Source: Bacteroidales bacterium (GTDB lineage: Bacteria > Bacteroidota > Bacteroidia > Bacteroidales > P3). Taken from it: DNA of 64,000 nt. The stretch lies in NCBI GenBank assembly GCA_022482545.1, contig JAKVOZ010000001.1, positions 1 through 64,000 on the forward strand. The letters are read 5' to 3'. The notes under the pieces are model-generated. The model was not told the origin of the DNA and ran no database searches. It was given only the letters and a program-made list of their open reading frames with translations. The translations under genes and the position numbers were made by a program. Of this stretch, positions 1 to 64,000 are shown piece by piece. Position 1 is the first letter of the stretch. Each line of letters opens with the position of its first letter.

Positions 1-702
1 TTGATTGCCTATCGCATCTGCTATCTCCGCATTCTTTTGAGAAAATACTGTTATTTGATATGATTGTTTTCTTCCTTCAATAACAAAGTCAATAGTGTAG
101 GTATAAACACCTAAAACAATGAAACCATAAACAAGTTCAGCAAATCCATTTTTTGGAATGATAAGAGAAGAAAAGATAACTGCTGCATCAACAACAGATA
201 TTACTCTTCCAGGATTAACGTTGTAGTATTTATTAACTATTAAAGCAATTATATCACTGCCACCAGAGTTTCCTCCATTAGTAAAGCAAAGACCTATTCC
301 AACACCAGACATCATTGCTCCAATAATAGCACTCATAAAAGGATCAAATTTGCTTGAATCAATAATGTCTTGAATGCCGATAACTTGTTGTAATAAAATG
401 AAAGAAAGAGAAGAAGCAACAATACCAAAGATAGTGTTGATACCAAAACGTCCTCCAAGAATTTTGAATCCGACTAATAGTAATATTGCATTAAGAACAA
501 GATTGCTTATACCGACAGGAAAACCTGTAAGAATATAAATTACTGATGATACACCAACAACACCTCCGCCTATGATATGCTTAGGTATTAGAAATACACT
601 ACAAGCAAAACAATACATCATAATGCCTATAAGTATTACAATATATTGACCTATAACTTTTGCTGTTGAAGTCTTTGTAATTGAATTTAATGTGTTTGTC
701 AT
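1..702 (-). CDS. YitT family membrane protein (3' end outside window)
   Basis: Translating the reverse strand from the ATG at 702 gives 234 open codons running off the left edge. The first ~170 residues are a series of hydrophobic helices rich in small residues, with the motif GGNSGGSDIIA near residue 147 that marks the YitT/DUF161 family of inner-membrane proteins. The following soluble part (after VYTYTIDFVIEG) matches the start of the C-terminal DUF2179 domain, which is cut by the window edge. The transported substrate of the family is not established. The start lies 16 bases after the stop of the thioredoxin gene, so it is probably the last gene of an smpB-thioredoxin-yitT operon. The family call is secure; the role is not. 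Confidence 0.88.
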   Translation of the reverse strand, partial: MTNTLNSITKTSTAKVIGQYIVILIGIMMYCFACSVFLIPKHIIGGGVVGVSSVIYILTGFPVGISNLVLNAILLLVGFKILGGRFGINTIFGIVASSLSFILLQQVIGIQDIIDSSKFDPFMSAIIGAMMSGVGIGLCFTNGGNSGGSDIIALIVNKYYNVNPGRVISVVDAAVIFSSLIIPKNGFAELVYGFIVLGVYTYTIDFVIEGRKQSYQITVFSQKNAEIADAIGNQ

Positions 703-718
703 ATTGTTATTGTTTTTT

Positions 719-2659
719 TTATTTACTTATTAAATTAATTATTGCATCTGTTGAAAGATTTCTTCCTAATATGTTGCCATCTTTATCTATAAGAATGTTC
801 TCAGGAATTGATTTGATATTGTATAGTTTAACTATTGCACTATTCCAACGACTCAAATCACTTACATTAGTCCAACGATTAATACCATCTTCTTTTATGG
901 CCTCTGTCCAAGCATATTTGGAATCATCTAATGAAACAGAAACAATATCAAGTCCTTTTTTATTATAAACTTTATATGTTCTTAAAAGGTCAATGTTGTT
1001 TTGTCTTGAAATATTATCCCATGAAGCCCAAAAAGATATTACAACATATTTCTTGTCTTTTATGTAAGAGAATAAACTAAAATTATTTCCATTAACATCT
1101 TGTAATGAAAAATCTTTTACTTTTTGATTTTCTTCTATTGTTTTCTTTGTTTGTTTGTTTTGTTCTGTAAGTAAGGCATATTGAAACATTGTCTTAGCTT
1201 GTCCATCTAATGAAGAAATAGCAAGATCTTTATCTTTATCATTCAAATATGGATAAAGGAAGTTGCTTATTATGAAAGGAGAGTAAATAGAAGAAGGATT
1301 ATCAGCAACATAGTTCATAAGACATTGCATAGGATTTTTCTCTCTATTGCAACGAGAAGCAATGCCAGCAAACTCATCTTGTGAAGAAGAACCTTTTATG
1401 CTAATATTTTCTAATTTGTTTCTGTCGCCTGTAATTTTTATCTTATCATTGTTCATAAAGAATGAAATATCTCCATCTTTCATCGGAAGAGAAATCATTC
1501 CCATACATGTTTTATCAACACTGCCATTAAAAATAAACTTACCATTTTTTATTTTTGTAGTAAATGCTTTCTTAACTCCATTTTCAAGTAAAAGATTAAG
1601 AGTAACAACACCTTCATTGATTCCTTGTATTTGTCCTTCAATTGAATAACCTTTTTCTTCAAACAATTCTTTTAGTTTATTTGTTAGTTCTTCGCCTCTA
1701 ATGTTTTTTGCTAATATTACGCCATTGCCATCAATAAGCACATTGCTTGGAATACTTTTTATCATATAATCATTAACTGCTTGACAATCCCACATCTTTA
1801 AATCACTTACATTACTCCAAACAACTCCATCATCTTTCATTGCTTTTTCCCAAGATGATTTGCTTTTATCTAATGAAACACCATAAATGTCAAAGCCCAT
1901 ATCTTTATATTTATTGTAGTTGCTGACAAGGTTTATGTTTTCTTTTCTACAAGGCATACACCATGAAGCCCAAAAATCTATTAATACATATTTTTTTCTA
2001 CGCATAAAATCATAAAGACTAACTCTTTGTCCTTTATTATCTTTCATTGTTATGTTTGGTGCTTTAACTCCAAGAGCAATATTCTTTAATCCTTCTTCTC
2101 TTATTCTAAGTTTTTTGTAATGATACATCTCTGTTGCTTGACCTTTAAGCGTATTTAAATGCTTTGAAAGTTCTTCATATCCCCAAGAATAAGTAAGATA
2201 AGAAGATATTATATCAGAACAAAAGATATGTTCAGGATTGTTTATTACCCAATTCTCTAACCTTGAAAGATAAACATTGTAATCTTCTTTGCCTTGTGGA
2301 TTAATAATAGAATACCATTGAGTTGTTAAAGGAGAACCTTCAAAAGAAGTCTTTTTTTCTTTATTTGGATTAATAACAATAATCATATTAGATTGAGGTT
2401 CAAGATAAACTCTATAATTCTTTTTACCATTTATTGTCATAAGAGCAGGTATTGGTTCTTTAACATAACCACGAAAAACAAATTTACCTTTCTTGTCTAT
2501 TGTTGTTGAATCTAATTGTTCATTGCCATCACGAAAATAACTTCTTAATGTAACATAACCTTTTTTTGTATCTTTTATTTCTCCGTTAATTGTATATCCT
2601 TGACAAAAACAAGTTATTGAAACAATTAATGTTGCAATTAAAAACAATATCTTTTTCAT
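719..2659 (-). CDS. exported protein with two thioredoxin-like (TlpA/AhpC-TSA) domains, the second lacking CxxC
   Basis: 646 aa. A signal peptide (residues 1-20, ending CFCQ) is followed by two tandem copies of the same layout: a small beta-rich N-terminal region like the DUF4369 domain of Bacteroidota thioredoxin proteins, a helical linker, and a thioredoxin fold. The first fold (about 198-330) has FWASWCMPCRKE with the redox pair Cys234/Cys237. The second (about 513-646) has FWASWDNISRQ, so both cysteines are replaced (Asp548, Ser551), while the remaining fold, including the SIPENILID cis-Pro region, is kept. The likely role is periplasmic thiol-disulfide exchange by domain one only, with domain two structural or binding. 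It begins 5 bases after smpB and is probably co-transcribed with it. Confidence 0.85.
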   Translation of the reverse strand: MKKILFLIATLIVSITCFCQGYTINGEIKDTKKGYVTLRSYFRDGNEQLDSTTIDKKGKFVFRGYVKEPIPALMTINGKKNYRVYLEPQSNMIIVINPNKEKKTSFEGSPLTTQWYSIINPQGKEDYNVYLSRLENWVINNPEHIFCSDIISSYLTYSWGYEELSKHLNTLKGQATEMYHYKKLRIREEGLKNIALGVKAPNITMKDNKGQRVSLYDFMRRKKYVLIDFWASWCMPCRKENINLVSNYNKYKDMGFDIYGVSLDKSKSSWEKAMKDDGVVWSNVSDLKMWDCQAVNDYMIKSIPSNVLIDGNGVILAKNIRGEELTNKLKELFEEKGYSIEGQIQGINEGVVTLNLLLENGVKKAFTTKIKNGKFIFNGSVDKTCMGMISLPMKDGDISFFMNNDKIKITGDRNKLENISIKGSSSQDEFAGIASRCNREKNPMQCLMNYVADNPSSIYSPFIISNFLYPYLNDKDKDLAISSLDGQAKTMFQYALLTEQNKQTKKTIEENQKVKDFSLQDVNGNNFSLFSYIKDKKYVVISFWASWDNISRQNNIDLLRTYKVYNKKGLDIVSVSLDDSKYAWTEAIKEDGINRWTNVSDLSRWNSAIVKLYNIKSIPENILIDKDGNILGRNLSTDAIINLISK

Positions 2660-2664
2660 ATCTT

Positions 2665-3132
2665 TTAATATCTTTTGTTTATACGATTTAATTCTCTTTT
2701 ATTATCTCTGTCTTTTATTGTCTCTCTTTTATCATAAGAATGCTTACCACGAGCCAAACTTATCTTCATCTTAGCATATCCTCTTTCGTCAATAAACAAT
2801 AATGTTGGCACAATAGTAAATCCCTTCTCTTTGCTTTTTGCTTCAAGTTTTCTTAGTTCTTTTTTTGTTAAAAGTAGTTTTCTATCTCTTTTTAAGTTAA
2901 ACTTTCCATAAGAAGCGAAACGATATTCAGCAATGTGCATCTGATTAACCCACAATTCTCCATTAATAAACGTACAATAAGCATCGTTCATATTAGCCTT
3001 TCCTTCTCTTATGCTCTTCACTTCGCTACCAACAAGAACAATCCCTGCCGTATATTCTTGTAAGAGAAAATACAGAAAACTTGCTTTCTTGTTTTTTATA
3101 TCTATTATATGTTTTTCTTCCACATTACTCAT
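2665..3132 (-). CDS. smpB: SsrA-binding protein SmpB
   Basis: 155 aa from the ATG at 3132. SmpB binds tmRNA and delivers it to stalled ribosomes for trans-translation. The family signature runs through the protein: an oligonucleotide-binding barrel with GSEVKSIREGKANMNDAY, then HIAEY near residue 68, RKLLLTKKELRKL, ERGYAKMKISLARGKHSYDKR, and a basic tail (KRELNRINKRY) that inserts in the ribosome. The frame can be extended upstream to a TTG at 3150, but that codon lies inside the -7 promoter box, so the ATG (MSNVEEKH) is the real start. Length is normal for the family. Confidence 0.96.
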   Translation of the reverse strand: MSNVEEKHIIDIKNKKASFLYFLLQEYTAGIVLVGSEVKSIREGKANMNDAYCTFINGELWVNQMHIAEYRFASYGKFNLKRDRKLLLTKKELRKLEAKSKEKGFTIVPTLLFIDERGYAKMKISLARGKHSYDKRETIKDRDNKRELNRINKRY

Positions 3133-3139
3133 AAACGTG

Positions 3140-3147
3140 CAAAGATA
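3140..3147 (-). promoter_or_regulatory. -7 promoter box of smpB
   Basis: TATCTTTG on the reverse strand, the standard Bacteroidota -7 element. It ends only 7 bases before the smpB ATG, so the transcript should be leaderless or almost so. No clear -33 TTTG is visible. Upstream (about 3160-3180) is a short tandem repeat of gtgaata. Confidence 0.75.
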
Positions 3148-3209
3148 CAAAAATTAAGTGAATAGTGAATAGTGAATAATGAAAAATTAATAATGGATAG
3201 TATTGAAAT

Positions 3210-3605
3210 TTATTTTTCTGCTGATATTTCAACGTAATTACCTTCAACATCAAGTATTGCTAATTCATAATAACCATCGCCAGTTATTCTTGGTTCGCTC
3301 TCTATTGTGTATCCGTCTTTTTCTAATATTTTATAAAGATTATCTACTGTTTGTTTGTCTTTTACTTCTATATCAAAATGAGCAATACCTTTAATAAACC
3401 CTCTTTTTGTTGGCTCTTCGTTAATATCCTTTCTATTCATTAGTTCTATTCTACTTCCTCCATCATCAAAAGAAAGAAAATAAGAAGAGAATTGTTTTTT
3501 AGGATTGTAGTATTTTGCATTGCTTTTGCAATTAAAGTATTTTGTGTAAAACTCTCTCATCTTTTCTATATCATCGCACCATAATGCTAAATGGTCTATT
3601 TTCAT
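3210..3605 (-). CDS. VOC (glyoxalase/bleomycin resistance-like) family protein
   Basis: 131 aa, the usual size of a single-domain vicinal-oxygen-chelate protein. It shows the two beta-alpha-beta-beta-beta modules: MKIDHLALWCDDIEKMREFY at the N terminus (His5 is a typical first metal ligand), then FIKGIAHFDIEVKDKQ in the second module (His76), and DVEGNYVEI near the end (the last Glu is a typical ligand). Possible metal ligands are therefore present. The substrate cannot be read from sequence; lactoylglutathione lyase-like and thiol-transferase members share this outline. It starts 15 bases after the Fic gene and is probably its operon partner. Confidence 0.85.
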   Translation of the reverse strand: MKIDHLALWCDDIEKMREFYTKYFNCKSNAKYYNPKKQFSSYFLSFDDGGSRIELMNRKDINEEPTKRGFIKGIAHFDIEVKDKQTVDNLYKILEKDGYTIESEPRITGDGYYELAILDVEGNYVEISAEK

Positions 3606-3620
3606 AATCTTTATTTATTA

Positions 3621-4619
3621 TTACCTTGTTTTTATTTGCCAATAACCATTTCTATCAGAACCTATTCGTAGTAAAACACTTTCTTCTTTCAATACCTTAA
3701 TAATCTTTTTTACTCCTGATTCACTCATAGATGTTTTCTTTGATATTTCTTTAATAGTTATCTTGTTGTCTTTATTTATAATATCCAATATCTTCTGGTT
3801 ACTTTTCTGGTTACTTTTCTGGTTACTTTTTCTTTCTTTTATTATCTTTCTTATAGTATCTAATAATGTCTTTAACATAAATGATACAAACAAAGAACTA
3901 TCTGCTCTATTATCACAAATAGACAGTATTTTATAATATTCTTTTTGGTTGTCTTTAACTATTGTTTCAACAGGAAGAAAAGCAAAAATCTCATTCCATT
4001 TTGTTAGTATTAATGTTTGCCACATTCTTCCTATTCTTCCATTACCGTCTAAGAAAGGATGTATAAATTCAAACTCATAATGAAATATACAACTCTTTAT
4101 TAGTGGGTGTAGCTTTGAAGACTTTGTCCATTGCATAAGATCTTTCATTAGATAAGGTACATTTTCACTTGGAGGAGCAACATGAACCATTTCTTTTCCA
4201 TTAAATATACCAACACCACTACTACGATACTCTCCATTATCTTTCACAAGGTCTTTCATCATAAGACGATGTGCTAATAAAAGGTCTTTTTCTTTATACG
4301 GGTCTAATGTTAAGATAATATCATAAGCCTCAAAAGCATTTTTCACTTCTTGTATTTCTCTTAAATTGCCAAGAATATGTTTACCATTTAATATTGCTGT
4401 AACTTGCTCAATGGAAAGAGAATTGTTTTCTATTGCAAGTGATGATTGAATAGTCCTTATTCGGTTTTCTTTTCTTAGCTTAGGGTGAATTATATTGCTT
4501 TGATGAGCATTCAAAGAGCCAATCTTTTCGCATATTTCAGCAACAAGATTAACAATCTCTTCATTTAAAGTAAAAGGAGGAGTATATTTTTTATTGCTAT
4601 TTTTATTCTCTTGTTGCAT
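3621..4619 (-). CDS. Fic family protein, class II, with C-terminal winged-helix region
   Basis: 332 aa. Fic proteins transfer AMP (or another nucleotide) to target hydroxyls. The catalytic loop HPFLDGNGRIGR is complete (His187, Asp191 to Arg195). An upstream SLAIEN segment (Ser60 to Asn65) matches the inhibitory [S/T]xxxE[G/N] motif, placed before the Fic core as in class II self-inhibited enzymes, with Glu64 the predicted blocker. The layout is an N-terminal Fic_N-like region, the Fic core (about 105-245), a repetitive hinge in which SNQK recurs three times, and a C-terminal winged-helix domain (KITIKEISKKTSMSESGVKK) likely to bind DNA. It has its own promoter and is followed by the VOC gene. 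Targets are unknown. Confidence 0.92.
   Translation of the reverse strand: MQQENKNSNKKYTPPFTLNEEIVNLVAEICEKIGSLNAHQSNIIHPKLRKENRIRTIQSSLAIENNSLSIEQVTAILNGKHILGNLREIQEVKNAFEAYDIILTLDPYKEKDLLLAHRLMMKDLVKDNGEYRSSGVGIFNGKEMVHVAPPSENVPYLMKDLMQWTKSSKLHPLIKSCIFHYEFEFIHPFLDGNGRIGRMWQTLILTKWNEIFAFLPVETIVKDNQKEYYKILSICDNRADSSLFVSFMLKTLLDTIRKIIKERKSNQKSNQKSNQKILDIINKDNKITIKEISKKTSMSESGVKKIIKVLKEESVLLRIGSDRNGYWQIKTR
3795..3830 (-). repeat. 12-bp minisatellite, three copies, inside the Fic gene
   Basis: Three perfect copies of ctggttactttt (plus-strand sense) encode the SNQK repeat in the hinge between the Fic core and the winged helix. Gain or loss of a copy keeps the frame, so the hinge length could vary between strains. 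Confidence 0.85.
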
Positions 4620-4641
4620 TATTATGTATATTTCTTTTTTG

Positions 4642-4649
4642 CAAAGATA
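4642..4649 (-). promoter_or_regulatory. -7 promoter box of the Fic-VOC operon
   Basis: TATCTTTG on the reverse strand, 22 bases before the Fic ATG. The -33 element is not clear. Confidence 0.7.
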
Positions 4650-4710
4650 ATATTTTATTTATAATTAAATTTAGAAAAAGACATATAATTACTTCTTTAA
4701 TCTGTTAATT

Positions 4711-4773
4711 TAAAACGAAGAAATATTTTACTATAATCAAGAAATATTTCAATAAAACGAAGAAATATTTTTG
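4711..4773. repeat. three tandem units of the 21-bp intergenic repeat
   Basis: Three exactly spaced 21-base units (4711-4731, 4732-4752, 4753-4773) share the core aagaaatattt. Units one and three are almost identical (taaaacgaagaaatatttt). The array lies between the ends of the MATE-M23 gene and the Fic promoter. A possible inverted unit (ttacttctttaatctgtt) lies just to its left. The same family recurs elsewhere in the window. Confidence 0.8.
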
Positions 4774-4778
4774 TGCTG

Positions 4779-7700
4779 TTATTTAATTACAATAAAGGTC
4801 TTTTCTCGTATATTATTTTTCTTATCTTTGACAACAAGTTTTAATGTATTCTTACCTTGAAGTAGGTTATCATCTATCGTATAAGTAAGAAGAGAGTTCT
4901 TGCCATCATATTCCATAAGAACCCATTTGTCATTAAGATAAGCATTATAAGAACGTATGCCTGAAAGATTGTCTTTTATACGAACTTTTAATGATTTCTG
5001 ACTTCTAAATAGTTTTTTGTTGTTTTTAAAATTAAGATTAGTTATCGTTGGAGGTATAGTATCCACACCAACAGTAAAGATACCAAAATCTCCTGCTGTT
5101 GTTTGCACATAACCATCATATAACTTGCCACCAATACTGCGTTGTATCTTCCCATTTGGACGCAAACGAATAACAAGATATTTATTTATAAGTGAGGAAT
5201 CAATGTTGTATGGTTTTATTTTTACTGTAAAACTTTTTCTTACAGGCTCATAAATATTATGAATGTAATGATTGTTGGAATATCTGCCTTTTGTTGTTTT
5301 GTATGTTAAGCTGATATTTTCATAAAGACAGTTCTTTGGAAAAATGAAAACAGAACTGTCCTCGGCAAGATAAGTTGCAGAAGAATTATAAGAAAGATTT
5401 AAGACGACGTTAGATGAAGAAAGATTTTTGTTTATTGTTGTATCTTCAATACCTTTAACATAAAACGAATAAGTTGTTTGGTTGTTTTTTATGTCTGTTA
5501 GTTTGTAAGTAATCTTGTAAATAGAGTCTATCATAAGAGAAATTATGCCATCATCTTTATAATTGTCAAAAGGAAGATTGTAATTAGATAATTTTCGTGA
5601 ACAAAGATAACGTTTATCTGTCTTAACATACAAAGGATAATTTGTTATTGCATCAACAAATCCATAGTTGTTAAAAGAAAACTTATCTACTTTATGAGAA
5701 AATAAAAGAGTGTTATCATTAACAAAAAGTTCTGTCTTATAAACACCGTTTTTGCTTGAAGAGTTAAAAGCCTTATCAAAAGCAAGGATAGAAAAGAAAA
5801 TATTACCATAAGCACTAATTGTATCTGTTGTTGAATCATTAGGAGTGAAGATAGTTATTGGCATAAGTTTATCCAAAGAGTTTATTGCAATAGAAGATAT
5901 ATAAGGCGGTATGGTATCATTCATATCAAGAAAAGTAAGAGGATTTATTGGTTCTTCACTTCTTGTATTACGTATCTCATAATGAAGATGAGGTCCTGCT
6001 GCTGCTCCACTTTCTCCACTTATTGCTATTGTATCGCCTTGTTTTAGATGTATTGTAGGACGCTTAAAAGTATAATCAAATTCATAACAATGATGTTTGT
6101 ATTGGTAGTTTTTAACAAAGGTCTCAATGTCGCCATAATATCTTTCAAGGTGCATATAAACAGTTGTATAACCATTAGGATGAACAATGTAAAGGTTTTT
6201 TCCTCCACCAAAAGCCTGTACTTTTATTCTGCTAACATCACCGTCAGCTGGACATATAACTGCAAAACCAGTCTTTTCCATTGTCCTTATATCAAGCCCT
6301 GAATGAAAATGTGTTCCTCTTAGTTCTGCAAAATTACCTGCTGATGATATAGGTATATTTATTGGAGGAATGAAACCATTTATTTCTTTGTTTATTGTTG
6401 TGTCTTGTGCATAGCTGTTTGTACTGAAAAGAGATAAAGAGACAAGAAGAAAGAAAGAGAATGTTTTTATTATCTTTGCTTTTGTCCAGCGATTAGTTTT
6501 GTAGTAAATAAAAGATATGATAACGCCGAGAGTCCAACCAATAGGAGCACTAAGCCAAATGCCGAGAGTATTAAAAAATGCAGATAAGTAGTAAGCAATA
6601 GGAAATCTAACAATAAGAAGAGTGAAGATGCTTATTATCATAGGTATAAATGAATAGCCAACACCACGGAAGAATGCAGTGAACATCATCATCACACTGA
6701 AAATAAACCAAAATAAACCACTTACCATAAGATATTCTTTACCTATACGAATAACTTCCTTATCAGTTGTAAATAAACTCATTAAATTATTTCCAAATAA
6801 ACAGAAGATAATCATTGTTATTCCAGCAATCAAGGCACATATTTTAAAAGAAGAGAACAAGCCTTTTCTTACTCTTTGCATGTTCCTTGCTCCAAAATTA
6901 CTACCAACAAAAGAAGTAAGAGATTGAGAAGTGTTGAGAATGAAAAGTAATGCGATACTCTCTATTCTAACAGCAGACGAATAAGCAGCAGTTGCTTGAG
7001 TGCCGAAGCCAACAACAAGTGAAAGAATAAGTATTTGAGTTAAAGAAACAACACTTTGTTGAACACCTGTTGGAAGACCTATGTTGATAATATGTTTAAG
7101 AAATGTTTTGTTGAAATATATTTTAAAATCTTTATGATTGTAGTCTTTTTTTGTTTTAACATCTTTAAGAAAACCTCCTTTATAATAGATAAAAGAGAAT
7201 ATACATAAACAAGCAATGAACTGACTAATAACAGACGATAGTGCAGATGAGGCAACACCATAATGATAAACGCCAAGAAAAACATAAGAGAGTATGCCGT
7301 TAAGAATGTTGGCAGATATAAGAAAATAGAGTTGAGTAGTAGAATCGCCAAGACCTCTTAATATACTTATTGCACTATTGAAGCATACAGAGAAAAACAT
7401 TCCTATCATATAGATACGAAAATATGTTACTGCAAAAGGAAAAACATTTTTATCAAGATTGATTAAAGAAAATATTTGAGGAGCAAACCAAATGCCAAGC
7501 AAACACATAACAAGTCCAAAAGAAATGAAGAAGATATAGAAAGTACTAATTATTTTTTTTATGCTTTCATAATCTTTTGCACCGAAATAATGCGACACAA
7601 CCACACTGCCTCCACTACCAATACCAATGATTAATGATGTTAGAAGAAAAACAATAGGATAAGTAGAACCAACAGCAGCCAATTCATTAACTCCAAGAAA

Positions 7701-7820
7701 GTTACCAACAAAAGCACTATTAACAAGAGTATATAGTTGTTGAAAGAGATTACCAAGAATAAGTGGTAAAGAAAAAAGAAAAATACTTTTGCCTATCTCA
7801 CCTTGTGTAAAATCACGCAT
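4779..7820 (-). CDS. MATE-family transporter fused to an M23 metallopeptidase
   Basis: 1013 aa. Residues 1 to about 445 are a complete MATE efflux transporter: start MRDFTQGEIGKSIFLFSLPL, twelve predicted membrane helices, and family segments such as LVNSAFVGNFLG and GSGGSVVVSHYFGAK. After KTNRWTKAKIIK comes a hydrophobic stretch (about 452-470) ending NSYAQ that looks exactly like a signal peptide. Then follows an M23/LytM domain with all zinc ligands (His506 and Asp510 in HFHSGLDIR, His613 in GPHLHYEI) and a beta-rich tail to 1013. With the MATE C terminus cytoplasmic, the extra helix would put the peptidase in the periplasm. Two formerly separate genes appear joined in frame; two ATA codons stand at 450-451 where an ATG would restore a separate secreted peptidase. 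It overlaps the hydrolase stop by one base (TAATG). Confidence 0.85.
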   Translation of the reverse strand: MRDFTQGEIGKSIFLFSLPLILGNLFQQLYTLVNSAFVGNFLGVNELAAVGSTYPIVFLLTSLIIGIGSGGSVVVSHYFGAKDYESIKKIISTFYIFFISFGLVMCLLGIWFAPQIFSLINLDKNVFPFAVTYFRIYMIGMFFSVCFNSAISILRGLGDSTTQLYFLISANILNGILSYVFLGVYHYGVASSALSSVISQFIACLCIFSFIYYKGGFLKDVKTKKDYNHKDFKIYFNKTFLKHIINIGLPTGVQQSVVSLTQILILSLVVGFGTQATAAYSSAVRIESIALLFILNTSQSLTSFVGSNFGARNMQRVRKGLFSSFKICALIAGITMIIFCLFGNNLMSLFTTDKEVIRIGKEYLMVSGLFWFIFSVMMMFTAFFRGVGYSFIPMIISIFTLLIVRFPIAYYLSAFFNTLGIWLSAPIGWTLGVIISFIYYKTNRWTKAKIIKTFSFFLLVSLSLFSTNSYAQDTTINKEINGFIPPINIPISSAGNFAELRGTHFHSGLDIRTMEKTGFAVICPADGDVSRIKVQAFGGGKNLYIVHPNGYTTVYMHLERYYGDIETFVKNYQYKHHCYEFDYTFKRPTIHLKQGDTIAISGESGAAAGPHLHYEIRNTRSEEPINPLTFLDMNDTIPPYISSIAINSLDKLMPITIFTPNDSTTDTISAYGNIFFSILAFDKAFNSSSKNGVYKTELFVNDNTLLFSHKVDKFSFNNYGFVDAITNYPLYVKTDKRYLCSRKLSNYNLPFDNYKDDGIISLMIDSIYKITYKLTDIKNNQTTYSFYVKGIEDTTINKNLSSSNVVLNLSYNSSATYLAEDSSVFIFPKNCLYENISLTYKTTKGRYSNNHYIHNIYEPVRKSFTVKIKPYNIDSSLINKYLVIRLRPNGKIQRSIGGKLYDGYVQTTAGDFGIFTVGVDTIPPTITNLNFKNNKKLFRSQKSLKVRIKDNLSGIRSYNAYLNDKWVLMEYDGKNSLLTYTIDDNLLQGKNTLKLVVKDKKNNIREKTFIVIK

Positions 7821-8626
7821 TATATCTCAAAACAACTTTTTGTAAAGGATAATAAACGACTTCTAATAATGTTTTCTTTCTCAATAAAAGACATATGTCC
7901 GCAAGAACCAAGAAGAAGAGTTTCGCAATATTGAGCAAGCATTGCTTGAGCAAAGATGTTTTCTAACTCTATTCGCGGGTCTTGCTTACCAATAACAAAC
8001 AACACTGGGACATTGCTTTGTTCAAGAACATTTAAACGAGATTTTCTTTCAAGCATACCCATCTGTGCAGCGATTATACCTTCTTTGCTTGTGTTGAGTG
8101 CCATATCTTTTATATCTTCAATTTCGGAAGAGAACTTTGTGCGGTTTTCTTTTGCAAATAAGTTAGGAATAAAATCTACTATATATTTTATTCTATCGTC
8201 ATCAATAAGTTGGCAGGCACGTTTGCGGTTTTCTTTTCCTTTATCATTATCAGCCATTGCGTGAGAATGTAAAAGGACAAAACCTTTTAAATATTGTGGA
8301 TACATTTCAGCAAAAGCCAAGGTGATAAATCCTCCCATAGAATGCCCACACATCACACATTGTTTTACATTACATTTATCAAGAACTTCTTTGACCATCT
8401 CTGCTTGAAGTTCCATTGTGCTTACTTCTTGAACAACCTCACTCTCTCCATGTCCTATCAAGTCGATAGTAATAACACGAATACTATTCATATAACTAAG
8501 TACATAATTTTGCCAAACTCTTAAATCATTCATAAAACCATGTAAAAGGACAAGTGTTTGTTCGCCTTTGCCCTCATCTTGATAGTTGATTATCTTATCT
8601 TTGAATGTGATTGTGTGATGTATCAT
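7820..8626 (-). CDS. alpha/beta hydrolase
   Basis: 268 aa, cytoplasmic (no signal peptide). The alpha/beta-hydrolase layout is complete: the oxyanion-hole segment LLHGF (27-31), the nucleophile elbow GHSMGG with Ser96, acid Asp216 in GKQDPRIE, and His244 in CGHMSFIE. It resembles small esterases and the MhpC/BioH/menH-like group, but the substrate cannot be told. It is the first gene of an operon with the MATE-M23 fusion, whose ATG overlaps its TAA, with a promoter box 19 bases upstream. Confidence 0.9.
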   Translation of the reverse strand: MIHHTITFKDKIINYQDEGKGEQTLVLLHGFMNDLRVWQNYVLSYMNSIRVITIDLIGHGESEVVQEVSTMELQAEMVKEVLDKCNVKQCVMCGHSMGGFITLAFAEMYPQYLKGFVLLHSHAMADNDKGKENRKRACQLIDDDRIKYIVDFIPNLFAKENRTKFSSEIEDIKDMALNTSKEGIIAAQMGMLERKSRLNVLEQSNVPVLFVIGKQDPRIELENIFAQAMLAQYCETLLLGSCGHMSFIEKENIIRSRLLSFTKSCFEI

Positions 8627-8644
8627 GATAATTATAATTTTTTA

Positions 8645-8652
8645 CAAAGATA
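8645..8652 (-). promoter_or_regulatory. -7 promoter box of the hydrolase/MATE-M23 operon
   Basis: TATCTTTG on the reverse strand, 19 bases before the ATG at 8626. No convincing -33 element. Confidence 0.7.
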
Positions 8653-8720
8653 CAACTTTTAAATCAATACTTGATAGTCAATAGTGAAAAAATTGATTAA
8701 TAGTTAAAACTTAATAAACG

Positions 8721-8770
8721 TGTTTGTACGGACACACTCGCTTTAAATGCGCGTTTGTACGTACAAAACG
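8721..8770. repeat. palindromic, locally GC-rich repeat element
   Basis: The motif gtttgtacg occurs twice (8722 and 8753). The second copy forms the perfect 14-base palindrome tttgtacgtacaaa (8754-8767). The two copies flank ctcgctttaaatgcgc. It stands out from the AT-rich surroundings and resembles a decayed REP-like palindrome. Confidence 0.55.
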
Positions 8771-9063
8771 TCGTAACTATTAAAATTATTATGTTATATT
8801 ATTAAAATATTTATTTTTTTTGATACTTTTTATCTTAATATATTAATTATCAAATAAATAATTTTTATTAATTATCTATTTTATTGATATTAATTCTTTG
8901 ATATATAATTAAATAAATTTTTCTATTAAAGTAAAAACTTAGTTAATTTGTTTATCTTTTTGATAATTAACTATAACTAAAAATACTCCTAAAACCCATA
9001 AATTAGAATAAAGTTTTATTTTTTTATCTCTTGATTTTATAAAAATTAAAACAAAGAAATAAA

Positions 9064-9130
9064 AAATTAGTTCTTTAATCTATTTTAGCGAATTAAAGAA
9101 CTGTTTTACTGAAACAAAGAACTAATTTTG
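9064..9130. repeat. 21-bp family repeats, one inverted and two direct units
   Basis: An inverted unit (aaattagttcttt, 9064-9076) faces two direct 21-base units (9089-9109 and 9110-9130) with the core aaagaact. The arms 9064-9076 and 9116-9128 are perfectly complementary over 13 bases, and 9069-9079 with 9092-9102 over 11, so alternative hairpins can form. Confidence 0.7.
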
Positions 9131-9205
9131 TAAAATAACACAATATCTATTTATCTAATTATCAATAAGTTTTATATTAACAGTAAAAATAATTAATAAA
9201 AACAC

Positions 9206-9235
9206 TTGACAAATAAAAAACATTTTGTATACTTG
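9206..9235 (+). promoter_or_regulatory. promoter upstream of a small ORF
   Basis: TTG at 9206-9208, a 19-base spacer, then TATACTTG at 9228-9235, one base off the consensus TAnnTTTG. The spacing fits a Bacteroidota housekeeping promoter. Confidence 0.6.
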
Positions 9236-9256
9236 CACAAACTAAAACAAACAATT

Positions 9257-9397
9257 ATGGCACGTTATTATGACATAATAATAGAAAAAGTTTACAACAA
9301 AGAAGACTTGTTGCAGAACAATTATGTTTGTAATTCCAATCCAATATATTCTTCTGTAAATATAATTATATTAGGGAAAAATAACTTCATACTCTAA
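9257..9397 (+). CDS. small hypothetical protein, 46 aa
   Basis: The ATG at 9257 (MARYYDIIIEKVYNKED) lies 21 bases after a near-consensus -7 box, behind an A-rich leader (acaaacaatt) typical of translated starts here. The frame could be opened at the TTG at 9206, but that codon is the -33 element itself. The product is short, has no signal peptide and no family I recognise. The start looks like that of a normal cytosolic protein, so it may be the remaining front of a truncated gene. Confidence 0.4.
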   Translation: MARYYDIIIEKVYNKEDLLQNNYVCNSNPIYSSVNIIILGKNNFIL

Positions 9398-9546
9398 TTG
9401 TTGTCTATTGATGCAAGTAATAAATTAATATTTATTATACTTTTCAAGACAATATTCTACTTGTTTCTCATCAAAAGACAACGTAAAAAAATAACGAAAA
9501 AAGTGAGAGAGAATAAATTTAATATTTAATAAAAAATCAAAGAAAA

Positions 9547-10116
9547 ATGAAAAAGATATTTATTATTTCAATAGTAATATTTATTAGTTGTAATTTCATT
9601 AGTTGTAATAATAAAGATGATGAAGGACAGACTAATATTGCAAAAAATGCAGAAAGACAATATTCAGAAGAAGAAATAACTTTTCTTGCAGAATCATTAA
9701 AAGTTGGAATTCCTGCAGAAACATTGATAAAAGCGAAAATGCCATCAACACATATAGTGATATTTACTTTATTTAGAAAAAATAAAAGAGGTCAGTGCGT
9801 TAAATTTGGTATATGTGAATGGTTCCCACGTCAATATTATGAAATAGATAATCTACCATATAGGTATGTTCCTTGTGTTTTAGAAAAAAAAGAAGATGGT
9901 TCATTGAAGCCGTTTATTGTAGAATTAAAAGAAGATGTTTCTACATTACCAGAGGAAGCTTATCAATTTGAAGTAACTCAAGATATTAATATCGATGATA
10001 GCGTTGTAAGAGATTTAGAATTCCAAAAAATAGTTATAAAACAAGGAATATACCCTTATAATAGTAAAATTGGAAAATATGGTGGATATGAGGTTCCTCT
10101 TTATGGTATAAAATAA
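9547..10116 (+). CDS. putative lipoprotein of unknown function
   Basis: 189 aa. The N terminus (MKKIFIISIVIFIS) is a lipoprotein signal with two candidate cysteines, Cys15 and Cys20; FISC followed by NNKDDE favours Cys20. The mature part has a helical acidic segment (QYSEEEITFLAESLKVG), then a mixed region with three more cysteines, ending GGYEVPLYGIK. I do not recognise a domain. It is followed after 41 bases by another lipoprotein gene, possibly as a unit. Confidence 0.7.
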   Translation: MKKIFIISIVIFISCNFISCNNKDDEGQTNIAKNAERQYSEEEITFLAESLKVGIPAETLIKAKMPSTHIVIFTLFRKNKRGQCVKFGICEWFPRQYYEIDNLPYRYVPCVLEKKEDGSLKPFIVELKEDVSTLPEEAYQFEVTQDINIDDSVVRDLEFQKIVIKQGIYPYNSKIGKYGGYEVPLYGIK

Positions 10117-10157
10117 TAATTATATTAAACTATAATCTAATTTATAAATTAACAAAT

Positions 10158-10784
10158 ATGAAAAAGCAAGTTCTATTTATAATATTGTTATGTTATATTA
10201 TTGGCTTTTATTCATGTAATCTTTTAAACTCGACATATAAACATGCGAATAAAGAAGAACAAACAAGATTAAAACCATTAGATATAGATTTTAAAAATGT
10301 AGATTCAAGTTTTCTTAATAAACAAGATTCTAATATTTTGTTTTATTCTATTAATGCAGATGGATTAAAAGAAATAATAAGCAAAAACAATGACAAATAT
10401 GTTTTATGTTGCTCATTTTATTATTGGTGTGAAGGAAGTAGAAATGCTTTTGATTCCATAGAAATGTTTGCCAATCAAAATAATTTAAAATTGATTATCA
10501 TAGAAACGACAGATTGGTTGTATCAGAATAATAGTAGAGCTTTTTTTAAAAGTAAAAAGTTCTATGGTCCTATTTTGTCTTTGGATATAATGAAATATGG
10601 TTATAATTTTAATAATAGAAAGCGTTGGAGAAATTTCATACAAGATGTCTGTGGTGCTAATCCTAAAAAATTATATGGAATATCAGATGTGATTTTATTT
10701 GATAGTAAAGGAAATGTTTTATCTTATGGTGATTTTTATGATGAAATTGATAAAATAAAAGTATTTATTAAAGCATCTAAATAG
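10158..10784 (+). CDS. putative lipoprotein with thioredoxin-like fold and CxxS motif
   Basis: 208 aa. The signal sequence ends in FYSC with lipid-attachment Cys20. The body resembles a thioredoxin/AhpC fold: a strand KYVLCCSFYYW, then Trp90-Cys91-Glu-Gly-Ser94 where catalytic proteins have WCxxC, a following helix (NAFDSIEMFANQNN), strand LKLIIIETT, and a terminal VILFDSKGNVL strand-turn seen in TlpA-like proteins. If the alignment is right, the second cysteine is replaced by serine. Function is uncertain; the fold assignment is inference by eye. Confidence 0.65.
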   Translation: MKKQVLFIILLCYIIGFYSCNLLNSTYKHANKEEQTRLKPLDIDFKNVDSSFLNKQDSNILFYSINADGLKEIISKNNDKYVLCCSFYYWCEGSRNAFDSIEMFANQNNLKLIIIETTDWLYQNNSRAFFKSKKFYGPILSLDIMKYGYNFNNRKRWRNFIQDVCGANPKKLYGISDVILFDSKGNVLSYGDFYDEIDKIKVFIKASK

Positions 10785-10804
10785 TTTAATAAATTGATTT
10801 GAAC

Positions 10805-10836
10805 AGCAAACATTTTTAATATAAAAAATTGTTTGC
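10805..10836 (+). terminator. probable terminator after the lipoprotein pair
   Basis: agcaaacattttt pairs with aaaaattgtttgct across a short loop, with one bulged base. The hairpin lies 20 bases after the stop at 10784. Confidence 0.55.
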
Positions 10837-10909
10837 TTTGCTGCAATAAAATATATTTGTTAATAGAGAATTATTATATTATTTATACTGACTAGTATTA
10901 GATGTATAA

Positions 10910-10987
10910 ACACTTAAAGCAGGAACATATATCTGTTATATCTTTACTCCACAAGGCAAGATAAATAAGAAGTTTATCAAAGAATAA
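10910..10987 (+). pseudogene. remnant of a T9SS type A C-terminal sorting tail
   Basis: The frame after the TAA at 10907 reads TLKAGTYICYIF, then TPQGKINKKFIKE and a stop at 10985-10987. This has the ending usual for T9SS cargo (L-x-x-G-x-Y hydrophobic strand, gk, then KKFIK). Upstream codons in this frame are interrupted by stops and there is no start. It therefore looks like the last 25 codons of a lost cargo gene. Confidence 0.5.
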
Positions 10988-11060
10988 ATAAGAAAAATAA
11001 TATTTAGAATTAATTAAAATTAAAGGCTTTACAAAACAATAAAAGTAAAGTCTTTTTTTG

Positions 11061-11068
11061 TACCTTTG
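11061..11068 (+). promoter_or_regulatory. -7 promoter box of murB
   Basis: TACCTTTG matches TAnnTTTG and stands 29 bases before the murB ATG. No clear -33. Confidence 0.65.
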
Positions 11069-11097
11069 CAAAATAAGTAAAACAAAAGAGAAAAAAG

Positions 11098-12117
11098 ATG
11101 ATAGAGAAAGATGTTGATATAAAAGAGATAACTACCTTTGGTTTGTCGTGCAAGGTAAAAGAGTTGATGCGAATAAAAACAGAACAAGACCTTATGTTGT
11201 TATCTGATAGATACAAAGCAAAAGAAAAGATTTATATTCTTGGAGGAGGAAGTAATAGTGTGTTTTGTGAAGAGGAATATAATGGAATGGTAGCAAAGAT
11301 AGAGAACAAAGGAATGGAGAAGATAAGTGAAGATGAAGATAATGTGATAATAGAAGTTAGTGCAGGTCAAGTGTGGAAAGATTTTGTTGTTGATTGTTGC
11401 GAAAAAGGATTGTCAAACATAGAGAACCTTGCAGCAATACCTGGCGTTGTTGGAGCGGCACCTGTACAAAATATTGGAGCATATGGGCAAGAGGCAAAAG
11501 ATAGTATAGTTGCTTGTGAAGTGTTTGATATGAAAACAAAGACATTCTATTGGATAAGTAATAAAGACTGCCACTTTGATTATCGCTACTCTATCTTTAA
11601 ATATCAAGAAGGTAATCTTGTGATATGGAAGGTAAGGTTCTCTCTTAAAAAACATTTCTCTGTCAATACATCATACAAAGCATTAAAAGATGTTATTGAT
11701 AAGGTAGAAGATAAAAGTAAGATAACTCCAAGTTTTGTTGCAAAGAAAGTAACCGAGATTAGAGATAGTAAGTTACCAGACCCAAAAATACTTGGAAATG
11801 TTGGTTCTTTCTTCAAAAATCCTATTATATCACAAGACCAATATGAACAGATAAAAAAATATTATCCAAACATTGTGTCATTTCCAGCAAAAGAAGGAGT
11901 AAAGATTTCTGCTGGTTGGTTGATAGAACAATGTGGATATAAAGGCAAAAGAGTTGGCAAAGTAGGAATGAGCGAAAAACAAGCCTTGGTTATGGTTAAT
12001 TATGGAGAGGCAACAGGTAAAGAGATAACTGCTTTCGCTAATGCAATAATAGATAGTGTGAAGAATATGTTTAATATACAAATACAAATAGAAGCACATT
12101 TAGTAAGTAATCATTGA
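11098..12117 (+). CDS. murB: UDP-N-acetylenolpyruvoylglucosamine reductase MurB
   Basis: 339 aa, cytoplasmic flavoenzyme that reduces UDP-GlcNAc-enolpyruvate to UDP-MurNAc in peptidoglycan synthesis. The FAD-binding N-terminal domain shows ITTFGLSCKV, YILGGGSNSVF and GLSNIENLAAIPGVVGAAP, then QNIGAYGQE. The catalytic region has YRYSIFK and GSFFKNP with the proton-donor serine, and the C-terminal part ends KITAFANAI-like and IEAHLV. The length and the inserted YRYS loop fit the type I enzyme. The start is the ATG behind an A-rich leader. Confidence 0.96.
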   Translation: MIEKDVDIKEITTFGLSCKVKELMRIKTEQDLMLLSDRYKAKEKIYILGGGSNSVFCEEEYNGMVAKIENKGMEKISEDEDNVIIEVSAGQVWKDFVVDCCEKGLSNIENLAAIPGVVGAAPVQNIGAYGQEAKDSIVACEVFDMKTKTFYWISNKDCHFDYRYSIFKYQEGNLVIWKVRFSLKKHFSVNTSYKALKDVIDKVEDKSKITPSFVAKKVTEIRDSKLPDPKILGNVGSFFKNPIISQDQYEQIKKYYPNIVSFPAKEGVKISAGWLIEQCGYKGKRVGKVGMSEKQALVMVNYGEATGKEITAFANAIIDSVKNMFNIQIQIEAHLVSNH

Positions 12118-12188
12118 TAGGTGTTTTGTCCTAATAGAAGTTAAGAAAGATAATAGAATTAATTAATAATAAAAAGAAATAAATTAGT

Positions 12189-12812
12189 ATGGCAAAGATA
12201 ACAGCAGAAGAATTTTGGAAACGTTTTCAACAAAAGAAAGATAGGTTGATGGATATTGATTCATTGGAAGAGAAGGAGATAGATAGTTTAATGAATGAAG
12301 TAGATGATGACCTTAAAGAATATTGTGCAGGAGTAGATTTTATTCTTGGAGATTTAACAGATAAAGGAAGAACAATAACATTTACAGCAAACGATGATGA
12401 AGATTATTTCTCTGATGTAGAAACACTTTGCGAGAATAGTCCATTGATGGATTTTTGGCAAGTAGAGGCTTTTGTTGCTCCACAAGGAAAGGATGTTGAG
12501 ATTGAAAGTGAAGACGGAAAGAAAGTATTAAAAAGTAAGGATTTGTTTTTTATTCCAATGGAGAGTGAAGAAAAAACAGACAAGATAGGTATAACTGTTG
12601 GAGTGAAGAACTATGATGAAAACAATCAAGATATGATGTTCTTGGTCTATTCTCTTGTGGAAAAGATGATAGGAGAGTATAATACTGTTAAGATGATTGA
12701 ATATTTTGATTTGTGCCTTTTGCCTTTTGACCCAAAACAAGAAGGTTTTTTGCCATTAACACAATTGCCTGATTTTGTTCAATGGAAGATAGAAAAAATA
12801 AAACAAAGATAA
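12189..12812 (+). CDS. hypothetical cytosolic protein
   Basis: 207 aa, acidic, no signal peptide or membrane segment. It begins with a helical region (EEFWKRFQQKKDRLMDIDSLEEKEIDSLMNEV in two parts), followed by an alternating strand pattern, with WQVEAFVAPQGKD and FDLCLLPFDPKQEGFLPL. I do not recognise a family. It starts 71 bases after murB and may be co-transcribed; a strong hairpin follows. Confidence 0.75.
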   Translation: MAKITAEEFWKRFQQKKDRLMDIDSLEEKEIDSLMNEVDDDLKEYCAGVDFILGDLTDKGRTITFTANDDEDYFSDVETLCENSPLMDFWQVEAFVAPQGKDVEIESEDGKKVLKSKDLFFIPMESEEKTDKIGITVGVKNYDENNQDMMFLVYSLVEKMIGEYNTVKMIEYFDLCLLPFDPKQEGFLPLTQLPDFVQWKIEKIKQR

Positions 12813-12815
12813 AAA

Positions 12816-12857
12816 AAATAGTTCTTTATTCTAATAAAATGGATTAAAGAACTATTT
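12816..12857 (+). terminator. hairpin made from facing 21-bp repeat units
   Basis: Arms aaatagttcttta (12816-12828) and taaagaactattt (12845-12857) pair perfectly over 13 bases with a 16-base loop, directly after the stop at 12812. The arms are an inverted and a direct unit of the 21-bp family (direct unit 12840-12860). There is no long T-run, so terminator function is probable rather than certain. Confidence 0.55.
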
Positions 12858-12926
12858 CGTTAATCTCTTATTTCATTGAAGAGAGGAACAAATTCACAAA
12901 AAAAATAAAAAAAATATGTGTTTTTG

Positions 12927-12958
12927 TTTGGAATAATAAAAATAATGATATATCTTTG
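12927..12958 (+). promoter_or_regulatory. promoter of the T9SS cargo pair
   Basis: TTTG (12927-12930), a 20-base spacer, TATCTTTG (12951-12958). This is a full match to the Bacteroidota promoter, 44 bases before the ATG at 13003. Confidence 0.85.
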
Positions 12959-13002
12959 TAAGTGAATTAAAATAAATAATTAATTTAAAAAATAATAAAA
13001 TT

Positions 13003-14142
13003 ATGAAAAACAGTTACATTCTTAAAAAGATTGCTTTGACAATAATGCTAATTGTGATAGCAAATATTGGAAAAGGACAAATAATTCCAAATAGTTCAGA
13101 TACAATAATAACACCTACATATGACACAATGATTAGATTCTATCATCCAGAATTTGCAAATTGCAATACATTTAGTAATTTGCCAAGTGATAGCAATTTT
13201 GTTTTACCAGCAGTAGTCAATTCTTGGCATCATGGTATATATTTTAATTATTATAATACTACTGTACATCCACCGGTATATGATTCTGCAGCAGGTGCTT
13301 GGAGAGAATCATTTCATATAGAAATGGGTTTATTGCTTTCAAAGAATGAGTATTTTCCAGAGGGCTTTGCTCAACCATATCATTTTGATTCACCGGTAAC
13401 AATATGTGGAATATCGGCACATGTTGGAGGAGTCATACCAGAAGATGCTCCTGTTTATTATTTTAGGATATTGGATTCAAAGTTTGCAACCATAGCAAAG
13501 ACGCAAGTATTACCTGCATATGATAGCACAAGAATATTCACATGGCAACATGTAGTTAGAGAAAATTATTGGTTGGATACTGCTGTTCAAGAGGCTAATT
13601 TTTATATAGCAGCAGATGAATCAACAGAAATAGATACAGTAGGGGGATTGCATTCTACAACTTTTACAGTGCATGTTCCAAATTTGTGGTATTATTCAAC
13701 AAATAGTGTATTTGATACTATATGGAGAGATACTACGTATGGATGTCAAGCGAGTGAAAGTCCATGGTTATTAAAGAATGGAGAATGGAAGAAGTTTGCA
13801 GATGATAGTGTTTATCAGTTTTCACAGAAATGTTTCTTAGATTTCATACCTATATTAAAAATAAATAATGGAGCAATCAATGGAGGAAGTGGAATAAAAG
13901 ATATAGATTTAGAGAAAACGTGTTCAGTTTATCCCAATCCCACAGAAGATAGGTTAAAGGTAGAGAGTGATTTCAAAGTAAGGAGTTATGGTATTTATGA
14001 TATGCAAGGCAAGGAAGTGAAAAGAGAGAATATAAATATGTTTGAGTTTGTTCTTAATGTTAAACAACTGCCAACAGGTAGGTATGTTCTTCAACTCGAA
14101 ACGAAGCAAGGAAGAATATTTAAAAACATCATAAAGAAATAA
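13003..14142 (+). CDS. T9SS type A cargo protein, paralogue 1
   Basis: 379 aa. Signal peptide (MKNSYILKKIALTIMLIVIA..., cleaved near GKGQ), an aromatic-rich body of about 270 residues without a family I recognise, then a type A sorting tail: SVYPNPTEDRLKVES, YGIYDMQGKEV, LPTGRYVLQLET and FKNIIKK. The product should cross the outer membrane by T9SS and be released or anchored at the surface. It is followed 58 bases later by a paralogue; the two share three identical blocks separated by diverged ones. Confidence 0.85.
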   Translation: MKNSYILKKIALTIMLIVIANIGKGQIIPNSSDTIITPTYDTMIRFYHPEFANCNTFSNLPSDSNFVLPAVVNSWHHGIYFNYYNTTVHPPVYDSAAGAWRESFHIEMGLLLSKNEYFPEGFAQPYHFDSPVTICGISAHVGGVIPEDAPVYYFRILDSKFATIAKTQVLPAYDSTRIFTWQHVVRENYWLDTAVQEANFYIAADESTEIDTVGGLHSTTFTVHVPNLWYYSTNSVFDTIWRDTTYGCQASESPWLLKNGEWKKFADDSVYQFSQKCFLDFIPILKINNGAINGGSGIKDIDLEKTCSVYPNPTEDRLKVESDFKVRSYGIYDMQGKEVKRENINMFEFVLNVKQLPTGRYVLQLETKQGRIFKNIIKK

Positions 14143-14200
14143 AAACATATTTTATGTAAGTGATTTAAAATAAATAATTAATTAAAAAAATAAAAAAATT

Positions 14201-15328
14201 ATGAAAAACAGTTACATTCTTAAAAAGATTGCTTTGACAATAATGCTAATTGTGATAGCAAATATTGGAAAAGGACAAATAATTCCAAATAGTTCAGATA
14301 CAATAATAACACCTACATATGACACAATGATTAGATTTTATCATCCAGAATTTGCAAATTGCAATAGTTTTTTTACAAATGTTGGTAATTTTGCATTGTC
14401 GCCATATATTATGAATTATTATTATGGGATATATTTTAATTATTACAATGATAAGGTACATCCACCAGTATATGATTCTGTAGCAGGAGCATGGAGAGCA
14501 GCATTCCAACTAATGCATTCAATGTTTGCAAAGAATGAGTATTTTCCAGAGGGCTTTGCTCAACCATATCATTTTGATTCACCGGTAACAATATGTGGAA
14601 TATCGGCACATGTTGGAGGAGTCATACCAGAAGATGCTCCTGTTTATTATTTTAGGATATTGGATTCAAAGTTTGCAACCATAGCAAAGACGCAAGTATT
14701 ACCTGCATATAATGGTGCTGGAAGAGGATGGAGTAGTGTGGTTAGAGCAAATTATTGGTTGGATACCGCTGTTCAAGCAGCTAATTTTTATATAGCAGCA
14801 GACGAAGCAACAGAAATAGATACAGTAATGGGAGTTCATTATGTTAATTATACATTAGATAGGCCAAGTCTTTGGTATTTTGCAACAAATAGTATATTCG
14901 ATACTATATGGAGAGATACTATATTTGGATGTCAAGCGAGTGAAAGTCCATGGTTATTAAAGAATGGAGAATGGAAGAAGTTTGCAGATGATAGTGTTTA
15001 TCAGTTTTCACAGAAATGTTTCTTAGATTTCATACCTATATTAAAAATAAATAATGGAGCAATCAATGGAGGAAGTGGAATAAAAGATATAGATTTAGAG
15101 AAAACGTGTTCAGTTTATCCCAATCCCACAGAAGATAGGTTAAAGGTAGAGAGTGATTTCAAAGTAAGGAGTTATGGTATTTATGATATGCAAGGCAAGG
15201 AAGTGAAAAGAGAGAATATAAATATGTTTGAGTTTGTTCTTAATGTTAAACAACTGCCAACAGGTAGGTATGTTCTTCAACTCGAAACGAAGCAAGGAAG
15301 AATATTTAAAAACATCATAAAGAAATAA
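14201..15328 (+). CDS. T9SS type A cargo protein, paralogue 2
   Basis: 375 aa, the tandem copy of the preceding gene. The first ~165 bases (one difference seen), a middle block (KNEYFPEGFAQPYHFDS to TQVLPAY) and the last 402 bases including the sorting tail look identical to paralogue 1. Segments around residues 56-110, 183-200 and 225-245 differ strongly. The upstream 40 bases are also similar, so the duplication included the leader. Function unknown; secretion via T9SS is predicted from the YPNP...KNIIKK tail. Confidence 0.85.
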   Translation: MKNSYILKKIALTIMLIVIANIGKGQIIPNSSDTIITPTYDTMIRFYHPEFANCNSFFTNVGNFALSPYIMNYYYGIYFNYYNDKVHPPVYDSVAGAWRAAFQLMHSMFAKNEYFPEGFAQPYHFDSPVTICGISAHVGGVIPEDAPVYYFRILDSKFATIAKTQVLPAYNGAGRGWSSVVRANYWLDTAVQAANFYIAADEATEIDTVMGVHYVNYTLDRPSLWYFATNSIFDTIWRDTIFGCQASESPWLLKNGEWKKFADDSVYQFSQKCFLDFIPILKINNGAINGGSGIKDIDLEKTCSVYPNPTEDRLKVESDFKVRSYGIYDMQGKEVKRENINMFEFVLNVKQLPTGRYVLQLETKQGRIFKNIIKK

Positions 15329-15365
15329 AAATAAGAAAGTGTTTTAAATTAGATATAAATGATAG

Positions 15366-15401
15366 AGTGGAGAAAATAATATGTTTTCTTCACTTTTTTT
15401 T
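15366..15401 (+). terminator. rho-independent terminator of the T9SS cargo pair
   Basis: agtggagaaaa (15366-15376) pairs with ttttcttcact (15384-15394), one G-U pair, followed by a run of eight T. Confidence 0.85.
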
Positions 15402-15462
15402 GTGTTGTTGTTACTTGATTGAAAAAAACGATTAAATTAATATCATACTGAAAAATAATTCT

Positions 15463-15470
15463 TATCTTTG
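15463..15470 (+). promoter_or_regulatory. -7 promoter box of the gldFG operon
   Basis: TATCTTTG, 26 bases before the gldF ATG. Confidence 0.7.
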
Positions 15471-15496
15471 CAAGTTAAAAAATAAAAGATAAAACT

Positions 15497-16234
15497 ATGT
15501 GGGTATTATTTAAAAAAGAACTAAATAGTTTCTTAACTTCCCTTATAGGATATATAACAATTGTTGTATTCCTTGTTATAAATGGATTGTTTCTTTGGGT
15601 TATAAATGGAGATTTTAATGTATTTGCTTCATCTCTTGCAACCTTAGATGGATTGTTTGTTATTGCACCGTGGGTTTTCTTATTCCTTATATCAGCAATA
15701 ACAATGAAGATGTTTGCAGAAGAAAAGAAAAATGGTACAATAGAGTTGTTATTAACCAAACCTATTAGCGACATATCAATAATTACAGCAAAGTTCTTAG
15801 CAGGTGTTGTTCTTGTTGTGTTGTCAGTTTTACCAACAATGTTGTATATGATTTGTGTATACAAACTTGGAGCACCGCAAGGCAATCTTGATGTTGGAGG
15901 TATTCTTGGTTCATACATTGGATTGCTTTTTCTTGGAGCAGTGTTTGTTGCAATAGGTATCTTTTCATCATCATTGACAAACAATCAAATTGTGGCTTTT
16001 ATAGTATCAATATTCTTATGTGCTATACTTTACATAGGATTTGATTTTTTGTCTTATGTTCCATTTCTTTCTCATTTTGATTTGTTAATAAAATCACTTG
16101 GTATCAATTATCATTACACTTCAATAAGTAGAGGAGTGATAGATTCAAGAGATGTTATATATTTTCTTAGTGCGATAGGATTTTTCATACTTCTAACCAA
16201 AGTTAGTTTGGAAAGTAGAAATTGGAAAAAATAA
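15497..16234 (+). CDS. gldF: gliding-associated ABC transporter permease GldF
   Basis: 245 aa with six predicted membrane helices, an ABC-2 type permease. MFAEEKKNGTIELLLTKPIS is the conserved cytoplasmic stretch of this subfamily (EE..GT.E.L.t.P), followed by an ILAKF-like helix start (TAKFLAG). In Flavobacterium, GldF works with GldG and the ATPase GldA; the ATPase is not in this window. It is the first gene of gldF-gldG-DUF4340, with 19 bases to gldG. The exact substrate of the transporter is not established. Confidence 0.9.
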   Translation: MWVLFKKELNSFLTSLIGYITIVVFLVINGLFLWVINGDFNVFASSLATLDGLFVIAPWVFLFLISAITMKMFAEEKKNGTIELLLTKPISDISIITAKFLAGVVLVVLSVLPTMLYMICVYKLGAPQGNLDVGGILGSYIGLLFLGAVFVAIGIFSSSLTNNQIVAFIVSIFLCAILYIGFDFLSYVPFLSHFDLLIKSLGINYHYTSISRGVIDSRDVIYFLSAIGFFILLTKVSLESRNWKK

Positions 16235-16253
16235 AGAAGAGGAGGAAAGAACA

Positions 16254-18053
16254 ATGAAAAAGAATATGATAGAAAAAATAAAAAATATATTAAAGAAAAT
16301 CTTGAATCCTGTTAGTGCAAAGGCTGATGTTAAAAGAAGTCATATCATTCAACTTGTAGTAGGATTGGTGCTAATAGTGTTTATTAATGTTGTTGGAGCG
16401 TATGTGTTTGGTAGATTAGATTTAACACAAGAAAAACGTTATTCATTGTCTGATTCAACAAAAAAGATGTTGAAGAAAGTTGATGATGTTGTTTTTGTTC
16501 GTTGTTATCTTGATGGAGACTTGCCAGCCAACTATAAATCATTAAGAAATGAAACAAGAGATATGCTTAATCAGTTTCGTTCATATAATAGTAATATAGA
16601 ATATGAATTTACTGACCCTAATGGATTTAAAGATAAGAAAGACCAAGCAGATTTTTATCAAAGATTATTTGAGAAAGGTTTTCGTCCAATAATGATAAAT
16701 ACAACAACGTCTTCATCGCAAGTTCAACAATATATATTCCCTTATGTAGAGATATCTTATGGCGGACGTTCAACAATAGTTTCATTAATTAGTACAAAGC
16801 AAGGTTTTTCGGAAGATGAGGTTATTGCAAGTAGCATACAAAATCTTGAATATAATCTTTATTCTTCAATAAGTTCGCTTATGAAAGGAATGAAGAAAGA
16901 TATTGCATTTCTTTATGGACAAGGAGAAGTTGATGTACCTTATCTTTTTGATATGATACAAACGCTTAATGAAACATATAGTATAGATTCATTAACAATA
17001 AATGGAAAGATAGATGCTTTAACACAAAGAAGATATGATAGTGTTGATAATACTAAGATAAAGTTTAGAAACAAATATTCTTGTCTTATTGTAGCAAAGC
17101 CAACGCAACCTTTTACTTATAAAGACATTTACATAATAGACCAATATATAATGAGAGGAGGAAAAGTGTTGTGGCTTGTTGATCCTTTAACAGCAGATAT
17201 GGATAGTATTCAAAGCAAAGCAAAAACATTAGCAGTAAGCAATATTACTGGTGTTGAAGACCCTTTGTTTAAGTATGGAGTAAGAATGAATACTAATCTT
17301 GTTATGGATTTGCAATGTGTTCAAGTGCCAATAGTAACAGGAGAATATGGAAATAATCAACCGCAGATGACTTATTATCCATGGAATTTCTTTCCAGAGA
17401 TAAGTCCTAATTCTGCAAATATAATAACAGATAAAATTAATCCAATAAAGATGATGTTTGTTTCAACGATGGATACGGTAGATAATGGCTCAACGGCAAT
17501 TAAGAAAACACCGCTTTTATTCACTTCTCGTAATACAAGATTGTTGAATGCTCCTGCCGAAGTATCTTTGCAGATGTTGAAACAAAAACAAGACCCTCGT
17601 TTATTTAATCAAGGTAGTCTTATGGTTGCTATGCTTTTGGAAGGAAGATTTACTTCTGCGTTCAAAAATATGTTGTCTTCTGATATGACAGATAATCCTC
17701 TTTTAGCCAATAGAGATATGTCAGATTCAACAGCAATGATAGTTGTTGGAGATGGAGATTTAATTAAGAATGATTTTATTAATGGACAAGTTGTTCCTTT
17801 GGGTTATGATAAATATACTAAGCAAATGTTCGGTAACAAAGAGTTCTTAGTTAATTGTGTTAATTATCTTTGCGGAGACCAAGATTTAATACCATTAAGA
17901 AGTAGAGAGGTTATTGTTAGAAAGTTAGATATGGCAAAGATAGATAGAGAGAAAACATTTTGGGAAGTGTTTAATATTATTTCTCCGTTGTTGGTTATTG
18001 CAATATTGGGAACAGTTGTAGTGATTATTAGAAAAAAACTATATACAAGATAA
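16254..18053 (+). CDS. gldG: gliding-associated ABC transporter auxiliary protein GldG
   Basis: 599 aa. One N-terminal membrane helix (about 28-50), a large periplasmic ABC_transp_aux domain and a C-terminal helix (about 572-592) just before the end. Characteristic segments are RLDLTQEKRYSLSDST, FLYGQGE, DQYIMRGGKVLWLVDPL and NCVNYLCGD. It partners with GldF in the membrane. A second possible start is the ATG four codons in (MIEKIKN). Its place after gldF and before a DUF4340 gene and dnaN supports the call. Confidence 0.93.
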   Translation: MKKNMIEKIKNILKKILNPVSAKADVKRSHIIQLVVGLVLIVFINVVGAYVFGRLDLTQEKRYSLSDSTKKMLKKVDDVVFVRCYLDGDLPANYKSLRNETRDMLNQFRSYNSNIEYEFTDPNGFKDKKDQADFYQRLFEKGFRPIMINTTTSSSQVQQYIFPYVEISYGGRSTIVSLISTKQGFSEDEVIASSIQNLEYNLYSSISSLMKGMKKDIAFLYGQGEVDVPYLFDMIQTLNETYSIDSLTINGKIDALTQRRYDSVDNTKIKFRNKYSCLIVAKPTQPFTYKDIYIIDQYIMRGGKVLWLVDPLTADMDSIQSKAKTLAVSNITGVEDPLFKYGVRMNTNLVMDLQCVQVPIVTGEYGNNQPQMTYYPWNFFPEISPNSANIITDKINPIKMMFVSTMDTVDNGSTAIKKTPLLFTSRNTRLLNAPAEVSLQMLKQKQDPRLFNQGSLMVAMLLEGRFTSAFKNMLSSDMTDNPLLANRDMSDSTAMIVVGDGDLIKNDFINGQVVPLGYDKYTKQMFGNKEFLVNCVNYLCGDQDLIPLRSREVIVRKLDMAKIDREKTFWEVFNIISPLLVIAILGTVVVIIRKKLYTR

Positions 18054-18062
18054 AAAGAGAAT

Positions 18063-19169
18063 ATGAAAAATATTGATATTAAAAAGATAAAAGAAAAACT
18101 AAGCAATCTAAGTAGAAAACAAAAAAATATATTGAGTCTTATTGTTTTGGTATTGATGGTTGGCATAATAACATTAGTTGTTGTGTCAAAAAAAGATACA
18201 ACAATAAAACAAGATTTTCATATAGATGATATTGCATCAATAAGTAAGATAACAATAAAAGATAAAGATAATCATTATCTTGTATTAGAAAAGCAGAGTG
18301 ATAGTTCTTGGACGGTTAATAAAAACTATCAAGCAAATATGCTTATGGTTAATACTGTTTTGGAGACATTCAAAGATATGAGGATAAGAGAACCGTTACC
18401 AAAAGCAGCAAGAAATAATATTGTTATGGATTTGGCAACAAATAGTAGAAAAGTAGAAGTATATAAAGATGATTATTTAATAAATTGGAAGTTTATTAAG
18501 TTGTTCAAGAGAGTAAGGTTGTATAGAACATATTATGTAGGTTGGGAAACGCAAGATGAGATGGGAACATATATGTTAAGAAAAGGAGATAAAGAACCAT
18601 ACATTATATATATACCTAATTTTAAAGGTTATCTTTCAACTCGTTTTTCTGCCGTGGAAGATTTATGGAGAGCACATACAGTATTTAAATATAAAGAAGA
18701 TGATATAGCAAAAATTAAAGTAGAACTACCTTCAGACCAGAAAGAAAGTTTTGAATTAATAAAGAATGGGAAAGGATATGATTTTAGACTTTTACAAACA
18801 GGAGAAATTCTAAAACAATTTGATACAACAAAAGTTGTTGCATTCTTGTCATCATTCTTTGAGATGAACTATGAAAGAGTGGCAAAGAATATATCAAAGA
18901 TAGAGCAAGATACAATATTTACACGACCACCTTCTTTCGTCTTTACCGTAACAAACAAAAAAGGTAAGACAAATGTATTGCGTACTTTTGTTAAACTTAA
19001 TGACCCTAATAGTATAGCAAAATCAGATACAGATTTTTATCAAATATTTGATATTAATCGTTGTTATGCTTTAAGTAGTCATTGTAAGGATACTTTGGTT
19101 ATGCAGTTCTTTGTCTTAGATAATGCTATGCGACCAGCAAGTTATTTCTACCTTAGAAAACAAAAGTAA
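18063..19169 (+). CDS. DUF4340-type membrane-anchored protein
   Basis: 368 aa. A single membrane helix near residues 23-42 is followed by a large periplasmic part with repeated beta strands, including LEKQSDSSWTVNKNY and YIIYIPNFKGYLSTRFSAVEDLWR, as in the DUF4340 family commonly found beside ABC_transp_aux genes. It begins 9 bases after gldG, so it is an operon member and likely acts with the GldFG complex. The molecular role is unknown. Confidence 0.8.
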   Translation: MKNIDIKKIKEKLSNLSRKQKNILSLIVLVLMVGIITLVVVSKKDTTIKQDFHIDDIASISKITIKDKDNHYLVLEKQSDSSWTVNKNYQANMLMVNTVLETFKDMRIREPLPKAARNNIVMDLATNSRKVEVYKDDYLINWKFIKLFKRVRLYRTYYVGWETQDEMGTYMLRKGDKEPYIIYIPNFKGYLSTRFSAVEDLWRAHTVFKYKEDDIAKIKVELPSDQKESFELIKNGKGYDFRLLQTGEILKQFDTTKVVAFLSSFFEMNYERVAKNISKIEQDTIFTRPPSFVFTVTNKKGKTNVLRTFVKLNDPNSIAKSDTDFYQIFDINRCYALSSHCKDTLVMQFFVLDNAMRPASYFYLRKQK

Positions 19170-19234
19170 GGTCGGGTGTTAGTAAGATGTTAATAAAAAA
19201 TAAAAAATATGAGTAAAAATTGCTTAGAAATAAG

Positions 19235-19242
19235 TATCTTTG
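19235..19242 (+). promoter_or_regulatory. -7 promoter box of dnaN
   Basis: TATCTTTG, 37 bases before the dnaN ATG. Confidence 0.7.
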
Positions 19243-19279
19243 CTAATCAAAAAATAAATAAAAAAAATAAACAAGCGAT

Positions 19280-20422
19280 ATGAAATTTATTATACACGGA
19301 GGAACATTATCTCGTTCATTGAATTCAATAGTTGGTTTAATATCAACTAATAATACTATTCCAATAGTAGAAAATTTTCTTTTTGAATTAAAAGATAAAA
19401 AATTAAGCATAACAGCAAGTGATTTAGAAACAATAGCAAATGTAAATATAGACTTGCAAGATGCAGAAACAACAGGTGTTGATAAGGTTTGTGTGCCAGC
19501 AAAAATGTTTGTTGAAATAGTAAATAAATTATCTAATTCTCCTATAACGATATTTGTTAATGAAGATTTGTCAATAGATATTTCTACTGATTATGGTAAA
19601 TATACATTAATAGGAGTTTCACCAGAAGATTATCCGGAAATATTGCAAGTAGAAGATGCTCAAAAATCAGTTATTCATGCATCAACATTAGTTAATGGAA
19701 TAACAAAAACAATATTTGCAACTTCAACAGATGAGTTTCGTCCACAAATGGCAGGAGTGTTATGTGAGTTTAGCGAAAAAGGCTTAACATTTGTTGGAAC
19801 AGATTCTCATAAATTAGTACGTCTTCGTAATATGGAGTATGCTTCTGAGGAACAAAGGTCATTTATATTGCCAAAGAAAACATTAAACTTGATGAATAAA
19901 ATACTCTTATCTCTTAATGAAGAAGAAGATGTTAAGATAGAAAATAATATATCAAATATATCATTTATTTTTGGTGATTATCATATTGTTTGCCGTTTAA
20001 TAGAAGGAAAGTATCCACAATATGAAAGTGCGATACCAACAGATAATCCCAATAAATTAATTATTCAAACAGCACAATTATTAGATAGTGTTAAGAGAGT
20101 TTCAATCTTTGCTAATCCAACAACAAATCAAATACGCTTTTCTTTAACAGATAAAGAACTTGTTATTATTGCAGAAGATATAGATTATCAAAACAAAGCA
20201 AAAGAAAAATTAGCATGCAATTATCAAGGAGATAGTTTTGAGATAGGGTTGAATGCAAAGTATCTTATAGAGATGTTGAATAATATAGAGACAGAGAATG
20301 TATGTTTTGAGATGTCAAGACCAGATCGTCCATGTATTATTATTCCTTACGAAGAAGAAAAACAAGATGAAAAAGAAAGTCTTTTGATGCTTGTTATGCC
20401 AGTAATATTAGGAGCTAATTAA
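19280..20422 (+). CDS. dnaN: DNA polymerase III subunit beta (sliding clamp)
   Basis: 380 aa, the usual length. The clamp keeps the replicative polymerase on DNA. Family segments: NTIPIVENFLFELKDKKLSITASDLE in the first domain, STDEFRPQMAGVLCEF and FVGTDSHKLVRL in the second, LIEGKYPQYESAIP and LNAKYLIEML in the third, ending in a VMPVIL tail that forms part of the protein-binding pocket. It is not next to dnaA here; it follows gldFG-DUF4340, an arrangement I recall from other Bacteroidota. Confidence 0.97.
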   Translation: MKFIIHGGTLSRSLNSIVGLISTNNTIPIVENFLFELKDKKLSITASDLETIANVNIDLQDAETTGVDKVCVPAKMFVEIVNKLSNSPITIFVNEDLSIDISTDYGKYTLIGVSPEDYPEILQVEDAQKSVIHASTLVNGITKTIFATSTDEFRPQMAGVLCEFSEKGLTFVGTDSHKLVRLRNMEYASEEQRSFILPKKTLNLMNKILLSLNEEEDVKIENNISNISFIFGDYHIVCRLIEGKYPQYESAIPTDNPNKLIIQTAQLLDSVKRVSIFANPTTNQIRFSLTDKELVIIAEDIDYQNKAKEKLACNYQGDSFEIGLNAKYLIEMLNNIETENVCFEMSRPDRPCIIIPYEEEKQDEKESLLMLVMPVILGAN

Positions 20423-20445
20423 AAAAAGAAAAATAATTAAAGAAA

Positions 20446-21654
20446 ATGAAAAAAATAGTTTATGTATTAGCAATGGCGTTGTTATTAACTTCAACAACAT
20501 TTGCTCAAAAGAAAAAGACTAAGAATTCAGAGAAAGAAAAATCTTATGAATTTACAGTAGTTAAAGATAATCCAGCAACAAGCGTTAAAGACCAAAATCG
20601 TTCAGGTACATGTTGGGCTTTTTCTGGTATAGCATTTATTGAATCAGAACTACTAAAAGCAGGAAAAGGAGAATATGACCTTTCAGAAATGTGGATAGTA
20701 AGACATGCTTATATGGAAAAAGCAGAGCGTTATATTCGTATGCATGGTAATGCAACATTTAGTGAAGGTGGTGCATTTCAAGATATACCTGCAATGATAA
20801 AGAAATATGGTATTGTTCCACAAGAAGTTTATCAAGGATTAAATTACGGAACAGATAAACCAGATTTCAGTGAAGTAAGTAAAGTCTTTGATGGTTATAT
20901 CAAACCACTTGCACAAACATCAGGCAAACTTTCAACAGCATGGAAAAAAGGTTTTGAAGCATTACTTGATACATATTTTGGCAAATGTCCAGAGAAATTT
21001 ACTTATAAAGGTGTAGAATATACTCCTGAATCATTTGCAAAAAGTCTTGGATTGGATTGGGACAACTATATTGAAATAGGTTCTTACACACATCATCCAT
21101 TCTACGAACAATTTATGCTTGAAGTACCAGATAACTGGATCCATGGCAACATTTATAATGTACCTCTTGATGAATTTATGGATATAATAGATAATGCACT
21201 TATGAATGGATACACAATAGGTTGGGGAGCAGATGTAAGTGAAAAAGGATTTTCTTGGAAAAATGGAGTAGCAATAGTTCCAGATGAAGCTAAAAGAGAT
21301 CTTTCTGGTACTGAAAAAGAAAAATGGGAAAAATTAACAGCAAGTGAAAAACAAAAAGCTACTTATAATTTTGACGGAACAGCAAAAGAAAAGAAAATAA
21401 CACAAGAGATGCGTCAAACAGCATTTGATGATTTTGAAACAACAGATGACCACGGAATGCAAATAACAGGACTTTATAAAGACCAAAATGGAAATAAATT
21501 TTATAAGGTTAAAAATTCTTGGGGAACAGATAGCGGAAAATATGATGGATATTTCTACGCATCAGAAGCTTTTGTTCGTTATAAAACAATAGATATTCAA
21601 ATAAATAAGAATGCTTTAACAAGTCAAGAAAGACAAAAGAATCATATAAAATAA
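20446..21654 (+). CDS. exported C1-family cysteine peptidase (aminopeptidase C/bleomycin hydrolase-like)
   Basis: 402 aa. Signal peptide 1-20 (ending TFAQ). The papain-fold catalytic residues are in order: Gln50 and Cys56 in DQNRSGTCWAFS, His336 in DDHGMQITG and Asn357 in KNSWGT. The large insertion between them and the GGAFQDIPAMIKKYGIVP segment match the bleomycin hydrolase/PepC branch, but those enzymes are usually cytoplasmic and this one is exported. It starts 23 bases after dnaN and probably shares its transcript; a strong terminator follows. Confidence 0.9.
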   Translation: MKKIVYVLAMALLLTSTTFAQKKKTKNSEKEKSYEFTVVKDNPATSVKDQNRSGTCWAFSGIAFIESELLKAGKGEYDLSEMWIVRHAYMEKAERYIRMHGNATFSEGGAFQDIPAMIKKYGIVPQEVYQGLNYGTDKPDFSEVSKVFDGYIKPLAQTSGKLSTAWKKGFEALLDTYFGKCPEKFTYKGVEYTPESFAKSLGLDWDNYIEIGSYTHHPFYEQFMLEVPDNWIHGNIYNVPLDEFMDIIDNALMNGYTIGWGADVSEKGFSWKNGVAIVPDEAKRDLSGTEKEKWEKLTASEKQKATYNFDGTAKEKKITQEMRQTAFDDFETTDDHGMQITGLYKDQNGNKFYKVKNSWGTDSGKYDGYFYASEAFVRYKTIDIQINKNALTSQERQKNHIK

Positions 21655-21681
21655 AAAATATAATTCTTTAAAATAAAAAAT

Positions 21682-21725
21682 AAAAAGAGTAAATAATTGA
21701 TTAAACATTATTTACTCTTTTTTTT
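21682..21725 (+). terminator. rho-independent terminator after the C1 peptidase gene
   Basis: A 16-bp perfect stem (21682-21697 with 21707-21722), 9-base loop, T-run to 21725. Confidence 0.92.
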
Positions 21726-21766
21726 AGATTAAATGTTTAATGAATAAATATTAAAAAAGAAATCTA

Positions 21767-22330
21767 ATGATATTAGTGATAGATAATAATGATTCTTTTA
21801 CTTATAATATTGTTGAATTATTGAGGAATATAACAAAAGAAAATGTTTCAGTGATAAGAATCAATGAGTTAGATATTAATTGTATAAACAAATATGAACA
21901 TATAATCTTATCACCAGGACCAGGAGTGCCTAATGATTACCCTTTAATGTTTGAAATATTAGAGAGGTACGATGATACTAAATCAATATTAGGAATATGC
22001 CTTGGACATCAAACGATATGTCAATATTATGGAGGAGAGCTTGCTAATATGAAAAAAGTATTGCATGGAGTTAAATCAAAAATAGAATGTGATAATAATT
22101 CTTTACTTTTTAATGGTATTAAATCAATGGAAGTTGGACGTTATCATTCTTGGTATGTTAAGTCTTTACCAAAAAATCTTATTGCTACGGCTTTTGATGA
22201 GCATGGTATATTGATGGGAGTTGAACATAAGAATAAAAAAGTTTATGGAATACAATTTCATCCAGAGTCATATATAACGCAAAAAGGTGGTTTAATTTTA
22301 CATAATTTTATATATGGAATTTCTAAATAG
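21767..22330 (+). CDS. pabA: aminodeoxychorismate synthase glutaminase component PabA
   Basis: 187 aa class I glutamine amidotransferase that supplies ammonia to PabB. The triad is Cys78 in GICLGHQ, His165 and Glu167 in FHPES; the oxyanion strand LSPGPGVPND is present. The sequence alone cannot separate PabA from TrpG, but pabB and pabC follow with overlaps, so p-aminobenzoate for folate is the likely pathway. The start is the ATG of MILVIDNNDSFT. Confidence 0.92.
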   Translation: MILVIDNNDSFTYNIVELLRNITKENVSVIRINELDINCINKYEHIILSPGPGVPNDYPLMFEILERYDDTKSILGICLGHQTICQYYGGELANMKKVLHGVKSKIECDNNSLLFNGIKSMEVGRYHSWYVKSLPKNLIATAFDEHGILMGVEHKNKKVYGIQFHPESYITQKGGLILHNFIYGISK

Positions 22331-23303
22331 AGAAGACTTGTTCTTGAAAATAAATAGTTTAGCAAAGAAGAATGTGCCTTTCTTGTTCCTATTGGATTTT
22401 AAAGGAGAGAACGGAATAGTTGTAAAAATAGATGATTTGGCAAAAGAAGGTATTTCTTGTGCTATTAATGGAATTGAAATAGGACAAAGAGTTGATACAT
22501 ATAAACAACAATACGATAACTATGAATTGCAGACAAAGCCAATATCTTTTAATCAATACAAAAAAGGATTTGATATTGTTCAGCATGCTATTCAAAATGG
22601 AGATACATATTTGTTGAATCTAACATATGCAACGCTTATTATATCTAAATTAGATATGTGTTCTATATATCAAAAAGCAAAAGCTCCATATAAGTTTATG
22701 ATTAAGGATAAATTTGTTTTTTATTCTCCTGAGCCTTTTATAAGAATTCGTGATGGCATAGTGTCTTCATTTCCAATGAAAGGAACAATCTCAATTAAGG
22801 AAAACGATGCTTATTTTAAATTACTTAATGATGAAAAAGAATTGAGAGAACATTACACAATAGTTGATCTTATAAGAAATGATTTATCAATTATTTCCAT
22901 AGATGTTAAAGTTGAATCTTTTAGATATTTTGAGAAAATACAAACAGCAAAAGATGTTATATTACAAACAAGTAGCAAAATAACAGGACATCTTAAAGAT
23001 AATTGGAATGAAGAATTTGGAGATATTTTAAAGAAAATAGTTCCTGCCGGGAGTATAAGTGGAGCTCCAAAAAAACGTAGTGTGGAAATTATAGAGAAGG
23101 CAGAAATAACTGATAGAGGTTTTTATTCTGGTGTTATGGGTGTTTATAATAATTATAGCGTAGATAGTTGCGTTATCATTAGATATATAGAGAAAAATAA
23201 AGATAGTTATTATTATAGAAGTGGTGGCGGAATAACATCAAAGAGCAAAGCAAAAGAAGAATATAATGAATTATTAACAAAAATATATGTGCCAACTAAT
23301 TGA
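22314..23303 (+). CDS. pabB: aminodeoxychorismate synthase component I PabB
   Basis: 329 aa chorismate-utilising enzyme that makes 4-amino-4-deoxychorismate with PabA. The chorismate-binding core is complete: FPMKGTIS, HYTIVDLIRNDLS, PAGSISGAPKKR and YRSGGGITSKSK. It lacks the long N-terminal tryptophan-binding lobe of the ~450-aa proteobacterial enzyme. It overlaps pabA by 17 bases, which suggests coupled translation. Confidence 0.93.
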   Translation: MEFLNREDLFLKINSLAKKNVPFLFLLDFKGENGIVVKIDDLAKEGISCAINGIEIGQRVDTYKQQYDNYELQTKPISFNQYKKGFDIVQHAIQNGDTYLLNLTYATLIISKLDMCSIYQKAKAPYKFMIKDKFVFYSPEPFIRIRDGIVSSFPMKGTISIKENDAYFKLLNDEKELREHYTIVDLIRNDLSIISIDVKVESFRYFEKIQTAKDVILQTSSKITGHLKDNWNEEFGDILKKIVPAGSISGAPKKRSVEIIEKAEITDRGFYSGVMGVYNNYSVDSCVIIRYIEKNKDSYYYRSGGGITSKSKAKEEYNELLTKIYVPTN

Positions 23304-23880
23304 AACCATACTTATAAATAAAGGAGAAATATATCATTTAAATTATCATCAATTACGAGTAAATAGAAGTATAGGTGAGAATATTATAAATCTTACTGAG
23401 TTTATTAATTATATAACAATACCAAACAAAGGGTGTTTTAAACTTCGTATTATGTATAATGAGAAAGAAATAGAGAATTATACAATTACTCCATATTTTG
23501 AAAAGTCATTAACTACATTTAGGTTAATTAGAGATGATAATATTAAATATGATTTGAAATATAGCAACAGAATAAATATAGACAAGTTATGGAATCTTAG
23601 GCAAGATTGTGATGATATCATTATAGTTAAAAATGGTAATATTACAGATAGTAGATTTGCTAATTTAGTTTTATTTGATGGACAAAAGTGGCTAACACCA
23701 GATACGCCATTGTTAAATGGTACATGCAGACAGAGATTAATTGATGAAAAAATAATCACACCAAAAAGGATAACAATAGAAGATTTGTTTCATTATAGCA
23801 AATTGACTACTATTAATGCAATGATTGGATTCAATCCAAACAGATTTATTTATATTTCAGAAAAAACTATTAAAAGGTAA
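23287..23880 (+). CDS. pabC: aminodeoxychorismate lyase PabC (class IV aminotransferase fold)
   Basis: 197 aa, PLP enzyme releasing pyruvate from aminodeoxychorismate to give p-aminobenzoate. Class IV features: RVNRS at the N terminus, DLKYSNRINID with the likely Schiff-base lysine, NITDSRFANLVLF, and LTPDTPLLNGTCRQRLI. It is shorter than the ~270-aa standard enzyme because the N-terminal domain is reduced, so the exact reaction rests partly on operon context. It overlaps pabB by 17 bases. Confidence 0.88.
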   Translation: MCQLIETILINKGEIYHLNYHQLRVNRSIGENIINLTEFINYITIPNKGCFKLRIMYNEKEIENYTITPYFEKSLTTFRLIRDDNIKYDLKYSNRINIDKLWNLRQDCDDIIIVKNGNITDSRFANLVLFDGQKWLTPDTPLLNGTCRQRLIDEKIITPKRITIEDLFHYSKLTTINAMIGFNPNRFIYISEKTIKR

Positions 23881-23940
23881 TATTTAATTGATTAAAATAA
23901 AACATTAAATCTTATTTCGTATAATAGCGTTTTATTTTTT

Positions 23941-23982
23941 TATAATAAAGAAATATTTCAATAAAACGAAGAAATATTTTAC
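23941..23982. repeat. two tandem units of the 21-bp intergenic repeat
   Basis: Units 23941-23961 and 23962-23982 share aagaaatattt. The second is the same as the unit at 4711-4731. The following 21 bases (tatctctttatttcatatcc) look like a diverged inverted unit. Confidence 0.75.
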
Positions 23983-24183
23983 TATCTCTTTATTTCATAT
24001 CCGTCAGTTTTTATTTAAAGAAAAATGATTGATAATTTCCATCTCTTTATATCTTTAAAAATCACGGCAACTTACAAGCAAAAATAAAATAAACGAGTAG
24101 AAATGTAAAATCAAATAAAAATAGTTTAGACGAAATAGTTGTTTTACCTTAAAAAATAGAAATAAATTTTGATTATAATACAA

Positions 24184-24223
24184 AAATAAAGAGATTTTCC
24201 AATTAAGAAAAATCTCTTTATTT
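24184..24223 (-). terminator. terminator of the efp operon
   Basis: A 15-bp perfect stem, aaataaagagatttt (24184-24198) with its complement at 24209-24223; on the reverse strand it is followed by a T-rich run. It could also stop transcripts from the pab side. Confidence 0.8.
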
Positions 24224-24256
24224 GTTCTATAAAATTGAAAATCTAAAATAGATAAT

Positions 24257-24820
24257 TTATTTAACTCTTTCTACGTAAGCAGAAGTTCTTGTGTCAATTC
24301 TTATCTTTTCTCCTTCATTAACAAAAAGAGGTATTTTTATTTTAGCACCTGTTTCAATTGTTGCATCTTTCATTGCATTTGTGGCAGTGTTGCCTTTCAT
24401 TCCAGGTTCAGTATAAGTTATTGTTACTTCTACAAATGGTGGAAGTTCGCAAGAAAGAGGTGTCTCAGTATCTGCATGAACTAACATTTCGCAATCTTGT
24501 CCTTCTTTTAAGAAATCAGGAGCATTGATGATGTCTTTTTGAATAGATATTTGTTCAAAAGTTTCTTTGTGCATAAAATTATATCCACTATCATCTTGAT
24601 ATAGAAAAGTATAAGGTCTTCTTTCAACTCTTGCTATATCTAATTTAGCACCAGAAGGAAAAGTGTGTTCAATGGTTCTACCTGTTTTAAAACTTTTTAA
24701 TTTTGTTCTTACAAATGCTCCACCTTTACCAGGTTTAACATGTAAAAATTCAACTACCGATAGCAAATCGCCATTCATTTCTATACATAATCCATTTTTT
24801 ATATCAGCTGTTGTTGCCAT
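24257..24820 (-). CDS. efp: translation elongation factor P
   Basis: 187 aa, the normal length. EF-P relieves ribosomes stalled at proline runs. Three beta-barrel domains are recognisable: the N-terminal KOW-like domain with VKPGKGGAF (Lys32 at the tip is the position modified in some lineages), a middle domain with YNFMHKETFEQ, and the C-terminal domain with GNTATNAMKDATIETGA and the conserved IRIDTRTSAYVERV ending. It lies 32 bases after a small membrane-protein gene and likely shares its promoter. Confidence 0.97.
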   Translation of the reverse strand: MATTADIKNGLCIEMNGDLLSVVEFLHVKPGKGGAFVRTKLKSFKTGRTIEHTFPSGAKLDIARVERRPYTFLYQDDSGYNFMHKETFEQISIQKDIINAPDFLKEGQDCEMLVHADTETPLSCELPPFVEVTITYTEPGMKGNTATNAMKDATIETGAKIKIPLFVNEGEKIRIDTRTSAYVERVK

Positions 24821-24852
24821 AAACGTACTTTTTTTAATTTTTTTATTATTTA

Positions 24853-25110
24853 TTATTTTTTATTTAATTCGTCTTTTAAAACTTCAACTTCATTTTTGTA
24901 GTTTTCTGCTTCATCTTTTAACTTTTTGCTTTCTTTTTGGTAATAGTTTGCTTTGATTATTGCGCCAAACATTTTAATAATACAAACAGCTAACAATAAT
25001 AAGGCTAATGGTTTAAATGTTAGTTTCATAAAAAAGTATAATGCCACAATGATAACTATGCCAATCATTGATAAATAATCTAATATTTTTGCTGTTGTAA
25101 TTGAATTCAT
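24853..25110 (-). CDS. small membrane protein with coiled-coil tail
   Basis: 85 aa. Two hydrophobic helices (about 12-27 and 31-53) are followed by a charged heptad-like tail (KESKKLKDEAENYKNEVEV). The N terminus MNSITTAKILDYLSM follows a normal start. I do not recognise a family. It precedes efp on the same strand. Confidence 0.7.
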   Translation of the reverse strand: MNSITTAKILDYLSMIGIVIIVALYFFMKLTFKPLALLLLAVCIIKMFGAIIKANYYQKESKKLKDEAENYKNEVEVLKDELNKK

Positions 25111-25137
25111 TTGTTTAATCAGTTAAAAATGAAGTTG

Positions 25138-25169
25138 CAAAATTACAATCTTTTTTTATTTTTACCAAA
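25138..25169 (-). promoter_or_regulatory. promoter of the small membrane protein-efp operon
   Basis: On the reverse strand: TTTG (25169-25166), a 20-base spacer, TAATTTTG (25145-25138). Confidence 0.7.
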
Positions 25170-25184
25170 TTTCTTGATATTGTA

Positions 25185-25216
25185 TTGTTTAATCAAGAAA
25201 TATTTTTTTATCTTTG
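25185..25216 (+). promoter_or_regulatory. promoter of the exported protein-DPP operon
   Basis: TTG (25185-25187), 21-base spacer, TATCTTTG (25209-25216), 38 bases before the ATG at 25255. It is divergent from the efp-side promoter 16 bases away. Confidence 0.75.
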
Positions 25217-25254
25217 CAATTTAAATATTAAGAAATAAAAGAGATTAAAATACT

Positions 25255-26184
25255 ATGAAGAAGATAATATTTGGGTTATTAATAATGTTTTCTGTTGCAT
25301 GTTTTGGACAGAATACGACATCATTAGATGATGCAAAATTAACACAATTTGCAAATGATTTAACGCGTCTACCTTTCTCGGAAAGAGATGTGATAGACAA
25401 GGCTTGTGAACTATTTAAATCAACGTTTAAAGGCGATAAAGATAATGCAGATTGGGGTTATCAGTTGTTGTATTATTATCATCAATTGTCTTGTGAGGAC
25501 AAAACAATAACACTTCATAAAACTTTTTCAGATGAAGAGATTAGGTCTTTAAAGATAGGCGATATCGTAGTGTTGCCAAAGCTTAGAGGTGAGATGAAAA
25601 GCTTTGAAAAAGAGTATGCTAAGTATGGTTATAGGATAATGTCTTTTGAAGATACTTCATATTGTATTGAGGTTAATCCTTCATTCTTATATGACAGATT
25701 AAAAGATTATTTAACAAAAGATTATTCTTATTATAGAGGCAATTGGGTAAATGAATATGATGAGGTTCCTTATTGGCATGCAAAGCTTGTCGTTCCAATC
25801 AAAGAAGTGATGCGTAGAATACAATGGAGAGATGAGTTTTTGGTAAAGAATCCACAGTTTATTCGTAATGATTTAGTAACAAGAGAAATAGAATACTTGT
25901 CTTTTTCTGTTACAAAGGGATTGGAAAATACTCCTATTTACGATAAGAACGACGTTATTTTGCCGGAATATAAGTCTGCCTTACAAGAATACTATTCTAA
26001 TCACACAGAGACAGTGTGGGGCAAATATTACACAGAATTTATTCATCGTTTGGCTTTAAATAAATATCGCAATAGCAACTCAATAGACCAATTCGTTATA
26101 GAAACATTGTATCCAAAGGGAAGAAAGAACATTGACCCACTTTTAAAATATGAAGATATATTAGTAGATAATTTAATGGATTAA
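25255..26184 (+). CDS. exported hypothetical protein
   Basis: 309 aa with an N-terminal signal (MKKIIFGLLIMFSVACFGQ). The mature part is mixed alpha/beta with many aromatic residues (DYSYYRGNWVNEYDEVPYWH) and no motif I recognise. It starts 38 bases after a consensus promoter box and is followed 16 bases later by a DPP-IV-type peptidase, so the two are probably one operon. A role linked to peptide use is only a guess from that neighbour. Confidence 0.75.
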   Translation: MKKIIFGLLIMFSVACFGQNTTSLDDAKLTQFANDLTRLPFSERDVIDKACELFKSTFKGDKDNADWGYQLLYYYHQLSCEDKTITLHKTFSDEEIRSLKIGDIVVLPKLRGEMKSFEKEYAKYGYRIMSFEDTSYCIEVNPSFLYDRLKDYLTKDYSYYRGNWVNEYDEVPYWHAKLVVPIKEVMRRIQWRDEFLVKNPQFIRNDLVTREIEYLSFSVTKGLENTPIYDKNDVILPEYKSALQEYYSNHTETVWGKYYTEFIHRLALNKYRNSNSIDQFVIETLYPKGRKNIDPLLKYEDILVDNLMD

Positions 26185-26200
26185 AATCAAAACTACAATC

Positions 26201-28366
26201 ATGAAAAAAATAATAACTACAATTATTGTAGCACTTATGTGTTGCAATCTTTATTCTCAAAAAGAAATCACATTAAGTGATATATGGCAAACAGGAACAT
26301 TTCGTCCAAAATATATAAGTGAGATACGTCCATTAAGCAATGGGGATTATTATTGTATTCTTACGAAAGACGGAATAGAAAAATATGAATATAAGACAGG
26401 TAAAAAAGTTGGTTTCTTGGTAGATTTCAGCACCTTACATTTTGATAAAAATACTTATATAACAGATTATTCAATAAGTAATGATAATACTAAAATACTT
26501 TTAGCAGCAAATAGTCAAGAGATTTATCGCCATTCTTTTCTTGCTGATTATTATGTTTATAATCTAAAAGATAAGTCAATAATAGCATTAAGCAAAGATA
26601 AGATAAGGCTTGCAGAATTTTCACCAAAAGGGGATAAGGTTGCTTTTGTTAGAGATAATAATCTTTTTATTAGTGATTTAACTTCAATGACAGAAACTCA
26701 AATAACAAAAGACGGAAAATATAATCATATAATCAATGGAACAACAGATTGGGTTTATGAAGAGGAGTTTGCAATAACGAAAGGTTTTTTCTGGAATAAT
26801 GATGGCAACAAGATTGCTTTTTATCGTTTTGATCAAAGCAATGTCAAAGAATATGATATGACAATGTTTCCACAAGATTCTCTTTATCCAACACATTATA
26901 AATATAAATATCCAAAAGCAGGAGAAGATAACTCTGTTGTAGATATTTATATATATAATCTTGAAGATAAGACGACAAAGCATGTTGATATGGGAATAGA
27001 CCATGATATTTATTTACCAAGAATGCAATGGACAAAAGGAGATAATCAACTTTGTATCACTCGCTTAAATCGTCATCAAAATGAATATGAACTATATGTT
27101 GTCAATGCTAATACATTAGAAATGAAAAAGGTTTATAAAGAAGTTGATGAGTGTTATATAGAGCAACCAGATTTTGTTAATTTCTTGAATGATAAAGAAA
27201 ATCTTATTTTAAAGAGTGAAAGAAATGGTTTTATGAACTTGTATAAAATCAACATCAACAACAGAAGTATTACTCCAATAACTAATAATAATTACGATAT
27301 AGACAACATCTGTTATATTGATGAGAAAGAAAAATCTATTTATTTCACAGCAGCAGCATCAAAACCTTATAATAGAGAGTTGATGAAAGTTGATTTTGAT
27401 GGTAAGAAACAAGTAAAATTATCAAAAGAAGAAGGAACATATACAGCAGATTTTAGTACTAATGGCAAATATTATATTTCTTCATTCTCAAATACAGACA
27501 CTCCAACAATATATACAATAAATAATAATAAAGGTAATGTTGTTGTTACTCTTGAAGATAACAAAGAATTAAAGAATGTTTTAAACTCATATTCTCCGGC
27601 AAGGAAAGAGTTTTCATCGTTCAAAACATCTCTTGGTGATTCATTGTATTATTGGATTATAAAGCCAACAAATATGGAAAAAGGTAAGAAATACCCATTG
27701 TTATTTTATGTTTATGGCGGACCAGGGAGTCAAGAAGTATTAAATTCACAAAGTCGTTTTTCGGATTATATGTGGTTTCGTATGTTGGCACAAAAAGGTT
27801 ATGTTATTGCTTGTGTAGATAATCGTGGTACAGGTTTTAGAGGGAGTAAATTTAAGAAATGTACTTATATGGATTTAGGAAATAAAGAAACGCAAGACCA
27901 GTTTGAGGCAGCACAATACTTTGGTAATCTTGATTTTATAGATAAAGATAGGATAGGTATCTTTGGTTGGAGTTATGGAGGGTATATGTCTTCGTTGTGT
28001 ATAACAAAAGGGCATAAGTATTATAAGACAGCTATTGCCGTTGCTCCTGTTACTAATTGGCGAAACTATGATAATGTTTATACAGAGCGTTTTATGCGAA
28101 CACCACAAGAGAATGCAGATGGTTATGATAAGAACTCGCCAATAAATTTTGTAGATGATCTAACGGGCAACTTTCTTTTAATTCATGGAACGGCAGACGA
28201 TAACGTTCATTATCAAAACACTATGAACCTTACAACTGCTTTGATTAAGGCTAATAAGCAATTCTCTCAATTCTCTTATCCAAACAAAAATCATGGTATA
28301 TATGGTGGCAACACAAGATTTCATCTTTATACAATGATGACAAACTTTTTGTTGAAAAACTTGTAG
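26201..28366 (+). CDS. exported S9-family dipeptidyl-peptidase (DPP-IV type)
   Basis: 721 aa. Signal peptide (MKKIITTIIVALMCCNLYSQ). Residues ~40-480 form the beta-propeller, with WVYEEEF (about 186-192) holding the Glu pair that binds the substrate amino terminus. The C-terminal hydrolase domain has Ser591 in GWSYGGYMS, Asp666 in GTADDNVHYQN and His698 in KNHGIYGG. This is a complete prolyl-type exopeptidase that should remove X-Pro dipeptides (or tripeptides, since the related PtpA has the same frame) in the periplasm. Confidence 0.92.
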   Translation: MKKIITTIIVALMCCNLYSQKEITLSDIWQTGTFRPKYISEIRPLSNGDYYCILTKDGIEKYEYKTGKKVGFLVDFSTLHFDKNTYITDYSISNDNTKILLAANSQEIYRHSFLADYYVYNLKDKSIIALSKDKIRLAEFSPKGDKVAFVRDNNLFISDLTSMTETQITKDGKYNHIINGTTDWVYEEEFAITKGFFWNNDGNKIAFYRFDQSNVKEYDMTMFPQDSLYPTHYKYKYPKAGEDNSVVDIYIYNLEDKTTKHVDMGIDHDIYLPRMQWTKGDNQLCITRLNRHQNEYELYVVNANTLEMKKVYKEVDECYIEQPDFVNFLNDKENLILKSERNGFMNLYKININNRSITPITNNNYDIDNICYIDEKEKSIYFTAAASKPYNRELMKVDFDGKKQVKLSKEEGTYTADFSTNGKYYISSFSNTDTPTIYTINNNKGNVVVTLEDNKELKNVLNSYSPARKEFSSFKTSLGDSLYYWIIKPTNMEKGKKYPLLFYVYGGPGSQEVLNSQSRFSDYMWFRMLAQKGYVIACVDNRGTGFRGSKFKKCTYMDLGNKETQDQFEAAQYFGNLDFIDKDRIGIFGWSYGGYMSSLCITKGHKYYKTAIAVAPVTNWRNYDNVYTERFMRTPQENADGYDKNSPINFVDDLTGNFLLIHGTADDNVHYQNTMNLTTALIKANKQFSQFSYPNKNHGIYGGNTRFHLYTMMTNFLLKNL

Positions 28367-28419
28367 AGATATAACAATAAGAAAATGAGTCTTTTGCCAA
28401 CTTCTTTTATTGGTTAAAA

Positions 28420-28587
28420 TAAAACGAAGAGTTATTGAAATATAATCAAAAGATAATGAAAAAAAACGAAGAGATAATAAAATGGATTAAAGAACTATTT
28501 TATTGGAATCAAAAGACATTTAAATAGAATAAAGAACTATTTTAACGGATTAAAGAAAGAATTTTAGTATTCAAAGAACTAATAAAA
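28420..28587. repeat. eight tandem units of the 21-bp intergenic repeat
   Basis: Eight consecutive, exactly 21-base units (28420-28440, 28441-28461, 28462-28482, 28483-28503, 28504-28524, 28525-28545, 28546-28566, 28567-28587) are diverged but share A-rich left and T-rich right halves around aaaga. The array ends 9 bases before the tilS ATG, so any tilS leader must contain or follow it. Confidence 0.8.
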
Positions 28588-28596
28588 CAATAAGAT

Positions 28597-29925
28597 ATGT
28601 TAAAGGAATTTCAGCAATATAATAAAGAGAATCAGTTGTTTAATCCAGAAAAAGATAAAATACTATTAGCCGTTAGTGGTGGTATTGATTCTATGGTTTT
28701 GTGTGATATTTTTCTTAAATTAAAGTATCCTTTTTCTATGGCTCATTGCAATTTTCATTTAAGAGCAGAAGAGAGCAATAGAGATGAAGAATTTGTTACT
28801 CAATACGCCAAAGAGCATAATATTGAGTTGTTTAAGACAAGTTTTGACACTTATTCATATATGGAGAGTGAGAAAAAAAGTCTGGAAATGTCAGCAAGAG
28901 ACCTTCGTTATGAATGGTTTGGTAAAATAATAGAAGAAAACAATTTTGATTATATTGCAACTGCTCACCATTCAGACGATTCCACAGAAACATTTATCAT
29001 TAATCTTCTTCGTGGAACAGGTATTGCTGGTTTGCATGGCATACTTCCAAAGAGCAAAAATATCATTCGTCCTCTTCTTTTTACGACAAGAAAAAAAATA
29101 ACTGAATATGCTATTGATAATAAGTTACAACATGTTGAGGATTCTACAAATAAGGATAACAGTTTCACAAGGAATAAGATACGTAACGAAATAGTACCTA
29201 TTCTTAGAGAGATTTCACCAAATTTTGATACTATTTTGCGTAAAGATATTGAGCGATTGAGAGAGACAGAACAAGTTTTTAGGAGTGTTATTGATAAAGT
29301 AAAGGAAACGGTGTTGGTAAAGAAAGATAAACATATTGAAATAGAGATAGATAAACTAAAAAACTTGTATCCTATTCATATTTTTCTTTATGAAATCTTC
29401 TCTGAATATGGTTTTAATGATGCAACGATTAATGCTATATATGATAGTCTTGATGAGATATCTGGCAAACAGTTTTATAGTGAGAATTATCGTGTTGTTA
29501 AAGATAGAAAATACTTGTTTATAACAAAAAAAGATAATGATAAAATCAATACTAATTATTCCATAAACACGTATCAAACAAATATAACATACCCTTTACA
29601 TCTTCACCTTGAACTACTTAAAGATTTAAACTTCATCAAAATACCAAAAGAAAAGAATGTTGGTATGTTTGATTATGATTTGCTCAAATTTCCTTTGGAG
29701 ATAAGGCATTGGAAGCAAGGAGACACATTTTATCCTTTTGGTTTGCATGGCGAAAAGAAACTAAGTGATTTCTTTACGAACAATAAATATTCATTGATAG
29801 ATAAGGAAAATCAATGGATTCTTTGTTCTGGCGAAGATATTGTATGGATTATGGGCGAAAGAATAGATGATAGGTTTAAAATAACAAGTAAAACCAAAAC
29901 TATTTATAAAATAGAGATAGATTAA
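28597..29925 (+). CDS. tilS: tRNA(Ile)-lysidine synthetase TilS
   Basis: 442 aa. TilS attaches lysine to C34 of the CAU-anticodon isoleucine tRNA so that it reads AUA. The PP-loop SGGIDS is at residues 27-32; AHCNFHLR, AHHSDDSTETFIINLLRG and FTRNKIRNEIVP are family segments, and the C-terminal domain contains RHWKQGDTFYPFG and KKLSDFF. The enzyme should be important here because ATA is a heavily used codon in this genome. A CAU tRNA gene lies 217 bases downstream. Confidence 0.96.
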   Translation: MLKEFQQYNKENQLFNPEKDKILLAVSGGIDSMVLCDIFLKLKYPFSMAHCNFHLRAEESNRDEEFVTQYAKEHNIELFKTSFDTYSYMESEKKSLEMSARDLRYEWFGKIIEENNFDYIATAHHSDDSTETFIINLLRGTGIAGLHGILPKSKNIIRPLLFTTRKKITEYAIDNKLQHVEDSTNKDNSFTRNKIRNEIVPILREISPNFDTILRKDIERLRETEQVFRSVIDKVKETVLVKKDKHIEIEIDKLKNLYPIHIFLYEIFSEYGFNDATINAIYDSLDEISGKQFYSENYRVVKDRKYLFITKKDNDKINTNYSINTYQTNITYPLHLHLELLKDLNFIKIPKEKNVGMFDYDLLKFPLEIRHWKQGDTFYPFGLHGEKKLSDFFTNNKYSLIDKENQWILCSGEDIVWIMGERIDDRFKITSKTKTIYKIEID

Positions 29926-30075
29926 AGTAAAAAACAATCTTGTTTAAGTTTGTTTTGGCTAAATATTATATAAATAAACGAATAAAACATTAAAATAATA
30001 ATAAAAATAATACTTTGAAAATCTTGTATTTAAGATAAAACGCTATAATTTTTTTTAAATTTTATAGCAAAAAAA

Positions 30076-30106
30076 TTTGACAGTAATTAAAAAAGTTCTA
30101 TCTTTG
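30076..30106 (+). promoter_or_regulatory. promoter of the CAU tRNA
   Basis: TTTG (30076-30079), a 19-base spacer and TATCTTTG (30099-30106), 36 bases before the tRNA. A textbook Bacteroidota promoter. Confidence 0.88.
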
Positions 30107-30142
30107 CAAACGTTTTCATAAGGCTTTAAGTTTTAATGGAAT

Positions 30143-30216
30143 GGTCCCATAGCTCAGTTGGTTAGAGCATCTGACTCATAATCAGAGGGTCCTTAGTTCG
30201 AGTCTAAGTGGGACCA
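30143..30216 (+). tRNA. tRNA with CAU anticodon, probably tRNA-Ile2 (lysidine-modified); tRNA-Met possible
   Basis: 74 bases fold as a cloverleaf: acceptor ggtccca/tgggacc, D-arm gctc/gagc, anticodon arm tctga-ctcataa-tcaga, T-arm cttag-ttcgagt-ctaag, discriminator A; CCA is not encoded. Anticodon CAU. It is not an initiator (normal first pair G-C, no GGG/CCC anticodon stem). The acceptor pairs C4-G69 and C5-G68 are those I recall as TilS recognition elements in E. coli, favouring Ile2 over elongator Met. Confidence 0.93.
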
Positions 30217-30426
30217 CAAAACAATGAGGATATTCCTCCTCAATATTTCATAAAATAAGATTTAATTAAATACTTGATTTATTTTAGATAAAAACACACT
30301 AAAATAAATCTTTGTATTAACTAATTATCTCCTTAATATATCTCAATAGAACGATGAATTGTTCAAAAAAAATGAGAAAATTCTTAACATTTTTTGTTGA
30401 AAATTATTTTGTATTAATATTTTTTA

Positions 30427-30434
30427 TACTTTTG
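30427..30434 (+). promoter_or_regulatory. -7 promoter box of the giant repeat gene
   Basis: TACTTTTG matches TAnnTTTG, 36 bases before the ATG at 30470. TTTG candidates upstream give spacers of 15 or about 30 bases, so the -33 element is not settled. Confidence 0.6.
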
Positions 30435-30469
30435 CAAATAGAAATAAGTAGGTGTAAAATACGCTATCT

Positions 30470-33190
30470 ATGAAAAGAATTTATTACATATTAACATTAA
30501 TTATCTTCATCCTTGGTTTTCATCAAGCACAAGCACAAACATATAAGTTAAATGGCCGTAATGATGGGAAGATTATAAAAACATGTAGTGGCACATTTAC
30601 TGATGATCGTGGAGCTGATACTAATTATTCAAAAAACCAACATAGGATAATTACTTTTAAGTCAAATTCACCTAATTCAAAAATATCAATATATTTTAGT
30701 GAGTTTAATTTGTCTTGGGTGCTCTTTTGGGGAAATCCGAATTATGATTATATGAAAATATATCAAGGTCCAGATACATTATCATCTGTTGTACATAATA
30801 CAGACAGAAATACAGATTATTTTACTCAATATGATTTACAAGGCAAAACAATAACTCCAGATGCATCCAACACTTCAGGATGTATAACATTTAAATTCGT
30901 TGCTAAATATTGGGGAGATTCAGGGCCAGGTTGGAATGCAACGATAAGTTGTGAGCCAATAATTAGTTGTCAAACAATAAAAGCAAATATAACTAATTTT
31001 ATTAAGCATACTCCAAATGGAGATGTTACTTTGCCAGTAAAACAATTTTCTGAAACAATATCAGGGAATACTTATAATTATAATACAATAGATATATGTG
31101 AGGGTGATTCAATAGATATTATTGCTTCACCAAAATTTCCAGAAAATAACCAAGGATATGCACAATCTATTGATAGTTGTACTTATCATTGGTATTTTGG
31201 AGTTGGAGATACAATAACTCATTCAACAAACACTGTCGGATTTAGAGCAGTTAGAGCAAATGGATATAATGTTAATTTGTTAGTAGAAGATCAAAATCAT
31301 TGTACTGGATTAAATGATTCTACAAGAATTCGTATTGCTGCCGCACCAAAGTTTATTGATAAAAAACTAACAATATGCGAAGGAGATACTGCATCATTAG
31401 CAATTAAACCTTTCAATCTTTTAGATAGAGATACAATAGAACATAGTTATTTTGGACAACAAACATTCATTCCAGATGGAGGTAATTGTGGAGGTACAAA
31501 TGGATGTTATGAATCTCCAGTAACATTTACTCATTTTCCTGCTGGCTCAACAGTAAAAAGTGGTGCAGATATTCAATCAGTTTGTTTAAATATAGAGCAT
31601 TCTGCAATACAAGACTTAAAATTAGCTCTTATTTGTCCAAATGGACAACAAACTGTTTTGAAATATCATTCTCAAAATAATAATACAATATATGAGCAGG
31701 GAGAAAGTAATAATGAATTCCGAATATATTTAGGACAACCTAATTTAAATGATGCAACAACAGATGTATGTGATTCTTCTCAAAATCCTATGGGCGATTG
31801 TTGGCAATATTGTTGGTCTAATCAGTATCTTACAAATAGTAGAGGTGTTTTTAATCAAAATTGTACAGATAGGTATTTATTGCCTGGTAATAATTTCAAA
31901 ACAGCAGACTCTACTCACGTTTCTTTACAGAGTGGATATTTTCAAACTCCAATACAAGATTTAGATTATAGTACAAATGCAACAATTACTACTCAAACAA
32001 CATGGTGGGGACAACATTACTATACATATACAGGACATACTTTAAATGAAACAAGTGTAGTAGATTTAAATGGGTTTGATAAATTAATTGGTTGTCCATT
32101 AAACGGAGAATGGAAAATTCAAGTATGTGATGTTTATGCAACAGATAATGGTTGGGTTTGTAGTTGGGATATGAATGTTGCCAATGCTACATTAGTAGAT
32201 TGGAATTATAAAGTGCCGATAGTTTCAACAGCATGGAACTCACCGTTTGATAGCATACGAACAGATACAACATGTTTGATAATTCCGCCAGCAGATACCT
32301 CCGGAACATTTACTTTTAATACACATATATTAGATGAGTTTGGTTGTGTGTGGGATAGTTTGCAAACATTAACTATTGTAAAACTTCCAGATAAAAACTT
32401 ACAAGATACAACTTATGCTTGTTCAGGTAATCCAGTACAACTTGATGCTGGTAATGCAGGAACAGGCTATTCTTATTTATGGAAACCAACTAACAAAACA
32501 ACACAAACAATAGATACACGACAATTATTAGCCGGAACTTCAAAAGATTATATTGTAACAACAACGCATTCTCAAGCAGGCATACAATGTAAATCATCTG
32601 ATACTACAAAGGTTATAGCAATATATCCAACAACGAATGAATATAATGGAACGGCATGTCAAGGAAAAAGATATATTGAGAATGGATTTGATACCATATT
32701 TAATACAACAGCAGGTTCTCCATTTACAATAATAGATACGATCAAGTCAATAAAAACTCATTGTGATAGTATCATCAATATATTACATTTAACGGTCAAT
32801 CCGAAGATAAGTCAAGAAATAACGGCGACGATATGTGAGGGTAAGACATATAATGAGAATGGGTTTAATGAGACAGGAGTAGTAGGAAGTACGACAACAT
32901 ATACGCATACCGATCCATCAAAAGTAACAGGGTGTGATAGTACGACAACGTTAAGATTAACAGTCAATCCGAAGATAAGTCAAGAAATAACGGCGACGAT
33001 ATGTGAGGGTAAGACATATAATGAGAATGGGTTTAATGAGACAGGAGTAGTAGGAAGTACGACAACATATACGCATACCGATCCATCAAAAGTAACAGGG
33101 TGTGATAGTACGACAACGTTAAGATTAACGGTCAATCCGAAGATAAGTCAAGAAATAACAGCGACGATATGTGAGGGACAAGACATATAA
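30470..33190 (+). CDS. giant T9SS repeat adhesin, N-terminal part (to first frameshift)
   Basis: 906 codons as read. Signal peptide 1-22 (ending QAQA). Residues 39-161 form a CUB-like domain: CSGTFTDDRG at its start, IYFSEFNL and NYDYMKIYQGP in the middle, Cys161 at its end. About 175-290 is PKD/Ig-like (CTYHWYFGVGDT). About 345-580 matches a proprotein-convertase P-domain (IQDLKLALICPNG, GEWKIQVCDVYATDNGW). A further beta-sandwich stretch leads to the first 56-aa repeat at residue 776. The frame ends at a TAA (33188-33190) in the third repeat, after an extra base in gagggacaagaca. Without that base the frame continues. The product should be surface-exposed or bound to ligands through the CUB and P domains. 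Confidence 0.85.
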   Translation: MKRIYYILTLIIFILGFHQAQAQTYKLNGRNDGKIIKTCSGTFTDDRGADTNYSKNQHRIITFKSNSPNSKISIYFSEFNLSWVLFWGNPNYDYMKIYQGPDTLSSVVHNTDRNTDYFTQYDLQGKTITPDASNTSGCITFKFVAKYWGDSGPGWNATISCEPIISCQTIKANITNFIKHTPNGDVTLPVKQFSETISGNTYNYNTIDICEGDSIDIIASPKFPENNQGYAQSIDSCTYHWYFGVGDTITHSTNTVGFRAVRANGYNVNLLVEDQNHCTGLNDSTRIRIAAAPKFIDKKLTICEGDTASLAIKPFNLLDRDTIEHSYFGQQTFIPDGGNCGGTNGCYESPVTFTHFPAGSTVKSGADIQSVCLNIEHSAIQDLKLALICPNGQQTVLKYHSQNNNTIYEQGESNNEFRIYLGQPNLNDATTDVCDSSQNPMGDCWQYCWSNQYLTNSRGVFNQNCTDRYLLPGNNFKTADSTHVSLQSGYFQTPIQDLDYSTNATITTQTTWWGQHYYTYTGHTLNETSVVDLNGFDKLIGCPLNGEWKIQVCDVYATDNGWVCSWDMNVANATLVDWNYKVPIVSTAWNSPFDSIRTDTTCLIIPPADTSGTFTFNTHILDEFGCVWDSLQTLTIVKLPDKNLQDTTYACSGNPVQLDAGNAGTGYSYLWKPTNKTTQTIDTRQLLAGTSKDYIVTTTHSQAGIQCKSSDTTKVIAIYPTTNEYNGTACQGKRYIENGFDTIFNTTAGSPFTIIDTIKSIKTHCDSIINILHLTVNPKISQEITATICEGKTYNENGFNETGVVGSTTTYTHTDPSKVTGCDSTTTLRLTVNPKISQEITATICEGKTYNENGFNETGVVGSTTTYTHTDPSKVTGCDSTTTLRLTVNPKISQEITATICEGQDI

Positions 33191-36100
33191 TGAGAATGGG
33201 TTTAATGAGACAGGAGTAGTAGGAAGTACGACAACATATACGCATACCGATCCATCAAAAGTAACAGGGTGTGATAGTACGACAACGTTAAGATTAACAG
33301 GTCAATCCGAAGATAAGTCAAGAAATAACGGCGACGATATGTGAGGGTAAGACATATAATGAGAATGGGTTTAATGAGACAGGAGTAGTAGGAAGTACGA
33401 CAACATATACGCATACCGATCCATCAAAAGTAACAGGGTGTGATAGTACGACAACGTTAAGATTAACGGTCAATCCGAAGATAAGTCAAGAGATAACAGC
33501 TACGATATGTGAAGGACAAACGTATAATGAGAATGGGTTTAATGAGACAGGAGTAGTAGGAAGTACGACAACATATACGCATACCGATCCATCAAAAGTA
33601 ACAGGGTGTGATAGTACGACAACGTTAAGATTAACGGTCAATCCGAAGATAAGTCAAGAAATAACGGCGACGATATGTGAGGGTAAGACATATAATGAGA
33701 ATGGGTTTAATGAGACAGGAGTAGTAGGAAGTACGACAACATATACGCATACCGATCCATCAAAAGTAACAGGGTGTGATAGTACGACAACGTTAAGATT
33801 AACGGTCAATCCGAAGATAAGTCAAGAGATAACAGCTACGATATGTGAGGGTAAGACATATAATGAGAATGGGTTTAATGAGACAGGAGTAGTAGGAAGT
33901 ACGACAACATATACGCATACCGATCCATCAAAAGTAACAGGGTGTGATAGTACGACAACGTTAAGATTAACGGTCAATCCGAAGATAAGTCAAGAAATAA
34001 CGGCGACGATATGTGAAGGACAAACGTATAAAGAGAATGGGTTTAATGAGACAGGAGTAGTAGGAAGTACGACAACATATACGCATACCGATCCATCAAA
34101 AGTAACAGGGTGTGATAGTACGACAACGTTAAGATTAACGGTCAATCCGAAGATAAGTCAAGAAATAACGGCGACGATATGTGAGGGTAAGACATATAAT
34201 GAGAATGGGTTTAATGAGACAGGAGTAGTAGGAAGTACGACAACATATACGCATACCGATCCATCAAAAGTAACAGGGTGTGATAGTACGACAACGTTAA
34301 GATTAACGGTCAATCCGAAGATAAGTCAAGAAATAACGGCGACGATATGTGAGGGTAAGACATATAATGAGAATGGGTTTAATGAGACAGGAGTAGTAGG
34401 AAGTACGACAACATATACGCATACCGATCCATCAAAAGTAACAGGGTGTGATAGTACGACAACGTTAAGATTAACGGTCAATCCGAAGATAAGTCAAGAA
34501 ATAACGGCGACGATATGTGAGGGTAAGACATATAATGAGAATGGGTTTAATGAGACAGGAGTAGTAGGAAGTACGACAACATATACGCATACCGATCCAT
34601 CAAAAGTAACAGGGTGTGATAGTACGACAACGTTAAGATTAACAGTCAATCCGAAGATAAGTCAAGAAATAACGGCGACGATATGTGAGGGTAAGACATA
34701 TAATGAGAATGGGTTTAATGAGACAGGAGTAGTAGGAAGTACGACAACATATACGCATACCGATCCATCAAAAGTAACAGGGTGTGATAGTACGACAACG
34801 TTAAGATTAACGGTCAATCCGAAGATAAGTCAAGAGATAACAGCTACGATATGTGAAGGACAAACGTATAATGAGAATGGGTTTAATGAGACAGGAGTAG
34901 TAGGAAGTACGACAACATATACGCATACCGATCCATCAAAAGTAACAGGGTGTGATAGTACGACAACGTTAAGATTAACGGTCAATCCGAAGATAAGTCA
35001 AGAAATAACGGCGACGATATGTGAGGGTAAGACATATAATGAGAATGGGTTTAATGAGACAGGAGTAGTAGGAAGTACGACAACATATACGCATACCGAT
35101 CCATCAAAAGTAACAGGGTGTGATAGTACGACAACGTTAAGATTAACGGTCAATCCGAAGATAAGTCAAGAGATAACAGCTACGATATGTGAGGGTAAGA
35201 CATATAATGAGAATGGGTTTAATGAGACAGGAGTAGTAGGAAGTACGACAACATATACGCATACCGATCCATCAAAAGTAACAGGGTGTGATAGTACGAC
35301 AACGTTAAGATTAACGGTCAATCCGAAGATAAGTCAAGAAATAACGGCGACGATATGTGAAGGACAAACGTATAAAGAGAATGGGTTTAATGAGACAGGA
35401 GTAGTAGGAAGTACGACAACATATACGCATACCGATCCATCAAAAGTAACAGGGTGTGATAGTACGACAACGTTAAGATTAACGGTCAATCCGAAGATAA
35501 GTCAAGAAATAACGGCGACGATATGTGAGGGTAAGACATATAATGAGAATGGGTTTAATGAGAATGGAGTAGTAGGAAGTACGACAACATATACGCATAC
35601 CGATCCATCAAAAGTAACAGGGTGTGATAGTACGACAACGTTAAGATTAACAGTCAATCCGAAGATAAGTCAAGAAATAACGGCGACGATATGTGAAGGA
35701 CAAACGTATAAAGAGAATGGGTTTAATGAGACAGGAGTAGTAGGAAGTACGACAACATATACGCATACCGATCCATCAAAAGTAACAGGGTGTGATAGTA
35801 CGACAACGTTAAGATTAACGGTCAATCCGAAGATAAGTCAAGAAATAACGGCGACGATATGTGAGGGTAAGACATATAATGAGAATGGGTTTAATGAGAC
35901 AGGAGTAGTAGGAAGTACGACAACATATACGCATACCGATCCATCGAAAGTAACAGGGTGTGATAGTACGACAACGTTAAGATTAACGGTCAATCCGAAG
36001 ATAAGTCAAGAAATAACGGCGACGATATGTGAGGGTAAGACATATAATGAGAATGGGTTTAATGAGACAGGAGTAGTAGGAAGTACGACAACATATACGC

Positions 36101-39100
36101 ATACCGATCCATCAAAAGTAACAGGGTGTGATAGTACGACAACGTTAAGATTAACAGTCAATCCGAAGATAAGTCAAGAGATAACAGCTACGATATGTGA
36201 AGGACAAACGTATAAAGAGAATGGGTTTAATGAGAATGGAGTAGTAGGAAGTACGACAACATATACGCATACCGATCCATCAAAAGTAACAGGGTGTGAT
36301 AGTACGACGACGTTAAGATTAACGGTCAATCCGAAGATAAGTCAAGAAATAACGGCGACGATATGTGAGGGTAAGACATATAATGAGAATGGGTTTAATG
36401 AGACAGGAGTAGTAGGAAGTACGACAACATATACGCATACCGATCCATCAAAAGTAACAGGGTGTGATAGTACGACAACGTTAAGATTAACGGTCAATCC
36501 GAAGATAAGTCAAGAAATAACGGCGACGATATGTGAGGGTAAGACATATAATGAGAATGGGTTTAATGAGACAGGAGTAGTAGGAAGTACGACAACATAT
36601 ACGCATACCGATCCATCAAAAGTAACAGGGTGTGATAGTACGACAACGTTAAGATTAACGGTCAATCCGAAGATAAGTCAAGAAATAACGGCGACGATAT
36701 GTGAGGGTAAGACATATAATGAGAATGGGTTTAATGAGACAGGAGTAGTAGGAAGTACGACAACATATACGCATACCGATCCATCAAAAGTAACAGGGTG
36801 TGATAGTACGACAACGTTAAGATTAACGGTCAATCCGAAGATAAGTCAAGAGATAACAGCTACGATATGTGAAGGACAAACGTATAAAGAGAATGGGTTT
36901 AATGAGAATGGAGTAGTAGGAAGTACGACAACATATACGCATACCGATCCATCAAAAGTAACAGGGTGTGATAGTACGACAACGTTAAGATTAACGGTCA
37001 ATCCGAAGATAAGTCAAGAAATAACGGCGACGATATGTGAGGGTAAGACATATAATGAGAATGGGTTTAATGAGACAGGAGTAGTAGGAAGTACGACAAC
37101 ATATACGCATACCGATCCATCAAAAGTAACAGGGTGTGATAGTACGACAACGTTAAGATTAACAGTCAATCCGAAGATAAGTCAAGAGATAACGGCGACG
37201 ATATGTGAGGGTAAGACATATAATGAGAATGGGTTTAATGAGACAGGAGTAGTAGGAAGTACGACAACATATACGCATACCGATCCATCAAAAGTAACAG
37301 GGTGTGATAGTACGACAACGTTAAGATTAACGGTCAATCCGAAGATAAGTCAAGAAATAACGGCGACGATATGTGAGGGTAAGACATATAATGAGAATGG
37401 GTTTAATGAGACAGGAGTAGTAGGAAGTACGACAACATATACGCATACCGATCCATCAAAAGTAACAGGGTGTGATAGTACGACAACGTTAAGATTAACG
37501 GTCAATCCGAAGATAAGTCAAGAGATAACAGCTACGATATGTGAGGGTAAGACATATAATGAGAATGGGTTTAATGAGACAGGAGTAGTAGGAAGTACGA
37601 CAACATATACGCATACCGATCCATCAAAAGTAACAGGGTGTGATAGTACGACAACGTTAAGATTAACAGTCAATCCGAAGATAAGTCAAGAAATAACGGC
37701 GACGATATGTGAGGGTAAGACATATAATGAGAATGGGTTTAATGAGACAGGAGTAGTAGGAAGTACGACAACATATACGCATACCGATCCATCAAAAGTA
37801 ACAGGGTGTGATAGTACGACAACGTTAAGATTAACAGTCAATCCGAAGATAAGTCAAGAAATAACGGCGACGATATGTGAGGGTAAGACATATAATGAGA
37901 ATGGGTTTAATGAGACAGGAGTAGTAGGAAGTACGACAACATATACGCATACCGATCCATCAAAAGTAACAGGGTGTGATAGTACGACAACGTTAAGATT
38001 AACAGTCAATCCGAAGATAAGTCAAGAGATAACAGCTACGATATGTGAAGGACAAACGTATAATGAGAATGGGTTTAATGAGAATGGAGTAGTAGGAAGT
38101 ACGACAACATATACGCATACCGATCCATCAAAAGTAACAGGGTGTGATAGTACGACAACGTTAAGATTAACAGTCAATCCGAAGATAAGTCAAGAGATAA
38201 CAGCTACGATATGTGAAGGACAAACGTATAAAGAGAATGGGTTTAATGAGAATGGAGTAGTAGGAAGTACGACAACATATACGCATACCGATCCATCAAA
38301 AGTAACAGGGTGTGATAGTACGACAACGTTAAGATTAACAGTCAATCCGAAGATAAGTCAAGAGATAACAGCTACGATATGTGAAGGACAAACGTATAAT
38401 GAGAATGGGTTTAATGAGAATGGAGTAGTAGGAAGTACGACAACATATACGCATACCGATCCATCAAAAGTAACAGGGTGTGATAGTACGACGACGTTAA
38501 GATTAACGGTCAATCCGAAGATAAGTCAAGAAATAACGGCGACGATATGTGAAGGACAAACGTATAAAGAGAATGGGTTTAATGAGACAGGAGTAGTAGG
38601 AAGTACGACAACATATACGCATACCGATCCATCAAAAGTAACAGGGTGTGATAGTACGACGACGTTAAGATTAACGGTCAATCCGAAGATAAGTCAAGAA
38701 ATAACGGCGACGATATGTGAGGGTAAGACATATAATGAGAATGGGTTTAATGAGACAGGAGTAGTAGGAAGTACGACAACATATACGCATACCGATCCAT
38801 CAAAAGTAACAGGGTGTGATAGTACGACAACGTTAAGATTAACGGTCAATCCGAAGATAAGTCAAGAAATAACGGCGACGATATGTGAGGGTAAGACATA
38901 TAATGAGAATGGGTTTAATGAGACAGGAGTAGTAGGAAGTACGACAACATATACGCATACCGATCCATCAAAAGTAACAGGGTGTGATAGTACGACAACG
39001 TTAAGATTAACAGTCAATCCGAAGATAAGTCAAGAAATAACGGCGACGATATGTGAGGGTAAGACATATAATGAGAATGGGTTTAATGAGACAGGAGTAG

Positions 39101-42100
39101 TAGGAAGTACGACAACATATACGCATACCGATCCATCAAAAGTAACAGGGTGTGATAGTACGACAACGTTAAGATTAACGGTCAATCCGAAGATAAGTCA
39201 AGAAATAACGGCGACGATATGTGAGGGTAAGACATATAATGAGAATGGGTTTAATGAGACAGGAGTAGTAGGAAGTACGACAACATATACGCATACCGAT
39301 CCATCAAAAGTAACAGGGTGTGATAGTACGACAACGTTAAGATTAACAGTCAATCCGAAGATAAGTCAAGAGATAACAGCTACGATATGTGAAGGACAAA
39401 CGTATAAAGAGAATGGGTTTAATGAGAATGGAGTAGTAGGAAGTACGACAACATATACGCATACCGATCCATCAAAAGTAACAGGGTGTGATAGTACGAC
39501 AACGTTAAGATTAACAGTCAATCCGAAGATAAGTCAAGAGATAACAGCTACGATATGTGAAGGACAAACGTATAAAGAGAATGGGTTTAATGAGAATGGA
39601 GTAGTAGGAAGTACGACAACATATACGCATACCGATCCATCAAAAGTAACAGGGTGTGATAGTACGACAACGTTAAGATTAACGGTCAATCCGAAGATAA
39701 GTCAAGAGATAACAGCTACGATATGTGAAGGACAAACGTATAAAGAGAATGGGTTTAATGAGAATGGAGTAGTAGGAAGTACGACAACATATACGCATAC
39801 CGATCCATCAAAAGTAACAGGGTGTGATAGTACGACAACGTTAAGATTAACGGTCAATCCGAAGATAAGTCAAGAGATAACAGCTACGATATGTGAAGGA
39901 CAAACGTATAAAGAGAATGGGTTTAATGAGAATGGAGTAGTAGGAAGTACGACAACATATACGCATACCGATCCATCAAAAGTAACAGGGTGTGATAGTA
40001 CGACAACGTTAAGATTAACGGTCAATCCGAAGATAAGTCAAGAAATAACGGCGACGATATGTGAGGGTAAGACATATAATGAGAATGGGTTTAATGAGAC
40101 AGGAGTAGTAGGAAGTACGACAACATATACGCATACCGATCCATCAAAAGTAACAGGGTGTGATAGTACGACAACGTTAAGATTAACAGTCAATCCGAAG
40201 ATAAGTCAAGAGATAACGGCGACGATATGTGAGGGTAAGACATATAATGAGAATGGGTTTAATGAGACAGGAGTAGTAGGAAGTACGACAACATATACGC
40301 ATACCGATCCATCAAAAGTAACAGGGTGTGATAGTACGACAACGTTAAGATTAACAGTCAATCCGAAGATAAGTCAAGAAATAACGGCGACGATATGTGA
40401 GGGTAAGACATATAATGAGAATGGGTTTAATGAGACAGGAGTAGTAGGAAGTACGACAACATATACGCATACCGATCCATCAAAAGTAACAGGGTGTGAT
40501 AGTACGACAACGTTAAGATTAACGGTCAATCCGAAGATAAGTCAAGAAATAACGGCGACGATATGTGAGGGTAAGACATATAATGAGAATGGGTTTAATG
40601 AGACAGGAGTAGTAGGAAGTACGACAACATATACGCATACCGATCCATCAAAAGTAACAGGGTGTGATAGTACGACAACGTTAAGATTAACGGTCAATCC
40701 GAAGATAAGTCAAGAGATAACGGCGACGATATGTGAGGGTAAGACATATAATGAGAATGGGTTTAATGAGACAGGAGTAGTAGGAAGTACGACAACATAT
40801 ACGCATACCGATCCATCAAAAGTAACAGGGTGTGATAGTACGACAACGTTAAGATTAACAGTCAATCCGAAGATAAGTCAAGAAATAACGGCGACGATAT
40901 GTGAGGGTAAGACATATAATGAGAATGGGTTTAATGAGACAGGAGTAGTAGGAAGTACGACAACATATACGCATACCGATCCATCAAAAGTAACAGGGTG
41001 TGATAGTACGACAACGTTAAGATTAACGGTCAATCCGAAGATAAGTCAAGAAATAACGGCGACGATATGTGAGGGTAAGACATATAATGAGAATGGGTTT
41101 AATGAGAATGGAGTAGTAGGAAGTACGACAACATATACGCATACCGATCCATCAAAAGTAACAGGGTGTGATAGTACGACAACGTTAAGATTAACAGTCA
41201 ATCCGAAGATAAGTCAAGAGATAACAGCTACGATATGTGAAGGACAAACGTATAAAGAGAATGGGTTTAATGAGAATGGAGTAGTAGGAAGTACGACAAC
41301 ATATACGCATACCGATCCATCAAAAGTAACAGGGTGTGATAGTACGACAACGTTAAGATTAACAGTCAATCCGAAGATAAGTCAAGAAATAACGGCGACG
41401 ATATGTGAAGGACAAACGTATAATGAGAATGGGTTTAATGAGACAGGAGTAGTAGGAAGTACGACAACATATACGCATACCGATCCATCAAAAGTAACAG
41501 GGTGTGATAGTACGACAACGTTAAGATTAACGGTCAATCCGAAGATAAGTCAAGAAATAACGGCGACGATATGTGAGGGTAAGACATATAATGAGAATGG
41601 GTTTAATGAGACAGGAGTAGTAGGAAGTACGACAACATATACGCATACCGATCCATCAAAAGTAACAGGGTGTGATAGTACGACAACGTTAAGATTAACG
41701 GTCAATCCGAAGATAAGTCAAGAAATAACGGCGACGATATGTGAGGGTAAGACATATAATGAGAATGGGTTTAATGAGACAGGAGTAGTAGGAAGTACGA
41801 CAACATATACGCATACCGATCCATCAAAAGTAACAGGGTGTGATAGTACGACAACGTTAAGATTAACAGTCAATCCGAAGATAAGTCAAGAAATAACGGC
41901 GACGATATGTGAGGGTAAGACATATAATGAGAATGGGTTTAATGAGACAGGAGTAGTAGGAAGTACGACAACATATACGCATACCGATCCATCAAAAGTA
42001 ACAGGGTGTGATAGTACGACAACGTTAAGATTAACGGTCAATCCGAAGATAAGTCAAGAAATAACGGCGACGATATGTGAGGGTAAGACATATAATGAGA

Positions 42101-45100
42101 ATGGGTTTAATGAGACAGGAGTAGTAGGAAGTACGACAACATATACGCATACCGATCCATCAAAAGTAACAGGGTGTGATAGTACGACAACGTTAAGATT
42201 AACGGTCAATCCGAAGATAAGTCAAGAAATAACGGCGACGATATGTGAGGGTAAGACATATAATGAGAATGGGTTTAATGAGACAGGAGTAGTAGGAAGT
42301 ACGACAACATATACGCATACCGATCCATCAAAAGTAACAGGGTGTGATAGTACGACAACGTTAAGATTAACGGTCAATCCGAAGATAAGTCAAGAAATAA
42401 CGGCGACGATATGTGAGGGTAAGACATATAATGAGAATGGGTTTAATGAGACAGGAGTAGTAGGAAGTACGACAACATATACGCATACCGATCCATCAAA
42501 AGTAACAGGGTGTGATAGTACGACAACGTTAAGATTAACGGTCAATCCGAAGATAAGTCAAGAAATAACGGCGACGATATGTGAGGGTAAGACATATAAT
42601 GAGAATGGGTTTAATGAGACAGGAGTAGTAGGAAGTACGACAACATATACGCATACCGATCCATCAAAAGTAACAGGGTGTGATAGTACGACAACGTTAA
42701 GATTAACGGTCAATCCGAAGATAAGTCAAGAAATAACGGCGACGATATGTGAGGGTAAGACATATAATGAGAATGGGTTTAATGAGACAGGAGTAGTAGG
42801 AAGTACGACAACATATACGCATACCGATCCATCAAAAGTAACAGGGTGTGATAGTACGACAACGTTAAGATTAACGGTCAATCCGAAGATAAGTCAAGAA
42901 ATAACGGCGACGATATGTGAGGGTAAGACATATAATGAGAATGGGTTTAATGAGAATGGAGTAGTAGGAAGTACGACAACATATACGCATACCGATCCAT
43001 CAAAAGTAACAGGGTGTGATAGTACGACAACGTTAAGATTAACAGTCAATCCGAAGATAAGTCAAGAAATAACGGCGACGATATGTGAGGGTAAGACATA
43101 TAATGAGAATGGGTTTAATGAGACAGGAGTAGTAGGAAGTACGACAACATATACGCATACCGATCCATCAAAAGTAACAGGGTGTGATAGTACGACAACG
43201 TTAAGATTAACGGTCAATCCGAAGATAAGTCAAGAAATAACGGCGACGATATGTGAGGGTAAGACATATAATGAGAATGGGTTTAATGAGACAGGAGTAG
43301 TAGGAAGTACGACAACATATACGCATACCGATCCATCGAAAGTAACAGGGTGTGATAGTACGACAACGTTAAGATTAACGGTCAATCCGAAGATAAGTCA
43401 AGAAATAACGGCGACGATATGTGAGGGTAAGACATATAATGAGAATGGGTTTAATGAGACAGGAGTAGTAGGAAGTACGACAACATATACGCATACCGAT
43501 CCATCAAAAGTAACAGGGTGTGATAGTACGACAACGTTAAGATTAACGGTCAATCCGAAGATAAGTCAAGAAATAACGGCGACGATATGTGAGGGTAAGA
43601 CATATAATGAGAATGGGTTTAATGAGACAGGAGTAGTAGGAAGTACGACAACATATACGCATACCGATCCATCGAAAGTAACAGGGTGTGATAGTACGAC
43701 AACGTTAAGATTAACGGTCAATCCGAAGATAAGTCAAGAGATAACAGCTACGATATGTGAGGGTAAGACATATAATGAGAATGGGTTTAATGAGACAGGA
43801 GTAGTAGGAAGTACGACAACATATACGCATACCGATCCATCAAAAGTAACAGGGTGTGATAGTACGACAACGTTAAGATTAACGGTCAATCCGAAGATAA
43901 GTCAAGAAATAACGGCGACGATATGTGAGGGTAAGACATATAATGAGAATGGGTTTAATGAGACAGGAGTAGTAGGAAGTACGACAACATATACGCATAC
44001 CGATCCATCAAAAGTAACAGGGTGTGATAGTACGACAACGTTAAGATTAACGGTCAATCCGAAGATAAGTCAAGAAATAACGGCGACGATATGTGAGGGT
44101 AAGACATATAATGAGAATGGGTTTAATGAGACAGGAGTAGTAGGAAGTACGACAACATATACGCATACCGATCCATCAAAAGTAACAGGGTGTGATAGTA
44201 CGACAACGTTAAGATTAACGGTCAATCCGAAGATAAGTCAAGAGATAACAGCTACGATATGTGAAGGACAAACGTATAATGAGAATGGGTTTAATGAGAC
44301 AGGAGTAGTAGGAAGTACGACAACATATACGCATACCGATCCATCAAAAGTAACAGGGTGTGATAGTACGACAACGTTAAGATTAACGGTCAATCCGAAG
44401 ATAAGTCAAGAAATAACGGCGACGATATGTGAAGGACAAACGTATAAAGAGAATGGGTTTAATGAGACAGGAGTAGTAGGAAGTACGACAACATATACGC
44501 ATACCGATCCATCAAAAGTAACAGGGTGTGATAGTACGACAACGTTAAGATTAACGGTCAATCCGAAGATAAGTCAAGAAATAACGGCGACGATATGTGA
44601 GGGTAAGACATATAATGAGAATGGGTTTAATGAGACAGGAGTAGTAGGAAGTACGACAACATATACGCATACCGATCCATCGAAAGTAACAGGGTGTGAT
44701 AGTACGACAACGTTAAGATTAACGGTCAATCCGAAGATAAGTCAAGAAATAACGGCGACGATATGTGAGGGTAAGACATATAATGAGAATGGGTTTAATG
44801 AGACAGGAGTAGTAGGAAGTACGACAACATATACGCATACCGATCCATCAAAAGTAACAGGGTGTGATAGTACGACAACGTTAAGATTAACAGTCAATCC
44901 GAAGATAAGTCAAGAGATAACAGCTACGATATGTGAAGGACAAACGTATAAAGAGAATGGGTTTAATGAGAATGGAGTAGTAGGAAGTACGACAACATAT
45001 ACGCATACCGATCCATCAAAAGTAACAGGGTGTGATAGTACGACGACGTTAAGATTAACGGTCAATCCGAAGATAAGTCAAGAAATAACGGCGACGATAT

Positions 45101-48100
45101 GTGAAGGACAAACGTATAAAGAGAATGGGTTTAATGAGACAGGAGTAGTAGGAAGTACGACAACATATACGCATACCGATCCATCAAAAGTAACAGGGTG
45201 TGATAGTACGACAACGTTAAGATTAACGGTCAATCCGAAGATAAGTCAAGAAATAACGGCGACGATATGTGAGGGACAAACGTATAAAGAGAATGGGTTT
45301 AATGAGAATGGAGTAGTAGGAAGTACGACAACATATACGCATACCGATCCATCAAAAGTAACAGGGTGTGATAGTACGACAACGTTAAGATTAACGGTCA
45401 ATCCGAAGATAAGTCAAGAAATAACGGCGACGATATGTGAGGGTAAGACATATAATGAGAATGGGTTTAATGAGACAGGAGTAGTAGGAAGTACGACAAC
45501 ATATACGCATACCGATCCATCAAAAGTAACAGGGTGTGATAGTACGACAACGTTAAGATTAACGGTCAATCCGAAGATAAGTCAAGAAATAACGGCGACG
45601 ATATGTGAGGGTAAGACATATAATGAGAATGGGTTTAATGAGACAGGAGTAGTAGGAAGTACGACAACATATACGCATACCGATCCATCAAAAGTAACAG
45701 GGTGTGATAGTACGACAACGTTAAGATTAACGGTCAATCCGAAGATAAGTCAAGAAATAACGGCGACGATATGTGAGGGTAAGACATATAATGAGAATGG
45801 GTTTAATGAGAATGGAGTAGTAGGAAGTACGACAACATATACGCATACCGATCCATCAAAAGTAACAGGGTGTGATAGTACGACAACGTTAAGATTAACA
45901 GTCAATCCGAAGATAAGTCAAGAAATAACGGCGACGATATGTGAGGGTAAGACATATAATGAGAATGGGTTTAATGAGACAGGAGTAGTAGGAAGTACGA
46001 CAACATATACGCATACCGATCCATCAAAAGTAACAGGGTGTGATAGTACGACAACGTTAAGATTAACGGTCAATCCGAAGATAAGTCAAGAAATAACGGC
46101 GACGATATGTGAGGGTAAGACATATAATGAGAATGGGTTTAATGAGACAGGAGTAGTAGGAAGTACGACAACATATACGCATACCGATCCATCGAAAGTA
46201 ACAGGGTGTGATAGTACGACAACGTTAAGATTAACGGTCAATCCGAAGATAAGTCAAGAAATAACGGCGACGATATGTGAGGGTAAGACATATAATGAGA
46301 ATGGGTTTAATGAGACAGGAGTAGTAGGAAGTACGACAACATATACGCATACCGATCCATCAAAAGTAACAGGGTGTGATAGTACGACAACGTTAAGATT
46401 AACGGTCAATCCGAAGATAAGTCAAGAAATAACGGCGACGATATGTGAGGGTAAGACATATAATGAGAATGGGTTTAATGAGACAGGAGTAGTAGGAAGT
46501 ACGACAACATATACGCATACCGATCCATCGAAAGTAACAGGGTGTGATAGTACGACAACGTTAAGATTAACGGTCAATCCGAAGATAAGTCAAGAAATAA
46601 CGGCGACGATATGTGAGGGTAAGACATATAATGAGAATGGGTTTAATGAGACAGGAGTAGTAGGAAGTACGACAACATATACGCATACCGATCCATCAAA
46701 AGTAACAGGGTGTGATAGTACGACAACGTTAAGATTAACGGTCAATCCGAAGATAAGTCAAGAAATAACGGCGACGATATGTGAGGGTAAGACATATAAT
46801 GAGAATGGGTTTAATGAGACAGGAGTAGTAGGAAGTACGACAACATATACGCATACCGATCCATCAAAAGTAACAGGGTGTGATAGTACGACAACGTTAA
46901 GATTAACGGTCAATCCGAAGATAAGTCAAGAAATAACGGCGACGATATGTGAGGGTAAGACATATAATGAGAATGGGTTTAATGAGAATGGAGTAGTAGG
47001 AAGTACGACAACATATACGCATACCGATCCATCAAAAGTAACAGGGTGTGATAGTACGACAACGTTAAGATTAACGGTCAATCCGAAGATAAGTCAAGAA
47101 ATAACGGCGACGATATGTGAGGGTAAGACATATAATGAGAATGGGTTTAATGAGACAGGAGTAGTAGGAAGTACGACAACATATACGCATACCGATCCAT
47201 CAAAAGTAACAGGGTGTGATAGTACGACAACGTTAAGATTAACAGTCAATCCGAAGATAAGTCAAGAGATAACAGCTACGATATGTGAAGGACAAACGTA
47301 TAAAGAGAATGGGTTTAATGAGACAGGAGTAGTAGGAAGTACGACAACATATACGCATACCGATCCATCAAAAGTAACAGGGTGTGATAGTACGACAACG
47401 TTAAGATTAACGGTCAATCCGAAGATAAGTCAAGAAATAACGGCGACGATATGTGAGGGTAAGACATATAATGAGAATGGGTTTAATGAGACAGGAGTAG
47501 TAGGAAGTACGACAACATATACGCATACCGATCCATCGAAAGTAACAGGGTGTGATAGTACGACAACGTTAAGATTAACGGTCAATCCGAAGATAAGTCA
47601 AGAAATAACGGCGACGATATGTGAGGGTAAGACATATAATGAGAATGGGTTTAATGAGACAGGAGTAGTAGGAAGTACGACAACATATACGCATACCGAT
47701 CCATCAAAAGTAACAGGGTGTGATAGTACGACAACGTTAAGATTAACAGTCAATCCGAAGATAAGTCAAGAGATAACAGCTACGATATGTGAAGGACAAA
47801 CGTATAAAGAGAATGGGTTTAATGAGAATGGAGTAGTAGGAAGTACGACAACATATACGCATACCGATCCATCAAAAGTAACAGGGTGTGATAGTACGAC
47901 GACGTTAAGATTAACGGTCAATCCGAAGATAAGTCAAGAAATAACGGCGACGATATGTGAGGGTAAGACATATAATGAGAATGGGTTTAATGAGACAGGA
48001 GTAGTAGGAAGTACGACAACATATACGCATACCGATCCATCAAAAGTAACAGGGTGTGATAGTACGACAACGTTAAGATTAACGGTCAATCCGAAGATAA

Positions 48101-50772
48101 GTCAAGAAATAACGGCGACGATATGTGAGGGTAAGACATATAATGAGAATGGGTTTAATGAGAATGGAGTAGTAGGAAGTACGACAACATATACGCATAC
48201 CGATCCATCAAAAGTAACAGGGTGTGATAGTACGACAACGTTAAGATTAACGGTCAATCCGAAGATAAGTCAAGAAATAACGGCGACGATATGTGAGGGT
48301 AAGACATATAATGAGAATGGGTTTAATGAGAATGGAGTAGTAGGAAGTACGACAACATATACGCATACCGATCCATCAAAAGTAACAGGGTGTGATAGTA
48401 CGACAACGTTAAGATTAACGGTCAATCCGAAGATAAGTCAAGAAATAACGGCGACGATATGTGAGGGTAAGACATATAATGAGAATGGGTTTAATGAGAC
48501 AGGAGTAGTAGGAAGTACGACAACATATACGCATACCGATCCATCAAAAGTAACAGGGTGTGATAGTACGACAACGTTAAGATTAACGGTCAATCCGAAG
48601 ATAAGTCAAGAAATAACGGCGACGATATGTGAGGGTAAGACATATAATGAGAATGGGTTTAATGAGAATGGAGTAGTAGGAAGTACGACAACATATACGC
48701 ATACCGATCCATCAAAAGTAACAGGGTGTGATAGTACGACAACGTTAAGATTAACGGTCAATCCGAAGATAAGTCAAGAAATAACGGCGACGATATGTGA
48801 GGGTAAGACATATAATGAGAATGGGTTTAATGAGACAGGAGTAGTAGGAAGTACGACAACATATACGCATACCGATCCATCAAAAGTAACAGGGTGTGAT
48901 AGTACGACAACGTTAAGATTAACGGTCAATCCGAAGATAAGTCAAGAAATAACGGCGACGATATGTGAGGGTAAGACATATAATGAGAATGGGTTTAATG
49001 AGACAGGAGTAGTAGGAAGTACGACAACATATACGCATACCGATCCATCAAAAGTAACAGGGTGTGATAGTACGACAACGTTAAGATTAACAGTCAATCC
49101 GAAGATAAGTCAAGAGATAACAGCTACGATATGTGAAGGACAAACGTATAAAGAGAATGGGTTTAATGAGAATGGAGTAGTAGGAAGTACGACAACATAT
49201 ACGCATACCGATCCATCAAAAGTAACAGGGTGTGATAGTACGACAACGTTGAGATTAACAGTCAATCCGAAGATAAGTCAAGAAATAACGGCGACGATAT
49301 GTGAGGGTAAGACATATAATGAGAATGGGTTTAATGAGACAGGAGTAGTAGGAAGTACGACAACATATACGCATACCGATCCATCAAAAGTAACAGGGTG
49401 TGATAGTACGACAACGTTAAGATTAACGGTCAATCCGAAGATAAGTCAAGAAATAACGGCGACGATATGTGAGGGTAAGACATATAATGAGAATGGGTTT
49501 AATGAGAATGGAGTAGTAGGAAGTACGACAACATATACGCATACCGATCCATCAAAAGTAACAGGGTGTGATAGTACGACAACGTTAAGATTAACAGTCA
49601 ATCCGAAGATAAGTCAAGAAATAACGGCGACGATATGTGAGGGTAAGACATATAATGAGAATGGGTTTAATGAGACAGGAGTAGTAGGAAGTACGACAAC
49701 ATATACGCATACCGATCCATCAAAAGTAACAGGGTGTGATAGTACGACAACGTTAAGATTAACGGTCAATCCGAAGATAAGTCAAGAGATAACAGCTACG
49801 ATATGTGAAGGACAAACGTATAAAGAGAATGGGTTTAATGAGAATGGAGTAGTAGGAAGTACGACAACATATACGCATACCGATCCATCAAAAGTAACAG
49901 GGTGTGATAGTACGACAACGTTAAGATTAACAGTCAATCCGAAGATAAGTCAAGAAATAACGGCGACGATATGTGAAGGACAAACGTATAATGAGAATGG
50001 GTTTAATGAGACAGGAGTAGTAGGAAGTACGACAACATATACGCATACCGATCCATCAAAAGTAACAGGGTGTGATAGTACGACAACGTTAAGATTAACG
50101 GTCAATCCGAAGATAAGTCAAGAAATAACGGCGACGATATGTGAGGGTAAGACATATAATGAGAATGGGTTTAATGAGAATGGAGTAGTAGGAAGTACGA
50201 CAACATATACGCATACCGATCCATCAAAAGTAACAGGGTGTGATAGTACGACAACGTTAAGATTAACGGTCAATCCGAAGATAAGTCAAGAAATAACGGC
50301 GACGATATGTGAGGGTAAGACGTATAAAGAGAATGGGTTTAATGAGAATGGAGTAGTAGGAAGTACGACAACATATACGCATACCGATCCATCAAAAGTA
50401 ACAGGGTGTGATAGTACGACAACGTTAAGATTAACAGTCAATCCGAAGATAAGTCAAGAAATAACGGCGACGATATGTGAGGGTAAGACATATAATGAGA
50501 ATGGGTTTAATGAGACAGGAGTAGTAGGAAGTACGACAACATATACGCATACCGATCCATCAAAAGTAACAGGGTGTGATAGTACGACAACGTTAAGATT
50601 AACGGTCAATCCGAAGATAAGTCAAGAAATAACGGCGACGATATGTGAGGGTAAGACATATAATGAGAATGGGTTTAATGAGACAGGAGTAGTAGGAAGT
50701 ACGACAACATATACGCATACCGATCCATCAAAAGTAACAGGGTGTGATAGTACGACAACGTTAAGATTAACG
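32795..50772 (+). repeat. tandem array A: 107 copies of a 168-bp coding unit
   Basis: From 33301 the unit start gtcaatccg recurs at exact 168-base steps to 50773 without an indel; counting back to 32795 gives 107 copies (17,976 bases plus the two extra bases). Each encodes VNPKISQEITATICEG(K/Q)TY and on to GCDSTTTLRLT. Copies differ at a handful of positions: gaaataacggcgacg or gagataacagctacg; gggtaagacatataat or aggacaaacgtataa(a/t); gagacagga or gagaatgga; tcaaaa or tcgaaa; acaacg or acgacg; aacagtc or aacggtc. Confidence 0.93.
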
Positions 50773-53700
50773 GTCAATCCGAAGATAAGTCAAGAAATAA
50801 CGGCGACGATATGTGAAGGAAGCAGTTATATGTTTGGAGGAGTAGCAAGGACGAGTGCAGGAACATATGTAGATACAATACAGACAGTCAATGGATGTGA
50901 TAGTATAATAACATTAACATTGAGAGTCAATCCGACATATAACACGCCAATAGAGAAGACGATATGTGCAGGAAGCAGTTATGATTTTAATGGAAGAATA
51001 TTAACGAGTGCAGGAACATATGTAGATACAATACAGACAGTCAATGGATGTGATAGTATAATAACATTAACATTGAGAGTCAATCCGACATATAACACGC
51101 CAATAGAGAAGACGATATGTGCAGGAAGCAGTTATGATTTTAATGGAAGAATATTAACGAGTGCAGGAACATATGTAGATACAATACAGACAGTCAATGG
51201 ATGTGATAGTATAATAACATTAACATTGAGAGTCAATCCGACATATAACACGCCAATAGAGAAGACGATATGTGCAGGAAGCAGTTATGATTTTAATGGA
51301 AGAATATTAACGAGTGCAGGAACATATGTAGATACAATACAGACAGTCAATGGATGTGATAGTATAATAACATTAACATTGAGAGTCAATCCGACATATA
51401 ACACGCCAATAGAGAAGACGATATGTGCAGGAAGCAGTTATGATTTTAATGGAAGAATATTAACGAGTGCAGGAACATATGTAGATACAATACAGACAGT
51501 CAATGGATGTGATAGTATAATAACATTAACATTGAGAGTCAATCCGACATATAACACGCCAATAGAGAAGACGATATGTGCAGGAAGCAGTTATGATTTT
51601 AATGGAAGAATATTAACGAGTGCAGGAACATATGTAGATACAATACAGACAGTCAATGGATGTGATAGTATAATAACATTAACATTGAGAGTCAATCCGA
51701 CATATAACACGCCAATAGAGAAGACGATATGTGCAGGAAGCAGTTATGATTTTAATGGAAGAATATTAACGAGTGCAGGAACATATGTAGATACAATACA
51801 GACAGTCAATGGATGTGATAGTATAATAACATTAACATTGAGAGTCAATCCGACATATAACACGCCAATAGAGAAGACGATATGTGCAGGAAGCAGTTAT
51901 GATTTTAATGGAAGAATATTAACGAGTGCAGGAACATATGTAGATACAATACAGACAGTCAATGGATGTGATAGTATAATAACATTAACATTGAGAGTCA
52001 ATCCGACATATAACACGCCAATAGAGAAGACGATATGTGCAGGAAGCAGTTATGATTTTAATGGAAGAATATTAACGAGTGCAGGAACATATGTAGATAC
52101 AATACAGACAGTCAATGGATGTGATAGTATAATAACATTAACATTGAGAGTCAATCCGACATATAACACGCCAATAGAGAAGACGATATGTGCAGGAAGC
52201 AGTTATGATTTTAATGGAAGAATATTAACGAGTGCAGGAACATATGTAGATACAATACAGACAGTCAATGGATGTGATAGTATAATAACATTAACATTGA
52301 GAGTCAATCCGACATATAACACGCCAATAGAGAAGACGATATGTGCAGGAAGCAGTTATGATTTTAATGGAAGAATATTAACGAGTGCAGGAACATATGT
52401 AGATACAATACAGACAGTCAATGGATGTGATAGTATAATAACATTAACATTGAGAGTCAATCCGACATATAACACGCCAATAGAGAAGACGATATGTGCA
52501 GGAAGCAGTTATGATTTTAATGGAAGAATATTAACGAGTGCAGGAACATATGTAGATACAATACAGACAGTCAATGGATGTGATAGTATAATAACATTAA
52601 CATTGAGAGTCAATCCGACATATAACACGCCAATAGAGAAGACGATATGTGCAGGAAGCAGTTATGATTTTAATGGAAGAATATTAACGAGTGCAGGAAC
52701 ATATGTAGATACAATACAGACAGTCAATGGATGTGATAGTATAATAACATTAACATTGAGAGTCAATCCGACATATAACACGCCAATAGAGAAGACGATA
52801 TGTGCAGGAAGCAGTTATGATTTTAATGGAAGAATATTAACGAGTGCAGGAACATATGTAGATACAATACAGACAGTCAATGGATGTGATAGTATAATAA
52901 CATTAACATTGAGAGTCAATCCGACATATAACACGCCAATAGAGAAGACGATATGTGCAGGAAGCAGTTATGATTTTAATGGAAGAATATTAACGAGTGC
53001 AGGAACATATGTAGATACAATACAGACAGTCAATGGATGTGATAGTATAATAACATTAACATTGAGAGTCAATCCGACATATAACACGCCAATAGAGAAG
53101 ACGATATGTGCAGGAAGCAGTTATGATTTTAATGGAAGAATATTAACGAGTGCAGGAACATATGTAGATACAATACAGACAGTCAATGGATGTGATAGTA
53201 TAATAACATTAACATTGAGAGTCAATCCGACATATAACACGCCAATAGAGAAGACGATATGTGCAGGAAGCAGTTATGATTTTAATGGAAGAATATTAAC
53301 GAGTGCAGGAACATATGTAGATACAATACAGACAGTCAATGGATGTGATAGTATAATAACATTAACATTGAGAGTCAATCCGACATATAACACGCCAATA
53401 GAGAAGACGATATGTGCAGGAAGCAGTTATGATTTTAATGGAAGAATATTAACGAGTGCAGGAACATATGTAGATACAATACAGACAGTCAATGGATGTG
53501 ATAGTATAATAACATTAACATTGAGAGTCAATCCGACATATAACACGCCAATAGAGAAGACGATATGTGCAGGAAGCAGTTATGATTTTAATGGAAGAAT
53601 ATTAACGAGTGCAGGAACATATGTAGATACAATACAGACAGTCAATGGATGTGATAGTATAATAACATTAACATTGAGAGTCAATCCGACATATAACACG

Positions 53701-56700
53701 CCAATAGAGAAGACGATATGTGCAGGAAGCAGTTATGATTTTAATGGAAGAATATTAACGAGTGCAGGAACATATGTAGATACAATACAGACAGTCAATG
53801 GATGTGATAGTATAATAACATTAACATTGAGAGTCAATCCGACATATAACACGCCAATAGAGAAGACGATATGTGCAGGAAGCAGTTATGATTTTAATGG
53901 AAGAATATTAACGAGTGCAGGAACATATGTAGATACAATACAGACAGTCAATGGATGTGATAGTATAATAACATTAACATTGAGAGTCAATCCGACATAT
54001 AACACGCCAATAGAGAAGACGATATGTGCAGGAAGCAGTTATGATTTTAATGGAAGAATATTAACGAGTGCAGGAACATATGTAGATACAATACAGACAG
54101 TCAATGGATGTGATAGTATAATAACATTAACATTGAGAGTCAATCCGACATATAACACGCCAATAGAGAAGACGATATGTGCAGGAAGCAGTTATGATTT
54201 TAATGGAAGAATATTAACGAGTGCAGGAACATATGTAGATACAATACAGACAGTCAATGGATGTGATAGTATAATAACATTAACATTGAGAGTCAATCCG
54301 ACATATAACACGCCAATAGAGAAGACGATATGTGCAGGAAGCAGTTATGATTTTAATGGAAGAATATTAACGAGTGCAGGAACATATGTAGATACAATAC
54401 AGACAGTCAATGGATGTGATAGTATAATAACATTAACATTGAGAGTCAATCCGACATATAACACGCCAATAGAGAAGACGATATGTGCAGGAAGCAGTTA
54501 TGATTTTAATGGAAGAATATTAACGAGTGCAGGAACATATGTAGATACAATACAGACAGTCAATGGATGTGATAGTATAATAACATTAACATTGAGAGTC
54601 AATCCGACATATAACACGCCAATAGAGAAGACGATATGTGCAGGAAGCAGTTATGATTTTAATGGAAGAATATTAACGAGTGCAGGAACATATGTAGATA
54701 CAATACAGACAGTCAATGGATGTGATAGTATAATAACATTAACATTGAGAGTCAATCCGACATATAACACGCCAATAGAGAAGACGATATGTGCAGGAAG
54801 CAGTTATGATTTTAATGGAAGAATATTAACGAGTGCAGGAACATATGTAGATACAATACAGACAGTCAATGGATGTGATAGTATAATAACATTAACATTG
54901 AGAGTCAATCCGACATATAACACGCCAATAGAGAAGACGATATGTGCAGGAAGCAGTTATGATTTTAATGGAAGAATATTAACGAGTGCAGGAACATATG
55001 TAGATACAATACAGACAGTCAATGGATGTGATAGTATAATAACATTAACATTGAGAGTCAATCCGACATATAACACGCCAATAGAGAAGACGATATGTGC
55101 AGGAAGCAGTTATGATTTTAATGGAAGAATATTAACGAGTGCAGGAACATATGTAGATACAATACAGACAGTCAATGGATGTGATAGTATAATAACATTA
55201 ACATTGAGAGTCAATCCGACATATAACACGCCAATAGAGAAGACGATATGTGCAGGAAGCAGTTATATGTTTGGAGGAGTAGCAAGGACGAGTGCAGGAA
55301 CATATGTAGATACAATACAGACAGTCAATGGATGTGATAGTATAATAACATTAACATTGAAAGTTAATCCAAAAGCAACGACAACATTAGAAGCACAGAT
55401 ATGTGAAGGCGAGACATATACATTGAATGGATTTAATGAGAGTATAACAGGAATATATGAGCAGAGATTGCAGACATATCAAGGATGTGATAGTGTTGTA
55501 ACGTTGAACTTGACAGTTAATCCTAAATTGTATAGCAGTATAGATGCAAATATATGTGAAGGAACACGATATACAGATAATGGATTTGATACGACAGCAG
55601 AGGTAGGAACACATGCGATAGTAAGACAGTTACAATCATTAGAGACAGGGTGTGATAGTACAATAACGTTGAACTTAACAGTTAATCCAAAGCCAAGCAG
55701 AGAGATAAATGCACAGATATGCGAGGGAGAGACATATAATGAGAATGGATTTAATGAGAATGGAGTAGTGGGAAGTACGACAACATATACAAGAGATACA
55801 ATATCAGCGAAAGGATGTGAAGGAAAAGTAACATTACACTTAACAGTCAATCCAAAGAAGACGACAGAAGTATATGATACGATATGTGAAGGAGAAAGCA
55901 TAACATTTAATGGAAGTATATATAGCAATGAAGGCGAATATGAGTATCATGGACAGACAGTCAATGGGTGTGATAGTTTAGTAACATTACACTTAACAGT
56001 AAATCCAAAAGCAACGACAACATTAGAAGCACAGATATGTGAAGGCGAGACATATACATTGAATGGATTTAATGAGAGTATAACAGGAATATATGAGCAG
56101 AGATTGCAGACATATCAAGGATGTGATAGTGTTGTAACGTTGAACTTGACAGTTAATCCTAAATTGTATAGCAGTATAGATGCAAATATATGTGAAGGAA
56201 CACGATATACAGATAATGGATTTGATACGACAGCAGAGGTAGGAACACATGCGATAGTAAGACAGTTACAATCATTAGAGACAGGGTGTGATAGTACAAT
56301 AACGTTGAACTTAACAGTTAATCCAAAGCCAAGCAGAGAGATAAATGCACAGATATGCGAGGGAGAGACATATAATGAGAATGGATTTAATGAGAATGGA
56401 GTAGTGGGAAGTACGACAACATATACAAGAGATACAATATCAGCGAAAGGATGTGAAGGAAAAGTAACATTACACTTAACAGTCAATCCAAAGAAGACGA
56501 CAGAAGTATATGATACGATATGTGAAGGAGAAAGCATAACATTTAATGGAAGTATATATAGCAATGAAGGCGAATATGAGTATCATGGACAGACAGTCAA
56601 TGGGTGTGATAGTTTAGTAACATTACACTTAACAGTAAATCCAAAAGCAACGACAACATTAGAAGCACAGATATGTGAAGGCGAGACATATACATTGAAT

Positions 56701-58020
56701 GGATTTAATGAGAGTATAACAGGAATATATGAGCAGAGATTGCAGACATATCAAGGATGTGATAGTGTTGTAACGTTGAACTTGACAGTTAATCCTAAAT
56801 TGTATAGCAGTATAGATGCAAATATATGTGAAGGAACACGATATACCGATAATGGATTTGATACGACAGCAGAGGTAGGAACACATGCGATAGTAAGACA
56901 AATACAATCATTAGAGACAGGGTGTGATAGTACGATAACGTTGAACTTAACTGTTAAACCTAAAATAAGAGTTGAAATATATGATACAATATGTGAAGGA
57001 ACAAATATTGAATTCAATAATAATACATATGCAGTGGCAGGAGGTTATTCATATACAACTCAATCCGAAGTTACAGGATGTGATAGTACAACAACATTAC
57101 ATTTGTTCGTTAATCCAAGACAAAGAAGAGTAATAAATGCAATAATTAATCAAGGAGATGTTTATACAGAAAATGGATTTAATGAAAATATGACAGGAAC
57201 TTATGTTCATAATCTACAAACATATCAAGGATGTGATAGTATAGTAACATTGAATTTAATTGTTCATCCAGTATTTAGAGATACAATTAAAGCCGATATA
57301 TGTCAAGGAGAAGTATATACAGCCAAAGGATTTAATGCAACAACAACTGGAGTATATGTTAAGAATATAAAAAATCCAGAAGGACAAGATACGATATTGA
57401 CTCTTGAATTAACGGTTGACCCAACATATACTAAACATATAGAAACAAGTATATGTCAAGGAGATGAATATTATTTTAGTAATAAGGCGTTAAATAAGGC
57501 TGGTGTTTATTACGATACATTGCAGACGGTAAAAGGATGTGATAGTATAATTGTACTTAACTTAACGGTTACACCAAAATATAATGATACGATAACAGCA
57601 ACAATAAGTATTGGTGATAATTATATTGAGAATAACTTTAATGAGTCAATGCCAGGTACTTATACGCAATATTTACAAACAGTTAATGGCTGTGATAGTT
57701 TGGTAACATTGGTTTTGAGAAATAGTGAAGGAGTTGATATATACGTTCCTTCAGCATTTAATCCATCAGAACAAAATAGTAGTGATAATACATTCCATAT
57801 TATTACAGGATTACCAAATGCAAGAGTAAAGACCTTCAAGATAATGAATCGTTGGGGAACAGTAGTATTCTCAACAAGTGATATAAAACAGGGTTGGGAT
57901 GGAAAATATAAAGGTAAGTTATGTCCGCAAGGAGTTTATACATATTTCTTCTTGTATTATTTCAGCGACAACCCAGATGAAGTATTTAAGAAGGCAGGAG
58001 AGTTAATGCTATTATACTAA
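33298..58020 (+). CDS. giant T9SS repeat adhesin, downstream frame with type B sorting tail
   Basis: 8,240 codons, open from just after a TAA at 33295 to the stop at 58018-58020, with no ATG or GTG in frame through array A. The first in-frame start-like codon is a TTG at 49249, created by a single base change in one repeat, and is not a credible start. The segment holds nearly all repeats and the C-terminal domain: IYVPSAFNPSEQNSSDNTF, KTFKIMNRWGTVVFST, GWDGKYKG and CPQGVYTYFFLYYF, the gliding-motility-associated CHU_C domain that directs T9SS export and attachment. It is the continuation of the gene starting at 30470. Confidence 0.8.
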   Translation, partial: QVNPKISQEITATICEGKTYNENGFNETGVVGSTTTYTHTDPSKVTGCDSTTTLRLTVNPKISQEITATICEGQTYNENGFNETGVVGSTTTYTHTDPSKVTGCDSTTTLRLTVNPKISQEITATICEGKTYNENGFNETGVVGSTTTYTHTDPSKVTGCDSTTTLRLTVNPKISQEITATICEGKTYNENGFNETGVVGSTTTYTHTDPSKVTGCDSTTTLRLTVNPKISQEITATICEGQTYKENGFNETGVVGSTTTYTHTDPSKVTGCDSTTTLRLTVNPKISQEITATICEGKTYNENGFNETGVVGSTTTYTHTDPSKVTGCDSTTTLRLTVNPKISQEITATICEGKTYNENGFNETGVVGSTTTYTHTDPSKVTGCDSTTTLRLTVNPKISQEITATICEGKTYNENGFNETGVVGSTTTYTHTDPSKVTGCDSTTTLRLTVNPKISQEITATICEGKTYNENGFNETGVVGSTTTYTHTDPSKVTGCDSTTTLRLTVNPKISQEITATICEGQTYNENGFNETGVVGSTTTYTHTDPSKVTGCDSTTTLRLTVNPKISQEITATICEGKTYNENGFNETGVVGSTTTYTHTDPSKVTGCDSTTTLRLTVNPKISQEITATICEGKTYNENGFNETGVVGSTTTYTHTDPSKVTGCDSTTTLRLTVNPKISQEITATICEGQTYKENGFNETGVVGSTTTYTHTDPSKVTGCDSTTTLRLTVNPKISQEITATICEGKTYNENGFNENGVVGSTTTYTHTDPSKVTGCDSTTTLRLTVNPKISQEITATICEGQTYKENGFNETGVVGSTTTYTHTDPSKVTGCDSTTTLRLTVNPKISQEITATICEGKTYNENGFNETGVVGSTTTYTHTDPSKVTGCDSTTTLRLTVNPKISQEITATICEGKTYNENGFNETGVVGSTTTYTHTDPSKVTGCDSTTTLRLTVNPKISQEITATICEGQTYKENGFNENGVVGSTTTYTHTDPSKVTGCDSTTTLRLTVNPKISQEITATICEGKTYNENGFNETGVVGSTTTYTHTDPSKVTGCDSTTTLRLTVNPKISQEITATICEGKTYNENGFNETGVVGSTTTYTHTDPSKVTGCDSTTTLRLTVNPKISQEITATICEGKTYNENGFNETGVVGSTTTYTHTDPSKVTGCDSTTTLRLTVNPKISQEITATICEGQTYKENGFNENGVVGSTTTYTHTDPSKVTGCDSTTTLRLTVNPKISQEITATICEGKTYNENGFNETGVVGSTTTYTHTDPSKVTGCDSTTTLRLTVNPKISQEITATICEGKTYNENGFNETGVVGSTTTYTHTDPSKVTGCDSTTTLRLTVNPKISQEITATICEGKTYNENGFNETGVVGSTTTYTHTDPSKVTGCDSTTTLRLTVNPKISQEITATICEGKTYNENGFNETGVVGSTTTYTHTDPSKVTGCDSTTTLRLTVNPKISQEITATICEGKTYNENGFNETGVVGSTTTYTHTDPSKVTGCDSTTTLRLTVNPKISQEITATICEGKTYNENGFNETGVVGSTTTYTHTDPSKVTGCDSTTTLRLTVNPKISQEITATICEGQTYNENGFNENGVVGSTTTYTHTDPSKVTGCDSTTTLRLTVNPKISQEITATICEGQTYKENGFNENGVVGSTTTYTHTDPSKVTGCDSTTTLRLTVNPKISQEITATICEGQTYNENGFNENGVVGSTTTYTHTDPSKVTGCDSTTTLRLTVNPKISQEITATICEGQTYKENGFNETGVVGSTTTYTHTDPSKVTGCDSTTTLRLTVNPKISQEITATICEGKTYNENGFNETGVVGSTTTYTHTDPSKVTGCDSTTTLRLTVNPKISQEITATICEGKTYNENGFNETGVVGSTTTYTHTDPSKVTGCDSTTTLRLTVNPKISQEITATICEGKTYNENGFNETGVVGSTTTYTHTDPSKVTGCDSTTTLRLTVNPKISQEITATICEGKTYNENGFNETGVVGSTTTYTHTDPSKVTGCDSTTTLRLTVNPKISQEITATICEGQTYKENGFNENGVVGSTTTYTHTDPSKVTGCDSTTTLRLTVNPKISQEITATICEGQTYKENGFNENGVVGSTTTYTHTDPSKVTGCDSTTTLRLTVNPKISQEITATICEGQTYKENGFNENGVVGSTTTYTHTDPSKVTGCDSTTTLRLTVNPKISQEITATICEGQTYKENGFNENGVVGSTTTYTHTDPSKVTGCDSTTTLRLTVNPKISQEITATICEGKTYNENGFNETGVVGSTTTYTHTDPSKVTGCDSTTTLRLTVNPKISQEITATICEGKTYNENGFNETGVVGSTTTYTHTDPSKVTGCDSTTTLRLTVNPKISQEITATICEGKTYNENGFNETGVVGSTTTYTHTDPSKVTGCDSTTTLRLTVNPKISQEITATICEGKTYNENGFNETGVVGSTTTYTHTDPSKVTGCDSTTTLRLTVNPKISQEITATICEGKTYNENGFNETGVVGSTTTYTHTDPSKVTGCDSTTTLRLTVNPKISQEITATICEGKTYNENGFNETGVVGSTTTYTHTDPSKVTGCDSTTTLRLTVNPKISQEITATICEGKTYNENGFNENGVVGSTTTYTHTDPSKVTGCDSTTTLRLTVNPKISQEITATICEGQTYKENGFNENGVVGSTTTYTHTDPSKVTGCDSTTTLRLTVNPKISQEITATICEGQTYNENGFNETGVVGSTTTYTHTDPSKVTGCDSTTTLRLTVNPKISQEITATICEGKTYNENGFNETGVVGSTTTYTHTDPSKVTGCDSTTTLRLTVNPKISQEITATICEGKTYNENGFNETGVVGSTTTYTHTDPSKVTGCDSTTTLRLTVNPKISQEITATICEGKTYNENGFNETGVVGSTTTYTHTDPSKVTGCDSTTTLRLTVNPKISQEITATICEGKTYNENGFNETGVVGSTTTYTHTDPSKVTGCDSTTTLRLTVNPKISQEITATICEGKTYNENGFNETGVVGSTTTYTHTDPSKVTGCDSTTTLRLTVNPKISQEITATICEGKTYNENGFNETGVVGSTTTYTHTDPSKVTGCDSTTTLRLTVNPKISQEITATICEGKTYNENGFNETGVVGSTTTYTHTDPSKVTGCDSTTTLRLTVNPKISQEITATICEGKTYNENGFNETGVVGSTTTYTHTDPSKVTGCDSTTTLRLTVNPKISQEITATICEGKTYNENGFNENGVVGSTTTYTHTDPSKVTGCDSTTTLRLTVNPKISQEITATICEGKTYNENGFNETGVVGSTTTYTHTDPSKVTGCDSTTTLRLTVNPKISQEITATICEGKTYNENGFNETGVVGSTTTYTHTDPSKVTGCDSTTTLRLTVNPKISQEITATICEGKTYNENGFNETGVVGSTTTYTHTDPSKVTGCDSTTTLRLTVNPKISQEITATICEGKTYNENGFNETGVVGSTTTYTHTDPSKVTGCDSTTTLRLTVNPKISQEITATICEGKTYNENGFNETGVVGSTTTYTHTDPSKVTGCDSTTTLRLTVNPKISQEITATICEGKTYNENGFNETGVVGSTTTYTHTDPSKVTGCDSTTTLRLTVNPKISQEITATICEGKTYNENGFNETGVVGSTTTYTHTDPSKVTGCDSTTTLRLTVNPKISQEITATICEGQTYNENGFNETGVVGSTTTYTHTDPSKVTGCDSTTTLRLTVNPKISQEITATICEGQTYKENGFNETGVVGSTTTYTHTDPSKVTGCDSTTTLRLTVNPKISQEITATICEGKTYNENGFNETGVVGSTTTYTHTDPSKVTGCDSTTTLRLTVNPKISQEITATICEGKTYNENGFNETGVVGSTTTYTHTDPSKVTGCDSTTTLRLTVNPKISQEITATICEGQTYKENGFNENGVVGSTTTYTHTDPSKVTGCDSTTTLRLTVNPKISQEITATICEGQTYKENGFNETGVVGSTTTYTHTDPSKVTGCDSTTTLRLTVNPKISQEITATICEGQTYKENGFNENGVVGSTTTYTHTDPSKVTGCDSTTTLRLTVNPKISQEITATICEGKTYNENGFNETGVVGSTTTYTHTDPSKVTGCDSTTTLRLTVNPKISQEITATICEGKTYNENGFNETGVVGSTTTYTHTDPSKVTGCDSTTTLRLTVNPKISQEITATICEGKTYNENGFNENGVVGSTTTYTHTDPSKVTGCDSTTTLRLTVNPKISQEITATICEGKTYNENGFNETGVVGSTTTYTHTDPSKVTGCDSTTTLRLTVNPKISQEITATICEGKTYNENGFNETGVVGSTTTYTHTDPSKVTGCDSTTTLRLTVNPKISQEITATICEGKTYNENGFNETGVVGSTTTYTHTDPSKVTGCDSTTTLRLTVNPKISQEITATICEGKTYNENGFNETGVVGSTTTYTHTDPSKVTGCDSTTTLRLTVNPKISQEITATICEGKTYNENGFNETGVVGSTTTYTHTDPSKVTGCDSTTTLRLTVNPKISQEITATICEGKTYNENGFNETGVVGSTTTYTHTDPSKVTGCDSTTTLRLTVNPKISQEITATICEGKTYNENGFNENGVVGSTTTYTHTDPSKVTGCDSTTTLRLTVNPKISQEITATICEGKTYNENGFNETGVVGSTTTYTHTDPSKVTGCDSTTTLRLTVNPKISQEITATICEGQTYKENGFNETGVVGSTTTYTHTDPSKVTGCDSTTTLRLTVNPKISQEITATICEGKTYNENGFNETGVVGSTTTYTHTDPSKVTGCDSTTTLRLTVNPKISQEITATICEGKTYNENGFNETGVVGSTTTYTHTDPSKVTGCDSTTTLRLTVNPKISQEITATICEGQTYKENGFNENGVVGSTTTYTHTDPSKVTGCDSTTTLRLTVNPKISQEITATICEGKTYNENGFNETGVVGSTTTYTHTDPSKVTGCDSTTTLRLTVNPKISQEITATICEGKTYNENGFNENGVVGSTTTYTHTDPSKVTGCDSTTTLRLTVNPKISQEITATICEGKTYNENGFNENGVVGSTTTYTHTDPSKVTGCDSTTTLRLTVNPKISQEITATICEGKTYNENGFNETGVVGSTTTYTHTDPSKVTGCDSTTTLRLTVNPKISQEITATICEGKTYNENGFNENGVVGSTTTYTHTDPSKVTGCDSTTTLRLTVNPKISQEITATICEGKTYNENGFNETGVVGSTTTYTHTDPSKVTGCDSTTTLRLTVNPKISQEITATICEGKTYNENGFNETGVVGSTTTYTHTDPSKVTGCDSTTTLRLTVNPKISQEITATICEGQTYKENGFNENGVVGSTTTYTHTDPSKVTGCDSTTTLRLTVNPKISQEITATICEGKTYNENGFNETGVVGSTTTYTHTDPSKVTGCDSTTTLRLTVNPKISQEITATICEGKTYNENGFNENGVVGSTTTYTHTDPSKVTGCDSTTTLRLTVNPKISQEITATICEGKTYNENGFNETGVVGSTTTYTHTDPSKVTGCDSTTTLRLTVNPKISQEITATICEGQTYKENGFNENGVVGSTTTYTHTDPSKVTGCDSTTTLRLTVNPKISQEITATICEGQTYNENGFNETGVVGSTTTYTHTDPSKVTGCDSTTTLRLTVNPKISQEITATICEGKTYNENGFNENGVVGSTTTYTHTDPSKVTGCDSTTTLRLTVNPKISQEITATICEGKTYKENGFNENGVVGSTTTYTHTDPSKVTGCDSTTTLRLTVNPKISQEITATICEGKTYNENGFNETGVVGSTTTYTHTDPSKVTGCDSTTTLRLTVNPKISQEITATICEGKTYNENGFNETGVVGSTTTYTHTDPSKVTGCDSTTTLRLTVNPKISQEITATICEGSSYMFGGVARTSAGTYVDTIQTVNGCDSIITLTLRVNPTYNTPIEKTICAGSSYDFNGRILTSAGTYVDTIQTVNGCDSIITLTLRVNPTYNTPIEKTICAGSSYDFNGRILTSAGTYVDTIQTVNGCDSIITLTLRVNPTYNTPIEKTICAGSSYDFNGRILTSAGTYVDTIQTVNGCDSIITLTLRVNPTYNTPIEKTICAGSSYDFNGRILTSAGTYVDTIQTVNGCDSIITLTLRVNPTYNTPIEKTICAGSSYDFNGRILTSAGTYVDTIQTVNGCDSIITLTLRVNPTYNTPIEKTICAGSSYDFNGRILTSAGTYVDTIQTVNGCDSIITLTLRVNPTYNTPIEKTICAGSSYDFNGRILTSAGTYVDTIQTVNGCDSIITLTLRVNPTYNTPIEKTICAGSSYDFNGRILTSAGTYVDTIQTVNGCDSIITLTLRVNPTYNTPIEKTICAGSSYDFNGRILTSAGTYVDTIQTVNGCDSIITLTLRVNPTYNTPIEKTICAGSSYDFNGRILTSAGTYVDTIQTVNGCDSIITLTLRVNPTYNTPIEKTICAGSSYDFNGRILTSAGTYVDTIQTVNGCDSIITLTLRVNPTYNTPIEKTICAGSSYDFNGRILTSAGTYVDTIQTVNGCDSIITLTLRVNPTYNTPIEKTICAGSSYDFNGRILTSAGTYVDTIQTVNGCDSIITLTLRVNPTYNTPIEKTICAGSSYDFNGRILTSAGTYVDTIQTVNGCDSIITLTLRVNPTYNTPIEKTICAGSSYDFNGRILTSAGTYVDTIQTVNGCDSIITLTLRVNPTYNTPIEKTICAGSSYDFNGRILTSAGTYVDTIQTVNGCDSIITLTLRVNPTYNTPIEKTICAGSSYDFNGRILTSAGTYVDTIQTVNGCDSIITLTLRVNPTYNTPIEKTICAGSSYDFNGRILTSAGTYVDTIQTVNGCDSIITLTLRVNPTYNTPIEKTICAGSSYDFNGRILTSAGTYVDTIQTVNGCDSIITLTLRVNPTYNTPIEKTICAGSSYDFNGRILTSAGTYVDTIQTVNGCDSIITLTLRVNPTYNTPIEKTICAGSSYDFNGRILTSAGTYVDTIQTVNGCDSIITLTLRVNPTYNTPIEKTICAGSSYDFNGRILTSAGTYVDTIQTVNGCDSIITLTLRVNPTYNTPIEKTICAGSSYDFNGRILTSAGTYVDTIQTVNGCDSIITLTLRVNPTYNTPIEKTICAGSSYDFNGRILTSAGTYVDTIQTVNGCDSIITLTLRVNPTYNTPIEKTICAGSSYDFNGRILTSAGTYVDTIQTVNGCDSIITLTLRVNPTYNTPIEKTICAGSSYDFNGRILTSAGTYVDTIQTVNGCDSIITLTLRVNPTYNTPIEKTICAGSSYDFNGRILTSAGTYVDTIQTVNGCDSIITLTLRVNPTYNTPIEKTICAGSSYDFNGRILTSAGTYVDTIQTVNGCDSIITLTLRVNPTYNTPIEKTICAGSSYMFGGVARTSAGTYVDTIQTVNGCDSIITLTLKVNPKATTTLEAQICEGETYTLNGFNESITGIYEQRLQTYQGCDSVVTLNLTVNPKLYSSIDANICEGTRYTDNGFDTTAEVGTHAIVRQLQSLETGCDSTITLNLTVNPKPSREINAQICEGETYNENGFNENGVVGSTTTYTRDTISAKGCEGKVTLHLTVNPKKTTEVYDTICEGESITFNGSIYSNEGEYEYHGQTVNGCDSLVTLHLTVNPKATTTLEAQICEGETYTLNGFNESITGIYEQRLQTYQGCDSVVTLNLTVNPKLYSSIDANICEGTRYTDNGFDTTAEVGTHAIVRQLQSLETGCDSTITLNLTVNPKPSREINAQICEGETYNENGFNENGVVGSTTTYTRDTISAKGCEGKVTLHLTVNPKKTTEVYDTICEGESITFNGSIYSNEGEYEYHGQTVNGCDSLVTLHLTVNPKATTTLEAQICEGETYTLNGFNESITGIYEQRLQTYQGCDSVVTLNLTVNPKLYSSIDANICEGTRYTDNGFDTTAEVGTHAIVRQIQSLETGCDSTITLNLTVKPKIRVEIYDTICEGTNIEFNNNTYAVAGGYSYTTQSEVTGCDSTTTLHLFVNPRQRRVINAIINQGDVYTENGFNENMTGTYVHNLQTYQGCDSIVTLNLIVHPVFRDTIKADICQGEVYTAKGFNATTTGVYVKNIKNPEGQDTILTLELTVDPTYTKHIETSICQGDEYYFSNKALNKAGVYYDTLQTVKGCDSIIVLNLTVTPKYNDTITATISIGDNYIENNFNESMPGTYTQYLQTVNGCDSLVTLVLRNSEGVDIYVPSAFNPSEQNSSDNTFHIITGLPNARVKTFKIMNRWGTVVFSTSDIKQGWDGKYKGKLCPQGVYTYFFLYYFSDNPDEVFKKAGELMLLY
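50773..55362 (+). repeat. tandem array B: 30 copies of a 153-bp coding unit
   Basis: Thirty 51-aa units. The first (50773-50925) is a hybrid: array A start (VNPKISQEITATICEG) joined to SSYMFGGVARTSAG. Twenty-eight units with SSYDFNGRILTSAG follow from 50926 at exact 153-base steps; those I compared are identical base for base. The last (55210-55362) again has SSYMFGGVARTSAG. Such uniformity implies very recent expansion or strong homogenisation. Confidence 0.93.
55363..56952 (+). repeat. higher-order array C: 636-bp unit, two and a half copies
   Basis: Each 212-aa unit holds four related modules starting VNPKATTT, VNPKLYSS, VNPKPSRE and VNPKKTTE. Copies start at 55363, 55999 and 56635; the third has only the first two modules. 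Copies one and two are nearly identical; the third has small changes (accgat for acagat, agacaaata for agacagtta). The third module (TYNENGFNENGVVGSTTTYT) is clearly related to the array A unit. Confidence 0.9.
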
Positions 58021-58023
58021 ATG

Positions 58024-58075
58024 AAAAAGAATATCAATATTATGAAATGAAATAATATTGATATTCTTTTTTTAT
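58024..58075 (+). terminator. rho-independent terminator of the giant gene
   Basis: A 19-bp perfect stem (58024-58042 with 58053-58071), 10-base loop, then T-run. It begins 4 bases after the stop codon. Confidence 0.93.
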
Positions 58076-58362
58076 TCATAAACATTGTTCCTTAGAAAAA
58101 TTATTTCAAATAATTATTAGTATGCTTTATTGAAATAGAATAAAGAACTATTTAAATGGAATCAAAAGACATTTAAATGGAATCAAAAGACATTTAAATA
58201 GAATCAAAAGACATTTAAATAGAATCAAAAGACATTTAAATAGATTAGCAATCCATTTTAATAGAATGAAGAGATATTTGTGCAAAATGATAAATGCTTG
58301 TTTTTTAATATAATTGTGGGCTACAATATAGAAAATAAAATTAATTGACTTTTAGAATAAAA
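58076..58362. other. intergenic region after the giant gene
   Basis: About 290 bases with no ORF of note, dominated by the seven-unit 21-bp repeat array (58136-58282). The rest is AT-rich with nothing I can name. Confidence 0.65.
58136..58282. repeat. seven tandem units of the 21-bp intergenic repeat
   Basis: Units begin at 58136, 58157, 58178, 58199, 58220, 58241 and 58262. Units two to five are almost identical (core gaatcaaaagacatttaaa); units one, six and seven are diverged (gaataaagaactatttaaa, gattagcaatccattttaa, gaatgaagagatatttg). This is the clearest array of the family. Confidence 0.9.
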
Positions 58363-58398
58363 AAGTTGGTTATTCTTCATAAGAGAGGTAACCAACTT
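58363..58398 (-). terminator. terminator of the acidic hypothetical gene
   Basis: aagttggtta (58363-58372) pairs with taaccaactt (58389-58398); on the reverse strand a T-rich run (ttttattct) follows. Confidence 0.75.
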
Positions 58399-58425
58399 AT
58401 TTGTTTTATTATTTAGTAAAGATTT

Positions 58426-58884
58426 CTATAAATTATCATCAGTATCAGTAGATGACTCTTTTTCATCAATATAATCATCGTCATCAACTTCTGTTTCACT
58501 GCTTATATCTTTCATCGCTTCGGTTTCAACTTCTTTTTCCACATCAGCATAATCGCCATGAACTAAAACGAACTGGCTTTTATCTTCTTTATCTTCATCT
58601 TGTTCATTGTCTTGATCATCTTCCTCAACTTTATTTGTGTGAAGAATTTCTTTATCAAATTCTTCTTCCGATAATTTAGAATCCACTCTCACATCCACTT
58701 TTACCATATAAATAGCATCATTGGTTTCTAAAGGCACAACAAATAAGAAAGAACCATCAGGTTTTTGTATCTTTTGAATAAATTGTGTATAACCTTCAGA
58801 ATAAGCCTCTTCAAAAGCTTCTTTTTCTTTTTCGTTTAGATTTTTATAGTTTATGATTAATCTCTTTTTTGTAGTTGGTTTCAT
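58426..58884 (-). CDS. conserved hypothetical acidic protein
   Basis: 152 aa. The first ~80 residues (RLIINYKNLNEKEKEAFEE, then YSEGYTQFIQKIQKPDGSF and VVPLETNDAIYMVKVDV) match a conserved Bacteroidota hypothetical family as I recall it. The rest is low-complexity and strongly acidic (DDQDNEQDEDKEDKS, EVDDDDYIDEKE). No signal peptide, so cytosolic. Function unknown. Confidence 0.75.
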   Translation of the reverse strand: MKPTTKKRLIINYKNLNEKEKEAFEEAYSEGYTQFIQKIQKPDGSFLFVVPLETNDAIYMVKVDVRVDSKLSEEEFDKEILHTNKVEEDDQDNEQDEDKEDKSQFVLVHGDYADVEKEVETEAMKDISSETEVDDDDYIDEKESSTDTDDNL

Positions 58885-59019
58885 ATTACATTAAACTTTT
58901 CTTTGTTAGAATTTTTGCAATATTAATAACTTTTTTATAAGTTATTAAACATTTTTTTATTTTTTTTTCAAAGAAATTATTAATATCTTGTTTTTCAGAT
59001 AAATATATTTTAAAAATTA

Positions 59020-59895
59020 TTAATGTAATATTGTCAAACTACCATTAAAAGTCTTTGTTTTGTTGTCAAATTTAATCTTTAAAGAATAAAAATATGCTCC
59101 TTCTGCTAAATGTTCACCACAAAAATCGTTTTTATAATTATATTTAGAAAAAACAACTTTACCATTCCTATTCATAACAACAAGAATATTGTCAGGATAT
59201 TTGTCTATGTTTTTAATAATAAAGCAATCATTAACACCATCACCATTAGGTGTTATTACACTCGGTATTTTTATTTTTATTTGATTTATAGTAGTATTGT
59301 TGTGAGAATTAGTATCAATGTTTATTACTGTTTTTGAAGAGTTATTGTGATTAGAGTATTGTTTTATTATGGTATTGTTAGGCGATGTTTTAGTTATTTG
59401 AGGCTTCTGAATTGTATTTAAAGAAGAAAGGTTTGTTTTTTGTTCAGAATCATCAATTTTGAAATTACTGTAAGTTTCCTTAACTTGATTGTTTTCGTTC
59501 TTTAAATCTTCTTTATTTGTGTTTGTTTGCGATTTTTTGGAATGATTAGAGTCTTCAACTACTATTCTATTATTATTATTATTATTATTTAAATTATTAT
59601 AGTCCGTTGTAGTATTTGTAATTTTAGGGCTTAAATTATTGTTTTGATTTATAATATAAACGCTACCACCAACAATGGTAGCAACAAATATAGAAGATGC
59701 AATGATTTTTGTAGCTAATGATAGATGTTTTATGCTATTTATTGCAGAATGAAAAGCATTGTTATTAGAAGTATTAGAGGGGTTGTTGATAGAGTTGGAA
59801 GTGTTTAATTTTGTATCTAATTTATTCCACAAATCTTTTGAAACCTTAACTTCTCTGTTTGTTAATTTCTCTTTAAATAATTCATCAATATTCAT
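59020..59895 (-). CDS. putative anti-sigma factor with external CHU_C (T9SS type B-like) domain
   Basis: 291 aa. The N-terminal ~55 residues (MNIDELFKEKLTNREVKVSKDLWNKLDTKLN in outline) resemble the short cytoplasmic segment of Bacteroidota membrane proteins encoded with ECF sigma factors. One membrane helix follows (about 61-83, ending GGSVYIINQN). Then comes a long Asn/Ser/Thr-rich linker with a run of seven Asn, and residues ~205-291 form a CHU_C-like domain: SVITPNGDGVNDCFIIK, ILVVMNRNGKVVFS, AEGAYFYSLKI. The usual W-D-G is replaced (DFCGEH). The ATG overlaps the sigma gene by 4 bases. Anti-sigma function is inferred from context; a T9SS-linked sensor is speculative. Confidence 0.7.
   Translation of the reverse strand: MNIDELFKEKLTNREVKVSKDLWNKLDTKLNTSNSINNPSNTSNNNAFHSAINSIKHLSLATKIIASSIFVATIVGGSVYIINQNNNLSPKITNTTTDYNNLNNNNNNNRIVVEDSNHSKKSQTNTNKEDLKNENNQVKETYSNFKIDDSEQKTNLSSLNTIQKPQITKTSPNNTIIKQYSNHNNSSKTVINIDTNSHNNTTINQIKIKIPSVITPNGDGVNDCFIIKNIDKYPDNILVVMNRNGKVVFSKYNYKNDFCGEHLAEGAYFYSLKIKFDNKTKTFNGSLTILH
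59566..59590. repeat. triplet microsatellite (att/tat)n coding for poly-Asn
   Basis: A run of att triplets on the plus strand encodes the seven-Asn tract in the linker of the anti-sigma-like protein. Length changes would stay in frame. Confidence 0.75.
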
Positions 59896-60452
59896 ATTCT
59901 ACTTCCTTTCTCATTTTCTTTAAGCAATAATAGTTCTTTTAGTGATTTCTTTGCTCTATAAATATTATTTTTAACAGTATCTGTTGTTGTATTCATAATG
60001 TCTGCTATCTCTTTGTTAGAATATCCATCAATAACAGATAAGTTAAATGTTACTCTTAAAGTATTTGGTATTGTTTTCAAACTATTCATTATATCTTCTT
60101 CTGAAAATCTATATTGAGAAGGAATAATAAAAGATTCTTCGCTTGTATTGTTATCCATACTAATAAATTCATATTTATTATTCTTATTGTAATAGTCAAT
60201 ACAAGTGTTAATTATTATTCTTTTAATCCAAAACTCAAACAATCCCACTTCTTTATAATTCTTTATATTTTCAAATATCTTAATAAAACCTTCTATTAAT
60301 AAATCTTCTGCTTCTTGTTCATTCTTTGTATATCTTTGACATAAGGCTAACATTCTGCCACTATATGTTTCAAATAGTTGCTTTTGAGCTTTTCTATCTC
60401 CTTGTTTGCAAGAGTTTATTATCTTAGTTATCTTTTCAGCTTCCTTTTTCAT
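59892..60452 (-). CDS. ECF-family RNA polymerase sigma factor
   Basis: 186 aa. Region 2 (KKQLFETYSGRMLALCQRYTKNEQEAEDLLIEGFIKIFENI in outline; the AEDLL-F-K-F core is clear) and region 4 (SLKTIPNTLRVTFNLSVIDGYSNKEIADIM, then TTDTVKNNIYRAKKSLKELL) are both complete, joined by a short linker; no region 3. It directs RNA polymerase to a small regulon. It overlaps the membrane protein above by 4 bases, the standard sigma/anti-sigma arrangement. No TATCTTTG box is present upstream; gttac...gttgtata at about 60470-60500 (reverse strand) could be an autoregulated promoter, but this is a guess. Confidence 0.93.
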   Translation of the reverse strand: MKKEAEKITKIINSCKQGDRKAQKQLFETYSGRMLALCQRYTKNEQEAEDLLIEGFIKIFENIKNYKEVGLFEFWIKRIIINTCIDYYNKNNKYEFISMDNNTSEESFIIPSQYRFSEEDIMNSLKTIPNTLRVTFNLSVIDGYSNKEIADIMNTTTDTVKNNIYRAKKSLKELLLLKENEKGSRI

Positions 60453-60513
60453 AGATTCTACATATATACAACTGATTTTTTTTGAAAAAGTAACACAAAA
60501 ATGCAGTTTTTTT

Positions 60514-62832
60514 TTAATTAATTATTAATATCTTATTTATTTTTTGTGTTTTGTTTTGAATAGAAACGATGTAGTTTCCTCGTTTTAAATTAATATTAAA
60601 TGTTGAAAGATAAGATGAATTAAGTTTTGAAGAAAACATTTCTTGACCATTTGTTGCATATATTTTTATTGTGGAATTATTAAATGTTTTCGTTTTAATA
60701 ACTAATTTGTTTTTGCAAGGATTAGGATAAATCTCAATATCGTTTTTGTTGTTTATTGTTTGATAAAGAGACACTTTGTTTTTATCTCCTATCGCCATTA
60801 GATATTCTCCTTCACTAAGCATATCAACAGAAACATATCCGCTTAAATAAAGATTAGAAACGTTTGTAGGCAATGCAATCCATGGAGAAGTTTTATCTTT
60901 GCGGTAAAGCATAATAAGAGAATCTAAATCAAGGTCGGAATGGAGTAGAGAAGAATCAAAAGCATATAAATATTGATTTAATTCATAATAAAAGTTTCCT
61001 TCCAAATTAGCATTGTTTAAGTTTAATCCTTCAATTGTCCAATAGTGTTTAGATGATATTCTACTAATACCTTGTGGTAAGTTGTTAGTATCTTCTCCAA
61101 GCCAATGCAATGTTGGACGCAAAAGCAACGAATCATTAATATTTGTTGCTGTTACTTTGAAATACGTGTTGTCAAAATCATAAGTTCCATCGTTCTTTAT
61201 CGTTTTATAATTATCAGTTGTTAAATCCATAATTTCTTCCTCCATATCAAGAAACGCATTCTTAGCAACAAAAGGTAAAGAAAACGTTTGAGTAGAAGAA
61301 TCACCATTGACAGAAATAAATGTTTTGTATTTATTATAATTACTATCTATAAACGTTATTGGCACTCTCATAAAAGAACATACATTATCTTTATTAGGAT
61401 ATGCTTTTTGCCTAATAGATATAGTAGCATAAGTATTATTTAAATCTTTTTTAATTATATCATAATCAACATAACCAGCATTAAACACAAAACAATTAAA
61501 GAAAGGAGCAAGATTGATGTTCGTTCTGCTAGATAAAAAATCTCTAACTTGAATAGTGTTGATGTTTTTAAAAGCAAAACTATCAATCATATCTTTTACT
61601 GCAATTGAAAATAGACTATCGCCAATCATACCACGAAGAGTTTGAACGACCATAGCCCCTTTATCATAAACAGTAGAAGAATAAGTCATTGTGCTATCAA
61701 TTCCATAAACAGCCAAAAAGCCTTCACTCTTTGGTAAATCTCTAATAACTTTAACGTTCTCATTCCTAAAATATTCTTTTGCTTTTTCTATTCCATACAT
61801 TCCTTCAAAAGATATTCTTGTTGTAAAAGATGTCCAACCTTCATTTAACCACATATCTTCCTGAGTCGAGCATGTTATAAGATTACCAAACCAACTATGT
61901 GCTAATTCGTGGATAATATTTGATTGGTTCGCCATTTCCGTTGTTGATACTACATTTTGAGCCAAAGAAATATTATCTACATGTTCCATACTGCCAAGAG
62001 GCGTAAGACAATAGCCGACTTTGTTGAAACGAAACTTACCAAATGTTTTTTCTAAGGCATTGAAAGCTAATGGTACGTTAATAAAATTGTTTCTAATGTT
62101 TAATGAATCATCACTATATCTATATCTAACAGTTAAAGGAACGTCGTTGCCATAAATAGAATGAATAGTGTCTGAATAAGTGTGAAAATTTGCTATTGTC
62201 ATTGAACATAAATAAGGAGAAATTCTTTGAGGTATAGTATAATGATAAGTGTTGGAAGAAATGTTTTCAGAAATAGAATCCAAAACTCCACCACATATTG
62301 CTTGAACATCTTTATTTGTTTCAATATGAAAAGAGTATGTTGCCTTATCATCAAAAACATCTTTTGCGACAAACCAACTTCTTGCATAAGAATGAGGATA
62401 ATCATGAAAAGCAACATTAAGCGTATATATTATTCCGTTATTATAATGAATACCACCCCAAGCCATAGAGTTTTGTTCAATAACTTGACCTCCATGATAA
62501 TAAACTCTTAATGTTAGAGTATCATTTATATTAACATTGTTAAGATTAAAAATAATATTAGGATTAGTGTAAATATAAATTGCAGTTGTGCTTGGTAAGA
62601 TAAAGGCAGAATCAACAATTTGATTTTTAAGTTGCAGTCTTATTTTATGATAGTCATTTGACAAAAGCTTAAACTTAATATCAGTGTAGCCAATATGTTG
62701 ATTAGAAAGTTTATTATCTACATTTAAATTTATGTTGTAATGGATAATATCAATTGAATCAACGTTTTGACTCTTAACGATAAAACATAAATTTAAAAGG
62801 ATGGCAATAAAAAATAAAGATTTTGTTTTCAT
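60514..62832 (-). CDS. exported M1-family aminopeptidase with T9SS type A tail
   Basis: 772 aa from the ATG at 62832. Signal peptide (MKTKSLFFIAILLNLCFIVKSQ in outline). The M1 domains are in order: N-terminal beta saddle, GSMEH in place of GAMEN for substrate binding, HELAH with His308, Glu309 and His312, and Glu331 in NEGW as third zinc ligand; the tyrosine near Y391 (TYSSTVYDKGAMV) is probably the transition-state residue. A C-terminal sorting tail (EIYPNPCKNKLVIKT, LKRGNYIVSIQN, INKILIIN) sends it through T9SS. An upstream TTG at 62865 lies in the promoter box and is not used. Confidence 0.92.
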   Translation of the reverse strand: MKTKSLFFIAILLNLCFIVKSQNVDSIDIIHYNINLNVDNKLSNQHIGYTDIKFKLLSNDYHKIRLQLKNQIVDSAFILPSTTAIYIYTNPNIIFNLNNVNINDTLTLRVYYHGGQVIEQNSMAWGGIHYNNGIIYTLNVAFHDYPHSYARSWFVAKDVFDDKATYSFHIETNKDVQAICGGVLDSISENISSNTYHYTIPQRISPYLCSMTIANFHTYSDTIHSIYGNDVPLTVRYRYSDDSLNIRNNFINVPLAFNALEKTFGKFRFNKVGYCLTPLGSMEHVDNISLAQNVVSTTEMANQSNIIHELAHSWFGNLITCSTQEDMWLNEGWTSFTTRISFEGMYGIEKAKEYFRNENVKVIRDLPKSEGFLAVYGIDSTMTYSSTVYDKGAMVVQTLRGMIGDSLFSIAVKDMIDSFAFKNINTIQVRDFLSSRTNINLAPFFNCFVFNAGYVDYDIIKKDLNNTYATISIRQKAYPNKDNVCSFMRVPITFIDSNYNKYKTFISVNGDSSTQTFSLPFVAKNAFLDMEEEIMDLTTDNYKTIKNDGTYDFDNTYFKVTATNINDSLLLRPTLHWLGEDTNNLPQGISRISSKHYWTIEGLNLNNANLEGNFYYELNQYLYAFDSSLLHSDLDLDSLIMLYRKDKTSPWIALPTNVSNLYLSGYVSVDMLSEGEYLMAIGDKNKVSLYQTINNKNDIEIYPNPCKNKLVIKTKTFNNSTIKIYATNGQEMFSSKLNSSYLSTFNINLKRGNYIVSIQNKTQKINKILIIN

Positions 62833-62862
62833 AAAAGTTGTATTAAAATTAATAACTAAATG

Positions 62863-62870
62863 CAAAAGTA
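62863..62870 (-). promoter_or_regulatory. -7 promoter box of the M1 aminopeptidase
   Basis: TACTTTTG on the reverse strand, 30 bases before the ATG at 62832. Confidence 0.65.
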
Positions 62871-63090
62871 CATTAAATAGTTGAGAAGATAAAAAAATAA
62901 GGGCTAAAAATAAAATTAGATAGTGGAGTAAAATAAATTAGATAGTTAAATGAATATCAAAAAAGGCCGATTTCTTACTTAAAAAAGGCCGTTTTTTGCA
63001 AGTTAAACCTTAGTGTAAATTAAAAAAGATGGCTTCTGCGGTAAAAAAGATAAGGATGAAAATTGATAGAATAGCGATTCATTTCAAGAT
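62871..63090. other. intergenic region, with short repeats
   Basis: No ORF of note. It contains aaaaaaggccg twice, 22 bases apart (62959-62969, 62981-62991), taaaaaagat twice (63020, 63041), and a single unit of the 21-bp family at 63067-63087 (tagaatagcgattcatttc), close to the diverged unit at 58241. The ~21-base spacing of these strings suggests a decayed array. Confidence 0.55.
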
Positions 63091-63130
63091 AAAAAAAAGA
63101 GACATCTTTTTTGTTTGATGCCTCTTTTTT
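63091..63130 (-). terminator. terminator of ridA
   Basis: aaaaaagagacatc (63093-63106) pairs with gatgcctctttttt (63117-63130), one mismatch; on the reverse strand a run of eight T follows. A second perfect 12-bp stem (63131-63142 with 63150-63161) lies between it and the ridA stop. Confidence 0.75.
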
Positions 63131-63172
63131 ATATGCTTTTAGATTTAAACTAAAAGCATATTGTGTTTTGAA

Positions 63173-63553
63173 TTAGTCTTTATATGCTATTGCTTCAATC
63201 TCAACTAAAACGCCCATAGGTAGTTTTTCTACTGCAAAAGCGGCTCTTGCTGGTAGTGTTTGTGTGAAATATTTTGCATAAACTTCATTCATTGCTTTGA
63301 AATCGTCCATACTATTTAGAAGACAAGTTGTTTTAACAACATCGTTGAATGTGTAACCAGCCTCTTTTAATATGGCAGATATGTTTTTTAATACTTGTTC
63401 TGCTTGTTCTGTTATTCCTTGTGCAACGTTTCCTGTTTTTGGATCAACAGGTATTTGTCCAGATATGAATAACATTCCATTGCCTGCTTTGATTGCTTGA
63501 GAATATGGACCAATTGCTTTTGGGGCATTCTCTGTATTTATTACTTTGTTCAT
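63173..63553 (-). CDS. ridA: RidA family reactive intermediate (enamine/imine) deaminase
   Basis: 126 aa, the normal length of YjgF/YER057c/UK114 proteins. RidA hydrolyses reactive enamines and imines formed by PLP enzymes. The family segments are [40 protein letters not shown] and [21 protein letters not shown], with Arg103 and Glu118 forming the carboxylate- and water-binding site. Cytoplasmic trimer in known members. Confidence 0.96.
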
Positions 63554-63571
63554 TGTATTTAAGTTTTATTA

Positions 63572-64000
63572 TTATTTATTAACAATTATTTTCTTTGAAA
63601 GTTGTTTGCCATTGTTTTCAACAGTTATGATGTAAGCACCATTCTTTGCGTTAGGAATACTTATTGTCTTGTCTTTTAAATTAGCGTTAGTTTCAAAATA
63701 AACTCTTTGTCCCATAATGTTAGAAATAGTTATTTTGTTAGCATTATTCAAAGAAGAGTTTATTGTAAATGTTCCGTTGTTAGTAGGGTTAGGCATAATA
63801 GAAAAATCTATGTTATTAGTTATGTCTTCAATTGAAGAATTATTAACGACAACAACTTTCTTCTCATTAGAGTAAGCAGGAGCACATTGGTCTATTTGAA
63901 CTTTAACATGATAAATATATGTTCCAAGATCAGAGAATGTAGCATTGTATGTTGCAGTAGAATTACCTAAGTCTGCATAATTAGTATTGTTGTTACCTGT
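63572..64000 (-). CDS. T9SS type A cargo protein, C-terminal end (5' end outside window)
   Basis: 142 codons open from the window edge. The upstream part (TATYNATFSDLGTYIYHVK, then VQIDQCAPAYSNEKKVVV) looks like the end of a PKD/Ig-like domain. The tail is a type A sorting domain: IMPNPTNNGTFTINS, ITISNIMGQRVYFE, AKNGAYIITVENNGK and LSKKIIVNK. An ATG at 63796 is internal to this frame (in FSIMPNPT) and is not the start. The protein is exported through T9SS; its main body lies outside the window. It stops 18 bases before ridA. Confidence 0.85.
   Translation of the reverse strand, partial: TGNNNTNYADLGNSTATYNATFSDLGTYIYHVKVQIDQCAPAYSNEKKVVVVNNSSIEDITNNIDFSIMPNPTNNGTFTINSSLNNANKITISNIMGQRVYFETNANLKDKTISIPNAKNGAYIITVENNGKQLSKKIIVNK

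Follow-up and report, generated by a model that had tools for sequence, protein, structure and literature searches.

One reading frame joins a MATE transporter and an M23 peptidase in two Bacteroidales genera and may encode a polyprotein with an internal signal peptide

On the minus strand of the window, i.e., the whole 64,000-nucleotide stretch of Bacteroidales DNA that was analysed, a single frame was read from position 7820 to 4779 without an internal stop, encoding 1013 amino acids in which a MATE transporter is followed by an M23 peptidase. The features of the locus are as follows.

7820 to 8626, minus strand: alpha/beta hydrolase gene (PF00561) directly upstream of the fusion, its stop overlapping the fusion start (TAATG)
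4779 to 7820, minus strand: fused gene, MATE-signal peptide-M23, 1013 aa; an open frame with an architecture common to 16 of 190 family genomes
6465 to 7820, minus strand: MATE transporter, residues 1-452, 12 helices with a basic tail (441-452); from PF01554, TIGR00797, the PfMATE fold match and alignment of stand-alone orthologs
6465 to 6500, minus strand: MATE cytoplasmic tail KTNRWTKAKIIK, residues 441-452, apparently also the basic n-region of a putative internal signal peptide; assigned by alignment with the tails of stand-alone MATE proteins
6408 to 6464, minus strand: 13th helix, residues 453-471, comprising the hydrophobic core and c-region of the putative internal signal peptide; from hydropathy and AlphaFold
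6405 to 6407, minus strand: codon of Q472, with a predicted signal peptidase I cut between A471 and Q472, then pyroglutamate; Q in all 16 fusions
5901 to 6374, minus strand: M23 peptidase domain, residues 483-640, with H506, D510, H557, H611 and H613; from PF01551, the LytM-type fold match and residue invariance
4782 to 5900, minus strand: residues 641-1013, a beta-rich region at the C-terminus of the M23 protein; from the AlphaFold model and conservation with stand-alone Bacteroidota orthologs

Curated family models were matched by both halves of the protein. MatE (PF01554) scored 188.7 bits and Peptidase_M23 (PF01551) 56.7 bits, against Pfam cut-offs of 24.9 and 28.7, respectively, and TIGR00797 (matE) scored 214.6 bits over residues 19-417 (NCBIfam cut-off 147.4). 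The models thus extend across the whole MATE domain, marking it as a probable MATE transporter, and the alignment of stand-alone MATE orthologs reached residue 450-454 of the fused protein. The in-frame fusion of a complete MATE with an M23 protein, as described in the earlier note, was confirmed by the open frame, by these models and by its presence in 16 assemblies. The five M23 motif residues listed above were identical in all 16 aligned fused proteins and include the HxxxD (H506/D510) and HxH (H611/H613) motifs; by comparison with LytM-type enzymes, the zinc ligands, which that note had described as intact, are expected to be among them. Three further M23 genes were found in the genome of the window organism, so the fused M23 need not be essential.

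An AlphaFold model of the whole protein showed the MATE helices, with a mean pLDDT of 73.2 and a pTM of 0.47, values at which the mutual placement of the two halves is uninformative. PfMATE was the best solved match of the MATE half (TMt 0.79, range 0.73-0.81), and model and match together point to a 12-helix MATE fold. The same fold is known from PfMATE (3vvn/3wbn) and DinF-BH (4lz6), at 23-25% identity; unlike these transporters, the fusion continues into a predicted signal peptide and a peptidase. The M23 part alone (residues 473-1013), modelled with 29 sequences, gave a mean pLDDT of 89.3, and its N-terminal domain matched the LytM-type peptidases DipM, ShyA and LytM in Foldseek, which together with PF01551 suggests a LytM-type fold. 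A 13th helix was modelled at residues 449-467 with low confidence, and a hydropathy peak lies at 448-467. Twelve helices followed by a 13th would put the peptidase outside, a workable topology, as had been supposed.

To follow the distribution of the fusion, residues 330-640 were used as query against 190 genomes of the family. The fusion was found in 16 of them, namely in 10 of the 14 genomes of the window's genus, g1 (G000, G001, G002, G004, G005, G006, G007, G008, G012 and G013), and in all six of genus g4 (G016, G027, G185, G186, G187 and G188), while the 170 genomes of the family's ten remaining genera showed no fusion. Fourteen of the 16 were uninterrupted from end to end; the other two are incomplete for technical reasons, with an N gap in the M23 part of G005 and a frame running off the contig in G185. 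M23 was a separate gene in three of the 14 g1 genomes (G003, G010 and G011), and no M23 match was seen in G009, also of g1 and 69% complete. A search of 393 genomes of the order gave four matches, from the same genera only, at a threshold (E 1e-60) strict enough for a very diverged fusion to escape. A search of 395 genomes of the class (E 1e-30) gave matches in 308, which means that the stand-alone M23 protein is widespread; among the best ~155 rows of these 308 matching genomes, fused forms were confined to G000 and G016. A further candidate in G674 (open frame 1358) was rejected as an M23 protein without a MATE part. This 722-aa ortholog (L189) carries a C-terminal extension of ~155 aa. As a separate observation, the stand-alone M23 of G010 (L160) reads HLL in place of the HLH seen in all fused copies and in G003 and G011, and hence misses one histidine of the catalytic motif.

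Identity to the window's fusion was 46-61% in the 13 full-length relatives aligned. The search for the same fusion in relatives, proposed in the earlier note, was thus successful, and its view of the fusion as recent was abandoned, since the fusion is common to 16 species of two genera at identities down to ~46%. The dN/dS values of computable pairs were low in both halves (MATE 0.07-0.09, M23 0.00-0.10), indicating from codon comparison that both are under purifying selection; for the seam, they ranged from 0.15 to 0.43.

The seam was examined in an alignment of the 16 fusions over residues 427-482, where Q472 was the sole invariant column of 56. The mean share of the commonest residue was 43% in columns 441-471 and 27% in columns 473-482, compared with 72% in MATE and 75% in M23 (483-640). 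The residue preceding Q472 was always small (A in 13, S in two and C in one). In all 16 fusions, the 13th hydrophobic core ended with a small residue followed by Q, compared with 24 of 164 hydrophobic cores of the MATE parts, and the same ending was found by script in 69 of 78 distinct loci of stand-alone Bacteroidota M23 orthologs, or in 73 of 78 when four of the nine script misses (L099, L113, L160 and L170) were added by eye. The segment therefore has the n/h/c layout of a signal peptide and the small-residue-Q end of a putative Q-rule substrate of signal peptidase I. By eye, the Q-rule was followed by eight of eight non-lipoprotein signal-peptide genes of the window (at 719, 13003, 14201, 20446, 25255, 26201, 30470 and 60514, of which 13003 and 14201 are near-duplicates). 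The genome of the window organism encodes a signal peptidase I (PF10502) and a 332-aa M28 protein that matched glutamine cyclotransferases in the PDB (E 1e-85). Most signal peptidase I substrates of Bacteroidetes expose a glutamine, which a membrane-bound glutaminyl cyclase converts to pyroglutamate, according to two papers (PMC5837995, PMC10653852).

The residues upstream of the core were assigned to MATE. Tails of stand-alone MATE orthologs read, e.g., TGRWKTKGVVK plus some residues, with the motif GKWK-x-K-x-VVK, and in the fusion the M23-derived hydrophobic core follows directly on such a tail, so that the basic cytoplasmic tail serves as the n-region of the signal peptide. Two adjacent ATA codons (450-451, 6468-6473), previously thought to mark a lost start codon of M23, were found to encode the two isoleucines of KTNRWTKAKIIK; they align with the VV or similar (VVK/IIK) of the MATE orthologs, and that reading was rejected. 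Likewise, the end of the stand-alone MATE of G010 (SNSKIVKS-stop), considered as the scar of a lost signal peptide, turned out to be a normal outgroup MATE tail motif.

As the best explanation, we propose a polyprotein, i.e., one chain whose cleavage between A471 and Q472 would release a periplasmic M23 peptidase from the MATE transporter, and assign this reading, which is drawn from sequence comparison, a probability of about 0.68. Ribosomes would make MATE and M23 as a single chain, of which the 12 MATE helices would insert so that the tail stays cytoplasmic; with this tail as n-region, the hydrophobic core would start export of M23, signal peptidase I would cut after the small residue, and glutaminyl cyclase would convert Q472 at the M23 N-terminus to pyroglutamate. 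The end products would be the transporter, which would keep the 13th helix besides its own 12, and free periplasmic M23 in equal amounts; both the cleavage and the targets of the two halves are inferred. Cutting after synthesis is argued for by the sole invariant residue of the seam being the glutamine of the signal peptidase I site. Counting against cleavage, seven of the 16 fusions carry L (five), V (one) or P (one) at position -3, which is less ideal than A or S. The conserved Q could also reflect descent from a stand-alone signal peptide combined with weak drift, although the other seam columns have all changed. Processing as a lipoprotein by signal peptidase II finds no support in the window protein, which has no Cys in residues 441-482. 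In G001, G002, G004, G006 and G013 (L144, L145, L146, L148 and L152), a lipobox-like LISC, LFAC or LFSC just before the Q site makes that route possible. In G012, which belongs to this sub-clade, a Y stands where the others have C. A regulatory variant of the polyprotein, in which the conformational or substrate state of MATE would gate the signal peptidase cut, so that efflux or envelope stress would set the dose of peptidoglycan hydrolase, was drawn from analogy with LtaS and is a long shot.

In the main rival reading, the 13th helix would be an uncleaved anchor that keeps the peptidase at the inner membrane next to the pump, with their activities coupled. M23 enzymes anchored in the inner membrane are common, the topology would allow such a permanent tether, and the fusion is kept in 16 species with purifying selection on both halves. 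An anchor needs no small-residue-Q motif, however, and yet nothing else in the seam is invariant; in addition, the secreted stand-alone orthologs carry this small-Q site as well, and the split state of G003, G010 and G011 implies that joining of the halves is dispensable. We therefore regard a lasting tether as unlikely, and with it one protein in which transport is coupled to wall cleavage, which the earlier note had offered as an option and which the invariant signal peptidase I glutamine speaks against.

Highly improbable is an internal translation start, from which M23 would also be made using its own start codon inside the frame. An in-frame ATG stands shortly before the hydrophobic core in eight of the 16 fusions (QMKS or similar, RMKN, WMKT and NMVK), and in these species a separate M23 start might be used. 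Codons 394-514 of the window gene, however, contain no ATG, GTG, TTG or CTG, from which it follows that no usual codon there could give M23 with its export signal a separate start, and in G007 and G186, ATG, GTG and TTG are absent between the end of MATE helix 12 and the end of the core; in these three genes, an internal start would require ATA, ATT or similar. A decayed or misassembled locus with a non-functional product, in which mutation or sequencing error would have removed a stop and a start, is favoured only by the predominance of separate genes in the rest of the class and can be practically dismissed given 16 assemblies from two genera, low dN/dS values and invariant catalytic residues.

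The history of the locus was traced from gene neighbours and trees. The alpha/beta hydrolase gene lies directly upstream of 15 of the 16 fusions (that of G187 is at a contig end) and upstream of the stand-alone MATE in G010 and G011. It is also found directly upstream of stand-alone M23 in G022 and G032 (g10) and in G024 and G034 (g12); it was not upstream of stand-alone M23 in G003, G010 and G011 or in the five other outgroup loci examined (G014, G015, G017, G018 and G035). The likely course is that a MATE gene would have entered between the hydrolase gene and a secreted M23 gene, that the joining would have cost M23 its own start, and that one sub-clade would later have split again. In the trees of all three proteins, the separate-gene species nest inside the fused g1 species (support 99/98 for MATE, 87/90 for M23 and, for the hydrolase, 97/93 on a branch with G005, G007 and G008). 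Because of this nesting, the fusion was probably split again in G003, G010 and G011, and the separation of MATE and M23 in this sub-clade is probably secondary. Relatives with two genes, which had been named as part of the grounds for rejecting the fusion, do exist in three of 14 congeners, but the trees give their separate M23 as a derived state. The MATE halves form one clade (100/100), whereas the M23 tree places g12, which is unfused, next to g1, a position only weakly supported (90/86); a single fusion event common to g1 and g4 thus fits the MATE tree and not clearly the M23 tree.

Stand-alone secreted M23 proteins of Bacteroidota resemble the fusion over residues ~483-1003, with 25-40% identity in full-length orthologs and the same small-Q end, but have their own start codon and no MATE part. 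A polytopic protein followed in one chain by an internal signal peptide and a periplasmic protein is also seen in the cytochrome b/c1 precursor FbcH of Bradyrhizobium, which is cut by signal peptidase; it differs from the MATE-M23 fusion in that both products belong to one complex and the families are unrelated. A precedent for the cutting of a polytopic protein by signal peptidase is LtaS of Staphylococcus aureus, whose extracellular enzyme domain is released in this way and for which state-dependent cutting has been proposed (PMC10865820); LtaS has no homology to the fusion, and its parts make up one enzyme, as opposed to two unrelated full proteins here. No description of a MATE-M23 fusion was found in search listings of the open-access literature. 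The MATE and M23 families and signal peptidase processing of membrane proteins are already known; two full proteins joined via a tail turned signal peptide and kept in two genera are new. If the polyprotein reading is true, two unrelated envelope proteins, each of full length, would be joined in a conserved bacterial polyprotein that the general signal peptidase cuts, and the cytoplasmic tail of a transporter would have become half of a signal peptide. The Q-rule makes for an unusually sharp prediction, a pyroglutamate-blocked peptide, and annotation of such one-gene fusions as bifunctional enzymes may mislead.

Elsewhere in the window, the plus strand carries tandem near-duplicate secreted proteins at 13003-14142 and 14201-15328 with a type IX secretion tail (PF18962). 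Such tails in the window, together with named relatives of the M23 part, assign the organism to Bacteroidota. Apparently one giant repetitive gene of ~9,100 aa spans 30458-58020 on the plus strand, with a 168-bp repeat in 107 copies (32789-50816) and a 153-bp repeat in 30 copies (50805-55370); it was read in two frames (30458-33190 and 33298-58020), with small indels near 33180 and 33298 that are possibly read errors.

Follow-up and report, generated by a model that had tools for sequence, protein, structure and literature searches.

Among the surface proteins described so far, the Periscope Proteins (Sgo_0707, SasG and Rib; PMC8201768) come closest to the architecture reported here: an N-terminal head is followed by tandem folded modules of very high DNA identity and by a C-terminal surface anchor, which in these proteins is an LPXTG cell-wall anchor. 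The survey of this group, which makes no mention of T9SS, recorded more than 40 repeats in one case and found that extreme repeat numbers accompany the highest repeat identity (PMC8201768). A 2021 survey of fibrillar adhesins counted from 1 to 73 stalk domains (PMC8286594). Among the type B substrates of T9SS, which are held at the cell surface by PorP-like proteins (PMC9143113, PMC12618676), SprB of Flavobacterium johnsoniae is a very large, repetitive chain of 6,497 aa (PMC9870892). Also secreted by T9SS are the heptameric GhpA hooks of Aureispira sp. CCB-QB1 (PMC11205867; PDB 9flp, 9flu and others), which are built as tandem beta-domain rods. Size alone is not new, given that UniProtKB holds more than 41,000 proteins above 5,000 aa (PMC11573180). 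So which of these systems does the giant gene described here resemble most closely?

The gene occupies positions 30470-58020 of the window, that is, of the entire 64,000-nucleotide stretch analysed, which covers the initial 64 kb of a contig of 271,878 bp in a 1.88-Mb, 23-contig, 94%-complete genome of a gut-type Bacteroidales bacterium; this and all features of the gene given below are on the forward (+) strand. We consider it fairly probable, albeit by no means assured, that the product of this locus is a single type B T9SS surface protein of ~9,180 residues that acts as a very long periscope stalk, and that this is probably an extreme T9SS periscope-like stalk of recent expansion. The giant protein has the head, the tandem modules and the C-terminal anchor of Periscope Proteins but differs from them in ending with a T9SS CHU_C tail and in the make-up of its stalk, which as assembled consists of about 153 repeats of mostly 51-56 aa as against '>40 in one case'. 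It conforms to the trend in the periscope survey, where the most extreme repeat numbers belong to the arrays of highest repeat identity. Provided that the array was assembled correctly, the repeat number is over three times the one called extreme in that survey (PMC8201768) and roughly double the maximum of 73 stalk domains in the fibrillar-adhesin survey (PMC8286594). The Periscope Proteins vary in length from strain to strain, whereas the giant protein is known here from one genome of its species.

The giant repetitive gene is genuine as anatomy, and the assembled sequence is split over two frames. The region is 27,551 nt long, which is not divisible by 3; ORF A (30470-33190, 906 aa) ends at a stop at 33188-33190, and ORF B (33298-58020, 8,240 aa) lies in a different frame that is open only from 33298. 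Reading across the break yields ~9,180 aa and ~0.98 MDa (~983 kDa). Thus, the single gene of ~27.5 kb that had been proposed in the sequence-only reading stands with respect to the anatomy but not as one continuous frame, and the single-gene view depends on the frame break being an assembly error. Frame B contains no stops in 8,240 codons, whereas either of the remaining two frames of the same strand has over 1,000, and the clean units vary at 15 columns, 12 synonymous and 3 replacement, with a per-site ratio of 0.075, an approximation that treats the sites as independent although several are linked. The open frame combined with the synonymous bias of the differences between units places coding far beyond chance.

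The head begins with a Sec signal peptide (MKRIYYILTLIIFILGFHQAQA; 30470-30535) that was identified by inspection and is modelled as a helix (residues 2-18) followed by a beta domain; a tRNA-Met (CAT) gene, 30143-30217 (+), is located directly upstream. The CUB-like domain (residues ~24-163; 30539-30958) is indicated by a match of head profile positions 75-153 to the PCPE CUB (E 6.5e-4) and by Foldseek, which for the head model lists C1r CUB2 (6f1d, TMt 0.72) and neuropilin and cubilin CUBs. A PKD-like domain (residues ~214-291; 31109-31342) matches collagenase PKD structures over profile positions ~226-290 (E 6e-6), with the Pfam PKD match (E 0.0076) falling below the cut-off. There follow a P-domain-like region (residues ~325-572, Pfam core 371-405; 31442-32185) that is recognised by PF01483 (E 2e-8, 34.7 bits vs a cut-off of 21) and is conserved in 42 aligned rows, and beta-rich Ig/PKD-like domains that end the head (32186-32617; AlphaFold strands 584-718, pLDDT ~83-95) and are conserved among homologs. 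The CUB and P domains postulated at the N terminus are therefore borne out, the former by profile matches along with the PKD-like domain, and the signal peptide, the repeats, the CHU_C tail and the ~7,500 residues in arrays are likewise seen by sequence inspection, Pfam and repeat finding. By its domain content, the head appears ligand-binding-like, with binding itself a putative function, and an adhesion role of the giant protein is plausible.

The remainder of the chain consists of ~153 modules, namely, 107 with 56 aa each, 30 with 51 aa each and 16 divergent ones. A first, divergent module (32633-32788; CQGKRY...HCDSI...LTVNP, the motif found in the module alignment) leads into array 1 (32789-50772), 18 kb made of 107 tandem 168-bp units (107 copies by TRF, 97% identity). 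Array 2 (50773-55362) comprises 30 tandem 153-bp units (30 copies by TRF, 99% identity), 28 of which, that is, 4.3 kb, are 100% identical in DNA. Array 3 (55363-57567) has 14 divergent modules, partly organised in a 636-bp higher-order repeat with two full copies that differ by 1 mismatch. Array 1 contains 22 different DNA variants of its unit, which follow one another without periodicity, and displays mosaic alleles; a seven-unit block, AACBDAD, is repeated (p about 0.03 vs shuffles), and the unit types show no significant lag autocorrelation (lag 8, p 0.076). Since near-identical array DNA allows recombination, the length of the stalk is probably variable between strains.

The same near-identity raises the possibility that the repeat number is wrong, the arrays having been inflated or collapsed by the assembler, in which case the true protein would be much shorter or longer. 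Both the 28 identical units of array 2 and the 18 kb of array 1 are hard to assemble, and the likely consensus error in the third unit of array 1, discussed below, suggests mixed reads at that point. Conversely, the 22 variants in non-periodic order provide anchors for long reads. Collapse is the commoner error and would imply a true array longer than the assembled one. On balance, we regard a seriously wrong repeat number as rather unlikely.

The frame is broken within the third unit of array 1, the only one that is 170 bp long (33125-33294), whereas each of the other 106 is exactly 168 bp. Within the affected region (33125-33302), single-base length anomalies occur near 33176-33182 and 33294-33302, together with an odd allele pair at unit sites 36/39. 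In the 105 clean units, these two sites are G/G (83) or A/T (22) and nothing else; the 170-bp unit has A/G, a pair absent from all of them. At sites 51-60, the clean units carry GGGTAAGACA (77) or AGGACAAACG (26), plus two singletons, and the 170-bp unit carries the merged string GGGACAAGACA. Similarly, the unit that follows begins with TTAACAGGTCAA, whereas the others begin with TTAACGGTCA (76) or TTAACAGTCA (29). Thus, GGGACAAGACA and TTAACAGGTCAA each combine both unit alleles, and both extra bases as well as the third oddity (A36/G39) sit on sites that are variable among units. All three anomalies are as expected from a consensus of mixed unit types, and we read the break as an assembly error; judging from these strings, a consensus error in unit 3 is the most likely explanation.

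Taken at face value, however, the assembly does present two frames, and the mosaic alleles and the repeated seven-unit block of array 1 are what recombination predicts. A real break would mean either that the gene is off or decaying and yields a 906-aa secreted, tailless head, or that it is phase-variable, in that recombination between identical units could remove the broken unit again. The uniform length of the other 106 units, the resemblance of the anomalies in the odd unit to merged alleles and the 8,240 open downstream codons with synonymous-biased differences all weigh against this scenario, the main alternative to an assembly error, which we find distinctly improbable.

Returning to the proposed single surface protein, its C terminus (57568-58020) contains the last module, a CHU_C type B T9SS sorting domain and the stop codon. 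The CHU_C tail is matched by PF13585 at 57745-57966 (38.4-44.4 bits, cut-off 27); TIGR04131 scores 32 bits on the tail, slightly below its 35-bit cut-off. A hairpin followed by a T-run, a likely terminator by inspection, is found at 58024-58075, and a 21-bp intergenic repeat in 7 copies (58129-58279) lies just downstream of the gene. Profile searches identified in the genome PorU, PorV, three members of the PorP family, GldK and a GldJ-like protein (455.8 bits, just below the cut-off of 458.2). Weighing against the proposed T9SS protein, SprA and GldM were not found in the 94%-complete assembly; among the relatives searched, GldM is present in 6 of 6 and SprA in 13 of 14. The GldK gene is truncated by the end of contig C14, so gldLMN is probably located in an assembly gap, and we assume the same for sprA. 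Taken together, the domain, fold and family evidence supports well the earlier view, in which a surface protein of T9SS type B bears its ligand-binding-like head on a very long repetitive stalk.

The additional suggestion that the protein is comparable in idea to SprB is justified by the size and the tail but goes no further: the repeat is a different one, as the SprB repeat (PF13573) is absent in the Pfam scan of the head, arrays and tail; no PorP/SprF gene was found in the window or on its contig (C1), with all three matches on contigs C9, C11 and C14; and no test points to gliding. A mobile gliding adhesin of the SprB type, for which one could invoke the type B tail on a huge repetitive chain and the presence of the GldJ-like protein, is accordingly very unlikely; we know of no demonstration of gliding in these uncultured gut lineages. 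Homology to SprB is unsupported, and, by comparison of architectures, a periscope-type stalk of variable length appears to be the better analogue.

What could be the structure of such a stalk? An AlphaFold model of four tandem modules is all beta (pLDDT 84.7, pTM 0.50), so the description of the repeats as beta-sandwich modules is roughly right insofar as the model is beta-rich with a pLDDT of 85; we predict tandem beta-rich domains. ORF B is 22% Thr, has no Trp and contains 296 Cys, two per typical module. With the module model, Foldseek retrieves tandem Ig-type rods, and the modules may form a rod, although a pTM of only 0.50 makes any rod geometry or rigidity tentative; the top five matches are all GhpA fragments from Aureispira (E 2.2e-7 to 1.3e-4). 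The sequence search of the module profiles against PDB chains gave no match, although a remote homology with GhpA is conceivable. As for Pfam and NCBIfam, the array hits to HicA, NuoB, RCC1, DUF4770 and others include no single passing stretch and were discarded as repetition artefacts; only PKD_5 (PF19406, as a sum over repeats) is plausible kin of the modules. That the protein is a grappling-hook-like appendage that catches other cells in the fashion of GhpA, the best fold match of the modules and itself secreted by T9SS (PMC11205867), is highly doubtful given that the modules match no PDB chain by sequence and that the VIA alignment of the module model with GhpA is middling (Z 5-5.7, rmsd 7-8 A) and may reflect a mere tandem Ig rod. 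GhpA is known as a heptamer and hook, whereas the giant protein is known from sequence and model, and we take the likeness to be one of shared design rather than membership.

Under the periscope-type hypothesis, the chain would be exported by Sec, after which T9SS would recognise the CHU_C tail and pass the chain across the outer membrane, and a PorP-like protein would hold the tail at the cell surface. The beta modules, each with two cysteines capable of forming a disulfide, would line up as a rod, whose length would come to very roughly 0.4-0.6 um if 3-4 nm per module is assumed. The rod would hold the head away from the cell, where it would bind a ligand, be it a glycan or one from the host, a feed particle or a partner cell. 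The near-identity of the module DNA would let the array grow, shrink and homogenise via recombination. If the array is as assembled, the handling by T9SS of a ~1-MDa substrate with ~2 cysteines per module becomes testable, and the question arises of how homogenised arrays keep frame.

The provenance of the array can be approached through the relatives of the head, which is present in 40 of the 61 genomes searched, its own included. A search of named genomes produced 550 candidate stretches, of which 80 were kept as relatives (L069-L148); almost all come from Bacteroidales or Bacteroidota that are uncultured, many of them gut bacteria of ruminants, horses or other hosts, and the carriers include a member of the same genus, Candidatus Scybalousia scybalohippi (a contig of G007). 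These relatives and a paralog in the same genome share the CUB/PKD/P-domain/Ig head (~26-45% identity) and end in a T9SS sorting tail, which is CHU_C in most cases, but nearly all are proteins of ~860-1,900 aa that lack modules. Only 4 of the 80 have any, namely, L084, L120 and L145 with 6-7, and L085 with 13, a count from a protein cut at the contig start, so that between species the heads carry 0-13 modules compared to about 153 here. The paralog (L056:7135-10080) is a 981-aa protein on the same contig with the same head and 0 modules. Another protein of the genome, L057 (2,233 aa), closely resembles the giant protein in its CHU_C tail and has ~35 modules of the CxG...GCDS type but differs in its LRR-like N-terminus, its divergent modules and the lack of a near-identical array. 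In the tree, the diverged head of the giant protein is placed on a long branch beside the module-free paralog lineage of its genus, apart from L084, L120 and L145. A common origin of all module-bearing heads, which we considered, is not what this topology shows, but the AU test does not reject a single clade (p-AU 0.108) and the branch is long. These sequence comparisons suggest that head and array were joined separately in this lineage, by a graft of the head onto the array.

At E 1e-3, the module was found in 136 of the 149 family genomes; at E 1e-16, a strict threshold that leaves room for weaker relatives, it was found in its own genome only among 247 genomes of the phylum. The longest other frames inspected span 3,760 aa with 19 modules and 3,659 aa with 35. 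Furthermore, at least nine contigs (L149-L157) from six other family genomes (G061, G067, G092, G074, G007 and G027) have a CxG...GCDS module within ~250 nt of the contig end in a frame that runs open off the contig; these contigs were picked from the family module search for their terminal look and do not represent a rate. The DNA identity of adjacent units reaches 0.92-0.93 at the contig ends of G061 and G027. From this pattern, assembly breaks seem to conceal additional long arrays and, if the giant array is as assembled, perhaps an entire group of very long surface fibres in herbivore-gut Bacteroidales. A broader generalisation, which we offer tentatively and would not yet call likely, is that T9SS stalks in this gut family, in which a conserved head is joined to a shared module array, expand fast by recombination to megadalton size, with most of them missed in short-read genomes.

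Several other genes in the window deserve mention. At 59020-60452 (-), an ECF sigma factor is encoded next to a protein of 291 aa that has a likely transmembrane segment and whose CHU_C tail is the best match in the genome (80.6 bits); this protein, present at full length in at least 11 genomes of the same genus, resembles an anti-sigma factor that ends in a T9SS type B tail. A fusion of a MATE transporter with an M23 peptidase (4779-7820, -; 1,013 aa) is full-length in eight genomes of the same genus (57-61% identity) and interrupted in G005, and in G010/G011, as in other families, the two parts occupy ORFs of their own. Finally, two tandem paralogs with near-identical N-termini are located at 13003-15328 (+), and the first of these has a T9SS type A tail.
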